Assembly (NCBI GenBank): GCA_009996615.1 | Contig: JAACZU010000001.1 | Coordinates: forward strand, 62,001-126,000 | Reading direction: 5' to 3' | DNA from: Rhodanobacteraceae bacterium | GTDB taxonomy: Bacteria > Pseudomonadota > Gammaproteobacteria > Xanthomonadales > Rhodanobacteraceae | Length of the DNA stretch: 64,000 nt | Part shown: positions 1-64,000 of the stretch, piece after piece | Position numbering within the stretch: the stretch's first letter is position 1 | Layout of the letters: every line of letters begins with the position of its first letter | The notes under the pieces: model-generated | Seen by the model: the letters and a program-made list of their open reading frames with translations, nothing else | Databases searched by the model: none | Told to the model about the DNA's origin: nothing | Translations under genes and position numbers: made by a program

Positions 1-732
1 CATCTCGACCATGCTGACCGCGCCTTCGACGATGCGCTCGCGTGCGGCGACGATCGCGCCGGCCTGCTGGCGCTGCAGCATCGCCTGTGCGATCTCCTGC
101 GCATAGGCGAGGTGGCTGATGCGCGCCTCGATGACCTTGACGCCGGCCTTGCCGAGGCGGGTCTGGATCTCGTTGCGCAGGTGCGCGTTGACCTCTTCGC
201 CGTGGCTGCGCAGCGACGGCTTGCCGGTATCGTGCGCGTCGTAGGCGTAGCTCTGCGCCATCTGGCGCAGCGCCGACTCGGACTGGATCTGCACGAAGTT
301 CTCGTAGTCGTCGACGCAGAACACGGCTTCGGCGGTGTCGACCACCTGCCAGACCACGACCGCGGCGATCTCGATCGGGTTGCCGTCGGCGTCGTTGACC
401 TTGAGCTTCCCCGATTCGAAGTTGCGCACGCGCAGGCTGATCGCGCGCGTGGCGTAGAACGGATTGGTCCAGCGCAGGCCCGCCTCGCGCACGGTGCCGG
501 CGTAGCGGCCGAACAGCTGCACGACCTGGCCCTGGTTCGGCTGGACCTGGAAGAAGCCCTTGGCGAGGAACGTGATCAGCGCGAACACCAGCACGATCGG
601 CACGACCTGCGTCGGCGCGGCCGGCGGCGCGCTGAGCGTGGCGTACAGCCACCCGCCATTCAGCAGCGCGCAGGCGATCAGGACCAGCGCCGTCGGAATG
701 CCCGGCAGCGAAAAGGCGTTGCGTTCATTCAT
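1..732 (-). CDS. SPFH/band 7 domain membrane protein (C-terminus outside window)
   Basis: The 244 visible codons start MNERNAFSLPGIP. Two hydrophobic segments (about residues 12-33 and 43-58) are followed by a band 7/SPFH region with the typical stretches VQPNQGQVVQLFGRY and GLRWTNPFY. Family members form membrane-associated oligomeric scaffolds, often linked to protein quality control or membrane stress. The start is supported by a strong GGGGAGGA ribosome site just upstream on the minus strand. That site sits in one arm of a hairpin (738-760), and a GATATC inverted repeat lies further upstream, so expression may be controlled. The gene runs off the left edge, so its 3' end and any partner are unknown. 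The family call is secure; the exact role is not. Confidence 0.9.
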   Translation of the reverse strand, partial: MNERNAFSLPGIPTALVLIACALLNGGWLYATLSAPPAAPTQVVPIVLVFALITFLAKGFFQVQPNQGQVVQLFGRYAGTVREAGLRWTNPFYATRAISLRVRNFESGKLKVNDADGNPIEIAAVVVWQVVDTAEAVFCVDDYENFVQIQSESALRQMAQSYAYDAHDTGKPSLRSHGEEVNAHLRNEIQTRLGKAGVKVIEARISHLAYAQEIAQAMLQRQQAGAIVAARERIVEGAVSMVEM

Positions 733-737
733 GGCAT

Positions 738-760
738 CCTCCCCAAAGGTGTTGGGGAGG
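738..760 (-). promoter_or_regulatory. Hairpin covering the SPFH gene ribosome binding site
   Basis: CCTCCCCA (738-745) and TGGGGAGG (753-760) are perfect 8-bp inverted repeats with a 7-base loop. In the minus-strand mRNA the arm nearer the start carries the Shine-Dalgarno-like purine tract 5-10 bases from the start codon at 732, so folding would hide it. It could be a translational switch or chance symmetry around a strong ribosome site. Confidence 0.5.
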
Positions 761-762
761 AT

Positions 763-779
763 GATATCTTTTAGATATC
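763..779. promoter_or_regulatory. GATATC inverted repeat, possible operator
   Basis: GATATC-TTTTA-GATATC is an AT-rich symmetric site in an otherwise GC-rich region. It lies 31-47 bp upstream of the SPFH start, next to the end of the cytochrome b561 gene. The position fits an operator or the core promoter of the SPFH gene. No regulator gene is visible in the window. Confidence 0.45.
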
Positions 780-784
780 TACTG

Positions 785-1336
785 TCAATCGGTCGTCGTG
801 GCGCGATCGGGCGGCAACATGCGCCGCAGCGTGTCGTCGCGCTGCACGAAGTGGTGGTACAGGGCCGCGGCGGCATGCGCGATCGCGAGCCACATCAGTA
901 CGTTGCCGGTGGTTTCGTGCAGCTCTTCGAGGTTCTTGACGAGCCCTTCGTCCGGCGTTGCCAGGGTCGGCAGCGGCAGGCCGAGCAGGTCCCACGGTTT
1001 GCCGGCGGCGACCATCATCGCCACGCCGAGCAGCGGCACCGCGAACGCGAGCAGGTACAGCGCGAGGTGGATCAGCTTGCCGAGGCCGTCCTGCCAGCGC
1101 GGCGGCGCCGGGCTGATGGGTGGAACGCTCGCACGCAGGCGCACGAGCATGCGCGGCAGCATTAGCAGCAGTACCGCGAGGCCGAACTGCGTATGGGCCC
1201 ACTTGACCGCGGCGCGTTCGGCCGAGCCGCGCGGCAGCCAGCCCTTGAGTTCGATCAGCACGAGCGCGACGACGATCAGCAACGCAATCAACCAGTGCAG
1301 GTGGCGCAATCCAGCGGCGTAGCGGACGGTGGACAT
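785..1336 (-). CDS. Cytochrome b561 family protein
   Basis: The 183-residue protein has four hydrophobic segments and the paired histidines of the bacterial b561 family: RHLHWLIALL at the N-terminus, WAHTQFGL in the second helix, and HETTGNVLMWLAIAHAAAALYHH in two pieces near the C-terminus. These ligate two b-type haems in a membrane electron carrier; family members such as YodB/CybB oxidise quinol. The length is normal for the family. The start MSTVRYAAGLRHLHW is chosen because family proteins begin just before the first His-containing helix; an in-frame ATG 24 bases upstream is possible. The gene stands between unrelated genes. Confidence 0.9.
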   Translation of the reverse strand: MSTVRYAAGLRHLHWLIALLIVVALVLIELKGWLPRGSAERAAVKWAHTQFGLAVLLLMLPRMLVRLRASVPPISPAPPRWQDGLGKLIHLALYLLAFAVPLLGVAMMVAAGKPWDLLGLPLPTLATPDEGLVKNLEELHETTGNVLMWLAIAHAAAALYHHFVQRDDTLRRMLPPDRATTTD

Positions 1337-1424
1337 GATGGCCTCGCGGGTTGGTGGCATGACGGAAGATGCGCCTGCTGCGTGATTTGGTGCACGCGGC
1401 GGATTGTCGCATGTCGCGCTTCTT

Positions 1425-1493
1425 GCAGGAGCGCGCCCTGTGCGCGACCACCGCCGCGCTATCGCGGGTCGCCCACAAGGTGGGCTCCTACAA
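1425..1493. repeat. REP-like inverted repeat (GTAGGAGCCCACC type)
   Basis: Two inverted elements read outward: CAGGAGCGCGCCCTGTGCGC and, on the other strand, GTAGGAGCCCACCTTGTGGG. Each can fold into a short stem. They fill most of the gap between the cytochrome b561 gene and the transglutaminase-like gene. Related elements are common in pseudomonads and Xanthomonadales. Confidence 0.65.
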
Positions 1494-1517
1494 CAGCAAT
1501 CAGCGCGTGAACAGCAA

Positions 1518-2948
1518 TCAGTGTGTGACTTCGATTGCTTCGGCCTGTTCCAGCTGCAGGCGGCCGAGCGCGTCGAGGCCCGCATAGAAGCGCCACGGAT
1601 CGCCGTTGCCGACCGACAGCGCGATATGGCCGGCGTCGAAGCCGGGCAGGGCGGCGTCGTAGCTTTGCCAGCGGCCGTCGACCCAGGCCTGCGCCCATGC
1701 GTGTGGCACGAACACCTGGTCCTTGCCGGCGAAGCCCGGCGCATAGGCGAGGCCGTCGACGACGCGCGTGGCAATGCCCAGCGCGCGGCCGAGCGCGGCG
1801 ACCAGCACGGCGTGCTCGGTGCAGTCGCCCTCGGGATTCTTCGCGACCTCCAGCGCCGAGGCATAGCCGACGTCGAGGCTCTTGGTCTGGATGAAGCGGC
1901 GCACGAACGCCTCGATGCGCTGCATGCGCTCGTCGGATCTCGTCGCGTCGCCGACCGCTTGGCGCGCGAGCTGCACGATCTCCGGCGCGGCGCTCTGCAG
2001 CCAGTCGTTCGGGCGGTAGTCGTCCGGCGTTGGCTTGGCCTCGCTGCTGGCGGCGGCGTGGCGCCGGATCGTGACGACCCAGCGGTCGCCGCGGCGCGTG
2101 ACGGTCTGCTCGTCGGTGCGCGGCAATGCCAGCGTCGCATCGCCGCCGCGCAGCGCGAGCGTGTAGCGCATCGTGCCGGTCAGTTCCGTGCGGTCGAGCG
2201 GGCGCGGCGACGGCATCAGCGTGCGTTCGAACACGTCGCTGCCCTGGTTCGGCGCGGTTGCGCAGGCATGGTCGCAGGCGAGCAGCGTCAGTTCGACGCC
2301 CATGATCGGCATGGTCAGCTTGTGGATCGTCTGCTCCGCATCGACCCAGACGCGGCTGCGCATCGGCGTCTGGCCGAACAGCGTGGTCTGCTCGACCGGC
2401 GACAGGCGCAGGCGGCCGCCGGGCAGGTCGACATCCTCGGGTGCCTGCACGGTGTTGCGCACCTCGGCGGTGTCGAGGCTGGACGGCTGGAACGTCAGCA
2501 CGCTCCAGCGCGTGCCGGCGGCGAGGCCGGCGCGCAGGCCGGCCAGGCGCTGGCCTTCGGCGAGCAGCGCGCCTTTCGGCCACGGCAGGCGCCGCTGCGC
2601 GGCATCGCCGCCGTTGCGCACGCTGACCTCGAGCGTGCCGTCGCGCAGGCGGCCGTCGATCACGGTCTGGTTGCCGGACAACTGCGTCACGCTGCGGAAT
2701 GCGAGCGGCTGGCCCGCACTCGTCTCGGTCGTGGTCTCGCTGCTGCTCATCGCGACGCGCGAGCCGGCACGGTCGAGCACCATGTCCAGCTTCTGCGTCG
2801 TCACGACCTCGCCGCCGCGCACGTCGCGACGCGATTCGAACGAACCGATCTTGCGGCCGTCGAGCAGCACCGTGAACCACTGCTGCTCCGGTGGCGCGGC
2901 GTGCGCGAACGGCGGCAGCAGGAGCAGGGCGAGCAGGTAGCGGCGCAT
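1518..2948 (-). CDS. Exported transglutaminase-like (papain-fold) domain protein
   Basis: A 476-residue protein with a signal peptide (MRRYLLALLLLPPFAHA, then APPEQQW). The N-terminal 300 residues look beta-rich. The C-terminal third carries a transglutaminase-core fold with GDCTEHAVL (catalytic Cys near 376), VPHAWAQAWV (His near 416) and SYDAALP (Asp near 430). The family includes peptide hydrolases and cross-linking enzymes, acting here in the periplasm. The start is set by the signal peptide and an AAGGAA ribosome site. No partner gene is next to it, so substrate and pathway are unknown. Confidence 0.85.
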   Translation of the reverse strand: MRRYLLALLLLPPFAHAAPPEQQWFTVLLDGRKIGSFESRRDVRGGEVVTTQKLDMVLDRAGSRVAMSSSETTTETSAGQPLAFRSVTQLSGNQTVIDGRLRDGTLEVSVRNGGDAAQRRLPWPKGALLAEGQRLAGLRAGLAAGTRWSVLTFQPSSLDTAEVRNTVQAPEDVDLPGGRLRLSPVEQTTLFGQTPMRSRVWVDAEQTIHKLTMPIMGVELTLLACDHACATAPNQGSDVFERTLMPSPRPLDRTELTGTMRYTLALRGGDATLALPRTDEQTVTRRGDRWVVTIRRHAAASSEAKPTPDDYRPNDWLQSAAPEIVQLARQAVGDATRSDERMQRIEAFVRRFIQTKSLDVGYASALEVAKNPEGDCTEHAVLVAALGRALGIATRVVDGLAYAPGFAGKDQVFVPHAWAQAWVDGRWQSYDAALPGFDAGHIALSVGNGDPWRFYAGLDALGRLQLEQAEAIEVTH

Positions 2949-3169
2949 CGGTGGTTCCTTGGAGATGAGTCGGCGTAGTGTGCCCGCTTCTTCACCGGAA
3001 TGACTTTCGACAAGGATCGACGCGGCCCTTTTCGCCGTCGCGAACGCGGGCAACTGATCCCTGCCCTTGTCCGCATTGATCCGTGTAGATCCGCGTCGAA
3101 GGCTTCGGCTCCTCGTGGCGCACACCCGATCGCATAGAATTGCGCTCCCTCATCCGGACGACCGCGCGC

Positions 3170-4351
3170 ATGAAGCCCTTCGGCACCCCGCATACCGACA
3201 CCGCGATCCGCGTCCTGCTGCTCGGCTCGGGCGAGCTCGGCAAGGAGGTCGCGATCGAGCTGCAGCGGCTCGCGGTCGAGGTGATCGCGGTCGACCGCTA
3301 CGCGAACGCGCCGGCGATGCAGGTCGCGCACCGTTCGCACGTGATCAACATGCTCGATGGCGCCGAACTGCGCCGGATCATCGAACTGGAAGAGCCCGAC
3401 TACGTCGTGCCGGAGATCGAGGCGATCCACACGCCGACGCTGGTCGAGTTGGAGCAGCGCGGCCTGACCGTGATCCCGACCGCACGCGCGGCGTGGCTGA
3501 CGATGGACCGCGAGGGCATCCGCCGCCTCGCCGCCGAGGAGCTCGGTCTGCCGACTTCGCCGTACCGCTTCGTCGACACGCGCGAGGAGTACCTCGCCGC
3601 GATTGCGCAGATCGGCCTGCCGTTCGTGATCAAGCCGGTCATGTCGAGCTCGGGCAAGGGCCAGAGCACGGTGCGCCGCGACGACCAGATCGACGCCGCG
3701 TGGGACTACGCACAGTCCGGCGGCCGCGCCGGCAAGGGCCGCTGCATCGTCGAGGGCTTCGTCGACTTCGACTACGAGATCACCCAGCTGACCGTGCGCC
3801 ACGTCGGCGGAACCAGCTTCTGCGCGCCGATCGGCCATCGCCAGGAACACGGCGACTACCGCGAGTCGTGGCAGCCGCAGCCGATGAGCGAAACGGCGCT
3901 GGCCGAGGCGCAGCGCCAGGCTGCGGCGATCACCGGCGCGCTCGGCGGCCGCGGCGTGTTCGGCGTCGAATTCTTCGTCAAGGGCGATGCGGTGATCTTC
4001 TCCGAGGTCAGCCCGCGCCCGCACGACACCGGCCTGGTCACGCTGATCTCGCAGGACCTGTCCGAGTTCGCGCTGCACGCGCGCGCGATCCTCGGCCTGC
4101 CGATCCCGCTGATCCGCCAGCTCGGCCCGTCGGCCTCGTGCGCGGTGCTGGCCAGTGGCGACGGCGCGCGGCCGCGCTACCACGGCGTCGCCGAAGCGCT
4201 GGCCGAGCCGGACACGATGCTGCGCCTGTTCGGCAAGCCGGAGGTGCACGGCCAGCGCCGCATGGCGGTGACGCTGGCGCGCGACGTCGACGTCGAAGCC
4301 GCGATCGCCAAGGCGGTGCGCGCCGCGGCGCTGCTGCGCGTGGAAGCGTAA
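3170..4351 (+). CDS. purT: Formate-dependent phosphoribosylglycinamide formyltransferase
   Basis: The 393-residue protein matches PurT along its length: [68 protein letters not shown] and [20 protein letters not shown] blocks are all present (split here). This ATP-grasp enzyme makes formyl-GAR from GAR, formate and ATP in purine synthesis. The start at [10 protein letters not shown] gives the usual PurT length; an ATG 30 bases upstream is less likely. TAGAAT at 3135-3140 could be the -10 box. The gene is monocistronic between a minus-strand gene and a repeat. Confidence 0.97.
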
Positions 4352-4384
4352 CCGCACGAGTTCGGAGAGCGCCGCTGGCGGTCA

Positions 4385-4462
4385 GTGGGAGCGCCGGCAG
4401 GCGCGATGCTCCTGGCGCGGTGGCACACTCCGGAAGAGCATCGCGGCTTCCGCCGCTCCCAC
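4385..4462. repeat. GGGAGCG...GCGATGCT paired inverted repeat
   Basis: A GTGGGAGCGCCGGCAGGCGC head and a GCATCGCGGCTTCCGCCGCT tail face each other between the ends of purT and the convergent TPR gene. Each half can form its own stem, like a bacterial interspersed mosaic element. The same family recurs near 10.0, 46.1 and 52.4 kb. Confidence 0.8.
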
Positions 4463-4475
4463 AGGGCAGGGTCTC

Positions 4476-6506
4476 CTACCGGGGCGTGTCCGGCGGCGCC
4501 GGATCGGTCGTGATCAGCTTCTGGAAGCGCGCATCCTTGCGCAACGGATCCCATAGCGGGTTGAGCCGCAGGTCGGCGATGGTGGTGCCATTGGGCATGG
4601 CCAGCAGATGCGGCAGCGCCCCGATCGCGGCGTCGGTGTCGCCGAGGCCGGCCTGGATCTCCGCGCGGGTCTGCTCCAGGCCGGGCTGCAGCAACGCATC
4701 GCCGGCGGCCAGGTCGATCGCCTGCTGCGCCTCGCGCAGCGCGGCGGCCTTGTCGCCGAGGTTCGCATGCGCGAGCGCGAGCGACTCGACCAGCTTGGCG
4801 TCGTCCGGCGCGGCCTTGCGGTACTGCTGCGCCAGCTCGATCGTCTTCGCCAGGCTCGTGCGGGCGGCCGCCTCGTCGCCGGCGCGCAACTGGCCCATGC
4901 CCAGCCACAGCTGGTACTGCACGCGCCAGGAGCCGAGCGCGCCGCCGCTCTGCGCGAGCGCCTGCGCCAGCGCGGCGACCATTGCCGTGAAGTTGCGCCG
5001 GTACCACAGCCAGCTCATCCGCACCATGAACGTTTCGGTGTCGTCGGCGCGCAGCGGCACGCTGTCGAGCAGCGTGCCGGCCTGCTCGAGGTTGCCCTCC
5101 GCCAGCCAGGCCCAGGCCTTGGCGGTGACCAGGCTGGTCGCGTCGGGCTGGACCTCGAGCGCATGGTCGAGCGTGGCGCGCGCCTTGGCGTACTGGCGCA
5201 GCGCGGCATGGTTCGAGGCCAGCTCGAGGAACATCACGACCTCGCGCGGATCGAGCAGGGTGGCCTGCTCCAGGTGCGCGATCGAGTCCTGCCAGCGGCC
5301 CTGGCGGCGCTCGATGTAGGCGATTGCGGCGAGCACGTGCGCGTTGTTGGGCAGGCGCTGGCGCGCCTGTTCGAAATCGCGCAGGCCGCCGTCGAAGTCG
5401 CGCAGGCAGCGGTAGCGGTAGTAGCCGATCGCCAGGTGCGCCTCGCCCAGGTCCGGCTGTAGGTGCAGTGCGGTGTCGGCCGCCTGCTTGACCTCGGCGG
5501 GCAGGGTCGGCGTGCGGTCGATCGAGTTCGAGTACATGAAGCTCTTGACGATGGCCAGGCGTGCCCACGCCAGCGCGAAGCGTGGATCGAGCCGGACCGC
5601 CTCGGCGTACAGCTGCGCGGCCTGCGTCGGCGCGTCGTGCGACGACTCCAGGCTGCGCGTCTCCAGCGCGAGGCCGCGCAGGTAGGCGTCGTAGGCGTCG
5701 GGATGGTCGGTCGGACGGGCTTCGAGCAGGGCCCGCTCGTGGCCGCTGAGCCTGACCTCGAGCGCGTTGGCGATCGTCTGGGCCACCTCGCTTTCGACCC
5801 CGAACACGTCATCGAGCCGGCGATCGTAGCTTTCGGCCCAGATGTGCTCGTCGGTCGCGGCGCGGATCAGCTGCACGGTGATGCGCACGGTGCCGCCGGC
5901 CTTCTGCACGCTGCCCTCCAGGATGTTCGCCACACCGAGCTGGCGCCCGATCTCGGGCAGGTTTTCCGGCCGCGCCGCATACTGCTGGGTGGAGGTGCGC
6001 GAGATCACCCGGAGCGCACCGATCTTCGCCAGCCGCGCCAGGATCTCGTCCTGGATGCCATCGGTGAAGTAGCCGTTGGCCTTGTCCTCGGACAGGTTCT
6101 CGAACGGCAGCACCGCGATCGACTTGTCCGTGGCCGTTGATCCGGTGTCCCGGTGCAGCACGAACGTGTTCGCCAGCAACAGCACCACGGCCAGGCCCAG
6201 CACGGCGATGATCCAGCGGTCGATCCGCCGCCCGGTAGCGCGCCGGATCGACTTGCTGCGCTCGATCTCGCTTTCGCGCTTGAGGCCTTCGGGCGTGAGT
6301 TCGTAGAACCACGCGAACGCCAGCGCGAACGGCAGGCCGACGATGACCGCGACGACGACCAGCCGCACGGCCCAGTTGGGAACCTCGAAGAACGGAAAGA
6401 CCTGGGTCGCGATCTGCACCAGCAGCCAGCCGGCGGCGGCATAGAACGCGCCGGCGCGAAAGACGTTGCGGCGCTTGAGTTCGGAGAAGAGCGAGGATGC
6501 GCTCAT
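4476..6506 (-). CDS. TolB-like domain and TPR membrane protein
   Basis: A 676-residue protein starting MSASSLFSELKRRNVFRAG. It has three hydrophobic segments in the first 130 residues, then a TolB-like/FlgO-type domain (SIAVLPFENLSEDKANGYF to about residue 275), then several tetratricopeptide repeats to the C-terminus. This architecture is often annotated as adenylate-cyclase-like or CadC-like, but no cyclase or winged-helix domain is present here. TPRs suggest a scaffold role at the inner membrane. The start was chosen on the conserved ELKRRNVFRAG N-terminus; there is no clear ribosome site, and an in-frame ATG 33 bases upstream exists. Function is unknown. Confidence 0.88.
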   Translation of the reverse strand: MSASSLFSELKRRNVFRAGAFYAAAGWLLVQIATQVFPFFEVPNWAVRLVVVAVIVGLPFALAFAWFYELTPEGLKRESEIERSKSIRRATGRRIDRWIIAVLGLAVVLLLANTFVLHRDTGSTATDKSIAVLPFENLSEDKANGYFTDGIQDEILARLAKIGALRVISRTSTQQYAARPENLPEIGRQLGVANILEGSVQKAGGTVRITVQLIRAATDEHIWAESYDRRLDDVFGVESEVAQTIANALEVRLSGHERALLEARPTDHPDAYDAYLRGLALETRSLESSHDAPTQAAQLYAEAVRLDPRFALAWARLAIVKSFMYSNSIDRTPTLPAEVKQAADTALHLQPDLGEAHLAIGYYRYRCLRDFDGGLRDFEQARQRLPNNAHVLAAIAYIERRQGRWQDSIAHLEQATLLDPREVVMFLELASNHAALRQYAKARATLDHALEVQPDATSLVTAKAWAWLAEGNLEQAGTLLDSVPLRADDTETFMVRMSWLWYRRNFTAMVAALAQALAQSGGALGSWRVQYQLWLGMGQLRAGDEAAARTSLAKTIELAQQYRKAAPDDAKLVESLALAHANLGDKAAALREAQQAIDLAAGDALLQPGLEQTRAEIQAGLGDTDAAIGALPHLLAMPNGTTIADLRLNPLWDPLRKDARFQKLITTDPAPPDTPR

Positions 6507-6637
6507 CGTGCGCTGACGCGTTCGCGTCCCACCGTGCATGCGGGCCGGCGGGGCGGATCGGCGTGGTGGCGATGTCCCCGTCCGGAACGCCGATTGTCAC
6601 ACGAATCCGGACTTCGGGGCGCGTCGCGGCGGCGCTG

Positions 6638-7339
6638 TCACAGTTCGTGCCAGCCGCCGTCGCGCAGCACTTCCAGTGGGCGGTAGCGCGCCTTGTAGTG
6701 CATCTTCGGATGCCCCTCGATCCAGAAGCCGAGGTAGACGTGCGGCAGGCCGCGCTCGTGTGCGAGGCGGATCTGGCTGAGGATCGCGAACGTGCCGAGG
6801 CCGCGCGCCGTTTCGTCCGGGTCGAAGAACGTGTAGACCGCGGACAGGCCGGAGGGACAGAAATCGGTCACGGCGAGGCCGAGCAGGTGGTCGCCGCGGC
6901 GGAACTCGATGAAGCGGGTCGGGCTCCAGACGGTGTAGAGGAAGCGCGCGAAGTCGTCCGGCCGCGCGTCGTCCATGCCGCCGTCGCGATGGCGCGCGTG
7001 CAGGTAGCGCTGATACAGCGCGAAGTACTCGTCGGTATACGCCGCCGGCGCGATGCGCACGGCGAGGTCGGCGTTGCGCGCCAGGCAGCGGCGCTGGCTG
7101 CGGTCCGGGCGGAAGCGCGCGACCGGCACGCGGCAGGCGACGCAGGCGCGGCAGCCCTGGCATTGCGGGTAGTAGACATGGCCGCCGGCGCGCCGGTAGC
7201 CGCGCTGCATCGCCGCGTCGTAGATCTGCGGCAGTTGCGGCGCGGCCGGGTCGATGACGAGGTTCTGTGCGGTGCGTTCGTCAAAATAGCCGCACGGATG
7301 CGGCAGGGTCTGGAACAGGCGGACGACTTCCGAACGCAT
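6638..7339 (-). CDS. bpt: Aspartate/glutamate leucyltransferase (bacterial N-end rule)
   Basis: The 233-residue protein has the hallmarks of Bpt/Ate1-like transferases: the N-terminal PHPCGYF, the cysteine cluster CQGCRACVACRVPV, LARNADL, and the C-terminal VYLGFWIEGHPKMHYKARY. Bpt moves leucine from leucyl-tRNA onto N-terminal Asp or Glu, marking proteins for ClpAP through ClpS. The length is normal for the family. It lies just downstream of the DUF2007-like gene on the same strand (27 bp gap), so the two may be cotranscribed. Confidence 0.95.
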   Translation of the reverse strand: MRSEVVRLFQTLPHPCGYFDERTAQNLVIDPAAPQLPQIYDAAMQRGYRRAGGHVYYPQCQGCRACVACRVPVARFRPDRSQRRCLARNADLAVRIAPAAYTDEYFALYQRYLHARHRDGGMDDARPDDFARFLYTVWSPTRFIEFRRGDHLLGLAVTDFCPSGLSAVYTFFDPDETARGLGTFAILSQIRLAHERGLPHVYLGFWIEGHPKMHYKARYRPLEVLRDGGWHEL

Positions 7340-7366
7340 GGGATCATCCCGGCGCGCTGTGCCGCC

Positions 7367-7759
7367 TCAGTGGCCACCCAGTTGCGACCACGCGATCAGG
7401 CCTGCGACGGCCGCGATCAGCGTCAGCATGATGATCTTGATGCGCATCGTCAGGTGCCGCCGGCGCTCGGCCGCATCGCCCAGGCCGCGCGAGGCGGCCA
7501 GCTCGTCGGCAAAGCGCGTGGCCGGCTCCAGCCCGGCGTCACGCAGGATGCGCCGCGCCGCGGTCTGGTCCTCCGCGCGCACCACCCACACCTGCGGCCA
7601 CGAATCGCGGTCGCCCTTCGCGCTGTAACTGAAGCGTTTCCAGTCCGCGCCCTGGTAGGCGCGGCGATTCGCGATCGAGGTCTCGATGCCCTGTTCGGTC
7701 ATCAAGGCGACCACGCGTTGGATGTTTTCCATCCGGGGGGAGGTGTAGATCTGGCGCAT
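7367..7759 (-). CDS. DUF2007-like putative signal-transducing protein with C-terminal membrane anchor
   Basis: A 130-residue protein. The first 70 residues (MRQIYTSPRMENIQRVVALM..., QVWVVRAEDQTAARRIL) look like the small ferredoxin-like DUF2007 fold that opens many Xanthomonadales proteins. The last 20 residues form one membrane helix (IIMLTLIAAVAGLIAW). It is placed directly before bpt on the same strand. No function can be given from sequence; the family name is tentative. Confidence 0.75.
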   Translation of the reverse strand: MRQIYTSPRMENIQRVVALMTEQGIETSIANRRAYQGADWKRFSYSAKGDRDSWPQVWVVRAEDQTAARRILRDAGLEPATRFADELAASRGLGDAAERRRHLTMRIKIIMLTLIAAVAGLIAWSQLGGH

Positions 7760-7851
7760 GCGGCCATTCTAGTCCAATGGTCTGCGGGCGGATCGCTTTT
7801 GTCCGGTTCCGCTTTGCCTTGGGCGCATCTCCATCGCGTGATGCCTTCAAG

Positions 7852-7890
7852 CCCTCCCCTTCAAGGGGAGGGTTGGGTGGGGATGGTGTT
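7852..7890. repeat. CTCCCCTTCAAGGGGAGGG repeat
   Basis: CCCTCCCCTTCAAGGGGAGG folds as a stem and is followed by a conserved TTGGGTGGGGATGGTGTT tail. Near-identical copies lie at 21.3, 22.7, 42.9 and 49.1 kb, in both orientations. Confidence 0.9.
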
Positions 7891-7916
7891 GATATCGTCA
7901 CCGTGTTTGCGAGAAC

Positions 7917-7997
7917 CGACCCGCATCCCTGCATTTTCCGCTCGCATCCCTGCGAGCGGGTTACTTCTCTTTGCATGCCCAAAGAGAAGCAACCAAG
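7917..7997. repeat. GAGCGGGTTACTTCTCTT dispersed repeat, short copy
   Basis: Contains the tandem pair GCATCCCTGC...GCATCCCTGCGAGCGGG and a stem between ACTTCTCTTTG and CAAAGAGAAG. A longer copy of the same element is found at 49.2-49.4 kb. Together with the adjoining CTCCCC repeat it fills the gap between tesB and the DUF2007-like gene. Confidence 0.8.
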
Positions 7998-8008
7998 CGG
8001 TCGGCGCC

Positions 8009-8875
8009 TTACTCCGCGCGCAGGCGGATCAACCCTTCCTGCGCGGTCGAGGCGATCAGGCGGCCGTCTTCGCTGTAGATCATGCCGCGCGCGAGGCCGC
8101 GGCCGCCCTGCGCGGTCGGGCTGTCGCAGGAGTACAGCAGCCATTCGTCGGCGCGGAACGGGCGGTGGAACCACATCGCGTGATCGAGGCTGGCGACCTG
8201 CACGTGGCGCTGCAGGAACGAGATGCCGTGCGGGAACATCGTCGTGCCGATCAGGTGGAAGTCCGACGCGTAGGCAAGCAGCGCGCGGTGCAGCACCGGG
8301 CTGTCCGGCACGCGCTCGCTCAGGCGGAACCACACCTGCTGGAACGGCGGCCGCTTGGGCGGATTGAGCTCGTCGCGCGGATAGATCGGGCGGAACTCGA
8401 ACGGGCCGGAACGGCCGAACCAGCGCTGCAGCTTGACCGGCAGCTTGGCCAGTTCCTCGGCCGGCAGCGCCGGCGTCGGCTCGACGTCCTCGGGCTTGGG
8501 TACCGCCGGCATCGGCAATTGGTGCTCGACGCCGGTTTCCTCGACCTGGAACGAGGCGGAGAAGTTGAAGATCGGCTGGCCGTGCTGGATCGCCGTCACG
8601 CGGCGCACCGAGAAGCTGCCGCCGTCGCGCGTGCGCTCGACGTGGTAGAGGATCGGCTGGTCGATGTCGCCGGCGCGCAGGAAGTAGGCGTGCAGCGAAT
8701 GCGCGCTGCGGCTCGGGTCGACCGTCTGCTGCGCCGCCGACAGTGCCTGCCCGAGCACCTGGCCGCCGAACACGAAGCGCGTGCCGATGTCGCGGCTTTC
8801 ACCGCGGAAGAAGTTGTCCTCGAGGCGTTCGAGCTGGAGCAGGGAGAGCAGTTCTTCGGCGGGCGTCGCGGACAT
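8009..8875 (-). CDS. tesB: Acyl-CoA thioesterase II
   Basis: The 288-residue protein is the length of TesB and has its double hot-dog signatures: FRGESRDIGTRFVFGGQVLG near the start, SLHAYFLRAGD, and in the second half SLDHAMWFHRPFRADEWLLY with CDSPTAQGGRGLARG. It hydrolyses medium- and long-chain acyl-CoA to free acid and CoA in the cytosol. The catalytic Asp/Gln/Thr type residues of the second half appear intact. It stands alone between a repeat cluster and the PhzF-like gene. Confidence 0.95.
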   Translation of the reverse strand: MSATPAEELLSLLQLERLEDNFFRGESRDIGTRFVFGGQVLGQALSAAQQTVDPSRSAHSLHAYFLRAGDIDQPILYHVERTRDGGSFSVRRVTAIQHGQPIFNFSASFQVEETGVEHQLPMPAVPKPEDVEPTPALPAEELAKLPVKLQRWFGRSGPFEFRPIYPRDELNPPKRPPFQQVWFRLSERVPDSPVLHRALLAYASDFHLIGTTMFPHGISFLQRHVQVASLDHAMWFHRPFRADEWLLYSCDSPTAQGGRGLARGMIYSEDGRLIASTAQEGLIRLRAE

Positions 8876-8947
8876 GGGCGCAGGGCAGGGGCGAGGGCGC
8901 GCAAGTATAGCTGCACCGCAGCATCGCGCCGTGCGCCGGCGCGAAGC

Positions 8948-9856
8948 TCAGGCGCGCGCGGACCAGGCGAGCGTGCCGTCGACGACCGTCTGCGTGCGTC
9001 CGCCGACCCACACCGCGAGGCCGCCGGCGGCGCCGTTGCCGTGCTCGATGTGCAACGTGATCGCCGCGTCGCGGCCGATCTCGCGGCCCTGGCTGACCCG
9101 GTAGCCGCGTGCAAGCGCGCCGTGCGGTTCGCGCAGCGCGATCCACGCGCCGATCAGGCCGTTCGCGGCGCCCGAGGCGGGGTCCTCGACGATGCCGGCG
9201 CCGGCCGGGAACGCACGCACGACGAGCTCATGCTCCGCCTCGCGGCTGCGCGCGAACACGCACAGGCCGAGGCTGTCGCTCGCAGCGGCGAGCCGCGCGA
9301 TCGTCGCGTGGTCGGGGCGCCAGGCGCGCAGCGCGGCCTCGTCGGCGAACTCGGCGACCCACCAGCGGCGGCCGCCCTCGACGAAGGCTGGCGGCAGCGC
9401 GCCGAGCGCGACGTCACCGAGCAGGGCCTGCAGCAGCGGCTGGCCGTCGCTGCCCTCGTGCAGCACGCGCGCACGCGGCGCCTGCACGAACAGCGCGCGC
9501 TCGGCGCCGCTGCCCTCGACGCGGATCGGCAGCAGGCCGGCGCCGCATTCCTGTACCAGGCGGCCGTCGCGCGGCGTGGCGAAGCCGGTGTCGAGCACCG
9601 CGTGCGCGCTGCCGATGGTCGGGTGACCGGCGAACGGAATCTCGCGGCTCGGCGTGAAGATGCGCAGGCGGTAGCTCGCCTCGGGCGTGCTCGGCGGCAG
9701 CACGAAGGTGGTCTCGACCAGGTCCGTCCAGGCCGCGAAGCGCTGCATCTCGGCATCGCTCCAGCCGCGCGCGTCAACGACGACGCCGAGCGGATTGCCG
9801 CCGCCCGGGTGTGCGGGGAAGACGTCGAGTTGCAGGTAGCGCGAACGGGCGGGCAT
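8948..9856 (-). CDS. PhzF family isomerase/epimerase-like protein
   Basis: A 302-residue protein with the PhzF/DapF-like fold: YLQLDVFPAHPGGGNPLGVV at the N-terminus, PSREIPFAGHPTIGSAHAV in the middle, and a second-domain EDPASGAANGLIGAW block. Family members include the phenazine enzyme PhzF and many of unknown substrate. The catalytic glutamate that PhzF places before the GGNP block is not obvious here (PAHPGGGNP), so the reaction should not be assumed. There are no phenazine genes nearby. The start at MPARSRYLQLDVF matches family N-termini. Confidence 0.88.
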   Translation of the reverse strand: MPARSRYLQLDVFPAHPGGGNPLGVVVDARGWSDAEMQRFAAWTDLVETTFVLPPSTPEASYRLRIFTPSREIPFAGHPTIGSAHAVLDTGFATPRDGRLVQECGAGLLPIRVEGSGAERALFVQAPRARVLHEGSDGQPLLQALLGDVALGALPPAFVEGGRRWWVAEFADEAALRAWRPDHATIARLAAASDSLGLCVFARSREAEHELVVRAFPAGAGIVEDPASGAANGLIGAWIALREPHGALARGYRVSQGREIGRDAAITLHIEHGNGAAGGLAVWVGGRTQTVVDGTLAWSARA

Positions 9857-10278
9857 GGCAGGGCGGGGAGCAAAGGGGGCGCGATGATACCCGTGTGTGG
9901 CTGCGCCGCAGCGGAACGGCTGCGGCGTCGGCAGGTGCGGTTCAGCTGCTTTCCTGAGGAGGCGCTGGCAGAAGGAAGGAGAACATCGCGGCTGAAGCCG
10001 CTCACACAGGGGGATTCTGGTGTGGGAGGGACTTTCAGTCCCGATGCCTTGATGGCTGGGCCGGGAGCGCGGGCCGAAGAGCATCGTGGCTTCCGCCGCT
10101 CCCACCGGAAGCTGCGCTTCGTTGTTGCTGTGGGAGCGCCGGCAGGCGCGATGCTGTTGGTGCGGCGTGAAGGAGCATCGCGACTTCCGCTGCTGCGACG
10201 AAGGCCGGTGAAACCGCTTGTTCGACGCCGCCCGCGCGTCATATGGTGCGGGGCTTCGCGTCCCGAGGAAGTCGCCGC
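9857..10278. other. Intergenic stretch with REP-type repeats
   Basis: A 422-bp gap between the divergent PhzF-like and rhomboid genes. About half of it (9979-10200) is repeat. I see no convincing gene in it. Confidence 0.6.
9979..10200. repeat. Cluster of GGGAGCG/GCGATGCT repeats
   Basis: At least four half-elements: ACATCGCGGCTGAAGCCGCT, GTGTGGGAGGGACTTTCAGT, GCATCGTGGCTTCCGCCGCT with GTGGGAGCGCCGGCAGGCGC, and GCATCGCGACTTCCGCTGCT. They alternate in orientation and have diverged to different degrees, which suggests repeated insertion or expansion at one site. Confidence 0.75.
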
Positions 10279-10890
10279 ATGCCCGTCACCTTGTTCATCA
10301 TCGCCGTCACCTGCGTGGTCTCGTTCGCGGGGTTCTCCAATCCGCGCCTGATCGACCGCCTGATCCTGTGGTCGCCGGCGCTCACGCGCGGGAAGGAATA
10401 CTGGCGCCTGGCGAGCTGCGGCCTGATCCATGCCGACGTGCCGCACCTGCTGTTCAACATGATCACGCTGTACTTCTTCGGCACCGCGATGGAACGGTTC
10501 TACGTTTCCTACCTCGGCGGAGGCGGCTACCTGCTGTTCTATGTCGGTGGCCTGGTCGTGTCGAGCCTGCCGAGCTGGTGGCAGCACCGCAACGACAACG
10601 GCTACCGCAGCCTCGGCGCCTCGGGCGCGGTGTCGGCCGTGCTGTTCGCGTTCATCCTGCTGCAGCCGTGGGCGACGATCTACGTGTTCGTCGTGCCGGT
10701 GCCGGCGATCATCTATGCGGTGCTCTACCTCGGCTACACGATCTACATGGATCGCCAGCGCAGCGACCACATCAACCACAGCGCGCATCTGTGGGGCGCG
10801 ATCTACGGCGTGCTGTTCACGATCCTGATGGAGCCACGCGTGCTCTCCACGTTCTTCGGCCGGCTGCTGCAGCCGGGGTTTGCGGCGTAA
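10279..10890 (+). CDS. Rhomboid family intramembrane serine protease
   Basis: A 203-residue membrane protein with about six hydrophobic segments. The rhomboid dyad is visible: YRSLGASGAVSAVLF carries the catalytic Ser (GxSG), and INHSAHLWGAIYG the catalytic His. HADVPHLLFNM matches the family HxxxxHLxxN segment. Rhomboids cleave membrane-spanning substrates inside the bilayer. The ATG at 10279 is preceded by GAGGAA at good spacing; an ATG 36 bases upstream is less likely. Substrates are unknown. Confidence 0.92.
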   Translation: MPVTLFIIAVTCVVSFAGFSNPRLIDRLILWSPALTRGKEYWRLASCGLIHADVPHLLFNMITLYFFGTAMERFYVSYLGGGGYLLFYVGGLVVSSLPSWWQHRNDNGYRSLGASGAVSAVLFAFILLQPWATIYVFVVPVPAIIYAVLYLGYTIYMDRQRSDHINHSAHLWGAIYGVLFTILMEPRVLSTFFGRLLQPGFAA

Positions 10891-10969
10891 GCTTGTCGCT
10901 GCGCCGCACCCTCAAGATCCAGAAAAGACAACCGCCGCCACGCGCGGCTTCCGTTCGATGGAGGCGACC

Positions 10970-12034
10970 ATGTTGAAGACGTCCGCCTATGCCGCGGTGT
11001 CCGCGGTTTCCCCGCTCGCGCCGTACACGATCGACCGCCGCAAGCCCGGTCCGCGCGATGTGCTGATCGACATCCTGTATTGCGGCGTGTGCCACTCGGA
11101 CATCCACCAGGTGCGCGACGAGTGGGGTGATTCGATCTTCCCGATGGTGCCCGGCCACGAGATCGTCGGCCGCGTCGTCGAGGCCGGGCTGTCGGTCGGC
11201 TCGTTCAAGGTCGGCGACATCGTCGGCGTCGGCTGCTTCGTCGATTCCTGCCGCACCTGCGCCGCCTGCACGGACGGCGAGGAGCAGTACTGCGAGCACG
11301 GCATGAGCGCGACCTACAACGGCTACGAGCGCAGCGGCCCGCAGCTCGACCCCGACCGGCCGACCTACGGCGGCTATTCGACGCGCATCACGGTCGACGA
11401 GAAATACGTGCTGCGCATCCCGCCCGGCATCCCGCTCGAGCGCGCCGCGCCACTGCTATGCGCCGGCATCACGACCTGGTCGCCGCTGCGCCGCTTCGGC
11501 GTCGGCCCCGGCAGCGAGGTCGCCGTGCTCGGCCTCGGCGGGCTCGGCCACGTGGCCGTCAAGCTGGCCAAGGCGATGGGCGCGGACGTGACCGTGCTGA
11601 GCGGTTCGGCGGGCAAGGAGGCCGACGCGCGGCGCCTGGGCGCCGACGACTTCGTCGTGACCAGCAACCGGACCGCGTTCAAGGCCCACGCCGAACGCTT
11701 CGACCTGATCCTCGACACCGCCTCGGCGCAGCACGACTACAACGCCTACCTGCAGCTGCTGCGCCGCGACGGCACGCTGGTCCTGCTCGGCCTGCCCGAG
11801 CCGTCGCCGCTGGATGCCGGCCCGCTGGTCATGCGCCGCCGCAGCATCACCGGCTCGCTGATCGGCGGCATTCGCGCCACGCAGGACATGCTCGACTTCT
11901 GCGCCGAGCACGGCATCGCCGCCGACGTCGAGGTGATCGGCATGGCGCAGGTCAACGAGGCCTACGAGCGCATGCTCGCCGGCGACGTGCGCTATCGTTT
12001 CGTGATCGACATCGCCAGCCTGCGCGGCGCTTGA
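10970..12034 (+). CDS. Zinc-dependent alcohol dehydrogenase (CAD/YahK type)
   Basis: The 354-residue medium-chain dehydrogenase has the catalytic-zinc motifs CGVCHSDIHQ and PMVPGHEIVGRVVEAG, the structural-zinc cysteines (CRTCAACTDGEEQYC), and the Rossmann motif LGLGGLGHVAVKLAKAMGA. This set is typical of NADP-dependent cinnamyl-alcohol or broad aldehyde reductases such as YahK/YjgB. The start MLKTSAYAAV is preceded by GGAGG at 10960-10964. Substrate and physiological direction cannot be read from sequence. Confidence 0.93.
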   Translation: MLKTSAYAAVSAVSPLAPYTIDRRKPGPRDVLIDILYCGVCHSDIHQVRDEWGDSIFPMVPGHEIVGRVVEAGLSVGSFKVGDIVGVGCFVDSCRTCAACTDGEEQYCEHGMSATYNGYERSGPQLDPDRPTYGGYSTRITVDEKYVLRIPPGIPLERAAPLLCAGITTWSPLRRFGVGPGSEVAVLGLGGLGHVAVKLAKAMGADVTVLSGSAGKEADARRLGADDFVVTSNRTAFKAHAERFDLILDTASAQHDYNAYLQLLRRDGTLVLLGLPEPSPLDAGPLVMRRRSITGSLIGGIRATQDMLDFCAEHGIAADVEVIGMAQVNEAYERMLAGDVRYRFVIDIASLRGA

Positions 12035-12092
12035 GCCAACGCCCCGGCGGCCGTTCCGTCGTAGGACCCATTCCACAGTCCAGGAGAGCTGC

Positions 12093-12449
12093 ATGACGAC
12101 CTACACCGGCGGCTGCCATTGCGGGCGGATCGCGTTCGAGGTGGACACCGAGGGCGCCATCGCGCAGGCGATGGAGTGCAACTGCTCGATCTGCAGCAAG
12201 CGCGGCTACCTGCTCGCGTTCGCGCCGGCGACCCACGTGCGCCTGCGCACGCCCGAGAGCGACCTGTCGACCTACACGTTCAACAAGCACGTGATCCGGC
12301 ATCAGTTCTGCCCGGTCTGTGGCGTCGCGCCGTTCGGCCGCGGCAAGGACCTGCATGGCAACGAGACGTTCGCGATCAACGTGCGCTGCCTCGACGGCAT
12401 CGATCCGCACGCGCTGCAGATCCAGCCGTTCGATGGGCGCAGCCGCTGA
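12093..12449 (+). CDS. GFA/CENP-V family zinc-binding protein
   Basis: A 118-residue protein with the Mss4-like zinc signature of the GFA family: GGCHCGRIAFEV, CNCSICSKRGYL and FCPVCGVAPFGRG. Glutathione-dependent formaldehyde-activating enzyme (Gfa) belongs here, but most members have no known reaction. The preceding alcohol dehydrogenase makes a role in aldehyde handling thinkable. The start has an AGGAGA ribosome site 7 bases upstream. Confidence 0.9.
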   Translation: MTTYTGGCHCGRIAFEVDTEGAIAQAMECNCSICSKRGYLLAFAPATHVRLRTPESDLSTYTFNKHVIRHQFCPVCGVAPFGRGKDLHGNETFAINVRCLDGIDPHALQIQPFDGRSR

Positions 12450-12581
12450 GTTCCTGAACGCGCGGCCAACCGACGCTGGCCGCCCGGCCGATCGGCGCGC
12501 TCGCGGGCATACACTGCGGCGACCGGCCGGGCGGCAAACTCCTGGTCGGCATCGCCCACTCCACGGCCATGGGAGATGCGC

Positions 12582-12842
12582 ATGGGCATCCTCTGGACCA
12601 TCCTCATCGGCTTCATCGTCGGCGTGCTGGCCAAGTTCGTCACGCACGGTCCGGGGCCGCACGGCTTCTTCATGACTGCCGCACTCGGCATCGCCGGCTC
12701 GCTCATCGCCACCTTCATCGGCCGCGCGCTGCACTGGTACGCGGCCGGGCAGTCGGCCGGCTTCGTCGGCGCGTTCATCGGCGCACTCGTGCTGCTGGCG
12801 ATCTACCACCTGATCATCAAGGGGCGCGCGCCCACCGCTTGA
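12582..12842 (+). CDS. GlsB/YeaQ/YmgE-like small membrane protein
   Basis: An 86-residue protein with three hydrophobic, glycine-rich segments (MGILWTILIGFIVGVLAKFV..., GIAGSLIATFIG, VGAFIGALVLLAIY). It resembles the transglycosylase-associated/YmgE stress family in size and pattern. The ATG at 12582 is preferred over the one at 12576 because GGGAG then has normal spacing. It is followed 13 bp later by the next gene with its own strong AAGGAGG, so the two are probably cotranscribed. Confidence 0.8.
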   Translation: MGILWTILIGFIVGVLAKFVTHGPGPHGFFMTAALGIAGSLIATFIGRALHWYAAGQSAGFVGAFIGALVLLAIYHLIIKGRAPTA

Positions 12843-12855
12843 TAAGGAGGACGTC

Positions 12856-13371
12856 ATGCCGATCCTGACCGATCTGCTCAACCGCTATCTGGGCAGTGGC
12901 GCCGGTGCCGACACCGGCCAGCTTGCCGACGACTTCCACCAGGTCGCGCAGAACGTCCCGACCGACGTGCTCGGCAAGGGCCTCGCCGCCGCGTTCGGTT
13001 CCGACCAGACGCCGGAGGTCGGGCAGATGGTGTCGCAGATGTTCGGCGCCTCCTCGCCGGAGCAGCGCGCGGCGATGCTGAACCAGCTCGGCGGCGCGCT
13101 CGGCCCGGCGGGCGCGACGATCCTCGGCAGCCTGTTCGGGCCGGGGGCCGCGACGACTGGCGCGGCGCCGACGATCACGCCGGAGCAGGCCGCGCGGGTC
13201 GATCCGCAGCAGATCCAGGCCGTGGTCACGCAGGCGCAGCAGCACAACCCCGGCATCGTCGACAGCCTCAGCGGCTTTTATGCGCAGCATCCCGGGCTGG
13301 TGAAGACGCTCGGCAGCGCGGCGCTGGCGATCATGCTCGGCAAGATTTCCGAGCACATGAAGACGAGCTGA
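12856..13371 (+). CDS. Hypothetical protein, YidB/DUF937-like
   Basis: A 171-residue helical, alanine- and glycine-rich protein with no signal peptide. The N-terminal MPILTDLLNRYLG and repeated 'FG.SSPEQ..AMLNQL' type helices resemble the DUF937/YidB group, but I am not sure of the assignment. The C-terminus is SAALAIMLGKISEHMKTS. It has a strong AAGGAGG ribosome site and follows the small membrane protein gene closely. Function unknown. Confidence 0.7.
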   Translation: MPILTDLLNRYLGSGAGADTGQLADDFHQVAQNVPTDVLGKGLAAAFGSDQTPEVGQMVSQMFGASSPEQRAAMLNQLGGALGPAGATILGSLFGPGAATTGAAPTITPEQAARVDPQQIQAVVTQAQQHNPGIVDSLSGFYAQHPGLVKTLGSAALAIMLGKISEHMKTS

Positions 13372-13451
13372 GTTCGACCCTACCCGAGTGGTGTAGTGTT
13401 GGCGCCTGCCCCGTTTGGCGGGGCGCGACTGCACCCTCGGGGAATGGTTCC

Positions 13452-14987
13452 ATGACGACGATACGACCGGCCGCGCGCGGCCTTGCACTCGCGGCGCTGG
13501 CGACCGGCGGCGGCTCCGTACTGGCGGCCGACATCGCGCCGAAGCTGCTGTCCGAGGCGCAGGGCGGGCGCGTCGAGGCGCTGATCGTGCTGCCCGACCA
13601 GGTGCGGCCGGCGCTCGCGCCGCTGGCGATCGACGCCGACTACAAGCTGCGCCGGCGCGCGCTCGTAGAGGCACTGCGCACCCGCGCCGATGCGCAGCAG
13701 GCCGACCTGCGCGCCTGGCTGGACGCGCGCGGCATCGAATACCGGCCGTACTGGATCGCGAACCTGGTCTGGGCGCGCGTGTCGGCCGCCGACCTCGCCG
13801 CACTGGCCGGACGCAGCGATGTCGCGCGGGTGACGACCAATCCCGCCGTCGCGTTGCGCGAGCCACCGGTGCCGGCCGAGCTGGCCGCCGTGACCGCACC
13901 CGATGCGATCGAGTGGGGCGTCGGCAAGATCCGCGCACCGGACGTCTGGGCGGCGGGTTTCACCGGCCAGGGTGTCGTCATCGGCGGCCAGGACACCGGC
14001 TACCAGTGGGACCATCCGGCGCTGAAGGCGCAGTACCGCGGATGGAATGGCAGCGCAGCGAGCCACGACTACAACTGGCACGATGCGATCCACGCCGGCG
14101 ATGACGACGTTGCTGGCAATCCGTGCGGCGGCGATGCTCCGGCGCCGTGTGACGATCATGGTCATGGCACGCATACCGCCGGCACGTTCGCCGGCGACGA
14201 CGGTGGCGTGAACAGGGTCGGTGTCGCGCCGGGCGCGCAATGGATCGGCTGCCGCAACATGGCTGGGGGCGACGGCACGCCGGCACGCTACATCGAGTGC
14301 ATGCAATGGTTTCTCGAGCCGACCGACCATGCTGGGAATAACCCCAATACAGACCTCGCCCCCGACGTGATCAGCAACTCCTGGGGCTGCATTCCGTCAG
14401 AGGGCTGCACCGTGGGCGACGAGATCGCCGAGGCGGTCAATAATCTCGTCGATGCCGGCATCTTGTTCGTCGCCGCGGCCGGCAACGATGGCCCGGGGTG
14501 CGGCACGATCCTCGATCCGCCGGCGATCTACGATGCGAGCTTCGTGGTTGGTTCGACCACCAGCAGCGACAGCATGTCGAGTTTCTCCAGCCGCGGTCCG
14601 GTCGCCGGCTCCGCGCTGATCCGCCCGGACGTCGTCGCGCCTGGATCGAGCGTGCGCTCGAGTGTGCCGGGCAATGGCTACGGCATCATGAGCGGCACCA
14701 GCATGGCCACGCCGCACGTCGCCGGCGCGGCCGCGCTGCTGATGTCGGTAAAGCCGGCGTTGAAGGGGCATCCGGAGCAGGTCGCCGCGCTGCTGCGCGA
14801 CACCGCGGTGCACCAGGTCACCGGCGGCAGCACGAGTTGCGGCGGCCTGACCCTGGCCAACTGGCCGAACTACCATGCCGGCCACGGCCGCATCGACGTC
14901 TACGCCGCCGCGCTGGCCGCCGGTCTCGGCAATCCGGACAATGACCGGGTATTCACGGATGGCTTCGATGGAACCCCAACGCCCTGA
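13452..14987 (+). CDS. Secreted subtilisin-like serine protease (S8)
   Basis: A 511-residue protein. It has a short signal peptide ending near VLAADIA, then an inhibitor-type propeptide of about 120 residues. The S8 domain has all three catalytic residues: Asp in GGQDTGYQWDHP (near 180), His in DHGHGTHTAGTF (near 239) and Ser in SGTSMATPHVAGAA (near 417). The tail VFTDGFDGTPTP resembles the ends of the two duplicated secreted proteins at 25-29 kb and may be a sorting or processing signal. The last 20 bases overlap the start of the 5'-nucleotidase gene. Confidence 0.95.
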   Translation: MTTIRPAARGLALAALATGGGSVLAADIAPKLLSEAQGGRVEALIVLPDQVRPALAPLAIDADYKLRRRALVEALRTRADAQQADLRAWLDARGIEYRPYWIANLVWARVSAADLAALAGRSDVARVTTNPAVALREPPVPAELAAVTAPDAIEWGVGKIRAPDVWAAGFTGQGVVIGGQDTGYQWDHPALKAQYRGWNGSAASHDYNWHDAIHAGDDDVAGNPCGGDAPAPCDDHGHGTHTAGTFAGDDGGVNRVGVAPGAQWIGCRNMAGGDGTPARYIECMQWFLEPTDHAGNNPNTDLAPDVISNSWGCIPSEGCTVGDEIAEAVNNLVDAGILFVAAAGNDGPGCGTILDPPAIYDASFVVGSTTSSDSMSSFSSRGPVAGSALIRPDVVAPGSSVRSSVPGNGYGIMSGTSMATPHVAGAAALLMSVKPALKGHPEQVAALLRDTAVHQVTGGSTSCGGLTLANWPNYHAGHGRIDVYAAALAAGLGNPDNDRVFTDGFDGTPTP

Positions 14988-15903
14988 CATCAACCCCGGC
15001 GACGCCGGCGAGCGCGACACGCTCGTCGTCGCGATCTCCTCGCGCGCGCTGTTCGACCTCGGCGAGAGCCACGAACTGTTCGAGCGCGACGGCATCGACG
15101 CATTCGCGCGCTACCAGATCGCGCGCGAGGACGAACTGCTCGCGCCCGGCATCGCGTTCCCGCTGGTGCAGAAGCTGCTGCACCTGAACCGCGCCGCGCC
15201 GCAGGCGCCGCGCGTGGAAGTGATCTTGCTCTCGCGCAACTCGGCCGACACCGGCCTGCGCATCTTCAACTCGATCGAGCACTACGGCCTGGACATCGCG
15301 CGCGCCGCGTTCACACGCGGCGCGCCGACCACGCCGTACGTGCATGCGTTCGGCGCCGACCTGTTCCTGTCGGCCAATCCCGACAGCGTCGCGCAGGCGC
15401 TCGCCGCCGGCATCGCCGCGGCGACGATCCTGCCGTCGAAGGCGCCGCAGCGGCAGTCGGACCAGCTGCGCATCGCGTTCGACGGCGATGCGGTGCTGTT
15501 CGGCGACGAATCGGAGCGGATTTCCGAGGAAGCCGGCATCGCCGCGTTCCACCGCAACGAATCCGAACGCGCGCAGGAACCGTTGTCGGGCGGCCCGTTC
15601 CGCAGCTTCCTCGACGCGCTGCACCGGCTGCAGGACGCGTTCCCGAGCGAGGCCTCGCCGATCCGCACCGCGCTGGTCACCGCGCGCTCGGCGCCGGCGC
15701 ACAAGCGCGTGATCCTGACCCTGCGCGACTGGGGCGTGCGCATCGACGAGGCGCTGTTCCTCGGCGGCCGGCCCAAGGGTCCGTTCCTGGAAGCGTTCGG
15801 CGCCGACATCTTCTTCGACGACTCCACCGTCAACGTCGAATCGGCGCGCCAGCACGTCGCCACCGGGCACGTGCCGCGGCGTTCGACCCGCGCGGCGACA
15901 TGA
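14968..15903 (+). CDS. Cytosolic 5'-nucleotidase (NT5C1-like)
   Basis: A 311-residue protein with no signal peptide. It has LVVAISSRALFDLGESHELF, VILLSRNSADTGLRIFNSIE, FDGDAVLFGDESER and ILTLRDWGVRIDEALFLGG, all typical of the cytosolic 5'-nucleotidase family (HAD-type Asp in AFDGDAV). These enzymes dephosphorylate nucleoside monophosphates. The start is uncertain: ATG at 14968 or 14959, both inside the end of the protease gene in another frame. It ends in a 4-base ATGA overlap with the next gene, so the two are translationally coupled. Confidence 0.85.
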   Translation: MEPQRPDINPGDAGERDTLVVAISSRALFDLGESHELFERDGIDAFARYQIAREDELLAPGIAFPLVQKLLHLNRAAPQAPRVEVILLSRNSADTGLRIFNSIEHYGLDIARAAFTRGAPTTPYVHAFGADLFLSANPDSVAQALAAGIAAATILPSKAPQRQSDQLRIAFDGDAVLFGDESERISEEAGIAAFHRNESERAQEPLSGGPFRSFLDALHRLQDAFPSEASPIRTALVTARSAPAHKRVILTLRDWGVRIDEALFLGGRPKGPFLEAFGADIFFDDSTVNVESARQHVATGHVPRRSTRAAT

Positions 15904-16388
15904 GCCCGGCGATCGAGATCCGCGAGGCCGTCGACGGCGCCGACATCGCGCGCGCGCTGTTCCGCCGCCGCTTCGGCGGCGATCCGCCGGATTTCCCGCA
16001 CCATGTCCTCGCCGTGCATCGGACGGCGGCGGGCGGCGAGGTGCCGTTGTGCTACGTGCATTTCACCGCACTCGGCGAGCTGCTGCTCGGCGGCGGCGCC
16101 TGCGTCGACAACCGCGCGATGCGCGCGTTGCCGCCGGCGGCGCGGGCGGCGATCCACGCCGGCGGCGGCCTCTATCGCATGACGCTGGCATGGGCGGTAC
16201 GCCACTTCGCGCCGCGCTACGCGGCGGTGTTCGGCTACTGCGGCGATGCGCTGGCCGAGCGCATCGACCTGGCAGTCGGCTTCGAGCGCACGGCGCACCA
16301 GCACCTCCTGGTCTACTGGACGCGCGAACTACCGTCCGGGGCGCGCGATGCGCTGATCGCGCAGGCGCACGCGGTCGGGCCGTTCTAG
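15900..16388 (+). CDS. Hypothetical protein coupled to the 5'-nucleotidase gene
   Basis: A 162-residue soluble protein starting MSPAIEIREAVDGADIAR. A glycine-rich central part (ELLLGGGACVDNRAMR) and VGFERTAHQHLLVYW near the end are weakly like an N-acetyltransferase fold, but no GNAT P-loop can be identified with confidence. The start codon overlaps the nucleotidase stop (ATGA), so the products are likely made together. Function not assigned. Confidence 0.7.
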   Translation: MSPAIEIREAVDGADIARALFRRRFGGDPPDFPHHVLAVHRTAAGGEVPLCYVHFTALGELLLGGGACVDNRAMRALPPAARAAIHAGGGLYRMTLAWAVRHFAPRYAAVFGYCGDALAERIDLAVGFERTAHQHLLVYWTRELPSGARDALIAQAHAVGPF

Positions 16389-16493
16389 CGGCAAGCCGCG
16401 GCCCTCGCAGGAACGCCGGGCGTCGGCCGCGCGCACCGTGCGCACTCGGGACGCTTTCGGGTAGGCTGCGCGGCTTTCCGCCTCGCTGCCGCC

Positions 16494-18380
16494 ATGTCAC
16501 CTCGCCCCTTCGCGCCTGCGCCATCCGCCGTGAGCGACGTCCACGTGCGCGACGGCTGGTGGTTCGCCGGGCTGGCGTTCTGCGTGCTGATGCTCGGCGT
16601 ACACGTCGTGGCGGGCATGAACAGCGCGGGGGTCGCCGACTCCTGGCGCGACATGTACTGGGCCTCCGTGATCGCGCACGGCGAGCGCTTTCCGCTGGCT
16701 GGTCCGCCGATCCACCAGATGCTCGAGCTCGGGCCGTGGTGGTTCTACCTGCTGGCCGTGCCGATGGGCCTCACCGGCAGCGTCGCGCTGACGAGCGCCT
16801 TCGTGCAGACGCTGGCCGCGTTCAAGTATGTCCTCGCCTGGCGGCTCGGCCTGCGTATCGCCGACGCCCGCTTCGCGTTCGCGTTCGCGGTGAGCCTGGC
16901 GATCGCCGGCTGGTCGATCGTGCCGCTGCTGTTCCCGACGCACACTGCCCTGGTCGAGACGGCGCTGCTGCTGCTGGCATGGGTCGCCTGGCGCTGCATG
17001 GACGAATTTTCGCCGCGCCAGGCGTTGTGGTTCGGGCTGGCCAGTGCCGCCTGCCTGCATGCGCATCCGACCACGCTGGGCTATGTCATCGTCCTTGGCC
17101 TGCTGGTGCTGTGGCGGCATCGCTCGCTCGCGTCGATCGGATGGATGGCACTTGCGGCCGGCGTGGTGGTCCTCGCGCTGCTGCCGCCGTGGCTCGACCG
17201 TGGCGACTTGGCCGCGGGCGCGCTGAAGACCATGCCGGCGTGGCTGGACGGCGATGTCGCGGTGAGTCCGCTCACGCGGTTCCCCGCGCTCGTGCGCAGC
17301 CTCGTCGTCGGCGGCGCATGGTGGGGGCTGCTGCTGATGGTGCCGTGGCAGGCTGCGGTTGCGCGACTCGCCTGGTGGACGCTGTGTGCCAGCCTGGTGC
17401 TGGTCGCGTTCGGCCTGGTTCGCCTGCGTCGCGACGACCGGCGCATGTTCCGGATCGCGCTCGGGGCGGGGACGCTGTTCCTGGTCGAGGTCGCCTTCGT
17501 CGTGCTCGTGCGGCCGATCACGACGATGTGGATGGTGCCGGCGTGCCTGCCGCCGCTGGCGCTGCTGATTGCGGCGGGCTGGTACGGATGGCTTCGCGCG
17601 CCGCGTCCGGCGGTCCGCGTCGCCGCCATCGCTGCGCTGGTCGTCTATGTCGCGTTGTCGCTGGCGCCGTTTTCCATCCACCTGCGCGACTTGCGCAGCG
17701 TGCGCGTGATGCAGGACGTCAACCCGTTCATGGATGTGATCGAGCACAGCGACCGCTACGTCGACGTCGCGGTGCCGTTCTATCCGGCGCGGCGCATCGA
17801 TCGGCTCGCGAAGGCCCTGTGCGCGCCAGCGGTGCTGCACGGGCGCCTGGCCGGCGTGATCGAGGCGTCGTTCGCGACGCCGTTGCGCAATGCCTGTGGT
17901 CACTGGCCGCAACTGCGCTACGGCGGCGTCGAAGGCAGTGGCGTGCACGTCGCGGGCCTGTTGCCGCACATGGCGACCGCATCGGGCATCCCGCCCACGC
18001 GTGTCGTCGCACGCATGGCGCTGTACGAACCGGTGCGCGCGATCGCGCCGGCGGCCGGCGCCGTGGCCGCGCCGATGCGGCGCCTGCAGGTCGACATGGA
18101 CAGCGGCAGCGGCCCGGCCACGACGGCGGTGCTCGAATTCGAGACGGACGGCGGGGATGCCGTCGTGCTGACCAATCGCATGCCCAACGCCGCGCCGATG
18201 CGGGTCGAGCGGATCGAAGCCGCGGGCCAGCCGGCGGCCTTGCGCGGCGAGGACGGCAGTTCGTTCGTCTACCGCTGCGACGCCTGCGCGCCGGACAAGG
18301 CGGCGCGGTGGCGCATCGAACTGAACGGGATCCAGGCGAACCTGGACGTAGTCGTGCTGCCGGGAGCGCGCGGGGCCTAG
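16494..18380 (+). CDS. Multi-pass membrane protein, glycosyltransferase-C/ArnT-like
   Basis: A 628-residue protein with about 10-12 hydrophobic segments through residue 400 and a soluble C-terminal domain of about 220 residues. The early loop AGVADSWRDMYWASVIAHGE fits the acidic first loop of GT-C type glycosyltransferases (Dol-P-Man/ArnT-like). It would use a lipid-linked sugar at the periplasmic face. No family motif is strong enough to name a substrate. The polysaccharide deacetylase gene lies convergently downstream, which loosely suggests an envelope glycan role. Confidence 0.65.
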   Translation: MSPRPFAPAPSAVSDVHVRDGWWFAGLAFCVLMLGVHVVAGMNSAGVADSWRDMYWASVIAHGERFPLAGPPIHQMLELGPWWFYLLAVPMGLTGSVALTSAFVQTLAAFKYVLAWRLGLRIADARFAFAFAVSLAIAGWSIVPLLFPTHTALVETALLLLAWVAWRCMDEFSPRQALWFGLASAACLHAHPTTLGYVIVLGLLVLWRHRSLASIGWMALAAGVVVLALLPPWLDRGDLAAGALKTMPAWLDGDVAVSPLTRFPALVRSLVVGGAWWGLLLMVPWQAAVARLAWWTLCASLVLVAFGLVRLRRDDRRMFRIALGAGTLFLVEVAFVVLVRPITTMWMVPACLPPLALLIAAGWYGWLRAPRPAVRVAAIAALVVYVALSLAPFSIHLRDLRSVRVMQDVNPFMDVIEHSDRYVDVAVPFYPARRIDRLAKALCAPAVLHGRLAGVIEASFATPLRNACGHWPQLRYGGVEGSGVHVAGLLPHMATASGIPPTRVVARMALYEPVRAIAPAAGAVAAPMRRLQVDMDSGSGPATTAVLEFETDGGDAVVLTNRMPNAAPMRVERIEAAGQPAALRGEDGSSFVYRCDACAPDKAARWRIELNGIQANLDVVVLPGARGA

Positions 18381-18518
18381 GTCCGGCCTCGCGCTCAATC
18401 CGGCGGGAGCGGCGGCAGCCGAGCCGCGTTTCATCCTCTCGGGTGGGTGGTTCCAGCCTGCGGCGTCGTTCCGGAAAGTGCCTGGGCAGCATCGCGCCTT
18501 CCGGCGGGAGTGGTCCTC
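18381..18518. repeat. Degenerate GGGAGCG-type repeat in convergent gap
   Basis: GGCGGGAGCGGCGGCAGCCG and, inverted, GCATCGCGCCTTCCGGCGGG lie between two convergent genes. They look like decayed members of the family found at 4.4 kb and may act as a terminator. Confidence 0.45.
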
Positions 18519-19328
18519 TCAGCGCAGCAGGCGCTCGAGCCCGGCCGGATCGTTCCAGTGCGCGCCGCAGACATAGCGCGGCAGGTGCCAGCGATCGGCG
18601 GTGGCCTCGACCGGCGCCGGCGCGGTGCCGAATGCGGCGCGCAGGCGGTGTTCGTGCGCATGCCGCGGCAGGTACTCGCGCACGAGGTAGTCGCTGGTCT
18701 CGCCGTACGGGTAGGCGAACAGGCTGGCGCGATGCGGGGCGAGGCGGGCGTCGAGCCAGTCGGCTGCCTGGCGCAGCTCGGCGTCGGCGTCGGCCCAGCA
18801 GTCGATCGTGCGGAACGTGCCCTTGCGTTGCGCGTGCTGCACGGTGGCCGGCAGGGTGTCGTGATTGTGGTCCCAGCTGTGGCTCTCGATCGCGATCAGG
18901 CCTTCGCGTTGCGCGGTCGGCCACCACTCGTCGCCCCACCAGCCGCGGCCGACCATGCAGGTACGGTCGAGGATCGCGCGCGCTTCGGGCGAGACGATCA
19001 CGAAGCTGGTCGCGTGCACGGCGGCGCCGGTTTCCGCGGCGAAGTCGCGCAGGATGCCGGCGAAGCCGCGCTGCGGACCCCAGCTCGGATGCTCGAGGTC
19101 GTGCCAGTCGAACCACGAACCATCGTCGAAGCTGAGCGCGACTGCATTTTCGACCGCCGCTGTGGGCGCCGCGCCGAGCAGCACGTCGACGACCGTCGCC
19201 AGCGGCACGATGCGCCGGCCCAGGCGATGGAGCAGGCGCAGGTCCGCGGCCAGCGCGACGTGGTCGTTGCCGGCGTAGTCGTTGCCGTGGATGTTGATCG
19301 AGTGGTAGGTGAGGACGGGAACGCGCAT
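18519..19328 (-). CDS. Polysaccharide deacetylase family protein
   Basis: A 269-residue protein with the NodB homology signatures: TYHSINIHGNDY at the start, ALSFDDGSWFDWHD (catalytic Asp and metal-binding Asp), SHSWDHNHDTLP (metal-binding His pair) and LFAYPYGETSDYL. Such enzymes remove acetyl groups from N-acetyl sugars in envelope polysaccharides. No signal peptide is visible, so it may act in the cytosol or be mis-started. The start MRVPVLTYHS fits the family; there is no strong ribosome site. Confidence 0.88.
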   Translation of the reverse strand: MRVPVLTYHSINIHGNDYAGNDHVALAADLRLLHRLGRRIVPLATVVDVLLGAAPTAAVENAVALSFDDGSWFDWHDLEHPSWGPQRGFAGILRDFAAETGAAVHATSFVIVSPEARAILDRTCMVGRGWWGDEWWPTAQREGLIAIESHSWDHNHDTLPATVQHAQRKGTFRTIDCWADADAELRQAADWLDARLAPHRASLFAYPYGETSDYLVREYLPRHAHEHRLRAAFGTAPAPVEATADRWHLPRYVCGAHWNDPAGLERLLR

Positions 19329-19450
19329 GGTCGGTCGCGGATTTCGGCCGCCAAGCATAGGGCAGGCGGGCGGCGCGTGCGGCATGGCTCGCGGATCGCC
19401 GGATCGCTACAATGCCACCCTTTATCCAACGCCCGGATCCGAGCCTCATC

Positions 19451-20623
19451 ATGCCCGCCACGCCGCTGAACCCGACCGACCTCTACGACATCCGCTCGCT
19501 GCTCTCCGACGAGGAGCGCATGGTGCAGGACACCGTCGCGCGCTTCACCGACGAGCGCGTGCTGCCGATCATCGGCGACTGCTTCGACAAGGGGCGCTTT
19601 CCGACCGAGCTGATCCCGGAAATGGCCGAGCTCGGCCTGCTCGGTTCGTCGCTGCCGGTCGAGTACGGCTGCGCCGGCATGAACGGCGTCAGCTACGGCC
19701 TGGTCTGCCAGGAACTCGAACGCGGCGACTCGGGCATCCGCAGCTTCGCCTCAGTGCAGTCGTCGCTGTGCATGTACCCGATCTACGCCTACGGCAGCGA
19801 GGAGCAGCGCCAGCGCTGGCTGCCGCAGATGGCCGCCGGCAAGGTGATCGGCTGCTTCGGCCTGACCGAGCCGCACGGCGGCTCCGATCCGGCCAACATG
19901 AAGACGAACGCGAAGAAGGACGGCGCCGACTGGATCTTGAACGGCGCCAAGATGTGGATCACCAACGGCAACCTCGCGCACATCGCGATCGTGTGGGCAC
20001 AGACCGAGGACGGCATCCAGGGCTTCATCGTCGAGAAGGGCATGCCCGGCTTCACCGCGCAGGAAGTGCACAAGAAGATGAGCCTGCGCGCGTCGGTGAC
20101 GTCCGCGCTGTTCTTCGACAACGTGCGCGTGCCGGAGGCGAACCGCCTGCCGAACGTGAAAGGCCTGAAGGGTCCGCTCGGCTGCCTGACCCAGGCGCGC
20201 TACGGCATCACCTGGGGCCCGATCGGCGCGGCGATCGCCTGCTTCACCGAGACGACCGAGTACGCCAAGAACCGCACGCTGTTCAACCGCCCGATCGCGG
20301 CGACGCAGGCGGTGCAGATCAAGCTGGCCGACATGGCACGCCGCATCACGCTGGCGCAGCTGCTGTCGCTGCAGCTCGGCCGCCTCAAGGACGCCGGCAC
20401 GATGCAGCCGACGCAGGTGTCGCTGGCGAAGTGGAACAACGTGCGCATGGCGATCGACATCGCGCGCGAATGCCGCGACATCCTCGGCGGCGCCGGCATC
20501 ACGACCGAGCACTGCCCGATCCGCCACGCGCTGAACCTCGAATCGGTGATCACCTACGAGGGCACCGAGACCGTGCACCAGCTCGTGGTCGGGCGCGAGG
20601 TCACCGGCATCAACGCGTTCTGA
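19451..20623 (+). CDS. gcdH: Glutaryl-CoA dehydrogenase-type acyl-CoA dehydrogenase
   Basis: A 390-residue flavoprotein. FGLTEPHGGSDPANMKT and MWITNGNLAHIAIVWAQT are the FAD and substrate signatures of acyl-CoA dehydrogenases. LNPTDLYDIRSLLSDEER and VITYEGTETVHQLVVGRE (catalytic Glu near 372) match the glutaryl-CoA group, which turns glutaryl-CoA into crotonyl-CoA and CO2 in lysine and tryptophan breakdown. TACAAT at 19408-19413 is a likely -10 box. The ATG at 19451 gives the usual length; an in-frame ATG at 19412 overlaps that box. Confidence 0.87.
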   Translation: MPATPLNPTDLYDIRSLLSDEERMVQDTVARFTDERVLPIIGDCFDKGRFPTELIPEMAELGLLGSSLPVEYGCAGMNGVSYGLVCQELERGDSGIRSFASVQSSLCMYPIYAYGSEEQRQRWLPQMAAGKVIGCFGLTEPHGGSDPANMKTNAKKDGADWILNGAKMWITNGNLAHIAIVWAQTEDGIQGFIVEKGMPGFTAQEVHKKMSLRASVTSALFFDNVRVPEANRLPNVKGLKGPLGCLTQARYGITWGPIGAAIACFTETTEYAKNRTLFNRPIAATQAVQIKLADMARRITLAQLLSLQLGRLKDAGTMQPTQVSLAKWNNVRMAIDIARECRDILGGAGITTEHCPIRHALNLESVITYEGTETVHQLVVGREVTGINAF

Positions 20624-20632
20624 TCGACATCC

Positions 20633-20716
20633 GTCGCCCCGGCTGATGCCGGGGCCCAGCGTCTTTCGTCCAGGCGAAGAAAGTCACGGGGTCCCGGCGT
20701 ACGCCGGGACGACGAA
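20633..20716. repeat. CGTCCCGGCG...CGCCGGGACG repeat
   Basis: Two stems, CCCCGGCTGATGCCGGGG and GTCCCGGCGTACGCCGGGAC, flank a short spacer behind the acyl-CoA dehydrogenase gene and could end its transcript. Relatives occur at 22.6 and 63.7 kb. Confidence 0.75.
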
Positions 20717-20755
20717 GAGCGAGGCGTTCGCCGTCGTCACGAGCAGGGCTTCCGC

Positions 20756-21340
20756 GTGAATCCTTCCGACATCCACCTCGAAACCGAACGCCTGATCCTG
20801 CGTCTGCCGTGCCGCGAGGACTTCGAGCCGTACGCCGAGATGCATGCGGACGACGAGGCCGCGCGCTACATCGGTGGCGCGCTGACGCGCGCGGCGGCTT
20901 GGCGCAAGTTCCTGCAGATGCCGGGCGCGTGGATGGTGCAGGGCTTTGCGATGTTCTCGGTGCTCGAGAAATCGAGCGGTCGCTGGCTCGGCCAGCTCGG
21001 CCCGTGGCAGCCCGACGGTTGGCCCGGTACCGAGATCGGCTGGGCGTTTCATCCATCGGCCTGGGGCAACGGCTACGCGACCGAGGCGGGCCTCGCCGCG
21101 CTCGACTGGGCGTTCGAGCGGCTCGGCTGGGACGAGGTGATCCATTCGATCCATCCGGACAACCGCGCCTCGCAGGCGCTGGCCGCGCGGCTGGGTTCGC
21201 GCAACCGAGGCCCGGGCCGGTTGCCGCCGCCGTACCAGGATTCACCGACCGAGATCTGGGCGCAGACGCGGGCCGAGTGGTCCGTATCGCGTGCGAGTCG
21301 CTGTGGCCGCAACACCATCCCCACCCAACCCTCCCCTTGA
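20756..21340 (+). CDS. GNAT family N-acetyltransferase (RimJ/RimL-like), upstream copy
   Basis: A 194-residue protein starting with GTG (MNPSDIHLETERLILRLP). It has the RimJ/RimL-type entry LETERLILR, the acetyl-CoA loop WGNGYATEAGLAALDWAFE, and HPDNRASQALAARLGSR. It probably acetylates an amine using acetyl-CoA; the substrate is unknown. The downstream neighbour is a paralogue. The last ten residues (RNTIPTQPSP) and the stop codon are encoded by a CTCCCC-type repeat, so the natural C-terminus was altered by that element. Confidence 0.88.
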   Translation: MNPSDIHLETERLILRLPCREDFEPYAEMHADDEAARYIGGALTRAAAWRKFLQMPGAWMVQGFAMFSVLEKSSGRWLGQLGPWQPDGWPGTEIGWAFHPSAWGNGYATEAGLAALDWAFERLGWDEVIHSIHPDNRASQALAARLGSRNRGPGRLPPPYQDSPTEIWAQTRAEWSVSRASRCGRNTIPTQPSP

Positions 21341-21350
21341 AGGGGAGGGC
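21311..21350. repeat. CTCCCCTTGAAGGGGAGGG repeat giving the stop codon of a GNAT gene
   Basis: Inverted relative to the 7.85 kb copy. It reads ACACCATCCCCACCC into the stem CCCTCCCCTTGAAGGGGAGG; the TGA inside it terminates the upstream GNAT frame. Confidence 0.9.
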
Positions 21351-21373
21351 TTCAAAGCGGCCAGACAGAACCG

Positions 21374-21931
21374 ATGGCACTGCCCGACATCCGCATCGAA
21401 ACCGATCGCCTGATCCTGCGCCCGACCGCGGCCGAGGACTTCGAGGCCTGGGCCGCGTTCATGGCCGATGAGGAAGCGGTGCGCTTCATCGGTGGTGTGC
21501 AGGCGCGTGCGGTGGCCTGGCGCGGCTTCGTCGCGATGGCCGGTTCGTGGACGATCCAGGGCTTTGCGATGTTCTCGGTGATCGAGAAGGCCAGTGGCCG
21601 CTGGGTCGGCCGGCTCGGCCCGTGGATGCCGGAAGGCTGGCCCGGCACCGAAGTCGGCTGGAGCATCGTGCGCGAGGCCTGGGGCAGGGGCTATGCGACC
21701 GAAGGCGCGGTGGCGGCGATCGACTGGGCGTTCGAACACCTGGGCTGGACCGAAGTGATCCACACGATCGCGCCGGACAACCTCGCCTCGCAGGCGGTCG
21801 CGCGCAAGCTCGGTTCGCGCAACCTGCGGCCGGGCCGCTTGCCGCCGCCGTTCGACAGCGTGCCGATCGACATCTGGGGCCAGTCGCGCGAGGAATGGTT
21901 CGCGCGCCGCGCGCAGGGAGGTTCCGCATGA
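21374..21931 (+). CDS. GNAT family N-acetyltransferase, downstream copy
   Basis: A 185-residue paralogue of the preceding gene, with aligned blocks all along: IETDRLILRPTAAEDFEAW, IQGFAMFSVIEKASGRWVG, WGRGYATEGAVAAIDWAFE and APDNLASQAVARKLGSR. The pair arose by tandem duplication and has since diverged. Its C-terminus (EEWFARRAQGGSA) may show the original ending of the family. The stop overlaps the ATG of the glutathione transferase gene (ATGA), so the two are coupled. Confidence 0.9.
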   Translation: MALPDIRIETDRLILRPTAAEDFEAWAAFMADEEAVRFIGGVQARAVAWRGFVAMAGSWTIQGFAMFSVIEKASGRWVGRLGPWMPEGWPGTEVGWSIVREAWGRGYATEGAVAAIDWAFEHLGWTEVIHTIAPDNLASQAVARKLGSRNLRPGRLPPPFDSVPIDIWGQSREEWFARRAQGGSA

Positions 21932-22596
21932 TCACCGTGTATGGCTATTCGCCGTCCGGCAATTGCCACAAGCTGCGCATGCTGCTCGGCCACCTCGGGC
22001 GCCGGCTCGATCAGGATTTTCGCTGGATCGAGACCGACAGCGCGCACGGTGCGACGCGCACGCCGGAGTACCTGGCGAAAAATCCGAACGGCAAGGTGCC
22101 GATGATCGAAACGGACGACGGCCGCGTGATGGTCGAATCGAACGCGATCCTGGCCTGGCTCGCCGACGGCACGCCGTACTTCGGCGGCGACGCCTGGCAG
22201 CGCGCGCAGACGCTGTCGTGGATGTTCTTCGAGCAGTACAGCCACGAGCCGTACATCGCGGTCGCGCGCTTCATCTGCGGCTGGACGCCGCTCGATTCGC
22301 CGCGCCGCGCCGACCTGCCACGCCTGCGCGAGCGCGGCTACCAGGCGTTCGCGGTGATGGAGCGGCACCTCGCCGCGAGCCCGTGGTTCAGCAGTACCGG
22401 CTACGGCATCGCCGACATCGCGCTGTTCGGCTATACGCATTGTGCGGGCGACGGCGGCTTCGACCTGGCCGCGTATCCGGCGATCGTCGACTGGCTCGAG
22501 CGCGTACGCGCGCAGGCCGGCTTCGTGCCGATGCCGCCGATTGCGGACGAGAATGCGGCGTTGCTCGCGCAGTCGCGCCACGCCGGCACTTCATAG
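21928..22596 (+). CDS. Glutathione S-transferase family protein
   Basis: A 222-residue protein: thioredoxin-like N-domain (MITVYGYSPSGNCHKLRMLL, then KNPNGKVPMIETDDG and VESNAILAWLADGTPYF) and an all-helical C-domain with GYGIADIALFGYTH. The SPSGNC motif resembles the Ser/Cys active-site loop of bacterial GSTs. It likely conjugates or reduces small electrophiles with glutathione. It is translationally coupled to the GNAT gene and has GGGAGG as its ribosome site. Confidence 0.9.
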   Translation: MITVYGYSPSGNCHKLRMLLGHLGRRLDQDFRWIETDSAHGATRTPEYLAKNPNGKVPMIETDDGRVMVESNAILAWLADGTPYFGGDAWQRAQTLSWMFFEQYSHEPYIAVARFICGWTPLDSPRRADLPRLRERGYQAFAVMERHLAASPWFSSTGYGIADIALFGYTHCAGDGGFDLAAYPAIVDWLERVRAQAGFVPMPPIADENAALLAQSRHAGTS

Positions 22597-22600
22597 CACT

Positions 22601-22740
22601 TCGTCGTCCCGGCGAAGGCCGGGACCCAGCGTCTTCTCACTTCATCGTAGAGCTGGATGCCAGTAAGGCCGGTTTTCGCGACAAGGGATACCGCAAGTGC
22701 AACACCATCCCCACCCAACCCTCCCCTTGAAGGGGAGGGC
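22601..22740. repeat. Two repeats between GST and E1 genes
   Basis: TCGTCCCGGCGAAGGCCGGG (22601-22635) belongs to the CGTCCC family. ACACCATCCCCACCC plus its CTCCCC stem (22701-22740) is a near copy of the element inside the GNAT gene 1.4 kb upstream. They take up most of the 204-bp gap. Confidence 0.8.
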
Positions 22741-22800
22741 CAAGAGCAGCCCGCGCAGGATTGCTCGCGTACTGAATTTCGCAGATATCTCTAACGAACC

Positions 22801-25074
22801 ATGACCGCGATCCAGACCCCGATCCCCGCCCGCCACAAGAACGTCAACCGCGCCGAAGTCTGCGACCAGAACTTCGCCGAGTTCGTGCAGAACTGGTCCG
22901 GCACGCCGCAGCGCGCGCCGCGCGCGGAAGAGCCCGTATTGCCCGGCAGCCTGTGCAGCGCGCAGGACTTCCTCGACCTGTTCGAGTCGCAACTGGTCTC
23001 GCGCCACCTCGACCTGATGGCGCGCGTGCTGCGCGTGAAGAACAAGGTGTTCTACACGATCGGCTCGTCCGGCCACGAGGGCAACGCGATGGTCGCGCGG
23101 CTGACGCGGCATACCGATCCGGCGTTCCTGCATTACCGCAGCGGCGCGTTCATGGCCGAGCGCTTCCGCAAGCTGCCGGGCATGGATCCGATCATGGATT
23201 CGGCGCTGTCGTTCGCGGCCAGCGCGGAGGACCCGGCCAGCGGCGGCCGTCACAAGGTCTGGGGCAGCAAGCCGTTGTGGGTGTTGCCGCAGACCTCGAC
23301 GATCGCCTCGCACCTGCCGAAAGCGCTCGGCACCGCGGTCGCGATCGAGCAGGCGCGGCGCATCGGCCACACGCTGCCGGTGCCGGAGGATTCGATCGCG
23401 ATCTGCTCGTTCGGCGATGCCTCGTCGAACCACGCGACCGCGCAGACCGCGTTCAACGCGGCGCAGTGGACCGCCTACCAGAAGCTGCCGGCGCCGGTCC
23501 TGTTCGTGTGCGAGGACAACGGCATCGGCATCTCGGTGAAGACGCCGGGCGGCTGGATCGCGAACGCGTTCCGCCACCGCGATGGCCTCGACTACTTCTA
23601 CGCCGACGGCCTCGACCTCGCCGAGGGCTACGAGCAGGTCGCGCGCGCGGTGCACCACGTGCGCACGACGCGCCGGCCGACCTTCCTGCACCTGCGCACG
23701 ACGCGCATCATGGGCCACGCCGGCACCGACTTCGAGATCGAATGGCGCAGCGTCGAGGAGCTGATGGCGGTCGAGGCGACCGATCCGCTGCTGCGCTCGG
23801 CCGCGATCGCGCTGGAATCGGGCCTGTACACGAAGGAATCGCTGCTCGCGCAGTACGAGCAGATCCGCGGCAAGTGCTTCGCCGCGGCCGAGGAGGCCGA
23901 CCGCCGGCCGAAGATCGAGACGCTCGCGCATGTGATGGAGCCGCTGGCGCCGTACACGCCGGACAAGGTCGCCGCCGAGGCCGTGCGCGCCGACTATGCC
24001 GACAAGCGCATGGCCGTGTTCGGCGGCGCGGACAAGCTGCCGGAGAAGCTGCCGCCGCGGCATCTGGCGATCCAGATCAACAACGCGCTGCACGACCTGT
24101 TCTGCAAGTACCCCGAGACGCTCTTGTTCGGCGAGGACGTCGCGCAGAAGGGCGGCGTCTACACGGTCACCAAGGGCCTGCACAAGGCGTTCAAGAACGC
24201 GCGAGTGTTCAACACGCTGCTCGACGAGACGATGATCCTCGGCCTCGCCCAGGGCTACGCGAACATGGGCATGCTGCCGATTCCGGAGATCCAGTACCTC
24301 GCGTACTTCCACAACGCCTGCGACCAGATCCGCGGCGAGGCGGCGAGCCTTCAGTTCTTCTCGAACAACCAGTACAAGAACCCGATGGTCGTGCGCATCG
24401 CCGGCCTCGGTTACCAGCGCGGCTTCGGCGGTCATTTCCACAACGACAACTCGATCACCGCGCTGCGCGACATCCCCGGCCTCGTGGTCGGCTGCCCGAG
24501 CCGCGGCGACGATGCGGCGACGATGCTGCGCACGCTGGCCGCGCTGGCCAAGGTCGACGGCCGCGTGTCGGTATTCCTCGAGCCGATCGCGCTGTACATG
24601 ACCAAGGACCTGTACGAGGCCGGTGACGGCCAGTGGCTGACCAGTTATCCGGCGCCGGACCAGGCGATGCCGCTCGGCGAGGGCCGCATCTACGAGGAAG
24701 ACGCCGACGACCTGGTGATCTTCACCTACGGCAACGGCGTGCCGATGAGCCTGCGTGCCGCGCGCGCGATCGAGAAGAAGCACGGCTGGAAAGTGCGCAC
24801 GGTCGACCTGCGCTGGCTGGTGCCGCTCAACGAGCCGTTCATCGCCGCGCAGGCGAAGGACGCGAAGCGCATCCTCGTCGTCGACGAGGGCCGCCATTCG
24901 GCCGGCGTCGGCGAGGGCGTGATCACCGCGATCGTCGAGGGCGGCTGCGGCGCGACGCCGCTGCGCCGCGTGGTCGGCGCCGACACCTACACGCCGCTCG
25001 CGGGCGCGGCGTTCCTCGTGCTGCCGGGCGATGCCGACATCGTCGCGGCGGCGGACGAACTCGCGGCCGGTTGA
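22801..25074 (+). CDS. 2-oxo acid dehydrogenase E1 with alpha and beta chains fused
   Basis: A 757-residue thiamine-diphosphate enzyme. Residues about 60-390 are an E1-alpha domain (YTIGSSGHEGNAMVARLT; ThDP motif FGDASSNHATAQTAFNAAQW). Residues about 415-757 are an E1-beta domain (LLFGEDVAQKGGVYTVTKGL, IRGEAASLQFFSNNQYKNPM, VVDEGRHSAGVGEGV). It should decarboxylate a branched-chain or similar 2-oxo acid and pass the acyl group to an E2 lipoyl protein. No E2 or E3 gene is in the window. The stop codon sits in the loop of a perfect hairpin. The substrate cannot be told from sequence. Confidence 0.92.
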   Translation: MTAIQTPIPARHKNVNRAEVCDQNFAEFVQNWSGTPQRAPRAEEPVLPGSLCSAQDFLDLFESQLVSRHLDLMARVLRVKNKVFYTIGSSGHEGNAMVARLTRHTDPAFLHYRSGAFMAERFRKLPGMDPIMDSALSFAASAEDPASGGRHKVWGSKPLWVLPQTSTIASHLPKALGTAVAIEQARRIGHTLPVPEDSIAICSFGDASSNHATAQTAFNAAQWTAYQKLPAPVLFVCEDNGIGISVKTPGGWIANAFRHRDGLDYFYADGLDLAEGYEQVARAVHHVRTTRRPTFLHLRTTRIMGHAGTDFEIEWRSVEELMAVEATDPLLRSAAIALESGLYTKESLLAQYEQIRGKCFAAAEEADRRPKIETLAHVMEPLAPYTPDKVAAEAVRADYADKRMAVFGGADKLPEKLPPRHLAIQINNALHDLFCKYPETLLFGEDVAQKGGVYTVTKGLHKAFKNARVFNTLLDETMILGLAQGYANMGMLPIPEIQYLAYFHNACDQIRGEAASLQFFSNNQYKNPMVVRIAGLGYQRGFGGHFHNDNSITALRDIPGLVVGCPSRGDDAATMLRTLAALAKVDGRVSVFLEPIALYMTKDLYEAGDGQWLTSYPAPDQAMPLGEGRIYEEDADDLVIFTYGNGVPMSLRAARAIEKKHGWKVRTVDLRWLVPLNEPFIAAQAKDAKRILVVDEGRHSAGVGEGVITAIVEGGCGATPLRRVVGADTYTPLAGAAFLVLPGDADIVAAADELAAG

Positions 25075-25086
25075 GCCGGCCGCGAG
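25060..25086 (+). terminator. Hairpin containing the E1 stop codon
   Basis: CTCGCGGCCGG and CCGGCCGCGAG pair over 11 bp around a TTGAG loop that holds the TGA stop at 25072-25074. No U-tract follows, so any termination would be imperfect or Rho-aided. Confidence 0.6.
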
Positions 25087-25101
25087 GAGTCCGGCGATGA
25101 C

Positions 25102-25129
25102 CGAAGGGCACCGCATGCGGTGCCCTTCG
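25102..25129. terminator. Bidirectional terminator-like palindrome
   Basis: CGAAGGGCACCGCA and TGCGGTGCCCTTCG form a perfect 28-bp palindrome between the convergent E1 and anchor-domain genes. A near copy sits at 27159-27186, in the same position behind the second duplicate. Confidence 0.75.
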
Positions 25130-25146
25130 GCTTCAAGCTCGGTGCG

Positions 25147-26928
25147 TTACGGCAGTTCGAAGCCGTTGAGGAAGATGTAGTCGCAGGTGACTTCGACGTC
25201 GGCGACCGACATGCCCTTCACGACGCCCTGGCCGTTGCGCACGCGGCACAGCGTGCTCGATCCGCCGCTCGGTTGCGTCGAGACCGTGACCGTCCACGCG
25301 CTGCCATCCGCCAGTGGCGTGGCGAACGTGAACGGGCCATCGTTGGCGATGGCGAGGTCCTGGCCGCCGTTGAGCTGCAGGGTCAGGCCGCTGCCGACCA
25401 GGCCCGTGACATGGCCGCCGATCGAATAGGTGTTCGTCACGCAGCTGACCATCACCGTGGTGACGTCCTGTCCGCTCAGCGTGCCGCTGCCATTGGTGAC
25501 CGAGCAGGTTTGTCGCGGCGAGGACGGCTGGCTGGCGACCGTTACCGCGAAGGTGCTGCCGTCCAGTCGCGGATTCGGGAACAGGAAGGCGCCATTCGCG
25601 GCGACCGGCAGCGTGTCACCGTTGTCCAGCTTGAGGACCAGGCCGGAGCCGCTCAGGCCCGACACGGTACCGCCGATGAGGTAGCTGTTGGTCGTGCAGG
25701 TCACCTGCACGTTCGAGATGTCCGCGCCGTCGATAGTGCCGGCGCTGTTCTGGATGCTGCAGGTCTGGCTTGGCGTCGACGGCTGCGTGCCGATCGAGAC
25801 GACGTAGCCGGCACCGTCGGCGACCGCGGTGGGGAAGGTGAAGCCGCCGTTCGCGGCGACCGCGAGATCGTCGCCGTTGTCCAGGTGCAGGACGAGGCCC
25901 GAGCCGGCCAGGCCGGAGACGCTGCCGCCCACGGCGTACGTGTTCGTCGTGCAGGCGACCTGCACGTCGTTGACGGTGCCGCTGATGGTTCCGCTGCCAT
26001 TGGTCACGGTGCAGGTCTGGCGCGGCGACGTCGGCTGCGTCGCGACCGTGACGGCGTAGCTGCCGCCGTTGGTGATGTAGGGCGGGAAGAGGAAGCTGCC
26101 GTTGGCGTTGACCGGCAGGTCGGTGACGCCGTTCAGGCGCAGCACCAGGCCGCTGCCGGCGAGGCCATTGACCGTGCCGCCGACCTGGTACTCCGGCGCG
26201 CCGGTGCTGTACTGGACGCGGTCGATGCCGATGTAGTCGGAGTTGCTGCCCGTCGGGCCACCGCTGGTCACGTAGTAGCGGAACGCGATGCGCCCCTGGC
26301 CGTTGTGCGGCAGGCCGGTGACCGTGTACTGCGTCCACGTGTAAGGATAGCCGCCCGCGACCAGGGTCGGGTTGATCGACAGCGCAAGCGCCGTGAAGTC
26401 GCCGACCGCGGTCGAGCCGGTACCGACATTGGTGCTGGCGCCGGTCGTGCTGTAACGCACCTCGAGACGATCAGGGTAGTCGGTTCCGGTGGGCTTGCGC
26501 GTATAGAACGTCAGCGTCGCGCCGGCGCCGTAATCGAGCGGGGGCGTCAGCAGCCAGCCGCTGATCGTGTTGTTGCCGGACGTGAAGTTGTAGTTGGCCG
26601 CGATGTACCCGTTCGCGGCGCCATCGAACGCGTCGAACGGGCCACCGCCCGCCACCGATGTCCCCTGGAACCAGTTCGCCATCAGCCCGACCGGCACACT
26701 GCTGTTCTGCATGAACCAGCCATTGGGCCCGAGCGTGGTGATGTCGTCGAAGCCTTCGTTCAGGCTCGTCACGAACGGTGCGGATGGGGCCGCAAGCGTG
26801 GCGTTCGCTTGCGGCGGCGCGGTATCGGCGACGAAGCCGGGGCGCGCCGAGCGCGGGTCGGTCGCCGCGTGCGCGAACTGCGCACAGGCGAGGGTTGCCG
26901 CGACCAGCGCGGCCAAACGGGTAGTCAT
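25147..26928 (-). CDS. Secreted choice-of-anchor J protein with four beta repeats (copy A)
   Basis: A 593-residue exported protein: signal peptide MTTRLAALVAATLACAQFAHA, then a choice-of-anchor J domain of about 230 residues (LNEGFDDITTLGPNGWFMQN, WFQGTSVAGGGPFDAFDGA). Four tandem repeats of about 80 residues follow, each with a GG.V.GL.GSGL.L.L start, NG.F.FP centre and a TQP..P.QTC...C end carrying two cysteines. The C-terminal tail is CDYIFLNGFELP. It is probably a cell-surface or released protein; no enzyme domain is seen. The start has a CAGGAGAACC ribosome site. The repeat part is identical in DNA to the neighbouring copy B. Confidence 0.88.
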   Translation of the reverse strand: MTTRLAALVAATLACAQFAHAATDPRSARPGFVADTAPPQANATLAAPSAPFVTSLNEGFDDITTLGPNGWFMQNSSVPVGLMANWFQGTSVAGGGPFDAFDGAANGYIAANYNFTSGNNTISGWLLTPPLDYGAGATLTFYTRKPTGTDYPDRLEVRYSTTGASTNVGTGSTAVGDFTALALSINPTLVAGGYPYTWTQYTVTGLPHNGQGRIAFRYYVTSGGPTGSNSDYIGIDRVQYSTGAPEYQVGGTVNGLAGSGLVLRLNGVTDLPVNANGSFLFPPYITNGGSYAVTVATQPTSPRQTCTVTNGSGTISGTVNDVQVACTTNTYAVGGSVSGLAGSGLVLHLDNGDDLAVAANGGFTFPTAVADGAGYVVSIGTQPSTPSQTCSIQNSAGTIDGADISNVQVTCTTNSYLIGGTVSGLSGSGLVLKLDNGDTLPVAANGAFLFPNPRLDGSTFAVTVASQPSSPRQTCSVTNGSGTLSGQDVTTVMVSCVTNTYSIGGHVTGLVGSGLTLQLNGGQDLAIANDGPFTFATPLADGSAWTVTVSTQPSGGSSTLCRVRNGQGVVKGMSVADVEVTCDYIFLNGFELP

Positions 26929-26949
26929 GTGGTTCTCCTGAGAACGGCT

Positions 26950-26970
26950 GCCGCGCAAAGGTAGCGCGGC
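26950..26970 (-). promoter_or_regulatory. 5' leader hairpin of copy A
   Basis: GCCGCGC and GCGCGGC pair over 7 bp with a 7-base loop, between the likely -10 box and the ribosome site of the copy A gene. The same hairpin is kept in copy B with one loop change. Confidence 0.5.
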
Positions 26971-26976
26971 ACGCAA

Positions 26977-26982
26977 AGTATA
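26977..26982 (-). promoter_or_regulatory. Probable -10 box of copy A
   Basis: On the minus strand this reads TATACT, 49 bp before the start codon. The matching position before copy B (29050-29055) has the same hexamer. No good -35 box is evident. Confidence 0.5.
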
Positions 26983-27079
26983 AGAGCAGGAGTGTGCGTC
27001 ACATCACGGAATTGTGCGCTCGCGGCAGATGCCATGAAGGTGGTCACGCCGCTCGCTTCCGCTCCAGCGACCCGTCTGC

Positions 27080-27120
27080 GGATGCGGCGGACGACCTCGC
27101 GGCGGGTTGAGCCCGGCTGC
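27080..27120 (+). pseudogene. Remnant of the E1 gene 3' end between the duplicated genes
   Basis: GCGGCGGACGACCTCGCGGC followed by GGGTTGAGCCCGGCTGC closely matches 25047-25086, the last codons, stop and hairpin of the E1 gene. No other part of E1 is present here. It marks one edge of the tandem duplication that produced copies A and B. Confidence 0.65.
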
Positions 27121-27158
27121 ACAGGGGCCAGGGGGACGTGGTCCCCGGGACTGATCGC

Positions 27159-27186
27159 CGAAGGGCACCGCACGCGGTGCCCTTCG
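27159..27186. terminator. Second copy of the CGAAGGGCACCGC palindrome
   Basis: CGAAGGGCACCGC and GCGGTGCCCTTCG pair over 13 bp with an AC loop, 18 bp past the stop codon of copy B. It is the duplicated counterpart of 25102-25129. Confidence 0.75.
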
Positions 27187-27203
27187 GCTTCAAGCGCAGT
27201 GCG

Positions 27204-28997
27204 TTACGGCAGTTCGAAGCCGTTGAGGAAGATGTAGTCGCAGGTGACTTCGACGTCGGCGACCGACATGCCCTTCACGACGCCCTGGCCGTTGCGCACG
27301 CGGCACAGCGTGCTCGATCCGCCGCTCGGTTGCGTCGAGACCGTGACCGTCCACGCGCTGCCATCCGCCAGTGGCGTGGCGAACGTGAACGGGCCATCGT
27401 TGGCGATGGCGAGGTCCTGGCCGCCGTTGAGCTGCAGGGTCAGGCCGCTGCCGACCAGGCCCGTGACATGGCCGCCGATCGAATAGGTGTTCGTCACGCA
27501 GCTGACCATCACCGTGGTGACGTCCTGTCCGCTCAGCGTGCCGCTGCCATTGGTGACCGAGCAGGTTTGTCGCGGCGAGGACGGCTGGCTGGCGACCGTT
27601 ACCGCGAAGGTGCTGCCGTCCAGTCGCGGATTCGGGAACAGGAAGGCGCCATTCGCGGCGACCGGCAGCGTGTCACCGTTGTCCAGCTTGAGGACCAGGC
27701 CGGAGCCGCTCAGGCCCGACACGGTACCGCCGATGAGGTAGCTGTTGGTCGTGCAGGTCACCTGCACGTTCGAGATGTCCGCGCCGTCGATAGTGCCGGC
27801 GCTGTTCTGGATGCTGCAGGTCTGGCTTGGCGTCGACGGCTGCGTGCCGATCGAGACGACGTAGCCGGCACCGTCGGCGACCGCGGTGGGGAAGGTGAAG
27901 CCGCCGTTCGCGGCGACCGCGAGATCGTCGCCGTTGTCCAGGTGCAGGACGAGGCCCGAGCCGGCCAGGCCGGAGACGCTGCCGCCCACGGCGTACGTGT
28001 TCGTCGTGCAGGCGACCTGCACGTCGTTGACGGTGCCGCTGATGGTTCCGCTGCCATTGGTCACGGTGCAGGTCTGGCGCGGCGACGTCGGCTGCGTCGC
28101 GACCGTGACGGCGTAGCTGCCGCCGTTGGTGATGTAGGGCGGGAAGAGGAAGCTGCCGTTGGCGTTGACCGGCAGGTCGGTGACGCCGTTCAGGCGCAGC
28201 ACCAGGCCGCTGCCGGCGAGGCCATTGACCGTGCCGCCGACCTGGTATTCCGGCGCGCCGGTGCTGTACTGGACGCGGTCGATGCCGATGTAGTCGGAGT
28301 TGCTGCCGGAGGGACCCGCGCCGGTCACGAAGTAGCGGAACGCGACGCGGCCCTGGCCGTTGTGCGGCAGGCCCGTGACCGTGTACTGCGTCCACGTGTA
28401 AGGATAGCCGCCTGCGACCAGGGTCGGGTTGATCGACAGCAGCAGCGTCGTGTAGTCGCCGACGTTGTTGCCGGGCGCGCCGATGTTGGTACTGGCGCCG
28501 TTGGTGCTCAGGCGCACTTCGAGACGATCGGGGTAGTCGGTTCCGCCGGCCGGAGTCGCGGGCTTGCGCGTGTAAAACGTCACTGTCGCATTGGCGCCGA
28601 ACTCGAGCACCGGCGTGACCAGCCAACTGCTGATGATGCCGTTGCCGCCGGTCGTGTTGTTGAAGTTCGCGCCGATGTAGCTGTTGGGCGCGCCATCGAA
28701 CGCATCGAACGGGCCGCCGGCGGCGACGTTCGTGCCCTGGAACCAGTTGGTGAGGCCGACCGGGCTGCTATTGTTCTGCAGGAACCAGCCATTGCCCGCG
28801 AGTAGCGTGATGTCGTCGAAGCCTTCGTCCAGGCTCGTCGCGAACGGTGCAGGCGGGGCCGCAAGCGTGGGGTTCGCTTGCGGCGGTGCGGTATCGGCGA
28901 CGAAGCCGGGGCGCGCCGAGCGCGGGTCGGTTGCCGCGTGCGCGAGCTGCGCACAGGCGAGGGTTGCCGCGACCAGCGCGGCCAAACGGGTAGTCAT
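27204..28997 (-). CDS. Secreted choice-of-anchor J protein with four beta repeats (copy B)
   Basis: A 597-residue tandem paralogue of copy A. It has the same signal peptide (one residue different), a diverged anchor J domain (LDEGFDDITLLAGNGWFLQN, ANFNNTTGGNGIISSWLVTP), and then the four cysteine-bearing repeats and YIFLNGFELP tail, which are identical in protein to copy A. The sharp change from diverged 5' part to identical 3' part (about 1.05 kb) points to recent gene conversion. Promoter, leader hairpin and terminator are also duplicated. Function unknown; likely surface exposed. Confidence 0.88.
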   Translation of the reverse strand: MTTRLAALVAATLACAQLAHAATDPRSARPGFVADTAPPQANPTLAAPPAPFATSLDEGFDDITLLAGNGWFLQNNSSPVGLTNWFQGTNVAAGGPFDAFDGAPNSYIGANFNNTTGGNGIISSWLVTPVLEFGANATVTFYTRKPATPAGGTDYPDRLEVRLSTNGASTNIGAPGNNVGDYTTLLLSINPTLVAGGYPYTWTQYTVTGLPHNGQGRVAFRYFVTGAGPSGSNSDYIGIDRVQYSTGAPEYQVGGTVNGLAGSGLVLRLNGVTDLPVNANGSFLFPPYITNGGSYAVTVATQPTSPRQTCTVTNGSGTISGTVNDVQVACTTNTYAVGGSVSGLAGSGLVLHLDNGDDLAVAANGGFTFPTAVADGAGYVVSIGTQPSTPSQTCSIQNSAGTIDGADISNVQVTCTTNSYLIGGTVSGLSGSGLVLKLDNGDTLPVAANGAFLFPNPRLDGSTFAVTVASQPSSPRQTCSVTNGSGTLSGQDVTTVMVSCVTNTYSIGGHVTGLVGSGLTLQLNGGQDLAIANDGPFTFATPLADGSAWTVTVSTQPSGGSSTLCRVRNGQGVVKGMSVADVEVTCDYIFLNGFELP

Positions 28998-29022
28998 GTG
29001 GTCCTCCTGGGGAAGAACGGCT

Positions 29023-29055
29023 GCCGCGCAAAGGCAGCGCGGCGCGCAAAGTATA
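29023..29055 (-). promoter_or_regulatory. Leader hairpin and -10 box of copy B
   Basis: GCCGCGC (29023-29029) pairs with GCGCGGC (29037-29043); AGTATA at 29050-29055 reads TATACT on the minus strand. The layout matches that of copy A. Confidence 0.5.
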
Positions 29056-29229
29056 GAAGCAGGAGCTTGCGGCGCATTGCGGAAATGTGCGTTCGCGTCA
29101 GGTACGCCGAGAGGCGGCGGGACGCCCTCCGGGCTTTCGTTGCCGTCGCCTCCGGACAAGGCAGAGTGGGGTGGCGGCGCGACGCCGCAGCTACACGGCC
29201 GCAGGCGATTGACCTATGATCGCGACGCC

Positions 29230-30144
29230 ATGACCGATCGCCGCGCCCTCACGATCCTGTTCGCCGATGTCTCCGGCAGTACGCGCCTGTTCGAGACGCG
29301 TGGTGACGTCGAGGCGCGGCGCCTGGTTGGCGCCGTGCTGGTCGCGCTGGCCGAGGTGGCGGCGCGCCACGGCGGCCACGTGGTCAAGACCATCGGCGAC
29401 GAGATCATGTGCACGTTCCCGGGACCGCTGCACGGGCTGCTTGCCGCGACCGACATGCAGCGCCGCATCAAGACCGATCCGGCGTTCCAGCGCGACAACC
29501 TCGCGATCCGCGTCGGCCTGCACCACGGCGAGGCGCTGCTCGAGAACGGCGACGTGTTCGGCGATGCGGTCAACACGGCCGCGCGCATGGCCGACAAGAC
29601 GCTCGCACGGCGCGATCAGATCGTCACGACCGCCAGCACGGTGGCCGGCATCAGCGACACGGCCGGCTTGCGCGTGCGCTCGCTCGGCAGCGTGCGCGTG
29701 CTCGGCAAGGTGGCGCCGATCGAGATCGTCGACGTGCTGTGGCAGGAAGACGTCGCCGACGTGACGACCGTGCAGCGCGTGGTGCCGGGAGCCGCTCCCG
29801 TGCAGGGCGCGCGACTGCTCCTGCGCATGCGCAGCCAGGTGTTCGAGGTCGACGAAGGCGCGTCGTTCTCGATCGGGCGCGATCCGGCCAGCAGCCTGAT
29901 CGTCGAGACCGAGTGGGTTTCGCGCCATCACGCCCTGATCGAGTGGAAGCGCGGCTACTTCATGCTGGCCGACCGCTCCACCAACGGTACCTGGCTGAGA
30001 ATAGGCGACGACGACGAGCTGCTCGTGCACCGCGACGAGACGCATCTGCGCCGCAGCGGCACGATCAGCCTCGGCCAGGCGCACCAGTCCGGCGATGCGG
30101 GGCTGGTGTATTTCCAGTGCGTGGACGCGCCCGGCCTGGCGTGA
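29230..30144 (+). CDS. Class III adenylate/guanylate cyclase fused to an FHA domain
   Basis: A 304-residue soluble protein. Residues about 6-170 are a cyclase catalytic domain: ILFADVSGSTRLFE (first metal-binding Asp), KTIGDEIMCTFPGP (second), VGLHHGEALLENGDVFGDAV and NTAARM. Residues about 195-300 are a forkhead-associated domain (FSIGRDPASSLIVE, SRHHALIEW, STNGTWL), which binds phosphothreonine. It may make cAMP or cGMP in answer to a kinase signal; no kinase is adjacent. TATGAT at 29215-29220 lies only 10 bases from the ATG, so the mRNA may be nearly leaderless. Confidence 0.93.
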   Translation: MTDRRALTILFADVSGSTRLFETRGDVEARRLVGAVLVALAEVAARHGGHVVKTIGDEIMCTFPGPLHGLLAATDMQRRIKTDPAFQRDNLAIRVGLHHGEALLENGDVFGDAVNTAARMADKTLARRDQIVTTASTVAGISDTAGLRVRSLGSVRVLGKVAPIEIVDVLWQEDVADVTTVQRVVPGAAPVQGARLLLRMRSQVFEVDEGASFSIGRDPASSLIVETEWVSRHHALIEWKRGYFMLADRSTNGTWLRIGDDDELLVHRDETHLRRSGTISLGQAHQSGDAGLVYFQCVDAPGLA

Positions 30145-30194
30145 GCCCGGGCTGAAAAGTCGCGCGCCGTCCCATCGTTCGACGGGGCAGATCC

Positions 30195-30956
30195 CTACGG
30201 CAAGCCGAACAGCGCCTTCGCGTTGCGCGTGGTCGCGCCGGCGATCGCCTCGCGCGGTTCGCCGCGCAGCGCGGCGACCGCATCGAGCACCTCGGCCAGC
30301 CGCGCCGGCTCGTTGCGCTCGCCGCGGTGCGTGGCCAGCGGCTGGTCCGGCGCGTCGGTCTCCAGCAGCAGGAACTCGAGCGGCATGTGCGCGACGAGCT
30401 CGCGCAGGCGGCGCGCACGCTCGTAGGTGACCGGGCCGCCGATGCCGAGCAGGAAGCCGAGTTGCCCCAGCTGCCGCGCCTGCTCGGCGCTGCCCGAGTA
30501 GCTGTGCACGACGCCACGCAGCCCGCCGATGCGGCGCAGCGTGGCGATGACCTCGTCGACCGCGCGGCGCGCGTGCAGGATCACCGGCAGGTCGAACTCG
30601 CGCGCGAGCTCGAGCTGGCGCACGAAGTAGGTGCGCTGCAGGTCCGCATCGAGCCCGTCGACGAAGTAGTCCAGCCCGCATTCGCCGAGCGCGACCGGCC
30701 GCTCGCGCTCGATCCATTCGCGCAGCTCGTGCAGGTGCGCGGGCCGGTGCTCGGCCAGGTACATCGGGTGCAGGCCGTAGGCCGCATGCAGGCCCGCGTG
30801 CGTCGCGCACAGCGCGCGCAGGTTCGCAAAGCCGGCCCGCGAGATCGCCGGGATCACCTGCGCCTCGACGCCGGCCGCCGCGGCGCGCGCGAGCACGGCG
30901 GCGCGGTCCGCATCGAAGGCGGCGACGTCGAGGTGGCAGTGCGAATCGACCAGCAT
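30195..30956 (-). CDS. TatD family metal-dependent hydrolase
   Basis: A 253-residue TIM-barrel protein with TatD signatures: MLVDSHCHLD (metal-binding His pair), GLHPMYLAEH, ALGECGLDYF (metal Glu), PVILHARRAVDEV, VVHSYSGS and LLLETDAPDQPL. Relatives are Mg-dependent 3'-5' nucleases or D-aminoacyl-tRNA deacylases; this one is closest in look to the YjjV type. It is on the same strand as, and 14 bp downstream of, the secreted protease gene. Confidence 0.92.
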   Translation of the reverse strand: MLVDSHCHLDVAAFDADRAAVLARAAAAGVEAQVIPAISRAGFANLRALCATHAGLHAAYGLHPMYLAEHRPAHLHELREWIERERPVALGECGLDYFVDGLDADLQRTYFVRQLELAREFDLPVILHARRAVDEVIATLRRIGGLRGVVHSYSGSAEQARQLGQLGFLLGIGGPVTYERARRLRELVAHMPLEFLLLETDAPDQPLATHRGERNEPARLAEVLDAVAALRGEPREAIAGATTRNAKALFGLP

Positions 30957-30970
30957 CGCAGCGCGAGGGC

Positions 30971-32479
30971 TCAGCGGCGACTGCGATCGAACAGCAGCAC
31001 GCTCGGCGTCGGGCGCGTGGAGTGGGCCGGCTCTTGCGAGGTCGGCGTGGCCTGGCTGTCGATGCCGGCGATGGAGGTCGTGCCGGTGCCGGCCGGATCG
31101 AGCCAGTCGCGCAGGCGCGAGGCGGCGGACGGGCCGTTCCAGGCGACCGCGAGGCGGCCGTAGCAGTCATAGCCGTTGTTGGGCTGGTTGGGCGATACGT
31201 CGCTGCATTGGGCGCTGCCTGCCGTCAGCGTGCCGATAAGCCGGCGATCGCGCCCGCCGCCATTGCCGGCGACGACGAACAGGCCGGAACCTGATGAGCC
31301 GCCTTCGGTGGTGCCTTGCGAGTACGGCCCGGCATGCCAGTGCGTATCGACCGTGCTCGGGGCGCCGGGCGCGCAGTTGTACATGACGCTGGTGGCCGGG
31401 CCCGCCGTGATTTTCTTGACGTCGCCGGACGGGTGATGCAGGCCGATCGTGCCATAAGCGTTGCCGCCGTTGGCGTCCCAGCCGGCGTAATAGACGTGCC
31501 AGGCAGCCTGCGGCGTGGCGCTGAGTTCGAGCAGCGTGAAGTCGACGTCGGCGCGCGTCGCGCGCAGCGCGGCACCGGTCTGGTTGTCGTTGAAGTAGCC
31601 GCCGGCCGGCGCGACGAGCCGGCCGCACTGGGTCGACTGGTAGTTCCAGTAGACCACGATCGAGGCGGCTTCGGTCGCGCTGGAGATGCAGTGCGCGGCG
31701 GTCAGGAACCAGCTCTTGCGCGTCTTCGGCACGTCGGCGAGGAGCGTGCCGGTGCAGATGTAGTACTGGCTGTCGGCAGCCCGGAACTCGTAGTGGCCGA
31801 CCGCGCGGATCTGGTCCGGATACGACTGGCCGAGCGGACAGGCGACGTCGACGTTGCAGGCGCCGGAGGCGCCCAGGCCGCCGCCGACCTTGGTACGGCC
31901 GAAAAGATCACGGAAACCGGCGCCGACGCTGGTGAGCTCGAACGCGTCGTCCGCCAGCACGGCGCCGGCGGGCAGGCGCAGCTCGACCGTCGCGATGTCG
32001 CCCGGCACGATCGGCGAATTAAAGCCGCCGGCCGTCGCGTCGTCGGCTGTGTAGGGGCCCTGGTAATAGTCGTCGGCGCCGATCACGTGCAGCGTCGTGC
32101 CGGGCGGCAAGGCGAAGCGATCGAAGCCGAGGCGCAGGTCGGTCGCGCCTGCCGCGCGCACGCGCACGCGCCACAGGCGCGAACCGTCGTCGAGCGTGTC
32201 CCAGCGGCCGGCATGCGCGGGCACGATCTCCACACTGTTGTCGTCGGCGACCTGCTCGCGCTTGACCTGCAGGGTGGCCGAGCGCCTTTCGATGTCGGCT
32301 TGCGCACGGCGCGCGATCGCGTCGATCGCCTTGACGTCCTCGATCGGCACCTCGACGCCGGCCTTGGCGCGGTGCGAGATGCTGTAGGGCGGCTCGCCCT
32401 GGCGCGCGTGGGTCGCGGTGGCGATCGCCGCGAGCAGGAGCAGGCAGGGTAGACGCAGGAGACGCACGGTCGTGGGCAT
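30971..32479 (-). CDS. Secreted trypsin-like serine protease (lysyl endopeptidase-like)
   Basis: A 502-residue preproprotein. It has a signal peptide (MPTTVRLLRLPCLLLLAAIATATHA) written here in one run of the N-terminal helix, a propeptide of about 160 residues, and a chymotrypsin-fold domain with SWFLTAAHCISS (His), RADVDFTLLEL (Asp) and TEGGSSGSGLFVV (Ser). Several cysteines and the VHYEF-like start resemble Achromobacter/Lysobacter lysyl endopeptidases, though I cannot confirm the Lys-specific pocket. The last 35 residues are a low-complexity Ser/Thr/Pro tail ending in basic residues. It would act outside the cell. Confidence 0.9.
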   Translation of the reverse strand: MPTTVRLLRLPCLLLLAAIATATHARQGEPPYSISHRAKAGVEVPIEDVKAIDAIARRAQADIERRSATLQVKREQVADDNSVEIVPAHAGRWDTLDDGSRLWRVRVRAAGATDLRLGFDRFALPPGTTLHVIGADDYYQGPYTADDATAGGFNSPIVPGDIATVELRLPAGAVLADDAFELTSVGAGFRDLFGRTKVGGGLGASGACNVDVACPLGQSYPDQIRAVGHYEFRAADSQYYICTGTLLADVPKTRKSWFLTAAHCISSATEAASIVVYWNYQSTQCGRLVAPAGGYFNDNQTGAALRATRADVDFTLLELSATPQAAWHVYYAGWDANGGNAYGTIGLHHPSGDVKKITAGPATSVMYNCAPGAPSTVDTHWHAGPYSQGTTEGGSSGSGLFVVAGNGGGRDRRLIGTLTAGSAQCSDVSPNQPNNGYDCYGRLAVAWNGPSAASRLRDWLDPAGTGTTSIAGIDSQATPTSQEPAHSTRPTPSVLLFDRSRR

Positions 32480-32653
32480 GACGGTAGTCGTTGGCGGGGC
32501 AGACCTGCGATGTTACGCGCTGGGCGCAGGCTCGCGTAGGCGGTGCCCGGACACATCGGCCGGAGCGGTGGTTGCGGTGCGCCGAGCGGAGGGTCCGTGG
32601 CGCTGCTGTCGATGCCGCGTCGGCGGCAACGCAGCGATGCCTTCGGGCGGACC

Positions 32654-32681
32654 TTCGGCACGACGGTGTTTTCCGTACACT
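32654..32681 (+). promoter_or_regulatory. Likely promoter of hutG (leaderless)
   Basis: TTCGGC (32654-32659), 16-bp spacer, TACACT (32676-32681). The expected transcription start falls on the ATG at 32688, and there is no ribosome site before that ATG. Confidence 0.5.
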
Positions 32682-32687
32682 CGCCGG

Positions 32688-33464
32688 ATGGATATCTACA
32701 CCCTGCATCGAGGCAGCGCACCGCTGCTGGTCAGCCTGCCGCACGACGGCACCTTCGTGCCGGACGACATCGCCGCGCGCCTGACGCCGGAGGCGCGCCG
32801 CGTGCCCGATACCGACTGGCACGTGTCGCGCCTGTACGCATTCGCGCGCGAACTAGGCGCGTCGATACTGGTGCCGGCCTGCTCGCGCTACGTGGTCGAC
32901 CTGAACCGGCCGTCGGACGATACCTCGCTGTACCCGGGGCAGAACACGACCGGCCTGTGCCCGGTCGTGCAGTTCAGCGGCGCGCCGGTCTACCTGCCCG
33001 GGCAGGAGCCGAGTGCCGACGAGATTGCCGACCGCGTCGAACGCTACTGGCAGCCGTACCACGTCGCGCTGGCGGACGAGCTTGCGCGGTTGCGCGCGGT
33101 GCACGGCCGCGTGGTGCTGTGGGAAGGCCATTCGATCCGCGGCGTGGTGCCGTTCCTGTTCGACGGCCGGCTGCCGGACTTCAACCTCGGCACCGCCGGC
33201 GGCGCGAGCTGCGCGGCGGCCCTGCAGGCGCGGCTGGCGGCGATCCTCGACGTCCAGCGTGACTACAGCCACGTCGTCAACGGCCGCTTCAAGGGCGGTT
33301 ACATCACGCGCCACTACGGCCGCCCGGCCGACGGCATCGATGCGATCCAGCTCGAGCTGGCGCAGTCGAACTACATGGACGAGGCCACGTTCGAGTACCT
33401 GCCCGAGCGCGCCGCGCCGACGCAGGCATTGATCCGGCGCCTGCTCGAAGCCTGCCTGGGCTGA
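32688..33464 (+). CDS. hutG: N-formylglutamate deformylase
   Basis: A 258-residue protein with the N-formylglutamate amidohydrolase motifs LLVSLPHDGTFVPDDIA, VPDTDWHVSRLYAFA, SRYVVDLNRPSDDTSLYPGQ, LWEGHSIRGVVPFLFDG and ADGIDAIQLELAQSNYMDE. It splits N-formylglutamate to glutamate and formate, the last step of one histidine-degradation route. hutU follows on the same strand 130 bp later with its own promoter, so this is a hut cluster. hutH, hutI and hutF are not in the window. Confidence 0.94.
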   Translation: MDIYTLHRGSAPLLVSLPHDGTFVPDDIAARLTPEARRVPDTDWHVSRLYAFARELGASILVPACSRYVVDLNRPSDDTSLYPGQNTTGLCPVVQFSGAPVYLPGQEPSADEIADRVERYWQPYHVALADELARLRAVHGRVVLWEGHSIRGVVPFLFDGRLPDFNLGTAGGASCAAALQARLAAILDVQRDYSHVVNGRFKGGYITRHYGRPADGIDAIQLELAQSNYMDEATFEYLPERAAPTQALIRRLLEACLG

Positions 33465-33562
33465 CGCCGGCGGCGCCGGCGAGTGCGCGTCGCTACGCCG
33501 CCATCGTCAGCCGGCCGAGTCGTTGCACCGCCGCGCGCGTCCTGTGGCCGCAGGGGCCGACC

Positions 33563-33568
33563 TATAAT
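33563..33568 (+). promoter_or_regulatory. -10 box of hutU
   Basis: A perfect TATAAT stands 26 bp before the hutU ATG in a GC-rich gap. The position 17 bp upstream has only a weak -35 (TCCTGT), which suggests help from an activator. Confidence 0.6.
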
Positions 33569-33594
33569 CGCCGCTTGCCCTTCCGGAGTTTGCG

Positions 33595-35265
<1,671 letters not shown>

Positions 35266-35394
35266 CACGCGCCCGCTCAAGCCACTGTCCCCGCGGGAGT
35301 GGGTGCGGGCGAAGCGCGGAGCACGAGTCTTGGCGTGCAGTCGGCAGCACGCAGCCTGCGCGAACCCGAACCGCCGGGACGGCTTGCCGGGAAC

Positions 35395-35423
35395 TTGCTG
35401 TTATCGGCCGGTGGCTCTATATT
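35395..35423 (+). promoter_or_regulatory. Promoter of the chpS-chpB toxin-antitoxin genes
   Basis: TTGCTG (35395-35400), a 17-bp spacer, then TATATT (35418-35423). This is the best sigma-70-like promoter in the area, with locally high AT content. Confidence 0.75.
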
Positions 35424-35440
35424 TTCCTGCAATAAAATAT
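35419..35440. promoter_or_regulatory. Operator-like inverted repeat over the chpS-chpB -10 box
   Basis: ATATTTT (35419-35425) and AAAATAT (35434-35440) are perfect 7-bp arms with an 8-bp spacer, overlapping the -10 box. Antitoxins of the MazE/ChpS type commonly bind such palindromes to repress their own operon. Confidence 0.65.
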
Positions 35441-35454
35441 TCCAGGAGCGTCCG

Positions 35455-35703
35455 ATGTCCCTCGCCGCAACCCTGCGCCGCACCGGCGGCTCAATCACGC
35501 TGTCCATCCCAAAGGCGGTGGCTCAGGCACTGGCAGTGGACGCCGGTTCGGTGGTGGAGCTGGAAGTGCAGGGCCGCACGCTGTCGGTGACGCCAGCCCG
35601 CAAGACCTTGGCCGACCGCTTGGCGGCCAGCCCGAAGTCGCCGTCGCAGTGGCAGCGCGATGCCTCGCTGGAGGATGGTCCGGTCGGGCGTGAGCTGCTG
35701 TGA
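35455..35703 (+). CDS. chpS: Type II antitoxin, AbrB/MazE (ChpS-like)
   Basis: An 82-residue protein. The N-terminal half (LRRTGGSITLSIPKAVAQAL, VVELEVQGRTLSV) is a swapped-hairpin AbrB DNA-binding domain. The C-terminal half (SPSQWQRDASLEDGPVGREL) is the acidic toxin-wrapping tail. It should neutralise the ribonuclease encoded next and repress the operon through the palindrome at 35419-35440. AGGAG precedes the ATG. Its stop overlaps the toxin GTG start. Confidence 0.9.
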   Translation: MSLAATLRRTGGSITLSIPKAVAQALAVDAGSVVELEVQGRTLSVTPARKTLADRLAASPKSPSQWQRDASLEDGPVGRELL

Positions 35704-36047
35704 GCCGCGGCATTCCGGCGCGTGGCGATATCCTCGCTCTGAGCCTGGACCCGACCCAAGGCCACGAGATCCGCGGCACCCGCCCGGTACTGGTGCTCTC
35801 CGCCGACGCGTTCAACCGCGCCTCTGGCCTCCTGTTGGTCGCTCCGATCACGCAGGGCGGTGCAGCTTCGCGCGAGACCGGGTTCAGTGTGAGCCTCATG
35901 GGCTCGGGGACCGAAACCCAAGGCGTGGTCCTGTGCGACCAGACCCGCACCGTGGATGCCCGCGCACGCACGTTCAAGCGGATCGAGAAAGCACCTGATG
36001 CCGTGGTCCAGGAGGCACTGGACGCAGTGCGCGCGATTCTGGAATGA
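35700..36047 (+). CDS. chpB: Type II toxin, PemK/MazF (ChpB-like) endoribonuclease
   Basis: A 115-residue protein very like E. coli ChpB: ARGDILALSLDPTQGHEI, TRPVLVLSADAFN, LLVAPITQGG, ETGFSVSL and GVVLCDQTRTVDARAR. The Arg/Gln/Thr surface used for RNA cleavage appears intact. It starts at GTG with a 4-base overlap with the antitoxin stop, the usual coupling of such pairs. It would cut mRNA when the antitoxin is lost. Confidence 0.93.
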   Translation: MSRGIPARGDILALSLDPTQGHEIRGTRPVLVLSADAFNRASGLLLVAPITQGGAASRETGFSVSLMGSGTETQGVVLCDQTRTVDARARTFKRIEKAPDAVVQEALDAVRAILE

Positions 36048-36121
36048 CGCGATCGTGCGTGGCCCGGGTGACTGTCGACTACGTCTACCGCCGACCGCCC
36101 CGATAGAGGCAGGCAAGAGCT

Positions 36122-36233
36122 CGTAGGTTGAGCTGAGCAACGCAAAGCCCAACACGGCGTCACGTTCAGGATCAGGCCGTCGACCGGAGCCATGCGCAAT
36201 GTTGGGCATCGCTGCGCTCAGCCCAACCTACGC
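36122..36233. repeat. CGTAGGTTG...CAACCTACG inverted repeat
   Basis: Outer arms CGTAGGTTG (36122-36130) and CAACCTACG (36224-36232) enclose two further inner repeats (AGCCCAACAC and GTTGGGC). It fills most of the gap behind the toxin gene and has the look of a miniature mobile or REP-type element. Confidence 0.7.
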
Positions 36234-36285
36234 GCTGCACCACGACGGATTGCTTCGCAGCCCCCTGCCGATCTCGTCGATGCGC

Positions 36286-36636
36286 TCAGGTAAGCGCGCC
36301 GGCAGCAAACGCGAGAGTGGCGATGAGGAACATCGGGACGAGAACCCGCTCGGCGAATCGCTCGTGCTGTTTGAGCCGATTGACGAATTCCTGCAGCTCG
36401 GGGTCGTCGATGGATTCCAGTGTGGCGTAGATCTTTCGCATGCTCCCGACACCACGCGTGGTCTGGAGTTCGCTCCACGCGTCCGAGCCCCCGAGGGCGA
36501 CCCATGTGCGGAAATGGCGTTCCCGCAGATATCTCCAGAGGCCGAGCAACTCCCGGTGACTCGATATCGAGTGGGGGATGGTGAGCGCCACGAACGGTAT
36601 CAGGACGATGATTCCCAAACTCGACCACATGGACAT
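36286..36636 (-). CDS. Hypothetical small two-helix membrane protein
   Basis: A 116-residue protein with a membrane helix at each end (SLGIIVLIPFVALTI at residues 5-20; VLVPMFLIATLAFAAGAL at the C-terminus) and a charged, Trp-containing middle part of about 70 residues. I do not recognise the family. The start could also be the ATG at 36630. It lies between a repeat and the next unknown gene on the same strand. Confidence 0.6.
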   Translation of the reverse strand: MSMWSSLGIIVLIPFVALTIPHSISSHRELLGLWRYLRERHFRTWVALGGSDAWSELQTTRGVGSMRKIYATLESIDDPELQEFVNRLKQHERFAERVLVPMFLIATLAFAAGALT

Positions 36637-36746
36637 CGTGCGGTGCTCCTCGTATCCAATCGGTCAGTCGCCCGGCGTGCCGGCGGTGGGACTCGCCGCT
36701 CCGCGGCTGCGGCCCACCCTACATGCGGCGACAGGTTCACGGCCTC

Positions 36747-37142
36747 TCAGGTCAGCCACGCCTCCAGCGCCTGCAATGCCTCCTTCTGCGGGTAGTCGGT
36801 GTCACCGGCCGGTTCATGCCGGTGCCCCTCGTAGGCAACGAGCAGCTCGCCGAATGGGTCGTCGACCGAGTCGGTTTCCTCGATGACCAGTTCCAGGTCT
36901 TCCAGCGCTTCCTCGACGCTGCCGACCTCGAGCGGCATGTGCAGGATCATCAGCCAGGTGATGAAGGTCGCGTCGGCGTCACTGGCGCGGGCATTGCGGA
37001 CGGCGGCGGCGAGGGCCGACGCGCGGCTCGCGAAGTGAGCGCGCGCGGGCGCTTCGGACGGGAAGATCGTGATCGCTTCGCCTTCCGCCTGCAGGTCGCC
37101 GCTGGCGATGTTTTCGAAGCTGGAGATGACGACGTAGCTCAT
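36747..37142 (-). CDS. Hypothetical acidic soluble protein
   Basis: A 131-residue protein, MSYVVISSFENIASGDLQA at the start, with an acidic C-terminal half (EEALEDLELVIEETDSVDD). It has no signal peptide or membrane helix. It is not recognised. Repeat-like sequence lies on both sides (36690-36725 and 37164-37305), so it appears as a single-gene unit. Confidence 0.65.
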   Translation of the reverse strand: MSYVVISSFENIASGDLQAEGEAITIFPSEAPARAHFASRASALAAAVRNARASDADATFITWLMILHMPLEVGSVEEALEDLELVIEETDSVDDPFGELLVAYEGHRHEPAGDTDYPQKEALQALEAWLT

Positions 37143-37163
37143 GCGAGGTGGCTCCTTGGCTTT

Positions 37164-37305
37164 TCCCTTCTCCCCTCGGGAGAAGGTGCCCCTCAGGGGC
37201 GGATGAGGGTTCGATCGGAGCGAGGTGCCACCTGCGACTCAAGACGTGGGTCTCGAACTTCGCCCGGACCCTCACCCCAACCCCTCTCCCGGTGGGAGAG
37301 GGGCT
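37164..37305. repeat. CTTCTCCC...GGGAGAAGG and CCTCTCCC...GGGAGAGGG repeats
   Basis: CCTTCTCCCCTCGGGAGAAGG type stem at 37165-37186 and CCCCTCTCCCGGTGGGAGAG at 37281-37304, with the shared ACCCTCACCCCAACCCCTCT lead. A relative is at 62.74 kb. They lie behind the S9 peptidase stop and in front of the unknown acidic gene. Confidence 0.75.
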
Positions 37306-37365
37306 TTGGGCATTCTCGGTACTGCGATCGCCACAATGACGGCAGCGGTGATCGAAGGCGGCTGA

Positions 37366-39426
37366 CTACTTGTTGTTAGGGCCCTTCGCGCGATGGCGCT
37401 CGAACCACGCCAGGATCGCCGAGGCCTTCGCCGCCGACTGCGACGGGCGGTCGGCGAGGCCGCCGTGGTTCGCGCCGGGCACCTTGACCAGCGCGGTCGG
37501 AATGCCGCGCAGCTGCAGCGCTTCGTAATACTGCTCGGCTTCGCTGGCCGGCGTGCGGTAGTCGTCCGAGCCGACCACGACGAGGGTCGGCGTCTTGACG
37601 TTGCCGACCAGCGACAGCGGCGAGCGCGCCCAGTAGCCGGCCGGATCTTCCCACGGATACTGGCCGAACCAGTAGCGCGCGAAGTACGGCGTCATGTCGG
37701 CGGTCAGCACGAAGCTGGACCAGTTGATGACCGGCTTCTGCGACGCGGCCGCGCGGAAGCGGTCGGTCTTGCCGACGATCCACGCGGTCAGCACGCCGCC
37801 GCCCGAGCCGCCGGTCACGAACAGGTTGTCCTGGTCGACGAAGCCCTTGGCCAGCGCGGCGTCGACCGCGCTCATCAGGTCGTCGTAGTCGTGGCCGGGG
37901 TAGGCCTTGTCGATCTTGTTCGCGAACGCCTCGCCGTAGCTGGTCGAGCCGCGCGGGTTGACGTAGAGCACGACGTAGCCGGCGGCGGCGTAGAGCTGGG
38001 CGTCGGTCGAGAACGCCGGGCCGTAGGCGGCGAACGGGCCGCCGTGGATCTCCAGGATCAGCGGGTATTTGCACGCCGCATCGAAGTCCGGCGGCGTGAC
38101 CAGCCAGGCGTCGATCGGCAGGCCGTCGAATGCGGTGACGGCGAGCTTGTGCACCTCGCCGAGCTGCTTGGACGCGAACAGCGCCTCGTTGAGCTGGGTC
38201 AGTCGTTGCGTCTTGCCGCCGCGCGCGATCCACACGTCCGACGGCCGCTGCGGCGTGCCGCCGGTGTAGGCGACGGTGCCGTCGCGCGCGACGCTGAACT
38301 GGCCGCCGCTGTACGGGCGGTCGAGTTCGCTGCCGGTCAGGTTCTCGGCGACCGTGCGGGTCGAACCGTCCAGGCCGACGCGCGCCACGCGCACGCTGCC
38401 GTGGTCGTCGTAGCTGACGTAGATCGCGCGCCCGTCGGCGGCCCACACCGGCACGCCGACGCTGCGGTCGAGGTTCGTGGTCAGCACGCGCGTGGCGCTG
38501 CCGTCGCGCTTCATGATCGACAACTGCTGGTTCTGGTAGCCCACGCGCTTGTCGTCGAAGCCGACGTAGGCGATCCATTGGCCGTCGGGCGACACCGCCG
38601 GCGCGTTGTCCGGGCCGTCGCGCCGGGTCAGCGTGCGCACCTCGCGCGTGTCGAGCGTGACCTCGTGCACTTCGCTGTTGACGAGGTCGCGCTGCCAGTC
38701 CGGCGCCAGGTTCGCGCTGAACAGCAGCGAGCGGCCGTCGTGCGACCACGCCAGGCGACCGCCGACATCGCGTGCGCCGAACGTCAGTTGCGTCGGCGCG
38801 CCGCCATCGGCCGGCACCCAGAAGATCTGCTCGTAGCCGGGCTTCTCGTAGCCGCCCTCGTCGGTGCGGTAGACGACCTTGTCGATCACCTGCAGCGGTT
38901 CGGCCCACTTCGCGCCGTCGGGCCTGTCGGGCGCCTTGCCGAGGCGGGCCGCCTCGTCGGGCATGAACACCGAGTAGGCGATGCGCTGGCCGTCGGGCGA
39001 CCAGGCGATCGAGTGCGGCGTGTCGGGCAGGCCGGTGATCCGCGCGGTCGCGCCGGTCTTCATCCAGCGCACGTAGAGCTGCGCACCGGCCTTTTCGTCG
39101 GCGCTGGAGATGTAGGCGAGCTTGCTGCCGTCGGGCGACCAGCGCGGCTGGCTGTGCGAGCCGGGCCCGCTGACCAGCGGCGTCTGCGCGCCGCTGGCGA
39201 CGTCGATCGACCAGATCGATGCGCGCATGCGGTCGCTCATGATGTCGCCGGTGCGCCGCGTATAGACGACGGTCTTGCCGTCCGGCGCGATCTGCGGGTC
39301 ACTGGCGACTTCGAGGTTGAACAGGTCGGCGCCGGTCAGCACGCGCGACGGGCCGGCCGGATGCGCGGCGAACGCGGGAATGGCGAGGAAGGCGGCCAGC
39401 GACAACACGAGCGGACGAAGCGACAT
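37366..39426 (-). CDS. Exported S9 family prolyl oligopeptidase-type peptidase
   Basis: A 686-residue protein with signal peptide MSLRPLVLSLAAFLAIPAFA. Residues about 30-420 form a beta-propeller with repeated WSPDG/SPDGQ motifs. The C-terminal alpha/beta hydrolase has FVTGGSGGGVLTAW (Ser), VVGSDDYRTPASEAEQYY (Asp) and VPGANHGGLADR (His). It looks like acylaminoacyl-peptidase/dipeptidyl-peptidase-like enzymes that cut short peptides in the periplasm. With the proline iminopeptidase gene upstream on the same strand (153 bp away) it fits peptide scavenging. Confidence 0.93.
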   Translation of the reverse strand: MSLRPLVLSLAAFLAIPAFAAHPAGPSRVLTGADLFNLEVASDPQIAPDGKTVVYTRRTGDIMSDRMRASIWSIDVASGAQTPLVSGPGSHSQPRWSPDGSKLAYISSADEKAGAQLYVRWMKTGATARITGLPDTPHSIAWSPDGQRIAYSVFMPDEAARLGKAPDRPDGAKWAEPLQVIDKVVYRTDEGGYEKPGYEQIFWVPADGGAPTQLTFGARDVGGRLAWSHDGRSLLFSANLAPDWQRDLVNSEVHEVTLDTREVRTLTRRDGPDNAPAVSPDGQWIAYVGFDDKRVGYQNQQLSIMKRDGSATRVLTTNLDRSVGVPVWAADGRAIYVSYDDHGSVRVARVGLDGSTRTVAENLTGSELDRPYSGGQFSVARDGTVAYTGGTPQRPSDVWIARGGKTQRLTQLNEALFASKQLGEVHKLAVTAFDGLPIDAWLVTPPDFDAACKYPLILEIHGGPFAAYGPAFSTDAQLYAAAGYVVLYVNPRGSTSYGEAFANKIDKAYPGHDYDDLMSAVDAALAKGFVDQDNLFVTGGSGGGVLTAWIVGKTDRFRAAASQKPVINWSSFVLTADMTPYFARYWFGQYPWEDPAGYWARSPLSLVGNVKTPTLVVVGSDDYRTPASEAEQYYEALQLRGIPTALVKVPGANHGGLADRPSQSAAKASAILAWFERHRAKGPNNK

Positions 39427-39579
39427 GATGCTTACCCTTGCGGAGTTCGAGGACGGCAGCTGACGCGCGCAACGCTGCCAGTGCGGGAGTCGGGACGCGA
39501 TGCTTGCAGCACGATAGCGTCGGTGCCGGTGCGGTGCTGCGGGCCGAAAGTCATAGGCGCTCGGTGGCGGGCGCAGCGG

Positions 39580-40563
39580 TCAGGAGCCGCCGATGCCGCC
39601 GGACGCGCCTCCGGCATGGCGTTCGGCCAGCGTGTCGGTCGCGCCGACCAGCGCGTTGACGATCGCCGGATCGGCCGCGCTGTGCCCGGCCAGCACGATG
39701 TGCAGCGCCGCTTCCGGCCAGGCCTCGGCGAGATCGCAGGCGCTCTTCACCGGACAGATGATGTCGTAGCGACCGTGCACGATGGTCGCGGGGATGTGGC
39801 GGATGCGGTCGATGTCGCGCAGCAGCTGGTCGGGTTCGAGGAAGATGCGGTGCCGGAAGTAGTGCGCTTCGGCGCGTGCGACGTTGATCGCGGTTTGCGG
39901 CTCCTCGAAGCTGCCGGGCTCGTGCGGGTCGTGCACGAGCGTGGTGCTGCCGCCTTCCCACCAGCCCCACGCCTGCGCGGCGGCGAGCCGCACACGCTCG
40001 TCGTCGCTGTCGAGCCGGCGCCAGTAAGCCTCGACCATGTCGCCGCGTTCGTCCTCGGGGATGTGTTCGAGGTAGCGGCGCCAACGCTCGGGGAAGATCC
40101 ACGAGGCGCCGCCGTCGAGTTCGTTGAACCAGCGCAGTTCGCCCGGCCGGCCGAGGAAGATGCCGCGCAGCACGAGGCCGAGCACGCGCTGCGGATGGCG
40201 CTGCGCATAGGCCAGCGCCAGCGTCGAGCCCCACGAGCCGCCGAACACGACCCAGCGCTCGATGCCGAAGTGCGTGCGGATCGCCTCGATGTCGGCGACG
40301 AGGTGCCAGGTGGTGTTGTCGCGCAGTTCGGCCGCTGGCGTGGAACGGCCGGCACCGCGCTGGTCGAACAGCACGATGCGGTAGCGCTGCGGATCGAAGA
40401 AGCGGCGGTGGTACGGCGACAGGCCGGCCCCCGGGCCGCCATGCAGGAAGACCACCGGCAGCCCGTCCGGATTGCCGCACTCCTCTATGTACAGCGTATG
40501 CCGCTCGTCGACGGCGAGGCGATGGGTGCGGTAGGGCTCGATCTCGGGGTACAGCTCGCGCAT
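39580..40563 (-). CDS. pip: Proline iminopeptidase
   Basis: A 327-residue alpha/beta hydrolase (S33). It has VVFLHGGPGAGLSPYHRRFF (oxyanion loop), LFDQRGAGRSTP, VFGGSWGSTLALAYAQRHP (nucleophile Ser), IVHGRYDIICPV (Asp) and LAGHSAADP (His). It removes N-terminal proline from peptides in the cytosol. The C-terminus is a glycine-rich tail (ERHAGGASGGIGGS) that is not usual for the family. Length otherwise normal. Confidence 0.95.
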   Translation of the reverse strand: MRELYPEIEPYRTHRLAVDERHTLYIEECGNPDGLPVVFLHGGPGAGLSPYHRRFFDPQRYRIVLFDQRGAGRSTPAAELRDNTTWHLVADIEAIRTHFGIERWVVFGGSWGSTLALAYAQRHPQRVLGLVLRGIFLGRPGELRWFNELDGGASWIFPERWRRYLEHIPEDERGDMVEAYWRRLDSDDERVRLAAAQAWGWWEGGSTTLVHDPHEPGSFEEPQTAINVARAEAHYFRHRIFLEPDQLLRDIDRIRHIPATIVHGRYDIICPVKSACDLAEAWPEAALHIVLAGHSAADPAIVNALVGATDTLAERHAGGASGGIGGS

Positions 40564-40842
40564 GGCGTGGTTTCCGGCAAGGGGAAGGAACCCGGCAACA
40601 CCGGGGCGGCGTGGCCGTCCGGATCAGCGCATCGTGGCGTCCGCGCGCTTTGGGTGCACGGAGGGACGCATCGACCGGGGCAGGGGAATACTATGGCGCA
40701 GGCGGACTCCCGGCGCGCAAGCCTGGCTGGCTGCCCGGAGCGTTCGTGGACGGGGTGTCGATCCCGTCGTCCCGCGTTCGTCGTGTTCCTGCAAGCCGCT
40801 GTCGGCTCCGCGTTCCCGACGACCGATCCGAGGAGGATGTCC

Positions 40843-41271
40843 ATGCACGTCCAGCCCTACCTGTTCTTCGATGGCCGCTGCGAGGAGGCCATCGCGTTCT
40901 ATCGCCACGCGGTCGGTGCCCAGACGCTGATGCTGATGCGCTACGGCGACGCGCCGGGCGGCGCGGCGCAGTGCCCGGACGGCTCGATCCCGCCGGCCGA
41001 CAAGGTGATGCACGCGTGCCTGCAGATCGGCGACACGCAGGTGTTCGCGTCCGACGGCTTCAGCGGCGGCCAGCCCGAGTTCAAGGGCATCACGCTGTCG
41101 CTGACGGCCCAGGACGATGCCGAGGCCAAGCGCCTGTTCGATCGCCTCGCCGAGGGCGGACAGGCGCATCAGCCACTCGCGCCGACGTTCTTCGCGTCGA
41201 GCTTCGGCATGCTGGTCGACCGCTTCGGCCTGTCGTGGATGGTGATCAAGCCGAATCCGCTGCCGGCCTGA
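40843..41271 (+). CDS. VOC/PhnB-like glyoxalase-fold protein
   Basis: A 142-residue protein: MHVQPYLFFDGRCEEAIAFY, DKVMHACLQIGDTQVFASDG and FGMLVDRFGLSWMVIKP are hallmarks of the PhnB/3-demethylubiquinone-like VOC subgroup. Most members have no known reaction. Two in-frame ATGs lie close together; the second (40843) has the ideal distance from AGGAGG, the first abuts it. Confidence 0.9.
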   Translation: MHVQPYLFFDGRCEEAIAFYRHAVGAQTLMLMRYGDAPGGAAQCPDGSIPPADKVMHACLQIGDTQVFASDGFSGGQPEFKGITLSLTAQDDAEAKRLFDRLAEGGQAHQPLAPTFFASSFGMLVDRFGLSWMVIKPNPLPA

Positions 41272-41413
41272 TCGGCGCGACGCGTTCGCTCGTCCGGTTG
41301 GTCCGCTCCGGATCCTGAACGCACGTCGCAGGGCTGCGCAATCTCCCGGCCCGTGCGAGGTCCATAATCGATGCCGAACGGCATTGCCGTTGGGCGGGCA
41401 GAGGGCTGGTGCG

Positions 41414-41935
41414 ATGAAGTACCTCGATCCGATCGATCCCGGCCGTCGTGGCGTGCTGGCGGCGTTGCTGGCGGGCGGCGCGGCGCTCGCGTGGGCGGGC
41501 CTGTACTGGGCACGGCCGCGTCGCGCGCACGCGGTCGGCGGCCGCGCATTCGAGGTCGAGCACAGCGAGGCCGAATGGCGGGCGCGGCTTGGCCCGCAGC
41601 GCTATGCGGTGCTGCGCGAGCAGGCGACCGAGCCGCCGTTCAGCAGTCCGCTCGATCACGAGCAGCGCGCCGGCATCTACGCCTGCGCCGGCTGCGCGCT
41701 GCCGCTGTTCAGTTCGGCGACGAAGTTCGACAGCGGCACCGGTTGGCCGAGCTTCTGGCAACCGCTGCCGAACGCGGTGGCGGAGTCGACCGATGCCTCG
41801 CTCGGCATGCAGCGCACCGAAGTCCACTGCCGGCGCTGTGGCGGGCATCTTGGCCATGTCTTCGACGACGGCCCGCCGCCGACCGGGCTGCGCTATTGCA
41901 TGAATGGCCTGGCACTCGAATTCACGCCGAGGTGA
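41414..41935 (+). CDS. msrB: Exported methionine-(R)-sulfoxide reductase
   Basis: A 173-residue protein. The N-terminal DPGRRGVLAALLAGGAALAW looks like a Tat-type or uncleaved signal anchor (twin Arg before a hydrophobic stretch). The MsrB domain has zinc cysteines CAGCALPLF and HCRRCGGHLGHVFDDG, KFDSGTGWPSFW, and the catalytic Cys in GLRYCMNGLALEF. It reduces methionine-R-sulfoxide in proteins, here outside the cytosol. msrA follows after 8 bp. CATAAT at 41363-41368 may be the -10 box. Confidence 0.92.
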   Translation: MKYLDPIDPGRRGVLAALLAGGAALAWAGLYWARPRRAHAVGGRAFEVEHSEAEWRARLGPQRYAVLREQATEPPFSSPLDHEQRAGIYACAGCALPLFSSATKFDSGTGWPSFWQPLPNAVAESTDASLGMQRTEVHCRRCGGHLGHVFDDGPPPTGLRYCMNGLALEFTPR

Positions 41936-41943
41936 ATACCGCC

Positions 41944-42666
41944 ATGTACGCGAGCCTGATCTGCAAGGCCGCCGCGCTGGGCGGCGCGCTGCTGGCCTTG
42001 CCGCTGGCGGCGGTGTTCACGCTGCAGGGGCCGCTGCCGGCGGCCGAGCCGGCGACGATGGTTCCGGCGCCCGCGCTTGACGAGCCGCCCACGAGCGCGC
42101 CAAGCGAGACCGCGGTGCTCGCCGGCGGCTGCTTCTGGGGCATGCAGGGCGTGTTCGAGCACGTCCGCGGCGTGCTGCGCGTGGTGTCCGGCTACGCCGG
42201 CGGCGCCGACGACGCGGTGACCTACGACGTGGTCAGCACCGGCACGACCGGCAATGCCGAGTCGGTGCAGATCACCTACGACCCGCGGCAGATCACCTAC
42301 GGCGGCCTGCTGCAGATCTACTTTTCGGTCGCGCACGATCCGACCCAGGTGAACCGGCAGGGGCCGGATTGGGGCACGCAATACCGCTCGGCGATCTTTC
42401 CGCGCGACGCGACGCAGCAGAACATCGCCGCCGCCTACGTCGCGCAGCTCGAGCGCGCCCACGCGTTCGGCGCGCCGATCGCGACGCGCATCGAAACGGG
42501 AGCGCATTTCCATCCGGCCGAGGACTGGCACCAGGACTATCTCGCGCACAACCCGAGCGACGCCTACATCGTCATCAACGACCTGCCGAAGATCGCCAAC
42601 CTGCGCCGCCTGTTCCCGCAGCGCTACCGCGACCAGCCGGTGCTGGTCGCGCGCGCCAAGCCGTGA
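41944..42666 (+). CDS. msrA: Exported methionine-(S)-sulfoxide reductase
   Basis: A 240-residue protein with an N-terminal hydrophobic segment (ALGGALLALPLAAVF) and Pro-rich linker, then the MsrA domain: TAVLAGGCFWGMQGVFEHVR (catalytic Cys), SGYAGG, TGNAESVQITYDP, AHDPTQVNRQGPDWGTQYRS and HPAEDWHQDYLAHNP. It reduces methionine-S-sulfoxide. With msrB it forms an exported repair pair covering both stereoisomers. A GTG 12 bases upstream, overlapping the msrB stop, is an alternative start. Confidence 0.93.
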   Translation: MYASLICKAAALGGALLALPLAAVFTLQGPLPAAEPATMVPAPALDEPPTSAPSETAVLAGGCFWGMQGVFEHVRGVLRVVSGYAGGADDAVTYDVVSTGTTGNAESVQITYDPRQITYGGLLQIYFSVAHDPTQVNRQGPDWGTQYRSAIFPRDATQQNIAAAYVAQLERAHAFGAPIATRIETGAHFHPAEDWHQDYLAHNPSDAYIVINDLPKIANLRRLFPQRYRDQPVLVARAKP

Positions 42667-42705
42667 GCGACATGCCTGCCGCGCATGCGCGCAGCCCGGA
42701 CGCCC

Positions 42706-42875
42706 TCAACGACAGGTGTAGCCGCCATCGATGACGAGGTGCGCCTCGCCGTCGGCATCGAGCACGTCGGCGATGCCACGCGCGCGCCTTCCTCGGCCAT
42801 TCGGGGCGCACACGCGCGGCCGATGCCAAGCGCCGCGCCGGTGATGATGGCTACCTTGTCCTTGAGTCGTTGCAT
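42706..42875 (-). pseudogene. Short-chain dehydrogenase remnant with large internal deletion
   Basis: The first 35 codons read as an intact SDR N-terminus (MQRLKDKVAIITGAALGIGR, the TGxxxGIG cofactor motif, then MAEEGARVA). After a frame shift the next codons read as an SDR C-terminus (DADGEAHLVIDGGYTCR, stop). About 200 residues that should lie between are missing. So the gene was gutted, leaving both ends joined. Confidence 0.8.
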
Positions 42876-42906
42876 GATCGGCTCCTGCGCGCAATCGCGC
42901 TGTTCA

Positions 42907-42946
42907 GCCCTCCCCTTCAAGGGGAGGGTTGGGTGGGGATGGTGTT
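42907..42946. repeat. CTCCCCTTCAAGGGGAGGG repeat
   Basis: Same orientation and sequence as the 7.85 kb copy. It sits just upstream of the SDR remnant and near the end of the exporter ATPase gene. Confidence 0.9.
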
Positions 42947-43024
42947 TGGTTCTCGCGCTGCCACCGCTTCACGAAAGCTGCCCCCCAGTATCGCGTTGGC
43001 GGCGGCCGCCGCGCTTGAGTCCGG

Positions 43025-43720
43025 TCAAACCGCGGCCGCGGCCGCCGGCGCGACGATGCGGCCGTCGACGAGGCGGATCAGGCGGTCGGTGCTGGCCGCG
43101 AACTGCGCGTCGTGCGTGACGACCGCGACCGCGCGGCCGTGTTCGTGCGCCAGCCCCAGGATGATCGCCTGCACGTTGCGGCTCGATGCGCTGTCGAGGT
43201 TGCCGGTCGGCTCGTCGGCGAGGATCAGCGGCGGGTCGTTGGCGAGCGCACGCGCGATTGCCACGCGCTGGCTCTGGCCACCGGAGAGCTGGCGCGGCAA
43301 CTTGTCGCGCTGGTCGGCGATGCCGAGCGCGGCGAGCAGCGCATCGGCGCGCTGCTTCATCTCGGCCTCGCTCCAGCGCCCGAGGCGCCGCATCGGCAGC
43401 ATCACGTTCTCGCGCGCGCTGAACTCGGGCAGCAGGAAATGCGACTGGAACACGAAGCCGATCCGCTGCAGCCGCGCGTCGGCGCGTTCGCGTTCGCCGA
43501 AGCCGGCGGTGTCGAGCTCGTCCAGCCACACCGTGCCGCCGGTCGGGATGTCGAGCAGGCCGAGCAGGTACAACAGCGAGGACTTGCCCGAGCCCGACGG
43601 GCCGGTGATCGCGACGCATTCGCCGCGCGCGATCTCCAGGCTGACGTCGTCGACCAGCGTCACCGGAACTTCCGCCGCGAGCCGGCGCGTGAGGTGCTCG
43701 GCGCGCACCGCCGCGACCAT
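43025..43720 (-). CDS. ABC transporter ATP-binding protein (LolD/MacB/DevA type)
   Basis: A 231-residue ATPase: Walker A GPSGSGKSS, Q-loop FVFQSHFLLPEFSARENVML, signature LSGGQSQRVAIARALAND, Walker B LILADEPTGNLDS, and H-loop VVTHDAQ. The PTGNLD sequence and a single-ATPase/FtsX-permease pairing are typical of lipoprotein-, lipid- or drug-exporting systems. It follows the permease gene with a 1-base stop/start overlap (TGATG). It powers the HlyD/FtsX-type exporter encoded upstream. Confidence 0.93.
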   Translation of the reverse strand: MVAAVRAEHLTRRLAAEVPVTLVDDVSLEIARGECVAITGPSGSGKSSLLYLLGLLDIPTGGTVWLDELDTAGFGERERADARLQRIGFVFQSHFLLPEFSARENVMLPMRRLGRWSEAEMKQRADALLAALGIADQRDKLPRQLSGGQSQRVAIARALANDPPLILADEPTGNLDSASSRNVQAIILGLAHEHGRAVAVVTHDAQFAASTDRLIRLVDGRIVAPAAAAAV

Positions 43721-44967
43721 CAGGCGCCTCCCCGCAGCACGTCGACGGGCTCGACGCGCGCGGCGCGCCGCGCCGGCAGCAGCGCCGCGAACACCGAGGC
43801 GGCCATCGCCACGCCGGCGGCCAGCGCGAACTGCGGCCAGCCCCAGTCGATCGCGAGCGAGGTGAGGTCGGTGCTGCCGGGCAGGCGGAAGCGCAATCGC
43901 CCGAGCAGCACCATCAGCCCGCTGCCGAGCGCCAGCCCGAACAGGTCGCCGAGCAGCCCCATCAGCGCGCCCTGCAGCACGAAGATGCGCTCGACGTCGC
44001 GCGCGTGGAAGCCCATCGACTTCAGGATCGCGATGTCGCGCTGCTTCTCCATCACCACGGTCGAGATCACGTTGTAGATGCCGAACGCGGCCACCACCAG
44101 CACCGCGCCGACCACCGCGTACATGATGATCCGCCGCAGCAGCAGCGCGCTCATCAGGTCCTCGGACTGCTCCTGCCAAGAGATCGTCTTGTAGCCGATG
44201 TGGCGTTCGATCACGGCCGCCACGCTGCGCGCGAGGTCCGGATCGTCGAGCTTGATCAAGATGCTGTTGGCGCGATTGGGGCGGTCGAGCAGCGCCTGCA
44301 CGCGCTTGAGCGCGACGAACGCCTGCCCGGTATCCACGCTGGCGCGGCCGGTGTGGAACAGGCCGACGATCTTGAACACGCGGGTCTTCCCGGCGGTGCC
44401 GGCCACGGTCACGTTGCGCGACAGCGACAGGCTCATCACGCGCGCGATCTCGTCGCCGATGATGATGCCGTTCGGGTTGGCGATCAGGTCTGCGAGCGAG
44501 CCGGCCACCATGTAGTTGTCGATCGTCGACACTGTCGCGTATTCGGCCGCGACCACGCCGTTCAGCGTGATCGCGCGGTCCTTGCCGGCGAAGCTCACCA
44601 GCGCCTGGCCGGCCAGCACCGCGGAGGCGCGCAGGCCGGGCAGCGTGCGCAGGTACTGCAGGATCTGCGCGTAGCCGCGGATGCCGCGCGTCTCGGTTTC
44701 CGGCTTGACGTGGCGGATCTCGACCGCCCCGCCCGGATACGCCTGGCGCGCCGGCTGCACGGTCGGGTTGCGGAACTCGTCGACGATCGTGATGTGCGGC
44801 GAATTGTCGACCAGGCGCCGGATGAAGTCGTTCTCCGAGCCCTGCATCATGGCCGAGATCGACAGGAAGAACGACACGCCGAGCACGATGCCGAGCAGCG
44901 ACACGATGCTCTGGCGCCGGCGCGCGCGCAGGTGGCGCGAGGCGACCGCGGCGAGCAGGCCGATCAT
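43720..44967 (-). CDS. ABC transporter permease, FtsX/MacB (DevC) type
   Basis: A 415-residue permease. One membrane helix comes early (SIVSLLGIVLGVSFFLSIS), then a periplasmic domain of about 240 residues, then three helices at the C-terminus (AVVGAVLVVAAFGIYNVIST, MGLLGDLFGLALGSGLMVLL, FALAAGVAMAASVFAALLPA). This is the mechanotransmission architecture of FtsX/MacB/LolC. MEKQRDIAILKSMGF is a typical coupling-helix region. Start MIGLLAAVASRHLRARR overlaps the HlyD stop by 4 bases. Confidence 0.92.
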   Translation of the reverse strand: MIGLLAAVASRHLRARRRQSIVSLLGIVLGVSFFLSISAMMQGSENDFIRRLVDNSPHITIVDEFRNPTVQPARQAYPGGAVEIRHVKPETETRGIRGYAQILQYLRTLPGLRASAVLAGQALVSFAGKDRAITLNGVVAAEYATVSTIDNYMVAGSLADLIANPNGIIIGDEIARVMSLSLSRNVTVAGTAGKTRVFKIVGLFHTGRASVDTGQAFVALKRVQALLDRPNRANSILIKLDDPDLARSVAAVIERHIGYKTISWQEQSEDLMSALLLRRIIMYAVVGAVLVVAAFGIYNVISTVVMEKQRDIAILKSMGFHARDVERIFVLQGALMGLLGDLFGLALGSGLMVLLGRLRFRLPGSTDLTSLAIDWGWPQFALAAGVAMAASVFAALLPARRAARVEPVDVLRGGA

Positions 44968-46061
44968 GGCGAGGCTCCGGTCGGAAATGGCACCAGCTGC
45001 GCACGCACGCGCCGGCCGGCCTGCGCCCAGTCCGGCGGTTCGGCGACGACGCTGTCGTCGGCGCCGACGCCGTGCACGATCTCCACGCGCAGGTCGCCGT
45101 GCGCGCCGATCTCGACTGGCTGCGCTGCAAGCCGGCCATCGCGCACGCACCAGACGCGGCCCGCGACGACCGCGCTGGCCGGCAGCAGCAGCGCGTCGGG
45201 GTTCTCGCGCGTCACGATGTTCGTCTCGGCCGTCATGCCGGTCAGCAGCGGCACCGGCTCGCTGAAGCCGATGCGCACGCGATAGCTGCGCGCGGTCGGA
45301 TCGCCCTTCGGCGTGATGCTCTGCACGCGGCCGTGGAAGACGCGGCCGGGAAACGCGTCGGCACGGATCAGCACGGGCTGGCCCGGCGCGACGCGCGCGA
45401 TGTCCTCCTCGTCGACCTCGGCCGAGATCCGCGGCGGCGAATCGACCGCAACCCAGAACACGACCTGGTTCACCGCGATCAGCTCGCCGACCTCGCCGTC
45501 GCGGTGGATCACGGTGCCGTCGGCCGGCGCGAGCAGGCGCGCGTAACCCAGCTCGGCCGCCGCCTTCGCGCTGGCCGCGGCGGCCGCCTGCCAGTCCGTG
45601 CGCGCCTTGTCGTGGATCGCGCGCGCGATCAGGCCGCGCTTGAGCAGCGCGGCGTCGCGCTCGTAGTCGCTCTTCGCGAACGCCTCCTGCGAGCGCAGTT
45701 GCGCCAGCGCGTTAACGAGGTCGGTGTCCTCGAGCCGGCCAAGTTGCTGCCCCTTGTGCACGCGCTGCCCCTCGTCGGCGTCCAGTTCGACCAGCCGCCC
45801 GGGCAGGCGCGCGGCGATCGGCAGCATCACCGACGGTTCGACCGTGCCGGTCGCGTAGACCGCCTCGACGGCCGGGCCACGCACCGGATGCACGACCTCG
45901 ACCGCCGGCGGCAGCCACAGCCATGCACCGACGGCGGCGGCGACCATCACGGCGATCGCCAGCGTGATCCAGACGGAGCGGGGTGGCAGGCGCAAAGGCG
46001 GCTCAGATGAACGGATGGGCCGATCAAACCAGCGCCGCGCAATGAGCGGGTTGACCTGCAT
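44964..46061 (-). CDS. HlyD-family periplasmic adaptor of ABC exporter (DevB-like)
   Basis: A protein of up to 365 residues. It has one N-terminal membrane helix (VWITLAIAVMVAAAVGAWLW), then lipoyl/barrel-sandwich halves (PGRLVELDADEGQRVHKGQQ and LLAPADGTVIHRDGEVGELI) around a coiled-coil hairpin, and a C-terminal beta-barrel. It links the inner-membrane permease to an outer channel; no TolC gene is in the window. The ATG at 46061 lies inside the FNR-like palindrome 46051-46064. If that site is real, the true start is downstream, for example the TTG at 45995 just before the membrane helix. Confidence 0.9.
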   Translation of the reverse strand: MQVNPLIARRWFDRPIRSSEPPLRLPPRSVWITLAIAVMVAAAVGAWLWLPPAVEVVHPVRGPAVEAVYATGTVEPSVMLPIAARLPGRLVELDADEGQRVHKGQQLGRLEDTDLVNALAQLRSQEAFAKSDYERDAALLKRGLIARAIHDKARTDWQAAAAASAKAAAELGYARLLAPADGTVIHRDGEVGELIAVNQVVFWVAVDSPPRISAEVDEEDIARVAPGQPVLIRADAFPGRVFHGRVQSITPKGDPTARSYRVRIGFSEPVPLLTGMTAETNIVTRENPDALLLPASAVVAGRVWCVRDGRLAAQPVEIGAHGDLRVEIVHGVGADDSVVAEPPDWAQAGRRVRAQLVPFPTGASP

Positions 46062-46064
46062 CAA
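46051..46064 (-). promoter_or_regulatory. FNR/ANR-like site upstream of the HlyD-type exporter genes
   Basis: TTGACCTGCATCAA (minus strand TTGATGCAGGTCAA) fits TTGAT-N4-ATCAA with one base off. TTTGAT on the minus strand at 46028-46023 is centred about 32 bp downstream, which would place the site at about -41.5. Confidence 0.65.
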
Positions 46065-46113
46065 GCCTGCGTACAAGCGCCGGCCGGCGAGATGCCTTTG
46101 CCGGCGAGACGCA

Positions 46114-46195
46114 ACAGCATCGCGGCTTCCGCCGCTCCCACCGAAAGCGACGCATAGTTTCTCCTGTGGGAGCGCCGGAAGGCGCGATGCTTTTG
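46114..46195. repeat. GGGAGCG/GCGATGCT paired repeat
   Basis: CAGCATCGCGGCTTCCGCCG and, facing it, TGTGGGAGCGCCGGAAGGCG with GCGATGCTTTT. It separates the acyl ligase fusion gene from the exporter genes. Confidence 0.8.
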
Positions 46196-46266
46196 GGCCG
46201 AAGCCCAAAGAGGCGGATCGAGGCTGCGCGGGACAGTTCTCCCATGGCGATTGTCCAGCTTGTCCC

Positions 46267-49080
46267 TCAGCCTTCGGAAAGCACGAAACCCGCTTCGCGC
46301 GCATCCGGCTCGCCGCTGTGCTCGAGCAGGAACGCGCGCGCGTCGGCGGACAGGCGCAGCGCGTCGTGCCAGGTGTCGAGGTCGGCGTGTGTCGGTATCG
46401 CCGGGCCGAACGTGGCCGCGAGCGGCACGTGGCGCGGGAACCAGTCGCCGTCGCGCAGCGCCGCGCGTGTGCCGCGCAGCGCGACCGGCACCACCGCCCG
46501 GCCGGCCTGGTGCGCGGCCATGAACGCGCCGAGATGGAACGGCAGCAGACCCGGCATGCGCCGTAGCGTTCCTTCGGGGAAGAACAGCACGTCGCCGCCG
46601 GCGGCCGCGCGCTGCACCGCCGCGATCGCGCGTTCGCTGTCGAAGCGGTCGACGAACACCGCGCCGAGCCGGCGCAGCAGCAGGCCGAGCAGCGCGAATC
46701 GCGCGAGTTCCGCCTTGGCCATGAACGCGACCGGGCGCGGCAGCACGCGCACCAGCAGCAGCGCGTCGAGGTAGCTGGCGTGATTGGCGACGAAGATGCA
46801 CGGGCCGGCCGGCAACGCGGCGCGTTCGATCGCCAGCGGCACCGCCAGGCCACGGCGCAGCAGTTCGAGCAGGCCGCGCACCGCGCGCCAGCGCGCGCCA
46901 AGCGTGGGCAGCCCCAGCACCGCGAGCGCGGCCGGCAGCGCGAGCAGGCCGAGCAGCGTCCACGCCCAGCCGGCGAACGCGGCCGCGCGCAGCCGCTGCA
47001 GCCGGTGCCGCGCGTTCTCGAGTGCGCCGCGCAGCAGCACGCGCGGCAGGTGGTAGCGGTCCGGCGCGCCGAGGCGGCCGCCTTCCCACGCCTCGCGGCA
47101 GGCGGCGCGGCGCAGCTTGCCGCTGGAGGTCTTCAGCACGGTGCCCGGCGCGGCCAGCACGACCTCGTCGGCCGGCGCGCCGGCGCTGGCGTCGCAGACC
47201 GCGTTGATGCGCGCGGCCAGCGCGGCGCGCGCGGCCGCATCGGCCAGGCGCGTCTCGGCGACCACGACCAGCCGCTCGGTGCCTTCGCGCGGCGCGTGGC
47301 TGCCGAACACCGCGACGCGGCCGCGGCGCACGCCGGCGAGGTCGCCGACTGCGGCCTCGATGGCCTGCGGGTGGATGTGGCGGCCGGCGCGGATGATCAG
47401 GTCCTTGACGCGGCCGGTCAGGTACAGCTCGCCGGCGTGCACGAAGCCGAGGTCGCCGGTGTCGAGCCAGGCGCCGTGGCGCAGCCGCGCGCTGGCCGCG
47501 TCGGCGTGGTAGTAGCCCAGGCACGCCGACGGCCCCTGGAACTGCACGCCGCCCTGGCGACCGTCCGGCAGCTCGTGGTCGCCGGCGTCGACGATGCGCA
47601 CCTGGTAGCCGGGCAGCGGGGCGCCGCAAGAGACGAATTCGAGTGCGGCCTGCGTGCCGCTAGCCGGTGCGGCCTCGCCGCGCTCGAGGAAGCGGTCGCG
47701 CGCGACCGCCAGCACGCGCGGGCCGCGGTCGAGCGGCGGGAACGTCAGCGCAAGCGCGGATTCGGCCAGCCCGTAGACCGGGAACAGCGCCTCGCGGCGC
47801 AGGCCGTACCGCGCCATGCGGGCGTGGAAGCCCACCAGCGTCTGCGCAAAGATCGGCTCCGCGCCACAGAACGCGAGCCGCAGGCGATCCAGCCGCAGGC
47901 CGTCGAGGTCGGCGTCGGCGATGCGGTGCGTGCACAGCTCGAACGCGAAGTTCGGCGCCGCCGACATCGTCGCCTCGTAGCGGTGGATCGCCCACAGCCA
48001 GCGCTGCGGGCGCAGCAGGAACGTCTGCGGCGGCATCAGCACCAGCGGCGTGCCGAAATACAGGCTGCCGAGCCAGGCGCCGATCAAGCCCATGTCGTGG
48101 TACAGCGGCAGCCAGCTGACGAAGCGGTCGCCGGCCTCGATGCGCACCGCCGCGCCCATCGCGCGGATGTTTGCCAAGAGGTGCGCATGCGTCAGCATCA
48201 CGCCTTTCGGATCCGCGGTGCTGCCGGAGGTGTACTGCAGCAGCGCAAGCGCGTCGGCGGCGAGCACGGCCGGCTCGGCGAGCGCGTCGCCGCCATGCGT
48301 GAGTTCGGCCACGGTGACGACGTGCTCGACCGGGCCGGTCAGGCCACGCACGAGGTGGCGGTGCGCGTGCACCGCCGGGCTGGTGACCAGCACGCGCGCC
48401 TCGCAATTGCGCAGGATGCCGGCCTGGCGGCGCCAGAACTCGCCCAGCTCGCCCGGCCGCAGCGGCGGATACAGCGGCACCGGCACGCCGCCGCCGAGCA
48501 GCACGCCAAAGAACGCGGCGAGGAAGTCCGGATGCGTCGGCTGCATCAGCGCGACCGGCGCACCGGGCGTGATTCCGAGCCGCTGCAGGCCGCCGGCGAT
48601 CGCCAGCGCGGCGGCCCGCAGCGCGCCGAACGTGAGTTCGTGGCCGTCGGCCTCGCCACCCTCGAAGCGCACGTGCAATTGCGCCGGCCGGCGTGTTGCA
48701 TGCCAGGCCAGCACGTCGGCGAGCGTGTGCGCTTCGAGCGGCGGATCGAGCGTCATGGGGCCGGGTACGGCGGGCGGCGCGAGCGTGATCGGCGCCTCGC
48801 GCGGGCGCGCTTGCGTGAATGCGCGCAGCAGGTCGGCCGGCGTCTCCGCTGCCAGACCTTGCTGCTCGGGCAGCAGCGCGTGGAAGCGGTTCTCCAGCCG
48901 CGCCAGCAGCTCGATGCGGGTCAGGCTGTCGAGGCCGAGGTCGCGGCCGAGGCGCGCATCGAGCCGCACCGCCGTGGGCGGCGCATCAGGATGCAGCTCC
49001 GCCAGCAGGCGCGCGATCTCGGCGAGCAGCATCTGCTCGGGAGCATCGCCTGCTGCGTCCGGACGGGACGGTTGCGCCAT
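46267..49080 (-). CDS. ACP - acyl-AMP ligase (FAAL-like) - PlsC acyltransferase fusion
   Basis: A 937-residue three-domain protein. Residues about 15-95 are an acyl carrier domain (LGRDLGLDSLTRIELLARLE, Ser 52 for phosphopantetheine). Residues about 115-640 are an adenylating domain closest in look to fatty acyl-AMP ligases (LLQYTSGSTADPKGVMLTHA, SWLPLYHDMGLIGAW, SAAPNFAFELC, FPVYGLAESALAL, WLDTGDLGF). Residues about 730-900 are a membrane-linked PlsC domain (FVANHASYLDALLL, FFPEGTLRRMPGLLPF). It could activate a fatty acid, load it on its own ACP and pass it to a glycerolipid-like acceptor. Downstream on the same strand is a DevBCA-like exporter. Product unknown. Confidence 0.9.
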   Translation of the reverse strand: MAQPSRPDAAGDAPEQMLLAEIARLLAELHPDAPPTAVRLDARLGRDLGLDSLTRIELLARLENRFHALLPEQQGLAAETPADLLRAFTQARPREAPITLAPPAVPGPMTLDPPLEAHTLADVLAWHATRRPAQLHVRFEGGEADGHELTFGALRAAALAIAGGLQRLGITPGAPVALMQPTHPDFLAAFFGVLLGGGVPVPLYPPLRPGELGEFWRRQAGILRNCEARVLVTSPAVHAHRHLVRGLTGPVEHVVTVAELTHGGDALAEPAVLAADALALLQYTSGSTADPKGVMLTHAHLLANIRAMGAAVRIEAGDRFVSWLPLYHDMGLIGAWLGSLYFGTPLVLMPPQTFLLRPQRWLWAIHRYEATMSAAPNFAFELCTHRIADADLDGLRLDRLRLAFCGAEPIFAQTLVGFHARMARYGLRREALFPVYGLAESALALTFPPLDRGPRVLAVARDRFLERGEAAPASGTQAALEFVSCGAPLPGYQVRIVDAGDHELPDGRQGGVQFQGPSACLGYYHADAASARLRHGAWLDTGDLGFVHAGELYLTGRVKDLIIRAGRHIHPQAIEAAVGDLAGVRRGRVAVFGSHAPREGTERLVVVAETRLADAAARAALAARINAVCDASAGAPADEVVLAAPGTVLKTSSGKLRRAACREAWEGGRLGAPDRYHLPRVLLRGALENARHRLQRLRAAAFAGWAWTLLGLLALPAALAVLGLPTLGARWRAVRGLLELLRRGLAVPLAIERAALPAGPCIFVANHASYLDALLLVRVLPRPVAFMAKAELARFALLGLLLRRLGAVFVDRFDSERAIAAVQRAAAGGDVLFFPEGTLRRMPGLLPFHLGAFMAAHQAGRAVVPVALRGTRAALRDGDWFPRHVPLAATFGPAIPTHADLDTWHDALRLSADARAFLLEHSGEPDAREAGFVLSEG

Positions 49081-49148
49081 GGTTTGCCTCGGTCCGCTCG
49101 TGGCCCCCGGGGCCGCGAAATCAATACGCGTGCAGTCCTGCGCATTTA

Positions 49149-49188
49149 GCCCTCCCCTTCAAGGGGAGGGTTGGGTGGGGATGGTGAT
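49149..49188. repeat. CTCCCCTTCAAGGGGAGGG repeat
   Basis: Same orientation as the 7.85 and 42.9 kb copies, with the TTGGGTGGGGATGGTG tail. As at 7.9 kb, it is followed within 30 bp by the GCATCCCTGC-type repeat, so the two elements travel as a composite. Confidence 0.9.
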
Positions 49189-49209
49189 GGTTCTTGTGCC
49201 AAGCGTCGT

Positions 49210-49530
49210 CGCGAAAACCGACCCGCATCCCTGCGTTTTCCGCTCGCATCCCTGCGAGCGGGTTACTTCTCTTGACTCCGGGCATCCTGCCCTCCGCCCC
49301 TTCGGGGCCGGCTCCGCCGTTCGCGCCGCTCCTGCGGCGCAGTGCGTGTCCAAAGAGAAGTAACCAAGAGAAAGGACACCCCAACAGCGGCGCCCTCCGG
49401 GCATCCTGCCCTGCGGGTACGTGGTCGCCGGCCGGGGTTCGCCGACGGCACCTCCGTGTGCCGACGGCGAACGCGCGCGCATCGTGCGCGCGCTCCTTCG
49501 GGCTGATCCGTCCGGCGCCCACCGCCGCTG
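49210..49530. repeat. Long dispersed repeat with ACTTCTCTT/AAGAGAAGT arms
   Basis: Begins with CGACCCGCATCCCTGCG and GAGCGGGTTACTTCTCTT, includes a GGGCATCCTGCCCT block twice, and has AAAGAGAAGTAACCAAGAGA then AAGGACACCCCAACAGCGGC. The AGTAACCAAGAGAAAGGACA lead is a known type of dispersed element in Xanthomonadales. The copy at 7.92 kb lacks the middle part. Confidence 0.75.
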
Positions 49531-49666
49531 AAAGGGGACCCGGAAGAGCAGCGCGCTCCTGCGCGCAGAAGCCATAGCCACAGCGACCACGGCCCAGCGT
49601 CGACAGTTTGGACGGCTCAGGCACCCGCATGATGCGCCTTTCCGCTCGTGCCGCGGCGGCGCCGGC

Positions 49667-49680
49667 TTGATCCAGATCAT
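49667..49680 (+). promoter_or_regulatory. FNR/ANR-like site upstream of mgtA
   Basis: TTGATCCAGATCAT matches TTGAT-N4-ATCAA except the last base. GATGCT at 49702-49707 is at -10 distance from it, though weak. The mgtA start follows at 49723. Confidence 0.55.
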
Positions 49681-49722
49681 GCGCACGCGCCCGACACCGG
49701 CGATGCTCGCGCGGTGCAAACG

Positions 49723-52287
49723 ATGCCGGGCCAGCAGGAGGCGGTTGCGGGGGAGGCGGCGTCCGCTGCGCCGTGGTCGCTCGCGCATGCGCCGGTCGAG
49801 GCGCTGCTCGCCGCGCTGGCCAGCACGCCGGACGGGCTGACTGGCGCCGAGGCGGCGCGCCGGCTCGGCGTGTATGGGCCGAACCAGCCGGCGCCACGCC
49901 AGCGTGGCGCCGGCATCGTCGCGCTGCTGTCGTTCTTCGCCAATCCGCTGGTGCTGATACTGCTGCTGTCGGCGGGCGTGTCGGCGTTCCTGCACGACGT
50001 CGTTGGTTCGACCATCATCGTCGTGATCGTGCTGCTCAGCGTGGTCGTGAACTTCCTGCAGAGCTACCGCTCGCAGCGCGCCGCCGACCGCCTGCGCGAG
50101 GAGGTCGCGCCGACCGCGACGGCCTTGCGCGACGGCCACTGGAGCGAGGTCGCGCGGCGCACGCTGGTGCCCGGCGACGTGATCCGCCTGTCCACCGGCG
50201 ACCAGGTGCCGGCCGATGCGCGCCTGCTCGAAAGCCATGACCTGCACGTGCAGCAGGCCGCGCTGACCGGCGAGTCGGCACCGGCCGAGAAGCAGGCGGT
50301 CGCGCAGCCCGGGCCGCAGGCCGAGCTCGCCGGCGCCGAGCACCTGGTGTTCCTCGGCACCTCGGTCGTGGCCGGTACCGCGACCGCGGTGGTGCTGGCG
50401 ACCGGCCGCGCCACCGCGTTCGGCGACATCGCCGCGTCCTTGCGCGAGCGCCCGCCGGAGACCGAGTTCGAGCGCGGCCTGGCCGGCTTCGCGCAGCTGA
50501 TCATGCGCACGGTCGTGTTCCTCGTGCTGTTCACGCTGCTGGCCAGCGTCGTGCTCGGGCGCAATCCGCTCGAGTCGCTGCTGTTCGCGGTCGCGCTCGC
50601 TGTCGGGCTGACGCCGGAGTTCCTGCCGATGATCACGACGGTCACGCTCGCGCAGGGCGCGGTGCGCATGGCGCGGCGCCGCGTCATCGTCAAGCACCTC
50701 GCCGCGATCGAGGACTTCGGCAGCATGAACGTGCTGCTCAGCGACAAGACCGGCACGCTGACCACCGCGCAGACCGTGCTCGAAGCGGCGTTGCGGCCCG
50801 ACGGCGCGGCCGGTCCAGAACCGCTGCGCCTGGCCCGCCTGAACAGCCGCTTCCAGACCGGCCTGCGCAGCCCGCTCGACGATGCCATCCTGGCGCAGCC
50901 GGATGCCGATGCCGATGCCACGTGGCGCAAGGTCGACGAAGTGCCGTTCGACTTCGAGCGGCGCCGGCTGTCGGTCGTGGTCGAAGATGGGCGTCGGCGC
51001 CTGCTGGTCGTCAAGGGCGCGCCGGAATCGGTGCTGGCCGTGTGCCGGCACTGCGACAGCGGGGCAGGGGTGGGCGAACTCGACGCGGTCGCGCAGGCGC
51101 GCGCGCTGGAGCTGGTCGAGGCGGCCGGCAACCGCGGCTCGCGCGTGCTCGCGCTCGCCTGGCGCGAGGTGCCGGTGCAGGCGCGCTACGGCGCCGCCGA
51201 CGAGGCCGGCCTGGTGCTGGCCGGCTTCCTCGTGTTCGCCGATCCGGTCATCGCCGGCGTGGCCGAGACGCTGCGCGCGCTGCGCCGCGACGGCCTGCAC
51301 CTGAAGATCCTCAGCGGCGACAACGAGCGCGTGGTGCGCCACGTCTGCGCCGAGGTCGGCCTGGACGTGCACCGGCTCGTGCTCGGCGCGCAGCTGGAGC
51401 CGCTCGGTGATGCCGCGCTCGGCGTGCTGGCCGAGCGCACCACGGTGTTCGCGCGCGTGTCGCCGGCGCAGAAGCACCGCATCGTGCTGGCGCTGAAGCG
51501 GCGCGGCCACGTCGTCGGCTTCCTCGGCGACGGCATCAACGATGCGCCGTCGCTGCACGCGGCCGACGTCGGCATCTCGGTCATGAACGCGGTCGACGTG
51601 GCCAAGGACGCGGCCGACATCATCCTGCGTGAACGCGACCTGCGCGTGCTGCACGACGGCGTGATCGAGGGGCGCAAGGCGTTCGCGAACGTCATGAAGT
51701 ACCTGCTGATGGGCACCAGCAGCAACTTCGGCAACATGTTCAGCATGGCCGGCGGCGTGCTGTTCCTGCCGTTCCTGCCGATGCTGTCGATGCAGATCCT
51801 GCTCAACAACTTCCTCTACGACCTGGCCCAGGTCACGATTCCGACCGACAACGTCGATGCCGCGTGGGTGCGCCGGCCGCAGCGCTGGAACGTGCGCCAG
51901 ATCCGCAACTTCATGCTGCTGATCGGGCCGATCAGCTCGCTCTACGACTTCCTCACGTTCTGGGTGTTGCTGCGCCTGTTCGACGCGTCCGAAGCGCTGT
52001 TCCACACCGGCTGGTTCGTCGAGTCGCTGGCGACGCAGACGCTGGTGTTGTTCGTGATCCGCACCGGCGACGTGCCATGGCGCAGCCGCCCCAGCCTGCC
52101 GCTGGTGCTGACCACGCTGGCGGTGGTCGCGTTCGGCTGCCTGCTGCCGGCCACGCCGCTGGCGCCACTGCTCGGCTTCGTGCCGCTGCCGGGGCGGTTC
52201 TTCGTGTTCCTGCTGGTCGCGACGCTGACCTACCTGGCGCTGGTGGAGTGGGCCAAGCGGCGCGTGTCGACGTTGCTGCGGCGGTGA
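49723..52287 (+). CDS. mgtA: Magnesium-transporting P-type ATPase (MgtA-like, P3B)
   Basis: An 854-residue P-ATPase. It has TGES in the actuator domain (near 182), TPEFLPMITTVTLAQGAV in helix 4, phosphorylation motif LLSDKTGTLTT (Asp near 341), KGAPESVL in the nucleotide domain, GDGINDAPSLHAADVG (near 602), and C-terminal SSNFGNMFSMAGGVLFLPFL with LPMLSMQILLNNFLYDLAQV. The last two blocks are specific to MgtA/MgtB magnesium importers. The first 70 residues differ from E. coli MgtA. No mgtL-like leader was recognised. The start at MPGQQEAVAG follows the FNR-like site; GTG 49714 is an alternative. Confidence 0.92.
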   Translation: MPGQQEAVAGEAASAAPWSLAHAPVEALLAALASTPDGLTGAEAARRLGVYGPNQPAPRQRGAGIVALLSFFANPLVLILLLSAGVSAFLHDVVGSTIIVVIVLLSVVVNFLQSYRSQRAADRLREEVAPTATALRDGHWSEVARRTLVPGDVIRLSTGDQVPADARLLESHDLHVQQAALTGESAPAEKQAVAQPGPQAELAGAEHLVFLGTSVVAGTATAVVLATGRATAFGDIAASLRERPPETEFERGLAGFAQLIMRTVVFLVLFTLLASVVLGRNPLESLLFAVALAVGLTPEFLPMITTVTLAQGAVRMARRRVIVKHLAAIEDFGSMNVLLSDKTGTLTTAQTVLEAALRPDGAAGPEPLRLARLNSRFQTGLRSPLDDAILAQPDADADATWRKVDEVPFDFERRRLSVVVEDGRRRLLVVKGAPESVLAVCRHCDSGAGVGELDAVAQARALELVEAAGNRGSRVLALAWREVPVQARYGAADEAGLVLAGFLVFADPVIAGVAETLRALRRDGLHLKILSGDNERVVRHVCAEVGLDVHRLVLGAQLEPLGDAALGVLAERTTVFARVSPAQKHRIVLALKRRGHVVGFLGDGINDAPSLHAADVGISVMNAVDVAKDAADIILRERDLRVLHDGVIEGRKAFANVMKYLLMGTSSNFGNMFSMAGGVLFLPFLPMLSMQILLNNFLYDLAQVTIPTDNVDAAWVRRPQRWNVRQIRNFMLLIGPISSLYDFLTFWVLLRLFDASEALFHTGWFVESLATQTLVLFVIRTGDVPWRSRPSLPLVLTTLAVVAFGCLLPATPLAPLLGFVPLPGRFFVFLLVATLTYLALVEWAKRRVSTLLRR

Positions 52288-52311
52288 TGCCCGCCATCCC
52301 GTGGTGCCGAG

Positions 52312-52373
52312 CAGGCTGGGCGCGCGCAGCGCGGCCGGCTGCGCTTCGCTTACCCGGTCTACTGGCTACTGGC
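52312..52373. repeat. GCAGGCTGGGCGCGCGCAGC repeat
   Basis: GAGCAGGCTGGGCGCGCGCA at the left edge closely matches 60292-60310. The right part differs (CTTACCCGGTCTACTGG). Confidence 0.55.
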
Positions 52374-52395
52374 TCCGTTTCGGCTTCGGCCCAAA

Positions 52396-52513
52396 AAGCA
52401 TCGCGGCTTCCGCCGCTCCCACAGGAGCAACGAAGCATGGCTTTCGGTGGGAGCGGCGGGAGCCGCGATGCTTTTGCGGAAGGCGCGCGTCGCGCCTGCC
52501 GGCGCTCCCACCA
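52396..52513. repeat. Three GGGAGCG/GCGATGCT half-repeats
   Basis: AAGCATCGCGGCTTCCGCCG, GGTGGGAGCGGCGGGAGCCG with GCGATGCTTTTG, and CGCGCCTGCCGGCGCTCCCA. They lie between the ends of mgtA and the flavodoxin gene. Confidence 0.8.
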
Positions 52514-52559
52514 GGCGGGCCATGACGAACGCGCCCACGGCGCTCCTGCACCGCCGGCA

Positions 52560-53036
52560 TCAATGCAGGTCAAGCTTCTGCGCAAACCCGTCCAGCGCCG
52601 GCCCGCAGCCGTCGTGTTCGATGTCCCAGTCGCCCAGCGACAGCGTGCCTTCGGGCTGCCGGGCGAGCACCTGGCCCATGTCGGTGAACGCATGCTGCGC
52701 GCTGCGCCCGCCCTGCGTGCAGAAGAACGCCGCGCGGCGGATCTCGTCGCGGTGGTCGCGCAGGTAGCGCCGCACCGGGCTCGACACGTGGCCGAACCAG
52801 ACCGGCGTGCCGACCAGCACGAGGTCGTAGTCCTTCGGCGGATGCTGGATCGGCTGCAGCTCGGGCTCCATACCGAACAGCGCCTCGACGGCCGAGCGCA
52901 GGAAGCCGCCGGGGCCGCGGCGCTGGCTGCCGTCCTGGATCGCCTCGACGTCGGCGCCCAGGCGCTTGGCCAGCATTTCGGCGATGCGCTGGGTGTGTCC
53001 GGACCGGCTGTAGTACGCCACCAGGGTCTTGCTCAT
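52560..53036 (-). CDS. Flavodoxin family protein
   Basis: A 158-residue FMN-binding protein: MSKTLVAYYSRSGHTQRIAE is the phosphate-binding loop, DLVLVGTPVWFGHVSSPVR the 60s-type loop, and FFCTQGGRSAQHAF the third. Similar small flavodoxins include NAD(P)H-quinone and protoporphyrinogen-oxidase-like proteins. The gene is divergent from the phosphoketolase gene, and both share the FNR-like site at 53094-53107. A role in anaerobic electron transfer is an inference. Confidence 0.9.
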   Translation of the reverse strand: MSKTLVAYYSRSGHTQRIAEMLAKRLGADVEAIQDGSQRRGPGGFLRSAVEALFGMEPELQPIQHPPKDYDLVLVGTPVWFGHVSSPVRRYLRDHRDEIRRAAFFCTQGGRSAQHAFTDMGQVLARQPEGTLSLGDWDIEHDGCGPALDGFAQKLDLH

Positions 53037-53093
53037 TGCTGCATGCCTCGTGGAACGGAGCCACGAACGCTAGCGCGCCGATCGCGGCGCCGC

Positions 53094-53107
53094 TTGACCG
53101 GGATCAA
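53094..53107. promoter_or_regulatory. FNR/ANR-like site in the flavodoxin-phosphoketolase divergent promoter
   Basis: TTGACCGGGATCAA lies midway in the 130-bp gap. For the phosphoketolase gene, TATAAA at 53127-53132 is a good -10 box whose start would put the site at about -40. The flavodoxin start is 58 bp away on the other side. Confidence 0.75.
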
Positions 53108-53126
53108 CCGCGCGTGCGAAAGCGTT

Positions 53127-53132
53127 TATAAA
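53127..53132 (+). promoter_or_regulatory. -10 box of the phosphoketolase gene
   Basis: TATAAA in an AT-rich patch (GCGTTTATAAAG), about 29 bp centre to centre from the FNR-like palindrome. No -35 box is seen, as expected for an activator-dependent promoter. Confidence 0.65.
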
Positions 53133-53166
53133 GTCGGCCATCGCCCGTCTTCGACGAGGAACGCAG

Positions 53167-55575
53167 ATGATCCGGGAAACGCACGCCGCCGAGCGATTGG
53201 CCACGGCACCCGACGAGCACACGCTGCGCCGGTTGGATGCATGGTGGCGCGCGGCGAACTACCTGTCGGTCGGGCAGATCTACCTGCGCGACAATCCGTT
53301 GCTGCAGCGTCCGCTGAGCCTGGATGACATCAAGCCGCGCCTGCTCGGCCACTGGGGCACGACGCCGGGCCTGAACTTCGTCTACGCGCACCTGAACCGC
53401 GTCATCGCGGCGCGCGATCTCGACATGATCCTGATCACCGGCCCCGGTCACGGCGGGCCGGCGCTGCTCGCCAACACCTGGCTCGAGGGCAGCTACAGCG
53501 AGCTGTATCCACACATCGGGCGCGACGCGGCCGGCATGGCGCGGCTGTTCCGCCAGTTCTCGACGCCCGGCGGCGTGCCGAGCCACGCCGCGCCGGAGAC
53601 GCCTGGCTCGATCCACGAAGGCGGCGAGCTCGGCTATTCGCTCGCGCATGCGTTCGGCGCGGTGTTCGACAACCCGGGCCTGATCGCCTGCTGCGTGGTC
53701 GGCGACGGCGAGGCCGAGACCGGGCCGGCCGCGGCCGCCTGGCACTCGAACAAGTTCCTGAACCCGGCGCATGACGGCGCGGTGCTGCCGATCCTGCACC
53801 TGAACGGCTTCAAGATCGCCAATCCGGCGATCCTCGCGCGCATCGGCCGCGACGAACTCGACAGCCTGCTGACCGGCTACGGCTACCGGCCGCACTGGGT
53901 CGAGGGCGACGATCCGGCGTGCCTGCACCGGCAGATGGCGATGACGCTCGACACCGTGCTCGACGAGATCGCCGCGATCCAGCGCGCCGCGCGCGAACAG
54001 GGCGTGATCGAGCGGCCGCGCTGGCCGATGATCGTGCTGGCCACGCCGAAGGGCTGGACTGCGCCGCACACGGTCGACGGCCGCCGTGTCGAGGGCAGCT
54101 GGCGCGCGCACCAGGTGCCGTTCGACGTGTCGCCCAAACAACCGCAGCACCTGCCGCTGCTGGAGGCATGGTTGCGCAGCTACCGGCCGCAGGAGCTGTT
54201 CGACGCCGATGGCGCGCTGCGCACGGACATCGCCGCGCTGGCACCGCGCGGCAACCGTCGCCTCGGCGCGAACCCGCACGCGAACGGCGGCCTGCTGCTG
54301 CAGGACCTGGAGCTGCCGGACTTCCGCGACTACGCGGTCGAGGTGCCGCATCCGGGCGCGACCGATGCCGAGGCCACGCGCGTGCTCGGCGTGTGGCTGC
54401 GCGACGTGATGCGCGCGAATGCGGCGCGGCGCGACTTCCGCGTGGTCGGCCCGGACGAGACCGCCTCGAACCGGCTCGATGCGCTGTTCGAGGCGACCGG
54501 GCGCACTTGGTACGCCGAGCGCCGCGACGACGACGGCGCGCACCTGGCCGCGGACGGCCGCGTGATGGAGATCCTGAGCGAGCACACCTGCCAGGGCTGG
54601 CTGGAAGGCTACCTGCTGACCGGCCGGCACGGCCTGTTCAATTGCTACGAGGCGTTCATCCACATCGTCGACTCGATGTTCAACCAGCACGCGAAGTGGC
54701 TGAAGGTCAGCCGCGAAGTGCCATGGCGGCGGCCGATCGCATCGCTCAACTACCTGCTCAGCTCGCACGTCTGGCGCCAGGACCACAACGGCTTCTCGCA
54801 CCAGGACCCCGGCTTCATCGACCACGTCGTCAACAAGAAGGCCGACATCGTCCGCGTCTACCTGCCGCCGGACGCGAACACGCTGCTGTGCGTGGCCGAC
54901 CAGTGCCTGCGCAGCCGGCATCTGGTCAACGTGATCGTTGCCGGCAAGCAGCCGGCGCCGCAGTGGCTGGACATGGACGCGGCGGTCAAGCACTGCGCCA
55001 GCGGCATCGGCATCTGGGAATGGGCCAGCAACGACCGCGGCGTCGAGCCGGACGTGGTCATGGCCTGCGCCGGCGACGTGCCGACGCTGGAGACGCTGGC
55101 CGCGGTCGACCTGCTGCGCCGGCACGTGCCGCAGTTGCGCATCCGCGTCGTCAACGTGGTCGACCTGATGACGCTGCAGCCGGCCGAGGAGCATCCGCAC
55201 GGCCTGTCCGCGCGCGAGTTCGACACGCTGTTCACGACCGACAAGCCGATCATCTTCGCCTACCACGGCTATCCGTGGCTGATCCACCGGCTCGCCTACC
55301 GCCGCACGAATCATCCGAACCTGCACGTGCGCGGCTACAAGGAGGAGGGCACCACGACCACGCCGTTCGACATGGTCGTGCGCAACGACCTCGACCGCTT
55401 CCACCTCGCCGGCGACGTGATCGACCGCGTGCCCAAGCTCGCCGACATCGCCGCCTACGCGCGCCAGGCCCTGCGCGACAAGCTGGTCGAGCACCGCGAA
55501 TACATCCTCGCCCACGGCCAGGACCTGCCCGAGGTCAGCGAGTGGCGCTGGCCGCATCGGGCGCCGGTGGGGTGA
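53167..55575 (+). CDS. xfp: Xylulose-5-phosphate/fructose-6-phosphate phosphoketolase
   Basis: An 802-residue ThDP enzyme with phosphoketolase signatures: [95 protein letters not shown] (ThDP) and [18 protein letters not shown]. It cleaves sugar phosphates with phosphate to acetyl phosphate plus a shorter sugar phosphate. Acetate kinase or Pta genes are not in the window. GAGGAA precedes the ATG. The promoter is FNR-like, consistent with ATP yield under low oxygen. Confidence 0.97.
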
Positions 55576-55793
55576 GGCGCCTGGCCCTCTCCCGGGGGAT
55601 CGGGCTTGCGCGTGCAGCGATGTGCGCGACGGTGCACCGTCCCTCGTCGCGGGACCGATCTGCATCGCTCCGGTTTCCGCCCGGTCCCGCGCCGCGCCGG
55701 CCGGAGAGCCTGCAAATCCACCGCAACACGCGCGGCGTATGATGCCGCCGGATCGGCCCACGGCGCAGATGCAGTCGACGCGCGGAGGTACGC

Positions 55794-57245
55794 ATGCCAC
55801 TCGATCGGCGCGAATTCCTCGGCCTGGCCGGGCTGGCCGCGCTCGCCGCTGCAAATCCGCGCGCGGTCGCGGCGGCCGCACCGCCGGCCGACTACACGCT
55901 GCGGATCGCGCGCAGCCTGGTCGAGCTCGCGCCGGACCACATCGTCTCGACCACCACCTACAACGGCCAATTCCCCGGGCCGCTGCTGCGCCTGCGCGAA
56001 GGCCGGCGCGTCCTCGTCGACGTCCACAACGACACCGACGTGCCCGAGCAGCTGCACTGGCACGGCCAGACCGTGCCGGTCGACGTTGACGGCGCCGGCG
56101 AGGAGGGCACGCCGTTCATCCCGCCGCGCGGCATGCGCCGGCTCGCGTTCACGCCGGGCCCGGCCGGCCTGCGCTTCTACCACACGCACGTGCTGGCTGG
56201 CAGCGACCTCACGCGGGGCCAGTACAGCGGCCAGGTCGGGCCGGTCTACATCGAGCCGCGCCACGAGCCGGGCGCGTACGACCGCGAGGTGTTCCTCGTG
56301 CTGAAGGAGTTCGATCCGTTCTTCAGCCAGGGCGGCGACATGGCGATGGACGTGCTGCAACCGCGCGAGCGCGACGCGCAGCTGGAACAGCGTGGCGAGG
56401 CGGCGATGCACGCCTCGCTCGCCGCCGGCGCGCCACACGGCTACGAGGTCGGCTACCAGGCGTTCGCGATCAACGGGCGCATGCTCGGCCACGGCGAGCC
56501 GATTCGCGTGAAGGCGGGCGAGCGCGTGCTGTTGCATGTCGTCAATGGCAGCGCGACCGAGATCCGCAGCCTCGCCCTGCCGGGCCACGTGTTCCAGGTC
56601 GTGGCGCTCGACGGCAACCCGGTGCCGCGGCCGGTCGAGGTGCCGGTGCTGTGGCTGGGCACCGCCGAACGCATCAGCGCGATCGTCGAGATGAGGCATC
56701 CGGGCGTGTGGATCCTCGGCGACCTCGACGACGACGACCGTGCACGCGGCATGGGTATCGTGGTCGAATACGCCGGCCAGCATGGCAAGCCGCGCTGGGA
56801 CAAACCCGCACCGTTCGGCTGGGACTACCGGCGCTTCGCCAAGGGCGACGTCGCCGTGGCCGACGTGGATGACGTGATCGAGATGACCTTCGCCAAGCAG
56901 AACGCCGCCGAACACGGCTTCAACCGCTGGACCATCAACGGCGTCGCGTTCGACATGCGCGCGATGCAGCCGCGGTTCCGGCTGCACCACGGGCGCCGCT
57001 ACCGGCTGCGCCTGCACAACGCCAGCGACGACATCCATCCGATGCACCTGCACCGCCACACGTTCGAGCTCCAGCGCATCGCCGGACAGCCGGTCGGCGG
57101 CCTGCGCAAGGACGTCGCGATGCTCGGCGGCTACCAGTCGATGGAGGTCGACTTCACCGCCGACCAGCCGGGCCTGTCGCTGTTCCACTGCCACATGCAG
57201 TTGCACATGGACTTCGGTTTCATGGCGCTGTTCGAGTGCGCATGA
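55794..57245 (+). CDS. Multicopper oxidase with Tat signal
   Basis: A 483-residue protein. The N-terminal DRREFLGLAGLAALAA is a Tat signal. The copper motifs are complete: LHWHGQTV (near 86), FYHTHVLAG, HPMHLHRHTFEL (near 412) and FHCHMQLHMDFGFM (near 465), with the type 1 Cys and axial Met in the last. It oxidises a substrate (metal ion, phenol or similar) with reduction of O2 to water in the periplasm. TATGAT at 55738-55743 is a possible -10 box. Its stop overlaps the chromate transporter ATG (ATGA), so the two are coupled. Confidence 0.93.
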   Translation: MPLDRREFLGLAGLAALAAANPRAVAAAAPPADYTLRIARSLVELAPDHIVSTTTYNGQFPGPLLRLREGRRVLVDVHNDTDVPEQLHWHGQTVPVDVDGAGEEGTPFIPPRGMRRLAFTPGPAGLRFYHTHVLAGSDLTRGQYSGQVGPVYIEPRHEPGAYDREVFLVLKEFDPFFSQGGDMAMDVLQPRERDAQLEQRGEAAMHASLAAGAPHGYEVGYQAFAINGRMLGHGEPIRVKAGERVLLHVVNGSATEIRSLALPGHVFQVVALDGNPVPRPVEVPVLWLGTAERISAIVEMRHPGVWILGDLDDDDRARGMGIVVEYAGQHGKPRWDKPAPFGWDYRRFAKGDVAVADVDDVIEMTFAKQNAAEHGFNRWTINGVAFDMRAMQPRFRLHHGRRYRLRLHNASDDIHPMHLHRHTFELQRIAGQPVGGLRKDVAMLGGYQSMEVDFTADQPGLSLFHCHMQLHMDFGFMALFECA

Positions 57246-58444
57246 CGGCCGCGATCTCGCGCCCGCCGGGTCGCGCGATCGAGGTCGGCCTGGCGTTCCT
57301 GCGCCTGGGCCTGACCTCGTTCGGTGGCCCAATCGCGCATCTGGGCTACTTCCACCGCGAGTTCGTGCAGCGCCGCGCGTGGCTCGACGAGGCGCACTTC
57401 GCGCAACTGCTCGCGCTGTGCCAGTTCCTGCCGGGGCCGGCGAGCAGCCAGCTCGGCTTTTCGATCGGCCTGCTGCGTGCCGGCTGGGCCGGCGCGCTGG
57501 CCGCGTTCGTCGGCTTCACGCTGCCGTCGGCGTTGCTGCTGTTCGTGTTCGCCGCGCTCAGCGACCGCCTCGGCGGACCGTGGGGGCAGGGCGCCATCCA
57601 CGGCCTCAAGCTCGTCGCGGTCGCGGTGGTCGCACAGGGCGTGCTCGGCATGGCGCGCAGCCTCACGCCGGACGCACCGCGCGCGCTGCTGGCCGCGCTC
57701 GCCGCCGGCGTGATCGCGGCCTTCGGCCAGGCGTGGCTGCAACTCGTCGTCGTCGCCGCCGGCGCCGCGCTCGGGCCGTGGCTGTGCCGCGGCATCGGCG
57801 CGCAGCCGGGCGGCACGTTCGCGTTGCACTACGGCCGGCGCACCGGCGCCGTCCTGCTCGGCGTGTTCGCCGCGCTGCTCGCGCTCGCGCTGGCACCGCT
57901 GGCGTGGCCGCCGCTCGGCGCGGTCGCGGGTGCGTTCTACCGCGCCGGCGCGCTCGTGTTCGGCGGCGGCCACGTCGTGCTGCCGCTGCTCGAACAGGCG
58001 GTGGTCGCGCCGGGCTGGGTCGATCGCGACACGTTCCTCGCCGGCTACGGCGCCGCGCAGGCGGTGCCCGGGCCGATGTTCACGTTCGCCGCATTCCTCG
58101 GCGAACGCCTGCAGGGCGGCCACGGCGGCGTCGCCGGCGCGCTGGTCGGCCTGCTCGCGGTGTTCGCGCCGGGCCTGCTGCTGGTCGCCGGCGCGCTGCC
58201 GTTCTGGCGCGCACTGGCCACGCGCGCCGGCGCCGCGCGCGTGCTCGCCGGTGTCAACGCAAGCGTGGTCGGCCTGCTCGCGGCGGCCCTGTACGACCCG
58301 GTCTGGACCAGCGCGGTCCACGACGGCGCCGACTTCGCGATCGCGCTGGTCGCGTTCACGCTGCTGGTCGCGGCGCGATGGCCCGCGCTCGCAGTGGTCG
58401 CCTGGTGCGTCGTCGCCGCGATGCTTCGCGCGGCGGTGGGCTGA
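57242..58444 (+). CDS. chrA: Chromate transporter (ChrA family, two CHR domains)
   Basis: A 400-residue membrane protein of about ten helices with two homologous halves. The first has LTSFGGPIAHLGYFHREFV and CQFLPGPASSQLGFSIG; the second has LVFGGGHVVLPLLEQAVV and GYGAAQAVPGPMFTFAAFLG. This long-chain ChrA form exports chromate in Pseudomonas and Cupriavidus; other CHR proteins have unknown anions. It is translationally coupled to the multicopper oxidase. Confidence 0.93.
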   Translation: MTAAISRPPGRAIEVGLAFLRLGLTSFGGPIAHLGYFHREFVQRRAWLDEAHFAQLLALCQFLPGPASSQLGFSIGLLRAGWAGALAAFVGFTLPSALLLFVFAALSDRLGGPWGQGAIHGLKLVAVAVVAQGVLGMARSLTPDAPRALLAALAAGVIAAFGQAWLQLVVVAAGAALGPWLCRGIGAQPGGTFALHYGRRTGAVLLGVFAALLALALAPLAWPPLGAVAGAFYRAGALVFGGGHVVLPLLEQAVVAPGWVDRDTFLAGYGAAQAVPGPMFTFAAFLGERLQGGHGGVAGALVGLLAVFAPGLLLVAGALPFWRALATRAGAARVLAGVNASVVGLLAAALYDPVWTSAVHDGADFAIALVAFTLLVAARWPALAVVAWCVVAAMLRAAVG

Positions 58445-58468
58445 CCCGTCGCGGCGCCGCAGAGCTTT

Positions 58469-58523
58469 CGTAGGCTCGCGACCGGCGCCGTTTGCCGGCC
58501 GGCCTGCGGCCGTCCAGCCTACG
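58469..58523. repeat. CGTAGGCT...AGCCTACG inverted repeat
   Basis: Arms CGTAGGCT (58469-58476) and AGCCTACG (58516-58523) enclose GCCGGCCGGCCTGCGGCCG, which also occurs in the element at 60292-60357. It lies behind chrA, 65 bp before an FNR-like site. Confidence 0.7.
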
Positions 58524-58587
58524 CGGTCCGCACAGCCGTGTAGCCCGGGTAAGCGAAGCGCACCCGGGAGCTTTCCCTTCGGCCGGC

Positions 58588-58601
58588 TTGATGCAGGTCA
58601 A
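58588..58601 (+). promoter_or_regulatory. FNR/ANR-like site upstream of the ABC-2 exporter genes
   Basis: TTGATGCAGGTCAA, identical to the minus-strand reading of the site at 46051-46064; the shared context is GGCTTGATGCAGGTCAACCC with one difference. GATAGT at 58623-58628 is centred 31 bp downstream, giving about -41.5. Confidence 0.7.
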
Positions 58602-58654
58602 CCCGTCCGCGGCGGGCGCGGCGATAGTCGGCTGGCGCCGTCGCGGAGTGCAGC

Positions 58655-59467
58655 GTGCAGGAACCATCCGGGCCTTGGGCGATCGAGACCGAGCGGCTGA
58701 CGCGCCGGTTCGGCGATCTCGTCGCGGTCGACCGCGTGGACCTGCGCATCGCGCGCGGCGCGCTATTCGGCCTGCTCGGCCCGAACGGCGCCGGCAAGAC
58801 CACGCTGGTGAAGATGCTGGCGACGCTGCTGCGCCCGACCTCCGGCAGCGCGCGCGTCGCCGGCCACGACATCCTGCGCGAGGCGGCCGCGGTGCGCCGC
58901 GCGATCGGCTACGTGCCGCAGATGCTGTCGGCCGACGGTGCGCTGACCGCGCGCGAGAACCTGCGGCTGTCGGCTGGCCTGTACGGCATCGCGCGCGCCG
59001 AACGCAACGCGCGCATCGCCGAGGCACTCGCGTTCATGGGCCTGAGCGAGGCCGCCGACCGCCTCGTGCGCACCTACTCGGGCGGCATGATCCGCCGCCT
59101 CGAACTGGCGCAGGCGATGCTGCACCGGCCGCAGGTGCTGTTCCTCGACGAGCCGACGATCGGCCTCGACCCGGTCGCGCGGCGCACGGTGTGGGACCGC
59201 CTGCGCGAGATGCGCGCCAGCTACGGCATGAGCGTCTTGCTGACCACGCACGACATGGAGGAGGCCGACCAGCTCTGCGACGAACTGGCGATCCTGCACC
59301 TGGGCAGCGTCGGCGTGGTCGGCAAGCCCGCCGAGCTGAAGGCCGCGCTCGGCCCGCAGGCGACGCTGGACGACGTGTTCATCCAGTACAGCGGCGCGCA
59401 CCTGGAGGAGGGCGGCCACTACCGCGACGTGCGCCAGGCGCGTTCGACCGCGAAGCGGCTGGGCTGA
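58655..59467 (+). CDS. ABC transporter ATP-binding protein (DrrA/NodI type)
   Basis: A 270-residue ATPase: Walker A LLGPNGAGKTTLVKMLATLL, signature YSGGMIRRLELAQAMLHRP, Walker B VLFLDEPTIGLDPVARRTVW and H-loop LLTTHDMEEADQLCDEL. It matches the DrrA/ABC-2 exporter group. It starts with GTG at 58655, with GGAG at good spacing. It is 2 bp upstream of its permease gene. The shared promoter carries an FNR-like site. Confidence 0.93.
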   Translation: MQEPSGPWAIETERLTRRFGDLVAVDRVDLRIARGALFGLLGPNGAGKTTLVKMLATLLRPTSGSARVAGHDILREAAAVRRAIGYVPQMLSADGALTARENLRLSAGLYGIARAERNARIAEALAFMGLSEAADRLVRTYSGGMIRRLELAQAMLHRPQVLFLDEPTIGLDPVARRTVWDRLREMRASYGMSVLLTTHDMEEADQLCDELAILHLGSVGVVGKPAELKAALGPQATLDDVFIQYSGAHLEEGGHYRDVRQARSTAKRLG

Positions 59468-59469
59468 CG

Positions 59470-60240
59470 ATGCTCGCGTTCCTCGGCCAGAGCGCGGCGG
59501 TCGCCACGGCGGAGCTGCGCAAGCTGCTGCGCGATCCGACCGAGATGTTCTCGCGCGCGATCCAGCCGGTGCTGTGGCTCACCGTGTTCGGCCAGGTGTT
59601 CGCCGGTGTGCACGGCATCCCGACCGGCGGCGTGCCTTACCTCGACTTCATGGCGCCGGGCATCCTCGCCCAGAGCGTGCTGTTCAGCGCGATCTTCTAC
59701 GGCATCGCGGTGATCTGGGAGCGCGACCTCGGCATCGTGCACAAGCTGCTCGTCTCGCCAGCCAGCCGCGCCGCGCTGGTGCTCGGCAAGGCCGCCTCGG
59801 CCGGGTTGCGCGGCGTGGTGCAGGCGGTGATCGTCTACGCGATCGCCTCGCTGCTGCACATCGCGCTGCGCTGGGAGCCGCTGGCAATCCTCGGCGTGCT
59901 GTGCGGCGTGCTGCTCGGCGCCGCCACGTTCGCGACGTTCTCGCTGATCATGGCCTGCATCGTGAAGACGCGCGAGCGCTTCATGGGCATCGGCCAGGTG
60001 CTGACGATGCCCTTGTTCTTCGCCAGCAACGCGATCTATCCGCTCGACCTGATGCCGCCGTGGCTGCACGCGATCGCGCTGGTCAACCCGCTGACCTACC
60101 TGGTCGACGCGTTGCGCACGCAGATGATCGTGACCGGCACGGCCACCCACGGCTTCCTCGTCGACCTGCTCGTGCTCGGGCTTGTGTTCGTGCTGTTCGT
60201 GGCGATCGCGGCGCGGCTGTATCCGGCGCTGGCGCGATAG
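59470..60240 (+). CDS. ABC-2 type transporter permease
   Basis: A 256-residue permease with six hydrophobic segments and the ABC-2 signature region VNPLTYLVDALRTQMI near the C-terminus. IVHKLLVSPASRAALVLGKA and FFASNAIYPLDLMPPWLHAI are typical of DrrB/NodJ-like proteins. Substrates in the family are drugs, lipids or polysaccharide precursors. It forms a two-gene exporter with the ATPase upstream. Confidence 0.92.
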   Translation: MLAFLGQSAAVATAELRKLLRDPTEMFSRAIQPVLWLTVFGQVFAGVHGIPTGGVPYLDFMAPGILAQSVLFSAIFYGIAVIWERDLGIVHKLLVSPASRAALVLGKAASAGLRGVVQAVIVYAIASLLHIALRWEPLAILGVLCGVLLGAATFATFSLIMACIVKTRERFMGIGQVLTMPLFFASNAIYPLDLMPPWLHAIALVNPLTYLVDALRTQMIVTGTATHGFLVDLLVLGLVFVLFVAIAARLYPALAR

Positions 60241-60291
60241 GGGGCGTGGGCGGCAGAAACATGCGTGACGGCCTCACCCGCAGCGCCACCG

Positions 60292-60357
60292 CAGGCTGGG
60301 CGCGCGCAGCGCGACCGGCGCCTTTTTGCCGGCCGGCCTGCGGCCGTCCAGCCTACT
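60292..60357. repeat. CAGGCTGGGCG...CCAGCCTACTG repeat
   Basis: Shares its left part with 52312-52373 and its centre (GCCGGCCGGCCTGCGGCCG) with 58469-58523. It stands just before an FNR-like site, as does the 58.5 kb element. Confidence 0.65.
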
Positions 60358-60375
60358 GGGCCGATCACACGCCGC

Positions 60376-60389
60376 TTGATCTGGCTCAA
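60376..60389 (+). promoter_or_regulatory. FNR/ANR-like site upstream of the DUF3300 gene
   Basis: TTGATCTGGCTCAA. GATGAT at 60411-60416 is centred 31 bp downstream, again giving a site at about -41.5. Confidence 0.65.
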
Positions 60390-60447
60390 CCGGCGCCGCG
60401 GCGGTGGCGGGATGATGCGTGGACACTGTTCCGCGCCGGGTGCTGCC

Positions 60448-61668
60448 ATGAAACGGGCCGCAAGAATCCTGATGGTGCTGGCGTTGTGGGTGACGCTGGG
60501 CGCAGCTGCGCAGGACGTACCGCCGGCACCCGCGGCGACGGACGGCAATCCGGCCTTCACGCAGCAGGAACTGGACCAGATGCTGGCGCCGATTGCGCTG
60601 TATCCGGACGCACTGCTGTCGCAGGTGCTGATGGCCGCGACTTATCCGCTCGAGGTGGTGGAAGCGGCGCGCTGGTCGCGCGCGCATCCGGACCTCAGCG
60701 GCGATGCGGCCGTGCAGGCGGTCGCCGACCAGGCCTGGGACCCGAGCGTGAAATCGCTGCTCGCGTTCCCGCAACTGCTGCAGACGATGGACGAGAAGCT
60801 CGACTGGACCGAGCGTCTCGGCGATGCGTTCCTGTCGCAGCAGGCGCAGGTCATGGACACGGCGCAGGAACTGCGCCGCAGGGCCGAGGCCGCCGGCAAC
60901 CTGCAGAGCAGCGGGCGGATCGAGGTGCAGCAGGAAGGCGGCAACATCGACATCGTGCCGACGGATCCGTTGGTCGTCTACGTGCCGTACTACGATCCGT
61001 CCCTCGTCTACGGCGACTGGTGGTGGCCCGAACCGCCGGTGTTCTGGGCGCCGTGGCCCGGCTACGCCTGGTATGGCGATTTCGCCTGGGGCGTGGGCAT
61101 CGGCATTGGCCTGGACTTCTTCTTTGGCCGCTGCGATTGGCCCTACCACCGCGTGTTCATCGACGACCGCCGCCACTGGTTCGCGCACGAGCCGCCCGAG
61201 CGCCACGAGTGGGAGCACAACGCCGCGCACCGCCTCGGCGTGCCGTATCGCACGCCGGCGCTGAACCGGCAGTTCGGTCGCGCTGGCGCCTCGCGCCGCG
61301 CGTTCGACGCCTACCGTGGCTGGGCGACGCCGCGCCCCGAGCCGACGCCGCCGGTGCGTGCGCCGCAGCCGCAGCGCGGGGCGGTGCCGACGATCCGTGC
61401 GCCGCGGCCGCAGCGCGGGGCGGTGCCGCCGATCCGAGCGCCGCAGCCGCCGCGCGAGGGAATCCCCACGCTGCGCACGCCGCAGATGGCTGCACCGCCG
61501 CGCATGGCGCCGCAGCGTGGCGTCGAGGCGCAGCCGCAGTTCGCCGCGCCACGCGGCCACGCGTTCGAGGGCATCGGACGCGGCCCCGAGGTGCGCGACT
61601 TCAGCGCGCGCGGCCATCAGAGCTTCCAGAACGCGCCGGCGCGCAGCGCCCCGCCGCCGCGTCGCTGA
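60448..61668 (+). CDS. DUF3300 domain protein, exported
   Basis: A 406-residue protein with a signal peptide (ILMVLALWVTLGAAAQ). Residues about 30-200 are DUF3300: QQELDQMLAPIALYPDALLS, MAATYPLEVVEAARW, DPSVKSLLAFP. A Trp/Tyr-rich centre (YGDWWWPEPPVFWAPWPG) and a Pro/Arg-rich tail follow. The tail has three 13-residue repeats of the RAPQPQRGAVP type. DUF3300 genes often stand next to DUF2950 genes, as here. Function unknown; an envelope location is likely. The promoter carries an FNR-like site. Confidence 0.88.
   Translation: MKRAARILMVLALWVTLGAAAQDVPPAPAATDGNPAFTQQELDQMLAPIALYPDALLSQVLMAATYPLEVVEAARWSRAHPDLSGDAAVQAVADQAWDPSVKSLLAFPQLLQTMDEKLDWTERLGDAFLSQQAQVMDTAQELRRRAEAAGNLQSSGRIEVQQEGGNIDIVPTDPLVVYVPYYDPSLVYGDWWWPEPPVFWAPWPGYAWYGDFAWGVGIGIGLDFFFGRCDWPYHRVFIDDRRHWFAHEPPERHEWEHNAAHRLGVPYRTPALNRQFGRAGASRRAFDAYRGWATPRPEPTPPVRAPQPQRGAVPTIRAPRPQRGAVPPIRAPQPPREGIPTLRTPQMAAPPRMAPQRGVEAQPQFAAPRGHAFEGIGRGPEVRDFSARGHQSFQNAPARSAPPPRR
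61353..61469 (+). repeat. 39-bp tandem repeat in the DUF3300 gene
   Basis: Three 39-bp units (61353-61391, 61392-61430, 61431-61469) encode [V/I]RAPxPQRGAVPx; the third is more diverged and a partial fourth may follow. The Pro/Arg-rich tail can change length by slippage. Confidence 0.75.
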
Positions 61669-61724
61669 TCGGCTCGCACGCGCGCGCGTCGTTGCGCATG
61701 AATCGACTCGACGAGGACCCTCTC

Positions 61725-62687
61725 ATGACAGGCCAACGCTGGTTCGCTCATGCTTTGTCGATCACGCTTGGTGCGCTCGGCGGGCTGTACGTCGTCATCG
61801 CCGCGGCGGCCGATGCGCCCTCGCAGCAGCGCGCGTTCCCGAGCGCCGAGGCCGCCGCCACGGCGCTGGTGCAGGCGGTGAAGGCGAACGACCAGGCGGC
61901 CCTGTCGGCGATGTTCGGTCCCGACGGCAGCAAGCTGCTGGATTCGGGCGATCCGGTCGCCGATGCGCACGGCCGCGAGGCGTTCGCCAAGGCTTGGGAC
62001 GAAGCGAACAAGCTGGTGCGCGCCGGCGATGCGCGCGTCACGCTGGTGGTCGGCAAGGACGAGTGGCCGCTGCCGATCCCGCTGGTGCGGCAGGGCGATC
62101 GCTGGACGTTCGACACGCGCGCGGGCGAGGACGAGATCCTCAAGCGCCGCATCGGCCGCAACGAGCTCGATGCGATGAAGGTCTGCCTGGCGATCGTCGA
62201 GGCGCAACGCGAGTACGCCGCGCACCACCTCGACCACGACGGCGTGCCGGTCTACGCGGCGCGCTTCGTCAGCCGGCCCGGCCACCACGACGGCCTGTAC
62301 TGGCCGGTCGCCCAAGGCCCGAGCAGCCCGCTCGGCGCACTGCTCGCGGCCGCCGCCGACGAGGGCTACGTCGAGCAGGGCGCGCTGCGGCGCGAGCCGT
62401 ACCACGGCTACTACTACCGCATCCTCACCCGGCAGGGGCAGGACGCGGCCGGCGGTGCGCGCGACTACCTGGTCAAGGGCAAGCTGATCGGCGGCTTCGC
62501 CGTGCTCGCCTATCCGGCGCGCTGGGGCGCGTCCGGCCTGACCACGTTCATCGCCAGCGACGACGGCACGATCTACGCCCGGGATTTCGGCGCCGACACC
62601 CAGGCCACCGCGCAGGCGGTGACCGAGTTCAACCCCGATAGTGGCTGGAAGCGCGAGCAGGTGGCGCAGGCGAAGCCGGCGGATTGA
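61725..62687 (+). CDS. DUF2950 domain protein, exported
   Basis: A 320-residue protein with signal peptide (ALSITLGALGGLYVVIAAAA) and DUF2950 throughout: FPSAEAAATALVQAVKANDQ, GPDGSKLLDSGDPVAD, YAAHHLDHDGVPVYAARF, HGYYYRILTRQGQDAAGGAR and GGFAVLAYPARWGASGLTTF. No function is known. It follows the DUF3300 gene by 56 bp on the same strand, so they likely form an operon under the FNR-like promoter. An in-frame ATG at 61698 is an alternative start. Confidence 0.88.
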   Translation: MTGQRWFAHALSITLGALGGLYVVIAAAADAPSQQRAFPSAEAAATALVQAVKANDQAALSAMFGPDGSKLLDSGDPVADAHGREAFAKAWDEANKLVRAGDARVTLVVGKDEWPLPIPLVRQGDRWTFDTRAGEDEILKRRIGRNELDAMKVCLAIVEAQREYAAHHLDHDGVPVYAARFVSRPGHHDGLYWPVAQGPSSPLGALLAAAADEGYVEQGALRREPYHGYYYRILTRQGQDAAGGARDYLVKGKLIGGFAVLAYPARWGASGLTTFIASDDGTIYARDFGADTQATAQAVTEFNPDSGWKREQVAQAKPAD

Positions 62688-62700
62688 ACGCCGCTTCAAG

Positions 62701-62724
62701 CCCCGCTCCGGCAGGAGAGCGGGG
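62701..62724 (+). terminator. Terminator-like hairpin behind the DUF2950 gene
   Basis: CCCCGCTC and GAGCGGGG pair over 8 bp with an 8-base loop, 13 bp past the stop codon. No U-tract follows. Confidence 0.6.
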
Positions 62725-62741
62725 CAGGCGAAGCGCGACCT

Positions 62742-62790
62742 GAAGCCCCTTTCCCATCGGGAGAGGGGTTGGGGAGAGGGTTCGGGCGAA
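62742..62790. repeat. CCCTTTCCCATCGGGAGAGGGG repeat
   Basis: The stem CCCCTTTCCCATCGGGAGAG plus the TTGGGGAGAGGGTTCGGGCG tail is an inverted relative of the element at 37267-37304. Confidence 0.75.
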
Positions 62791-62850
62791 GTGTGGCGCA
62801 CGATCCGAGGTACACCCGATCAAGTCGCGCACCATGATCTCGTTTGCCGT

Positions 62851-62871
62851 TAATAACGCCGAGCGTTATTA
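62851..62871. promoter_or_regulatory. Perfect palindromic operator of higBA
   Basis: TAATAACGC-CGA-GCGTTATTA: 9-bp arms, 3-bp centre, directly before the toxin gene. It is AT-rich in a GC-rich setting. The HTH antitoxin encoded downstream is the likely ligand. Confidence 0.75.
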
Positions 62872-62879
62872 TGGCGTCC

Positions 62880-63161
62880 ATGTCGATCCAGTCCTTCCGC
62901 TGCCCCGACACCCAGGCGCTGTTCGAGCGCCAGCGCTGCCGGCGCTTCGGCAACATCGAGACAGTGGCGCGGCGAAAGCTGGAGCAGTTGCACATGGCCG
63001 GCCGGCTGGACGATCTGCGCATTCCGCCCAACAACCGGCTGGAGGCGCTCAAAGGCGATCGCAAGGGCCAGTACAGCATCCGCATCAACGATCAATGGCG
63101 CGTGTGCTTCGTCTGGACAGGCACGGACGCCGAATCGGTCGAGATCGTGGACTACCATTGA
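62880..63161 (+). CDS. higB: Type II toxin HigB (RelE/ParE fold)
   Basis: A 93-residue protein: MSIQSFRCPDTQALFERQR, RFGNIETVARRKLEQLHMA, PPNNRLEALKGDRKGQYSIR and INDQWRVCFVW are closely like HigB-1 toxins that cut mRNA on the ribosome. The ATG at 62880 gives the usual length; an in-frame ATG at 62871 overlaps the last base of the operator. The toxin precedes the antitoxin, the reverse order typical of hig loci. Confidence 0.95.
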   Translation: MSIQSFRCPDTQALFERQRCRRFGNIETVARRKLEQLHMAGRLDDLRIPPNNRLEALKGDRKGQYSIRINDQWRVCFVWTGTDAESVEIVDYH

Positions 63162-63174
63162 GGAGGCCAGACCC

Positions 63175-63480
63175 ATGGCTCGCAAGCTCAAGCCCATCCA
63201 CCCCGGCGAAATCCTGCGCGAGGAGTTCCTCGTGCCGCTGGGTATCAGCAACTACCGGCTGGCCAAGGAGATCGGCGTGCCGGCGCAGCGCATCGGCGAG
63301 ATCGTCGCCGGACGGCGCGCCATCACGGCCGATACCGACCTGCGCCTGTGCCGCTTCTTCGGCCTTTCCGATGGCTACTGGCTGCGCGGGCAGGCGCGTT
63401 ACGACACGGAAATGGCCCGGGAAGAGCTGCTCGGGGAACTGGCTAAGATCAAGCCGTGGCCCGGGGCCGCCGCTGCCTGA
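63175..63480 (+). CDS. higA: Antitoxin HigA (XRE-family HTH)
   Basis: A 101-residue protein: LKPIHPGEILREEFLVPLGI, SNYRLAKEIGVPAQRIGEIV (helix-turn-helix) and FFGLSDGYWLRGQARYD are standard HigA blocks. It would bind HigB and repress the operon at the 62851-62871 palindrome. It starts 13 bp after the toxin stop with a GAGGAGG-like ribosome site (TTGAGGAGGCC). Confidence 0.95.
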   Translation: MARKLKPIHPGEILREEFLVPLGISNYRLAKEIGVPAQRIGEIVAGRRAITADTDLRLCRFFGLSDGYWLRGQARYDTEMAREELLGELAKIKPWPGAAAA

Positions 63481-63600
63481 GCTGGCCGGGATGGCATCCA
63501 TGCGTGATGTCCGCGCGCGACCTTGCGTGTGCCACGACATCGCCGACGCGTTGGCATGAATCGCCGCCAACGGCAAAACGGCGCGACGCATGTTCGAGGA

Positions 63601-63759
63601 ATGCAACCCGTGATCCACGATCCGCAGCACACCATCGCCGCGCTGCGCGTGCTGCCCGACACGCGCCTTGTGCTCACCTTCGCCGACGGATTTTCCAAGG
63701 TCTGGTCAACCTCGTCGTCCCGGCGAAAGCCGGGACCCAGTGCCTTTGCAACCCGTTGA
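63601..63759 (+). pseudogene. DUF2442-like gene truncated by a repeat
   Basis: The first 35 codons (HTIAALRVLPDTRLVLTFAD, then GFSKVW) look like the start of a DUF2442 protein. The frame then runs into a CGTCCCGGCG repeat at 63711 and ends at 63759 in repeat-coded residues (SSSRRKPGPSAFATR). The rest of the domain is missing. DUF2442 genes often lie near toxin-antitoxin loci. Confidence 0.6.
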
Positions 63760-63795
63760 AGACGCCGGGTTCCGGCTTTCGCCGGAACGACGAGG
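63711..63795. repeat. CGTCGTCCCGGCGAAAGCCGGGAC repeat pair
   Basis: GTCCCGGCGAAAGCCGGGAC and, inverted, TTCCGGCTTTCGCCGGAAC form two facing stems with outer CTCGTCG/CGACGAG arms. It is the best-preserved copy of the family seen at 20.6 and 22.6 kb. Confidence 0.85.
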
Positions 63796-63826
63796 TTTCA
63801 CGTGTCCAGGCATTCCTTGATCGACA

Positions 63827-64000
63827 TCAGACCGCGCTGTAGCGCCCGGCGCCGTCGCGGCGTGCGCGGCCGATCGCGACCAGCGCGTCGAGGATCGTCG
63901 GCAGGCGCTCGCGCCAGCGGCCGCGGGTGGTGAACGCGCCGGCCAGCGCGGCTTCGTCGAGCGGTGCGCCGGCCGTGGCGAGCGCGTCGGCGACCGCGGC
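63827..64000 (-). CDS. C-terminal end of an unidentified protein (5' part outside window)
   Basis: The last 57 codons of a minus-strand gene, ending RWRERLPTILDALVAIGRAR and then RDGAGRYSAV before the stop. The pattern (helical, TRGRWRERLP...LVAIGRARRDG.GRY) resembles a winged-helix-like C-terminal end seen on some DNA methyltransferase or helicase-type proteins. That is a weak impression and I do not assign a function. Confidence 0.55.
   Translation of the reverse strand, partial: AAVADALATAGAPLDEAALAGAFTTRGRWRERLPTILDALVAIGRARRDGAGRYSAV

Follow-up and report, generated by a model that had tools for sequence, protein, structure and literature searches.

The window, a stretch of 64,000 nucleotides from one contig (C1) of a Rhodanobacteraceae bacterium, contains a run of transport, metabolic and uncharacterized (DUF) genes associated with palindromes of the form TTGA-N6-TCAA or close variants of it. 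Features are listed below in window coordinates.

43015..43028, no strand: exact palindrome TTGAGTCCGGTCAA at the 3' end of the ABC-ATPase gene
43025..45995, minus strand: exporter operon (ABC ATPase, MacB/FtsX permease, HlyD adaptor)
46023..46028, minus strand: -10-like TTTGAT of the exporter operon, 22 bp after the box
46051..46064, minus strand: FNR/FixK-type box TTGATGCAGGTCAA of the MacB/HlyD-type exporter operon, exact palindrome
46267..49032, minus strand: AMP-binding enzyme, fatty acyl-AMP ligase-like, with PP-binding and acyltransferase domains
49667..49680, plus strand: one-mismatch box TTGATCCAGATCAT of the P-type ATPase
49702..49707, plus strand: -10-like GATGCT of the P-type ATPase, 21 bp after the box
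49723..52287, plus strand: Mg-type (MgtA-like) P-type ATPase, TIGR01524 above cut-off
52560..53036, minus strand: flavodoxin-like protein
53067..53072, minus strand: -10 TAGCGT towards flavodoxin, 21 bp after the box
53094..53107, no strand: palindrome common to two divergent class II-like promoters, exact match
53129..53134, plus strand: -10 TAAAGT towards phosphoketolase, 21 bp after the box
53167..55575, plus strand: phosphoketolase
55794..57245, plus strand: multicopper oxidase
57242..58444, plus strand: chromate transporter family protein
58588..58601, plus strand: box TTGATGCAGGTCAA of the ABC-2 exporter, exact palindrome
58623..58628, plus strand: -10-like GATAGT of the ABC-2 exporter, 21 bp after the box
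58655..60240, plus strand: ABC-2 exporter, ATPase and permease
60376..60389, plus strand: box TTGATCTGGCTCAA of DUF3300-DUF2950, exact palindrome
60411..60416, plus strand: -10-like GATGAT of DUF3300-DUF2950, 21 bp after the box
60472..62687, plus strand: DUF3300 protein and DUF2950 protein
63817..63830, plus strand: one-mismatch box TTGATCGACATCAG, with an AMP-binding enzyme gene starting about 420 bp downstream

The original prediction placed exact palindromes at 46051, 53094, 58588 and 60376 and a site with one end mismatch at 49667, all of them intergenic and upstream of a gene start, and both the positions and the gene calls bear this out, the mismatched site reading TTGATCCAGATCAT. Its statement that the window holds no other exact match did not stand, as a fifth exact palindrome lies at 43015–43028. 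In the window gene calls, no gene start follows this site, and it is probably not a promoter element. Five exact matches compare with 0.13 expected by chance, so the earlier estimate of roughly 0.1 per 64 kb was right, and five were reached in none of 100 dinucleotide shuffles of the window. Distances from site to gene start are 55 bp for the exporter operon, 42 bp for the P-type ATPase, 53 bp for the ABC-2 exporter and 82 bp for DUF3300, and the site at 53094 is common to two starts, phosphoketolase (59 bp) and flavodoxin (57 bp). The AMP-binding enzyme gene downstream of the box at 63817 is followed by a 2-oxoacid dehydrogenase E1 gene and has a second, exact box 130 bp upstream, at C1:126109, which is 109 bp beyond the end of the window. 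The AMP-binding enzyme at 46267..49032, with a fatty acyl-AMP ligase-like match below NCBIfam cut-offs, has no box within 260 bp in this genome; its orthologue in the relative G016 has one 43 bp upstream. Judged from sequence, the window palindromes are very probably functional FNR/ANR/FixK boxes.

The hexamers that follow the boxes are consistent with this reading. A -10-like hexamer had been predicted about 29–32 bp from each site, and we found one 21–22 bp after the box, or about 31 bp from center to center. The six window hexamers (TTTGAT, GATGCT, TAAAGT, TAGCGT, GATAGT and GATGAT) had a mean -10 score of 2.82. The control set, 3945 positions in the upstream regions of other C1 genes, averaged 1.10; it takes many positions from each gene, so they are not independent. 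None of 20,000 resamplings of six control positions reached 2.82. The strict pattern TAnnnT occurs in the window only at 53094, on both sides of the palindrome. Across C1, TAnnnT follows the box by 21 or 22 bp in 11 of 34 site-gene pairs, and the remaining gaps between 5 and 49 bp together give two matches; the other 23 pairs have no TAnnnT at 21–22 bp. The combination of box and -10 was found 11 times in the genome (two on one palindrome), with 10 on C1, and never with the reversed control. This spacing places the box near -41.5, the class II FNR-like layout proposed at the outset. A shared palindrome with a strict -10 on both sides is found at 1 of 21 palindromes on C1. We do not count the double -10 at 53094 as a special feature, since the single-side rate would already give 1 in 21 and the observed frequency is not above it.

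Across the genome, the exact palindrome occurs 36 times, compared with 17 for the reversed pattern. The longer form TTGAT-N4-ATCAA showed a larger difference, with 11 exact matches versus none reversed and, at up to one mismatch, 75 versus 6. A genome scan for enrichment had been suggested as a check, and 21 of the 36 exact palindromes fall within C1:105015-258110. All 21 exact palindromes on C1 are intergenic, compared with an intergenic share of 11.1% for the contig. When one mismatch is allowed, all 23 sites in two blocks of C1 are intergenic, whereas the other 406 kb of the contig contain three sites, none intergenic. The window holds the smaller block, and the larger begins 88 kb further on. 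Stress-related genes of the larger block include universal stress proteins, Hsp20, an FtsH-type protease, phasin, nitroreductase and dodecin, along with a ribosome-hibernation-type protein, RtcB with archease, polymerase X and CBS proteins. It also contains regulatory genes, namely a cluster-less FNR-type regulator, an OmpR-type response regulator and a PAS kinase. The 15 exact sites outside C1 comprise eight at 34–93 bp upstream of a gene, five intragenic sites and two with no gene start within 260 bp. Boxed genes outside C1 include ccoN, hemN, ubiU and fabA, which serve as positive controls; as textbook FNR/ANR targets, they support the identification of the box. We also considered an acquired island marked by base composition and rejected it: 10-kb G+C values range from 0.686 to 0.729 across C1:90-270 kb and show no jump at either block, so composition gives no support for recent transfer.

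Conservation of the boxes varied among units. The exporter box was present at 2 of 2 loci, and the orthologue in G020 has a box upstream with TACGGT 21 bp on. For the P-type ATPase, boxes were present at 4 of 5 orthologues and at none of 19 paralogues, and were exact at 3 of the 4 orthologues in other genomes. Phosphoketolase had a box at 2 of 9 close loci in the whole-genome search and at two more in Dyella, in regions chosen partly for such promoters, so its link to the box is not universal. The DUF3300 box was found at 1 of 8 loci, in its own genome only; the seven related loci had no box within 260 bp of the match, with one palindrome at 343 bp, and we dropped DUF3300-DUF2950 as a conserved regulon member. 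The compared regions of relatives, which were also chosen partly for such promoters, showed no ABC-2 exporter counterpart with a box. Conservation backs phosphoketolase in part, and neither DUF3300-DUF2950 nor the ABC-2 exporter. Across the family, 56 of 88 box-plus-(-10) promoters had a neighbor within 20 kb, compared with 5.5 expected; clustering was absent or weak in G005 (0/3), G014 (0/2), G017 (0/2) and G006 (2/7).

Taken together, the palindromes are very likely sites for a CRP/FNR-family (FNR/ANR/FixK) activator that would switch genes on at low oxygen from class II promoters, and the window would hold the smaller of the two C1 blocks of one regulon. An FNR/ANR/FixK-type dimer would bind the box about 41 bp upstream of the transcription start and contact RNA polymerase, turning the gene on as oxygen falls. 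The original suggestion that the grouping of FNR sites marks a low-oxygen survival island is supported, with the oxygen response inferred from motif and gene content; binding, activation and the survival role are likewise predicted.

That reading depends on a CRP/FNR-family regulator with the FNR recognition helix, and four proteins in the genome carry the E-xx-SR helix. Two of them (C10:33123 and C13:46142, sequences read) also have CX2CX5C and a further cysteine, and the C10 protein scores 217.8, just under the NCBIfam Fnr cut-off of 228. One of these four-cysteine genes lies between boxed ccoN and a boxed OmpW-like gene, and the second adjoins hemN, itself boxed. The other two helix-bearing regulators have no cysteine cluster. 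The larger-block regulator, P0002, has the helix E-T-V-S-R and no N-terminal cysteine cluster in its sequence, and the cysteine motif was found at 1 of 34 P0002-type loci (N-terminus and unbroken upstream frame). Against NCBIfam models, P0002 scores 81 bits of the 300 needed for FixK and 137.5 of 228 for Fnr. Either of the two four-cysteine FNR proteins, which would sense oxygen directly, or a cluster-less protein working in the manner of FixK could be the activator at a given site; FNR, FixK and DNR have one box, so the DNA does not say which regulator acts.

The chance that the boxes are mainly targeted by the four-cysteine FNR/ANR proteins, with the cluster-less regulator acting elsewhere or on few genes, is in our view slightly below even. 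Both proteins adjoin boxed genes, and G016, G018 and G022 have clusters of box-plus-(-10) promoters yet no P0002 match above 44% identity, the G022 cluster containing a four-cysteine FNR gene. However, the larger block has its own FNR-helix regulator gene, which lies amid boxed genes in G008, G020 and two Dyella species, and the G016 and G018 clusters contain other cluster-less FNR-type genes.

A FixLJ-K-like cascade, in which the PAS kinase would act through the OmpR-type regulator and the cluster-less FNR-type regulator on the boxes, is possible but unlikely. The larger-block kinase PAS domain matches FixL (2.4e-17), second to another histidine kinase (1.5e-18), and has a histidine aligned with the FixL heme-ligand histidine, but the FixL distal arginine is methionine here. 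Of 34 loci, 28 have a kinase gene no more than 1.5 kb from the regulator and on the opposite strand, and one more has it on the same strand. In this genome 3 kb separate the kinase from the response regulator, and the kinase shares only 34–40% identity with the regulator-adjoining kinases of relatives. Five of 11 loci have a palindrome no more than 300 bp upstream of the response-regulator gene. The response regulator itself (Response_reg and Trans_reg_C) is OmpR-type rather than LuxR-type like FixJ, and for this reason we rejected FixLJ as a name for the pair. Also against the cascade, the helix serine is replaced by threonine, valine or alanine in part of the P0002-type orthologues, the regulator and main promoter cluster are on different contigs in G013 and G015, and G016, G018 and G022 have clusters without a P0002 regulator. 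We are similarly doubtful of a wider proposal that joins a conserved Lysobacterales oxygen/redox module with components that differ from those of FixLJ-K (a PAS-GAF hybrid kinase and OmpR-type regulator, convergent with a cluster-less FNR-type activator governing a low-oxygen dormancy island) with one palindrome as a class II site for the divergent flavodoxin and phosphoketolase promoters, which would then be mutually exclusive.

A nitric oxide or redox signal in place of oxygen is improbable. DNR proteins use the same box, FNR, FixK and DNR boxes being nearly identical in passages of Dufour et al. 2010 (PMC2908626), and the cysteine cluster is absent from two of the four regulators with the helix; however, boxed targets include ccoN, hemN, ubiU and fabA, and no denitrification genes were seen among the genes scanned. 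Chance, or an unrelated palindrome without regulatory role, might account for the site at 43015 and the five intragenic sites elsewhere, but is a very poor explanation of the whole given the enrichment (5 versus 0.13; 36 versus 17), intergenic placement (21 of 21 on C1), -10 spacing, positive controls and recurrence in relatives.

The preferred reading, a low-oxygen CRP/FNR-family regulon, fits known systems to differing degrees. The regulon shares TTGAT-N4-ATCAA, -10 spacing and the targets ccoN, hemN, OmpW-like and U32/ubiU with FNR/ANR class II regulons, but here most sites are concentrated in one stretch of one contig. DosR is a NarL-type regulator, and its regulon includes a nitroreductase and a P-type ATPase, as does the one described here. 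The mycobacterial DosR dormancy regulon also has universal stress proteins and alpha-crystallin (in passages of PMC6127331), functional classes shared with our regulon, but the regulator and box are unrelated. The Burkholderia cenocepacia lxa locus is described, in passages of PMC6127331, PMC9733578 and PMC9104464, as 50 low-oxygen-induced genes; among their products are six universal stress proteins, an alpha-crystallin and a flavin/nitro-reduction protein, and the locus is linked to BCAM0049, an Anr-like regulator. Compared by family classes only, the larger block is similar in its universal stress proteins, Hsp20, nitroreductase and Anr-like regulator; it differs in bacterial order, in the two-block arrangement and in having its own PAS kinase, OmpR-type regulator and cluster-less FNR-type regulator. 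The alphaproteobacterial FixK core regulon, which has the same box, is predicted in passages of Dufour et al. 2010 (PMC2908626) to include phosphoketolase, Hsp20, HlyD, ABC permease and ATPase, a CBS protein, cytochrome c, zinc alcohol dehydrogenase, FixL and FixJ, with several members, including phosphoketolase, reported to be FixK-dependent by experiment. The same passages place UspA, U32 peptidase, hemN and cbb3 genes in FNR or DNR sets of Alphaproteobacteria. Here, by contrast, the organism is a gammaproteobacterium, sites lie in islands and the response regulator is OmpR-type. In content, the regulon is similar to the lxa locus of Burkholderia and to the FixK regulon of Alphaproteobacteria, kinds already known. 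The less familiar feature is the pairing, in many Lysobacterales, of a cluster-less FNR-type regulator with an adjacent, convergent PAS kinase; Dyella nitratireducens and D. flagellata are cultured relatives that carry the module.

Overall, sequence comparisons that include controls show that a predicted FNR/FixK-type regulon in Rhodanobacteraceae is organized as gene islands with recurring members. A gene set familiar from the lxa locus of Burkholderia and from FixK regulons of Alphaproteobacteria is thereby extended to another order, and the analysis identifies a candidate regulator module open to tests in cultured Dyella.

Palindromes of the FNR/ANR/FixK type (TTGA-N6-TCAA, hereafter boxes) are concentrated in the window and further along its contig, C1, of which the window covers positions 62001-126000. 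The original prediction placed exact boxes at 46051, 53094, 58588 and 60376 and a one-mismatch site at 49667, and all five were found there. Its statement that the window holds no other exact match did not stand: a fifth is present at 43015 (C1:105015), at the end of an ABC-ATPase gene and not 5' of any start. Five exact boxes compare with 0.13 expected by chance, a count not matched in any of 100 shuffles. Across the genome (3.91 Mb, 40 contigs), exact boxes numbered 36 versus 17 for the backwards pattern, and the tighter form TTGAT-N4-ATCAA numbered 11 versus 0 for the reversed pattern (75 versus 6 with up to one mismatch). Of the 36, 21 fall within C1:105015-258110. All 21 are intergenic by our own gene calls, though the intergenic share of C1 is 11.1%, and 20 have a gene start no more than 260 bp downstream, the exception being C1:105015. 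Two blocks of C1, a smaller one of window units (105-128 kb) and a larger one of stress genes (211-261 kb), with limits drawn after the sites were known, hold 23 tighter-form sites (up to one mismatch), all intergenic; the remaining 406 kb of C1 hold three, none intergenic.

Spacing to a -10 pattern (TAnnnT) was compared across 34 site-to-gene pairs on C1, taken from the 21 exact and four one-mismatch sites and non-independent, since a single site may act towards genes on both sides. TAnnnT followed the box at a gap of 21 bp in eight pairs and 22 bp in three, with two occurrences in total at every other gap from 5 to 49 bp; 23 pairs had none at 21-22 bp. At this distance the box is centred near -41.5, where class II activators sit. 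Box and -10 combined occur 11 times in this genome, ten of them on C1, and never in the reversed control. The -10 scores of six site-directions in the window were 2.36-3.31 (mean 2.82), versus a mean of 1.10 at 3945 positions upstream of other C1 genes. Palindrome 53094 is flanked on each side, at 21 bp, by a strict -10 (53067-53134), towards the divergent flavodoxin and phosphoketolase genes. Another single palindrome with a strict -10 on both sides was seen in a relative's genome (G018, C17:195625-195692).

Sites outside C1 served as positive controls. Eight of these 15 exact boxes lie 34-93 bp upstream of a gene, five fall within genes, and two are more than 260 bp from any gene start. The eight genes are ccoN, hemN, ubiU and fabA (above NCBIfam cut-offs), PhaC-like and OmpW-like genes (both below them), and genes for an ODP-type metallo-beta-lactamase-fold protein and a GYD-domain protein. 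In alphaproteobacteria, cbb3 subunit I, OmpW and the oxygen-independent coproporphyrinogen oxidase are among the predicted FNR targets, whose DNR counterparts include a U32 peptidase (PMC2908626).

An fnr/anr-type gene, as the original prediction presupposed, is indeed present. Four of the seven CRP/FNR-domain proteins have an E-xx-SR recognition helix, and two of these four carry CX2CX5C plus a further Cys; one such gene sits outside C1 between ccoN and the OmpW-like gene, and the second, by coordinates, near hemN. The remaining three we take, by eye, to be two proteins with a GGDEF or EAL-like part and one Clp/CRP-like protein. The cysteine cluster is absent from the other two E-xx-SR proteins, one on contig C5 and one, P0002, encoded within the larger block (C1:244836-245555). 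The best solved relatives of P0002 are FNR-type regulators (4.5e-35) and FixK2 (3.7e-17), and it scores under the NCBIfam cut-offs for Fnr and FixK. Matches in named genomes comprise four loci, in three Dyella species and one Rhodanobacteraceae MAG, so our genome is probably one of the Rhodanobacteraceae. Of 299 genomes of the order, 32 have orthologues (E <= 1e-50), which span 18 of 85 genera. Among 34 P0002 loci, the helix is ETVSR or ETVTR in 31 and ETVVR or ETVAR in three, and one has the Cys motif.

At 29 of 34 loci, the 1.5-kb flank of the P0002-type regulator contains a gene for a kinase related to the G020 one; at 28 it is on the opposite strand, its C-terminal end closest to the regulator (convergent). 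In our genome, the kinase gene is not next to P0002. The kinase has PAS, GAF, HisKA, HATPase and receiver domains, and the response regulator is OmpR-type. The PAS domain matches FixL: the His that ligates heme there is aligned, and Met takes the place of the FixL Arg. Relatives' kinases keep the His in 11 of 11 and, by eye, have Tyr, Phe or Gln at the Arg place in nine; for the other two (G027 and G038), which have a different loop, the alignment is uncertain.

To survey relatives, 41 genomes were searched with four window proteins and up to 400 bp upstream of each match was inspected, a sample unbiased by site content. The P-type ATPase had a box at four of five orthologues (62-100% identity; our genome counted through its one-mismatch site, G008 lacking one) and at 0 of 19 paralogues (44-48% identity). 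Boxes preceded the exporter adaptor (E <= 1e-40) at two of two loci (our genome and G020) and phosphoketolase at two of nine close loci (our genome and G016) and one of five distant ones (<30%), leaving out two fragments, L156 and L159. DUF3300 had a box within 260 bp at one of eight loci, our own; elsewhere one palindrome lay 343 bp from the match. Further regions were chosen for the presence of the regulator or of such promoters, and this sample is biased. In it, a box precedes phosphoketolase in both Dyella loci extending that far; G016 has boxes before flavodoxin and an AMP-binding enzyme homologous to C1:126253; and USP, GNAT, Hsp20, FtsH, dodecin, PolX and CBS homologues have upstream boxes in several genomes.

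In the family, promoters combining box and -10 occur in clusters. Of 88 such promoters in 18 genomes (palindrome-sharing pairs counted once and one G023 match left out), 56 had another within 20 kb, versus 5.5 expected under a model of random placement that takes no account of contig ends; G004, G005, G007, G014, G017, G021 and G024 had no promoter neighbours within 20 kb. Clusters are present in G016, G018 and G022, yet these genomes have no P0002 match above 44% identity; the fetched clusters hold other cluster-less FNR-type genes (G016 and G018; helix ETISR or ETVSR) or a four-Cys FNR-type gene (G022). In G013, the 47-kb contig stretch with the P0002 regulator has no exact palindrome and the promoter cluster is on a different contig, as is most of the cluster in G015. 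Box set and P0002 thus do not strictly travel together.

We also note other features. Just beyond the boxed units, at 41414-42666, two adjacent methionine sulfoxide reductases are encoded (SelR/MsrB and PMSR/MsrA domains). Five exact copies of a 35-base sequence that contains an inverted repeat, and looks like a dispersed repeat element, occur in the window (0 expected in shuffles):

7852-7886, + strand, 35-base repeat copy
21315-21349, - strand, 35-base repeat copy
22705-22739, - strand, 35-base repeat copy
42908-42942, + strand, 35-base repeat copy
49150-49184, + strand, 35-base repeat copy

One P-type ATPase encoded in the larger block ends in a hemerythrin domain (L032:6774-9077; C1:232774-235080). 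A 460-aa protein (L032:4609-5988; C1:230606-231988) has no Pfam match at 1e-3 and, by eye, a CxxCH near its N-terminus, with an exact box (C1:232045) at 56 bp. An RtcB RNA ligase and archease pair (L033:4364-6212; C1:250361-252212) has a box 56 bp upstream of archease. There is also a phosphoribosyltransferase-alpha/beta hydrolase fusion (L032:15532-16932; C1:241529-242932), and the mycobacterial DosR regulon has a similar one.

Judging by excerpts of the respective papers, the two-block regulon has many gene classes in common with the Burkholderia lxa locus (PMC6127331, PMC9733578, PMC9104464, PMC3759415) and with the alphaproteobacterial FixK core regulon, in which phosphoketolase has already been reported (PMC2908626). 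Open-licence papers yielded no description of such a regulon in this family. Because FNR, FixK and DNR sites are nearly identical (PMC2908626, in part), the DNA does not name the acting regulator. Beyond the motif, spacing, clustering, regulators and recurrence observed here, we infer binding, activation, the oxygen signal and a role. Most likely, low oxygen would activate one or more FNR-type proteins, which would switch on the two gene blocks; by their families, these genes may serve export, phosphoketolase carbon flow, phasin-linked storage, universal stress proteins, protein and RNA repair, and ribosome protection.
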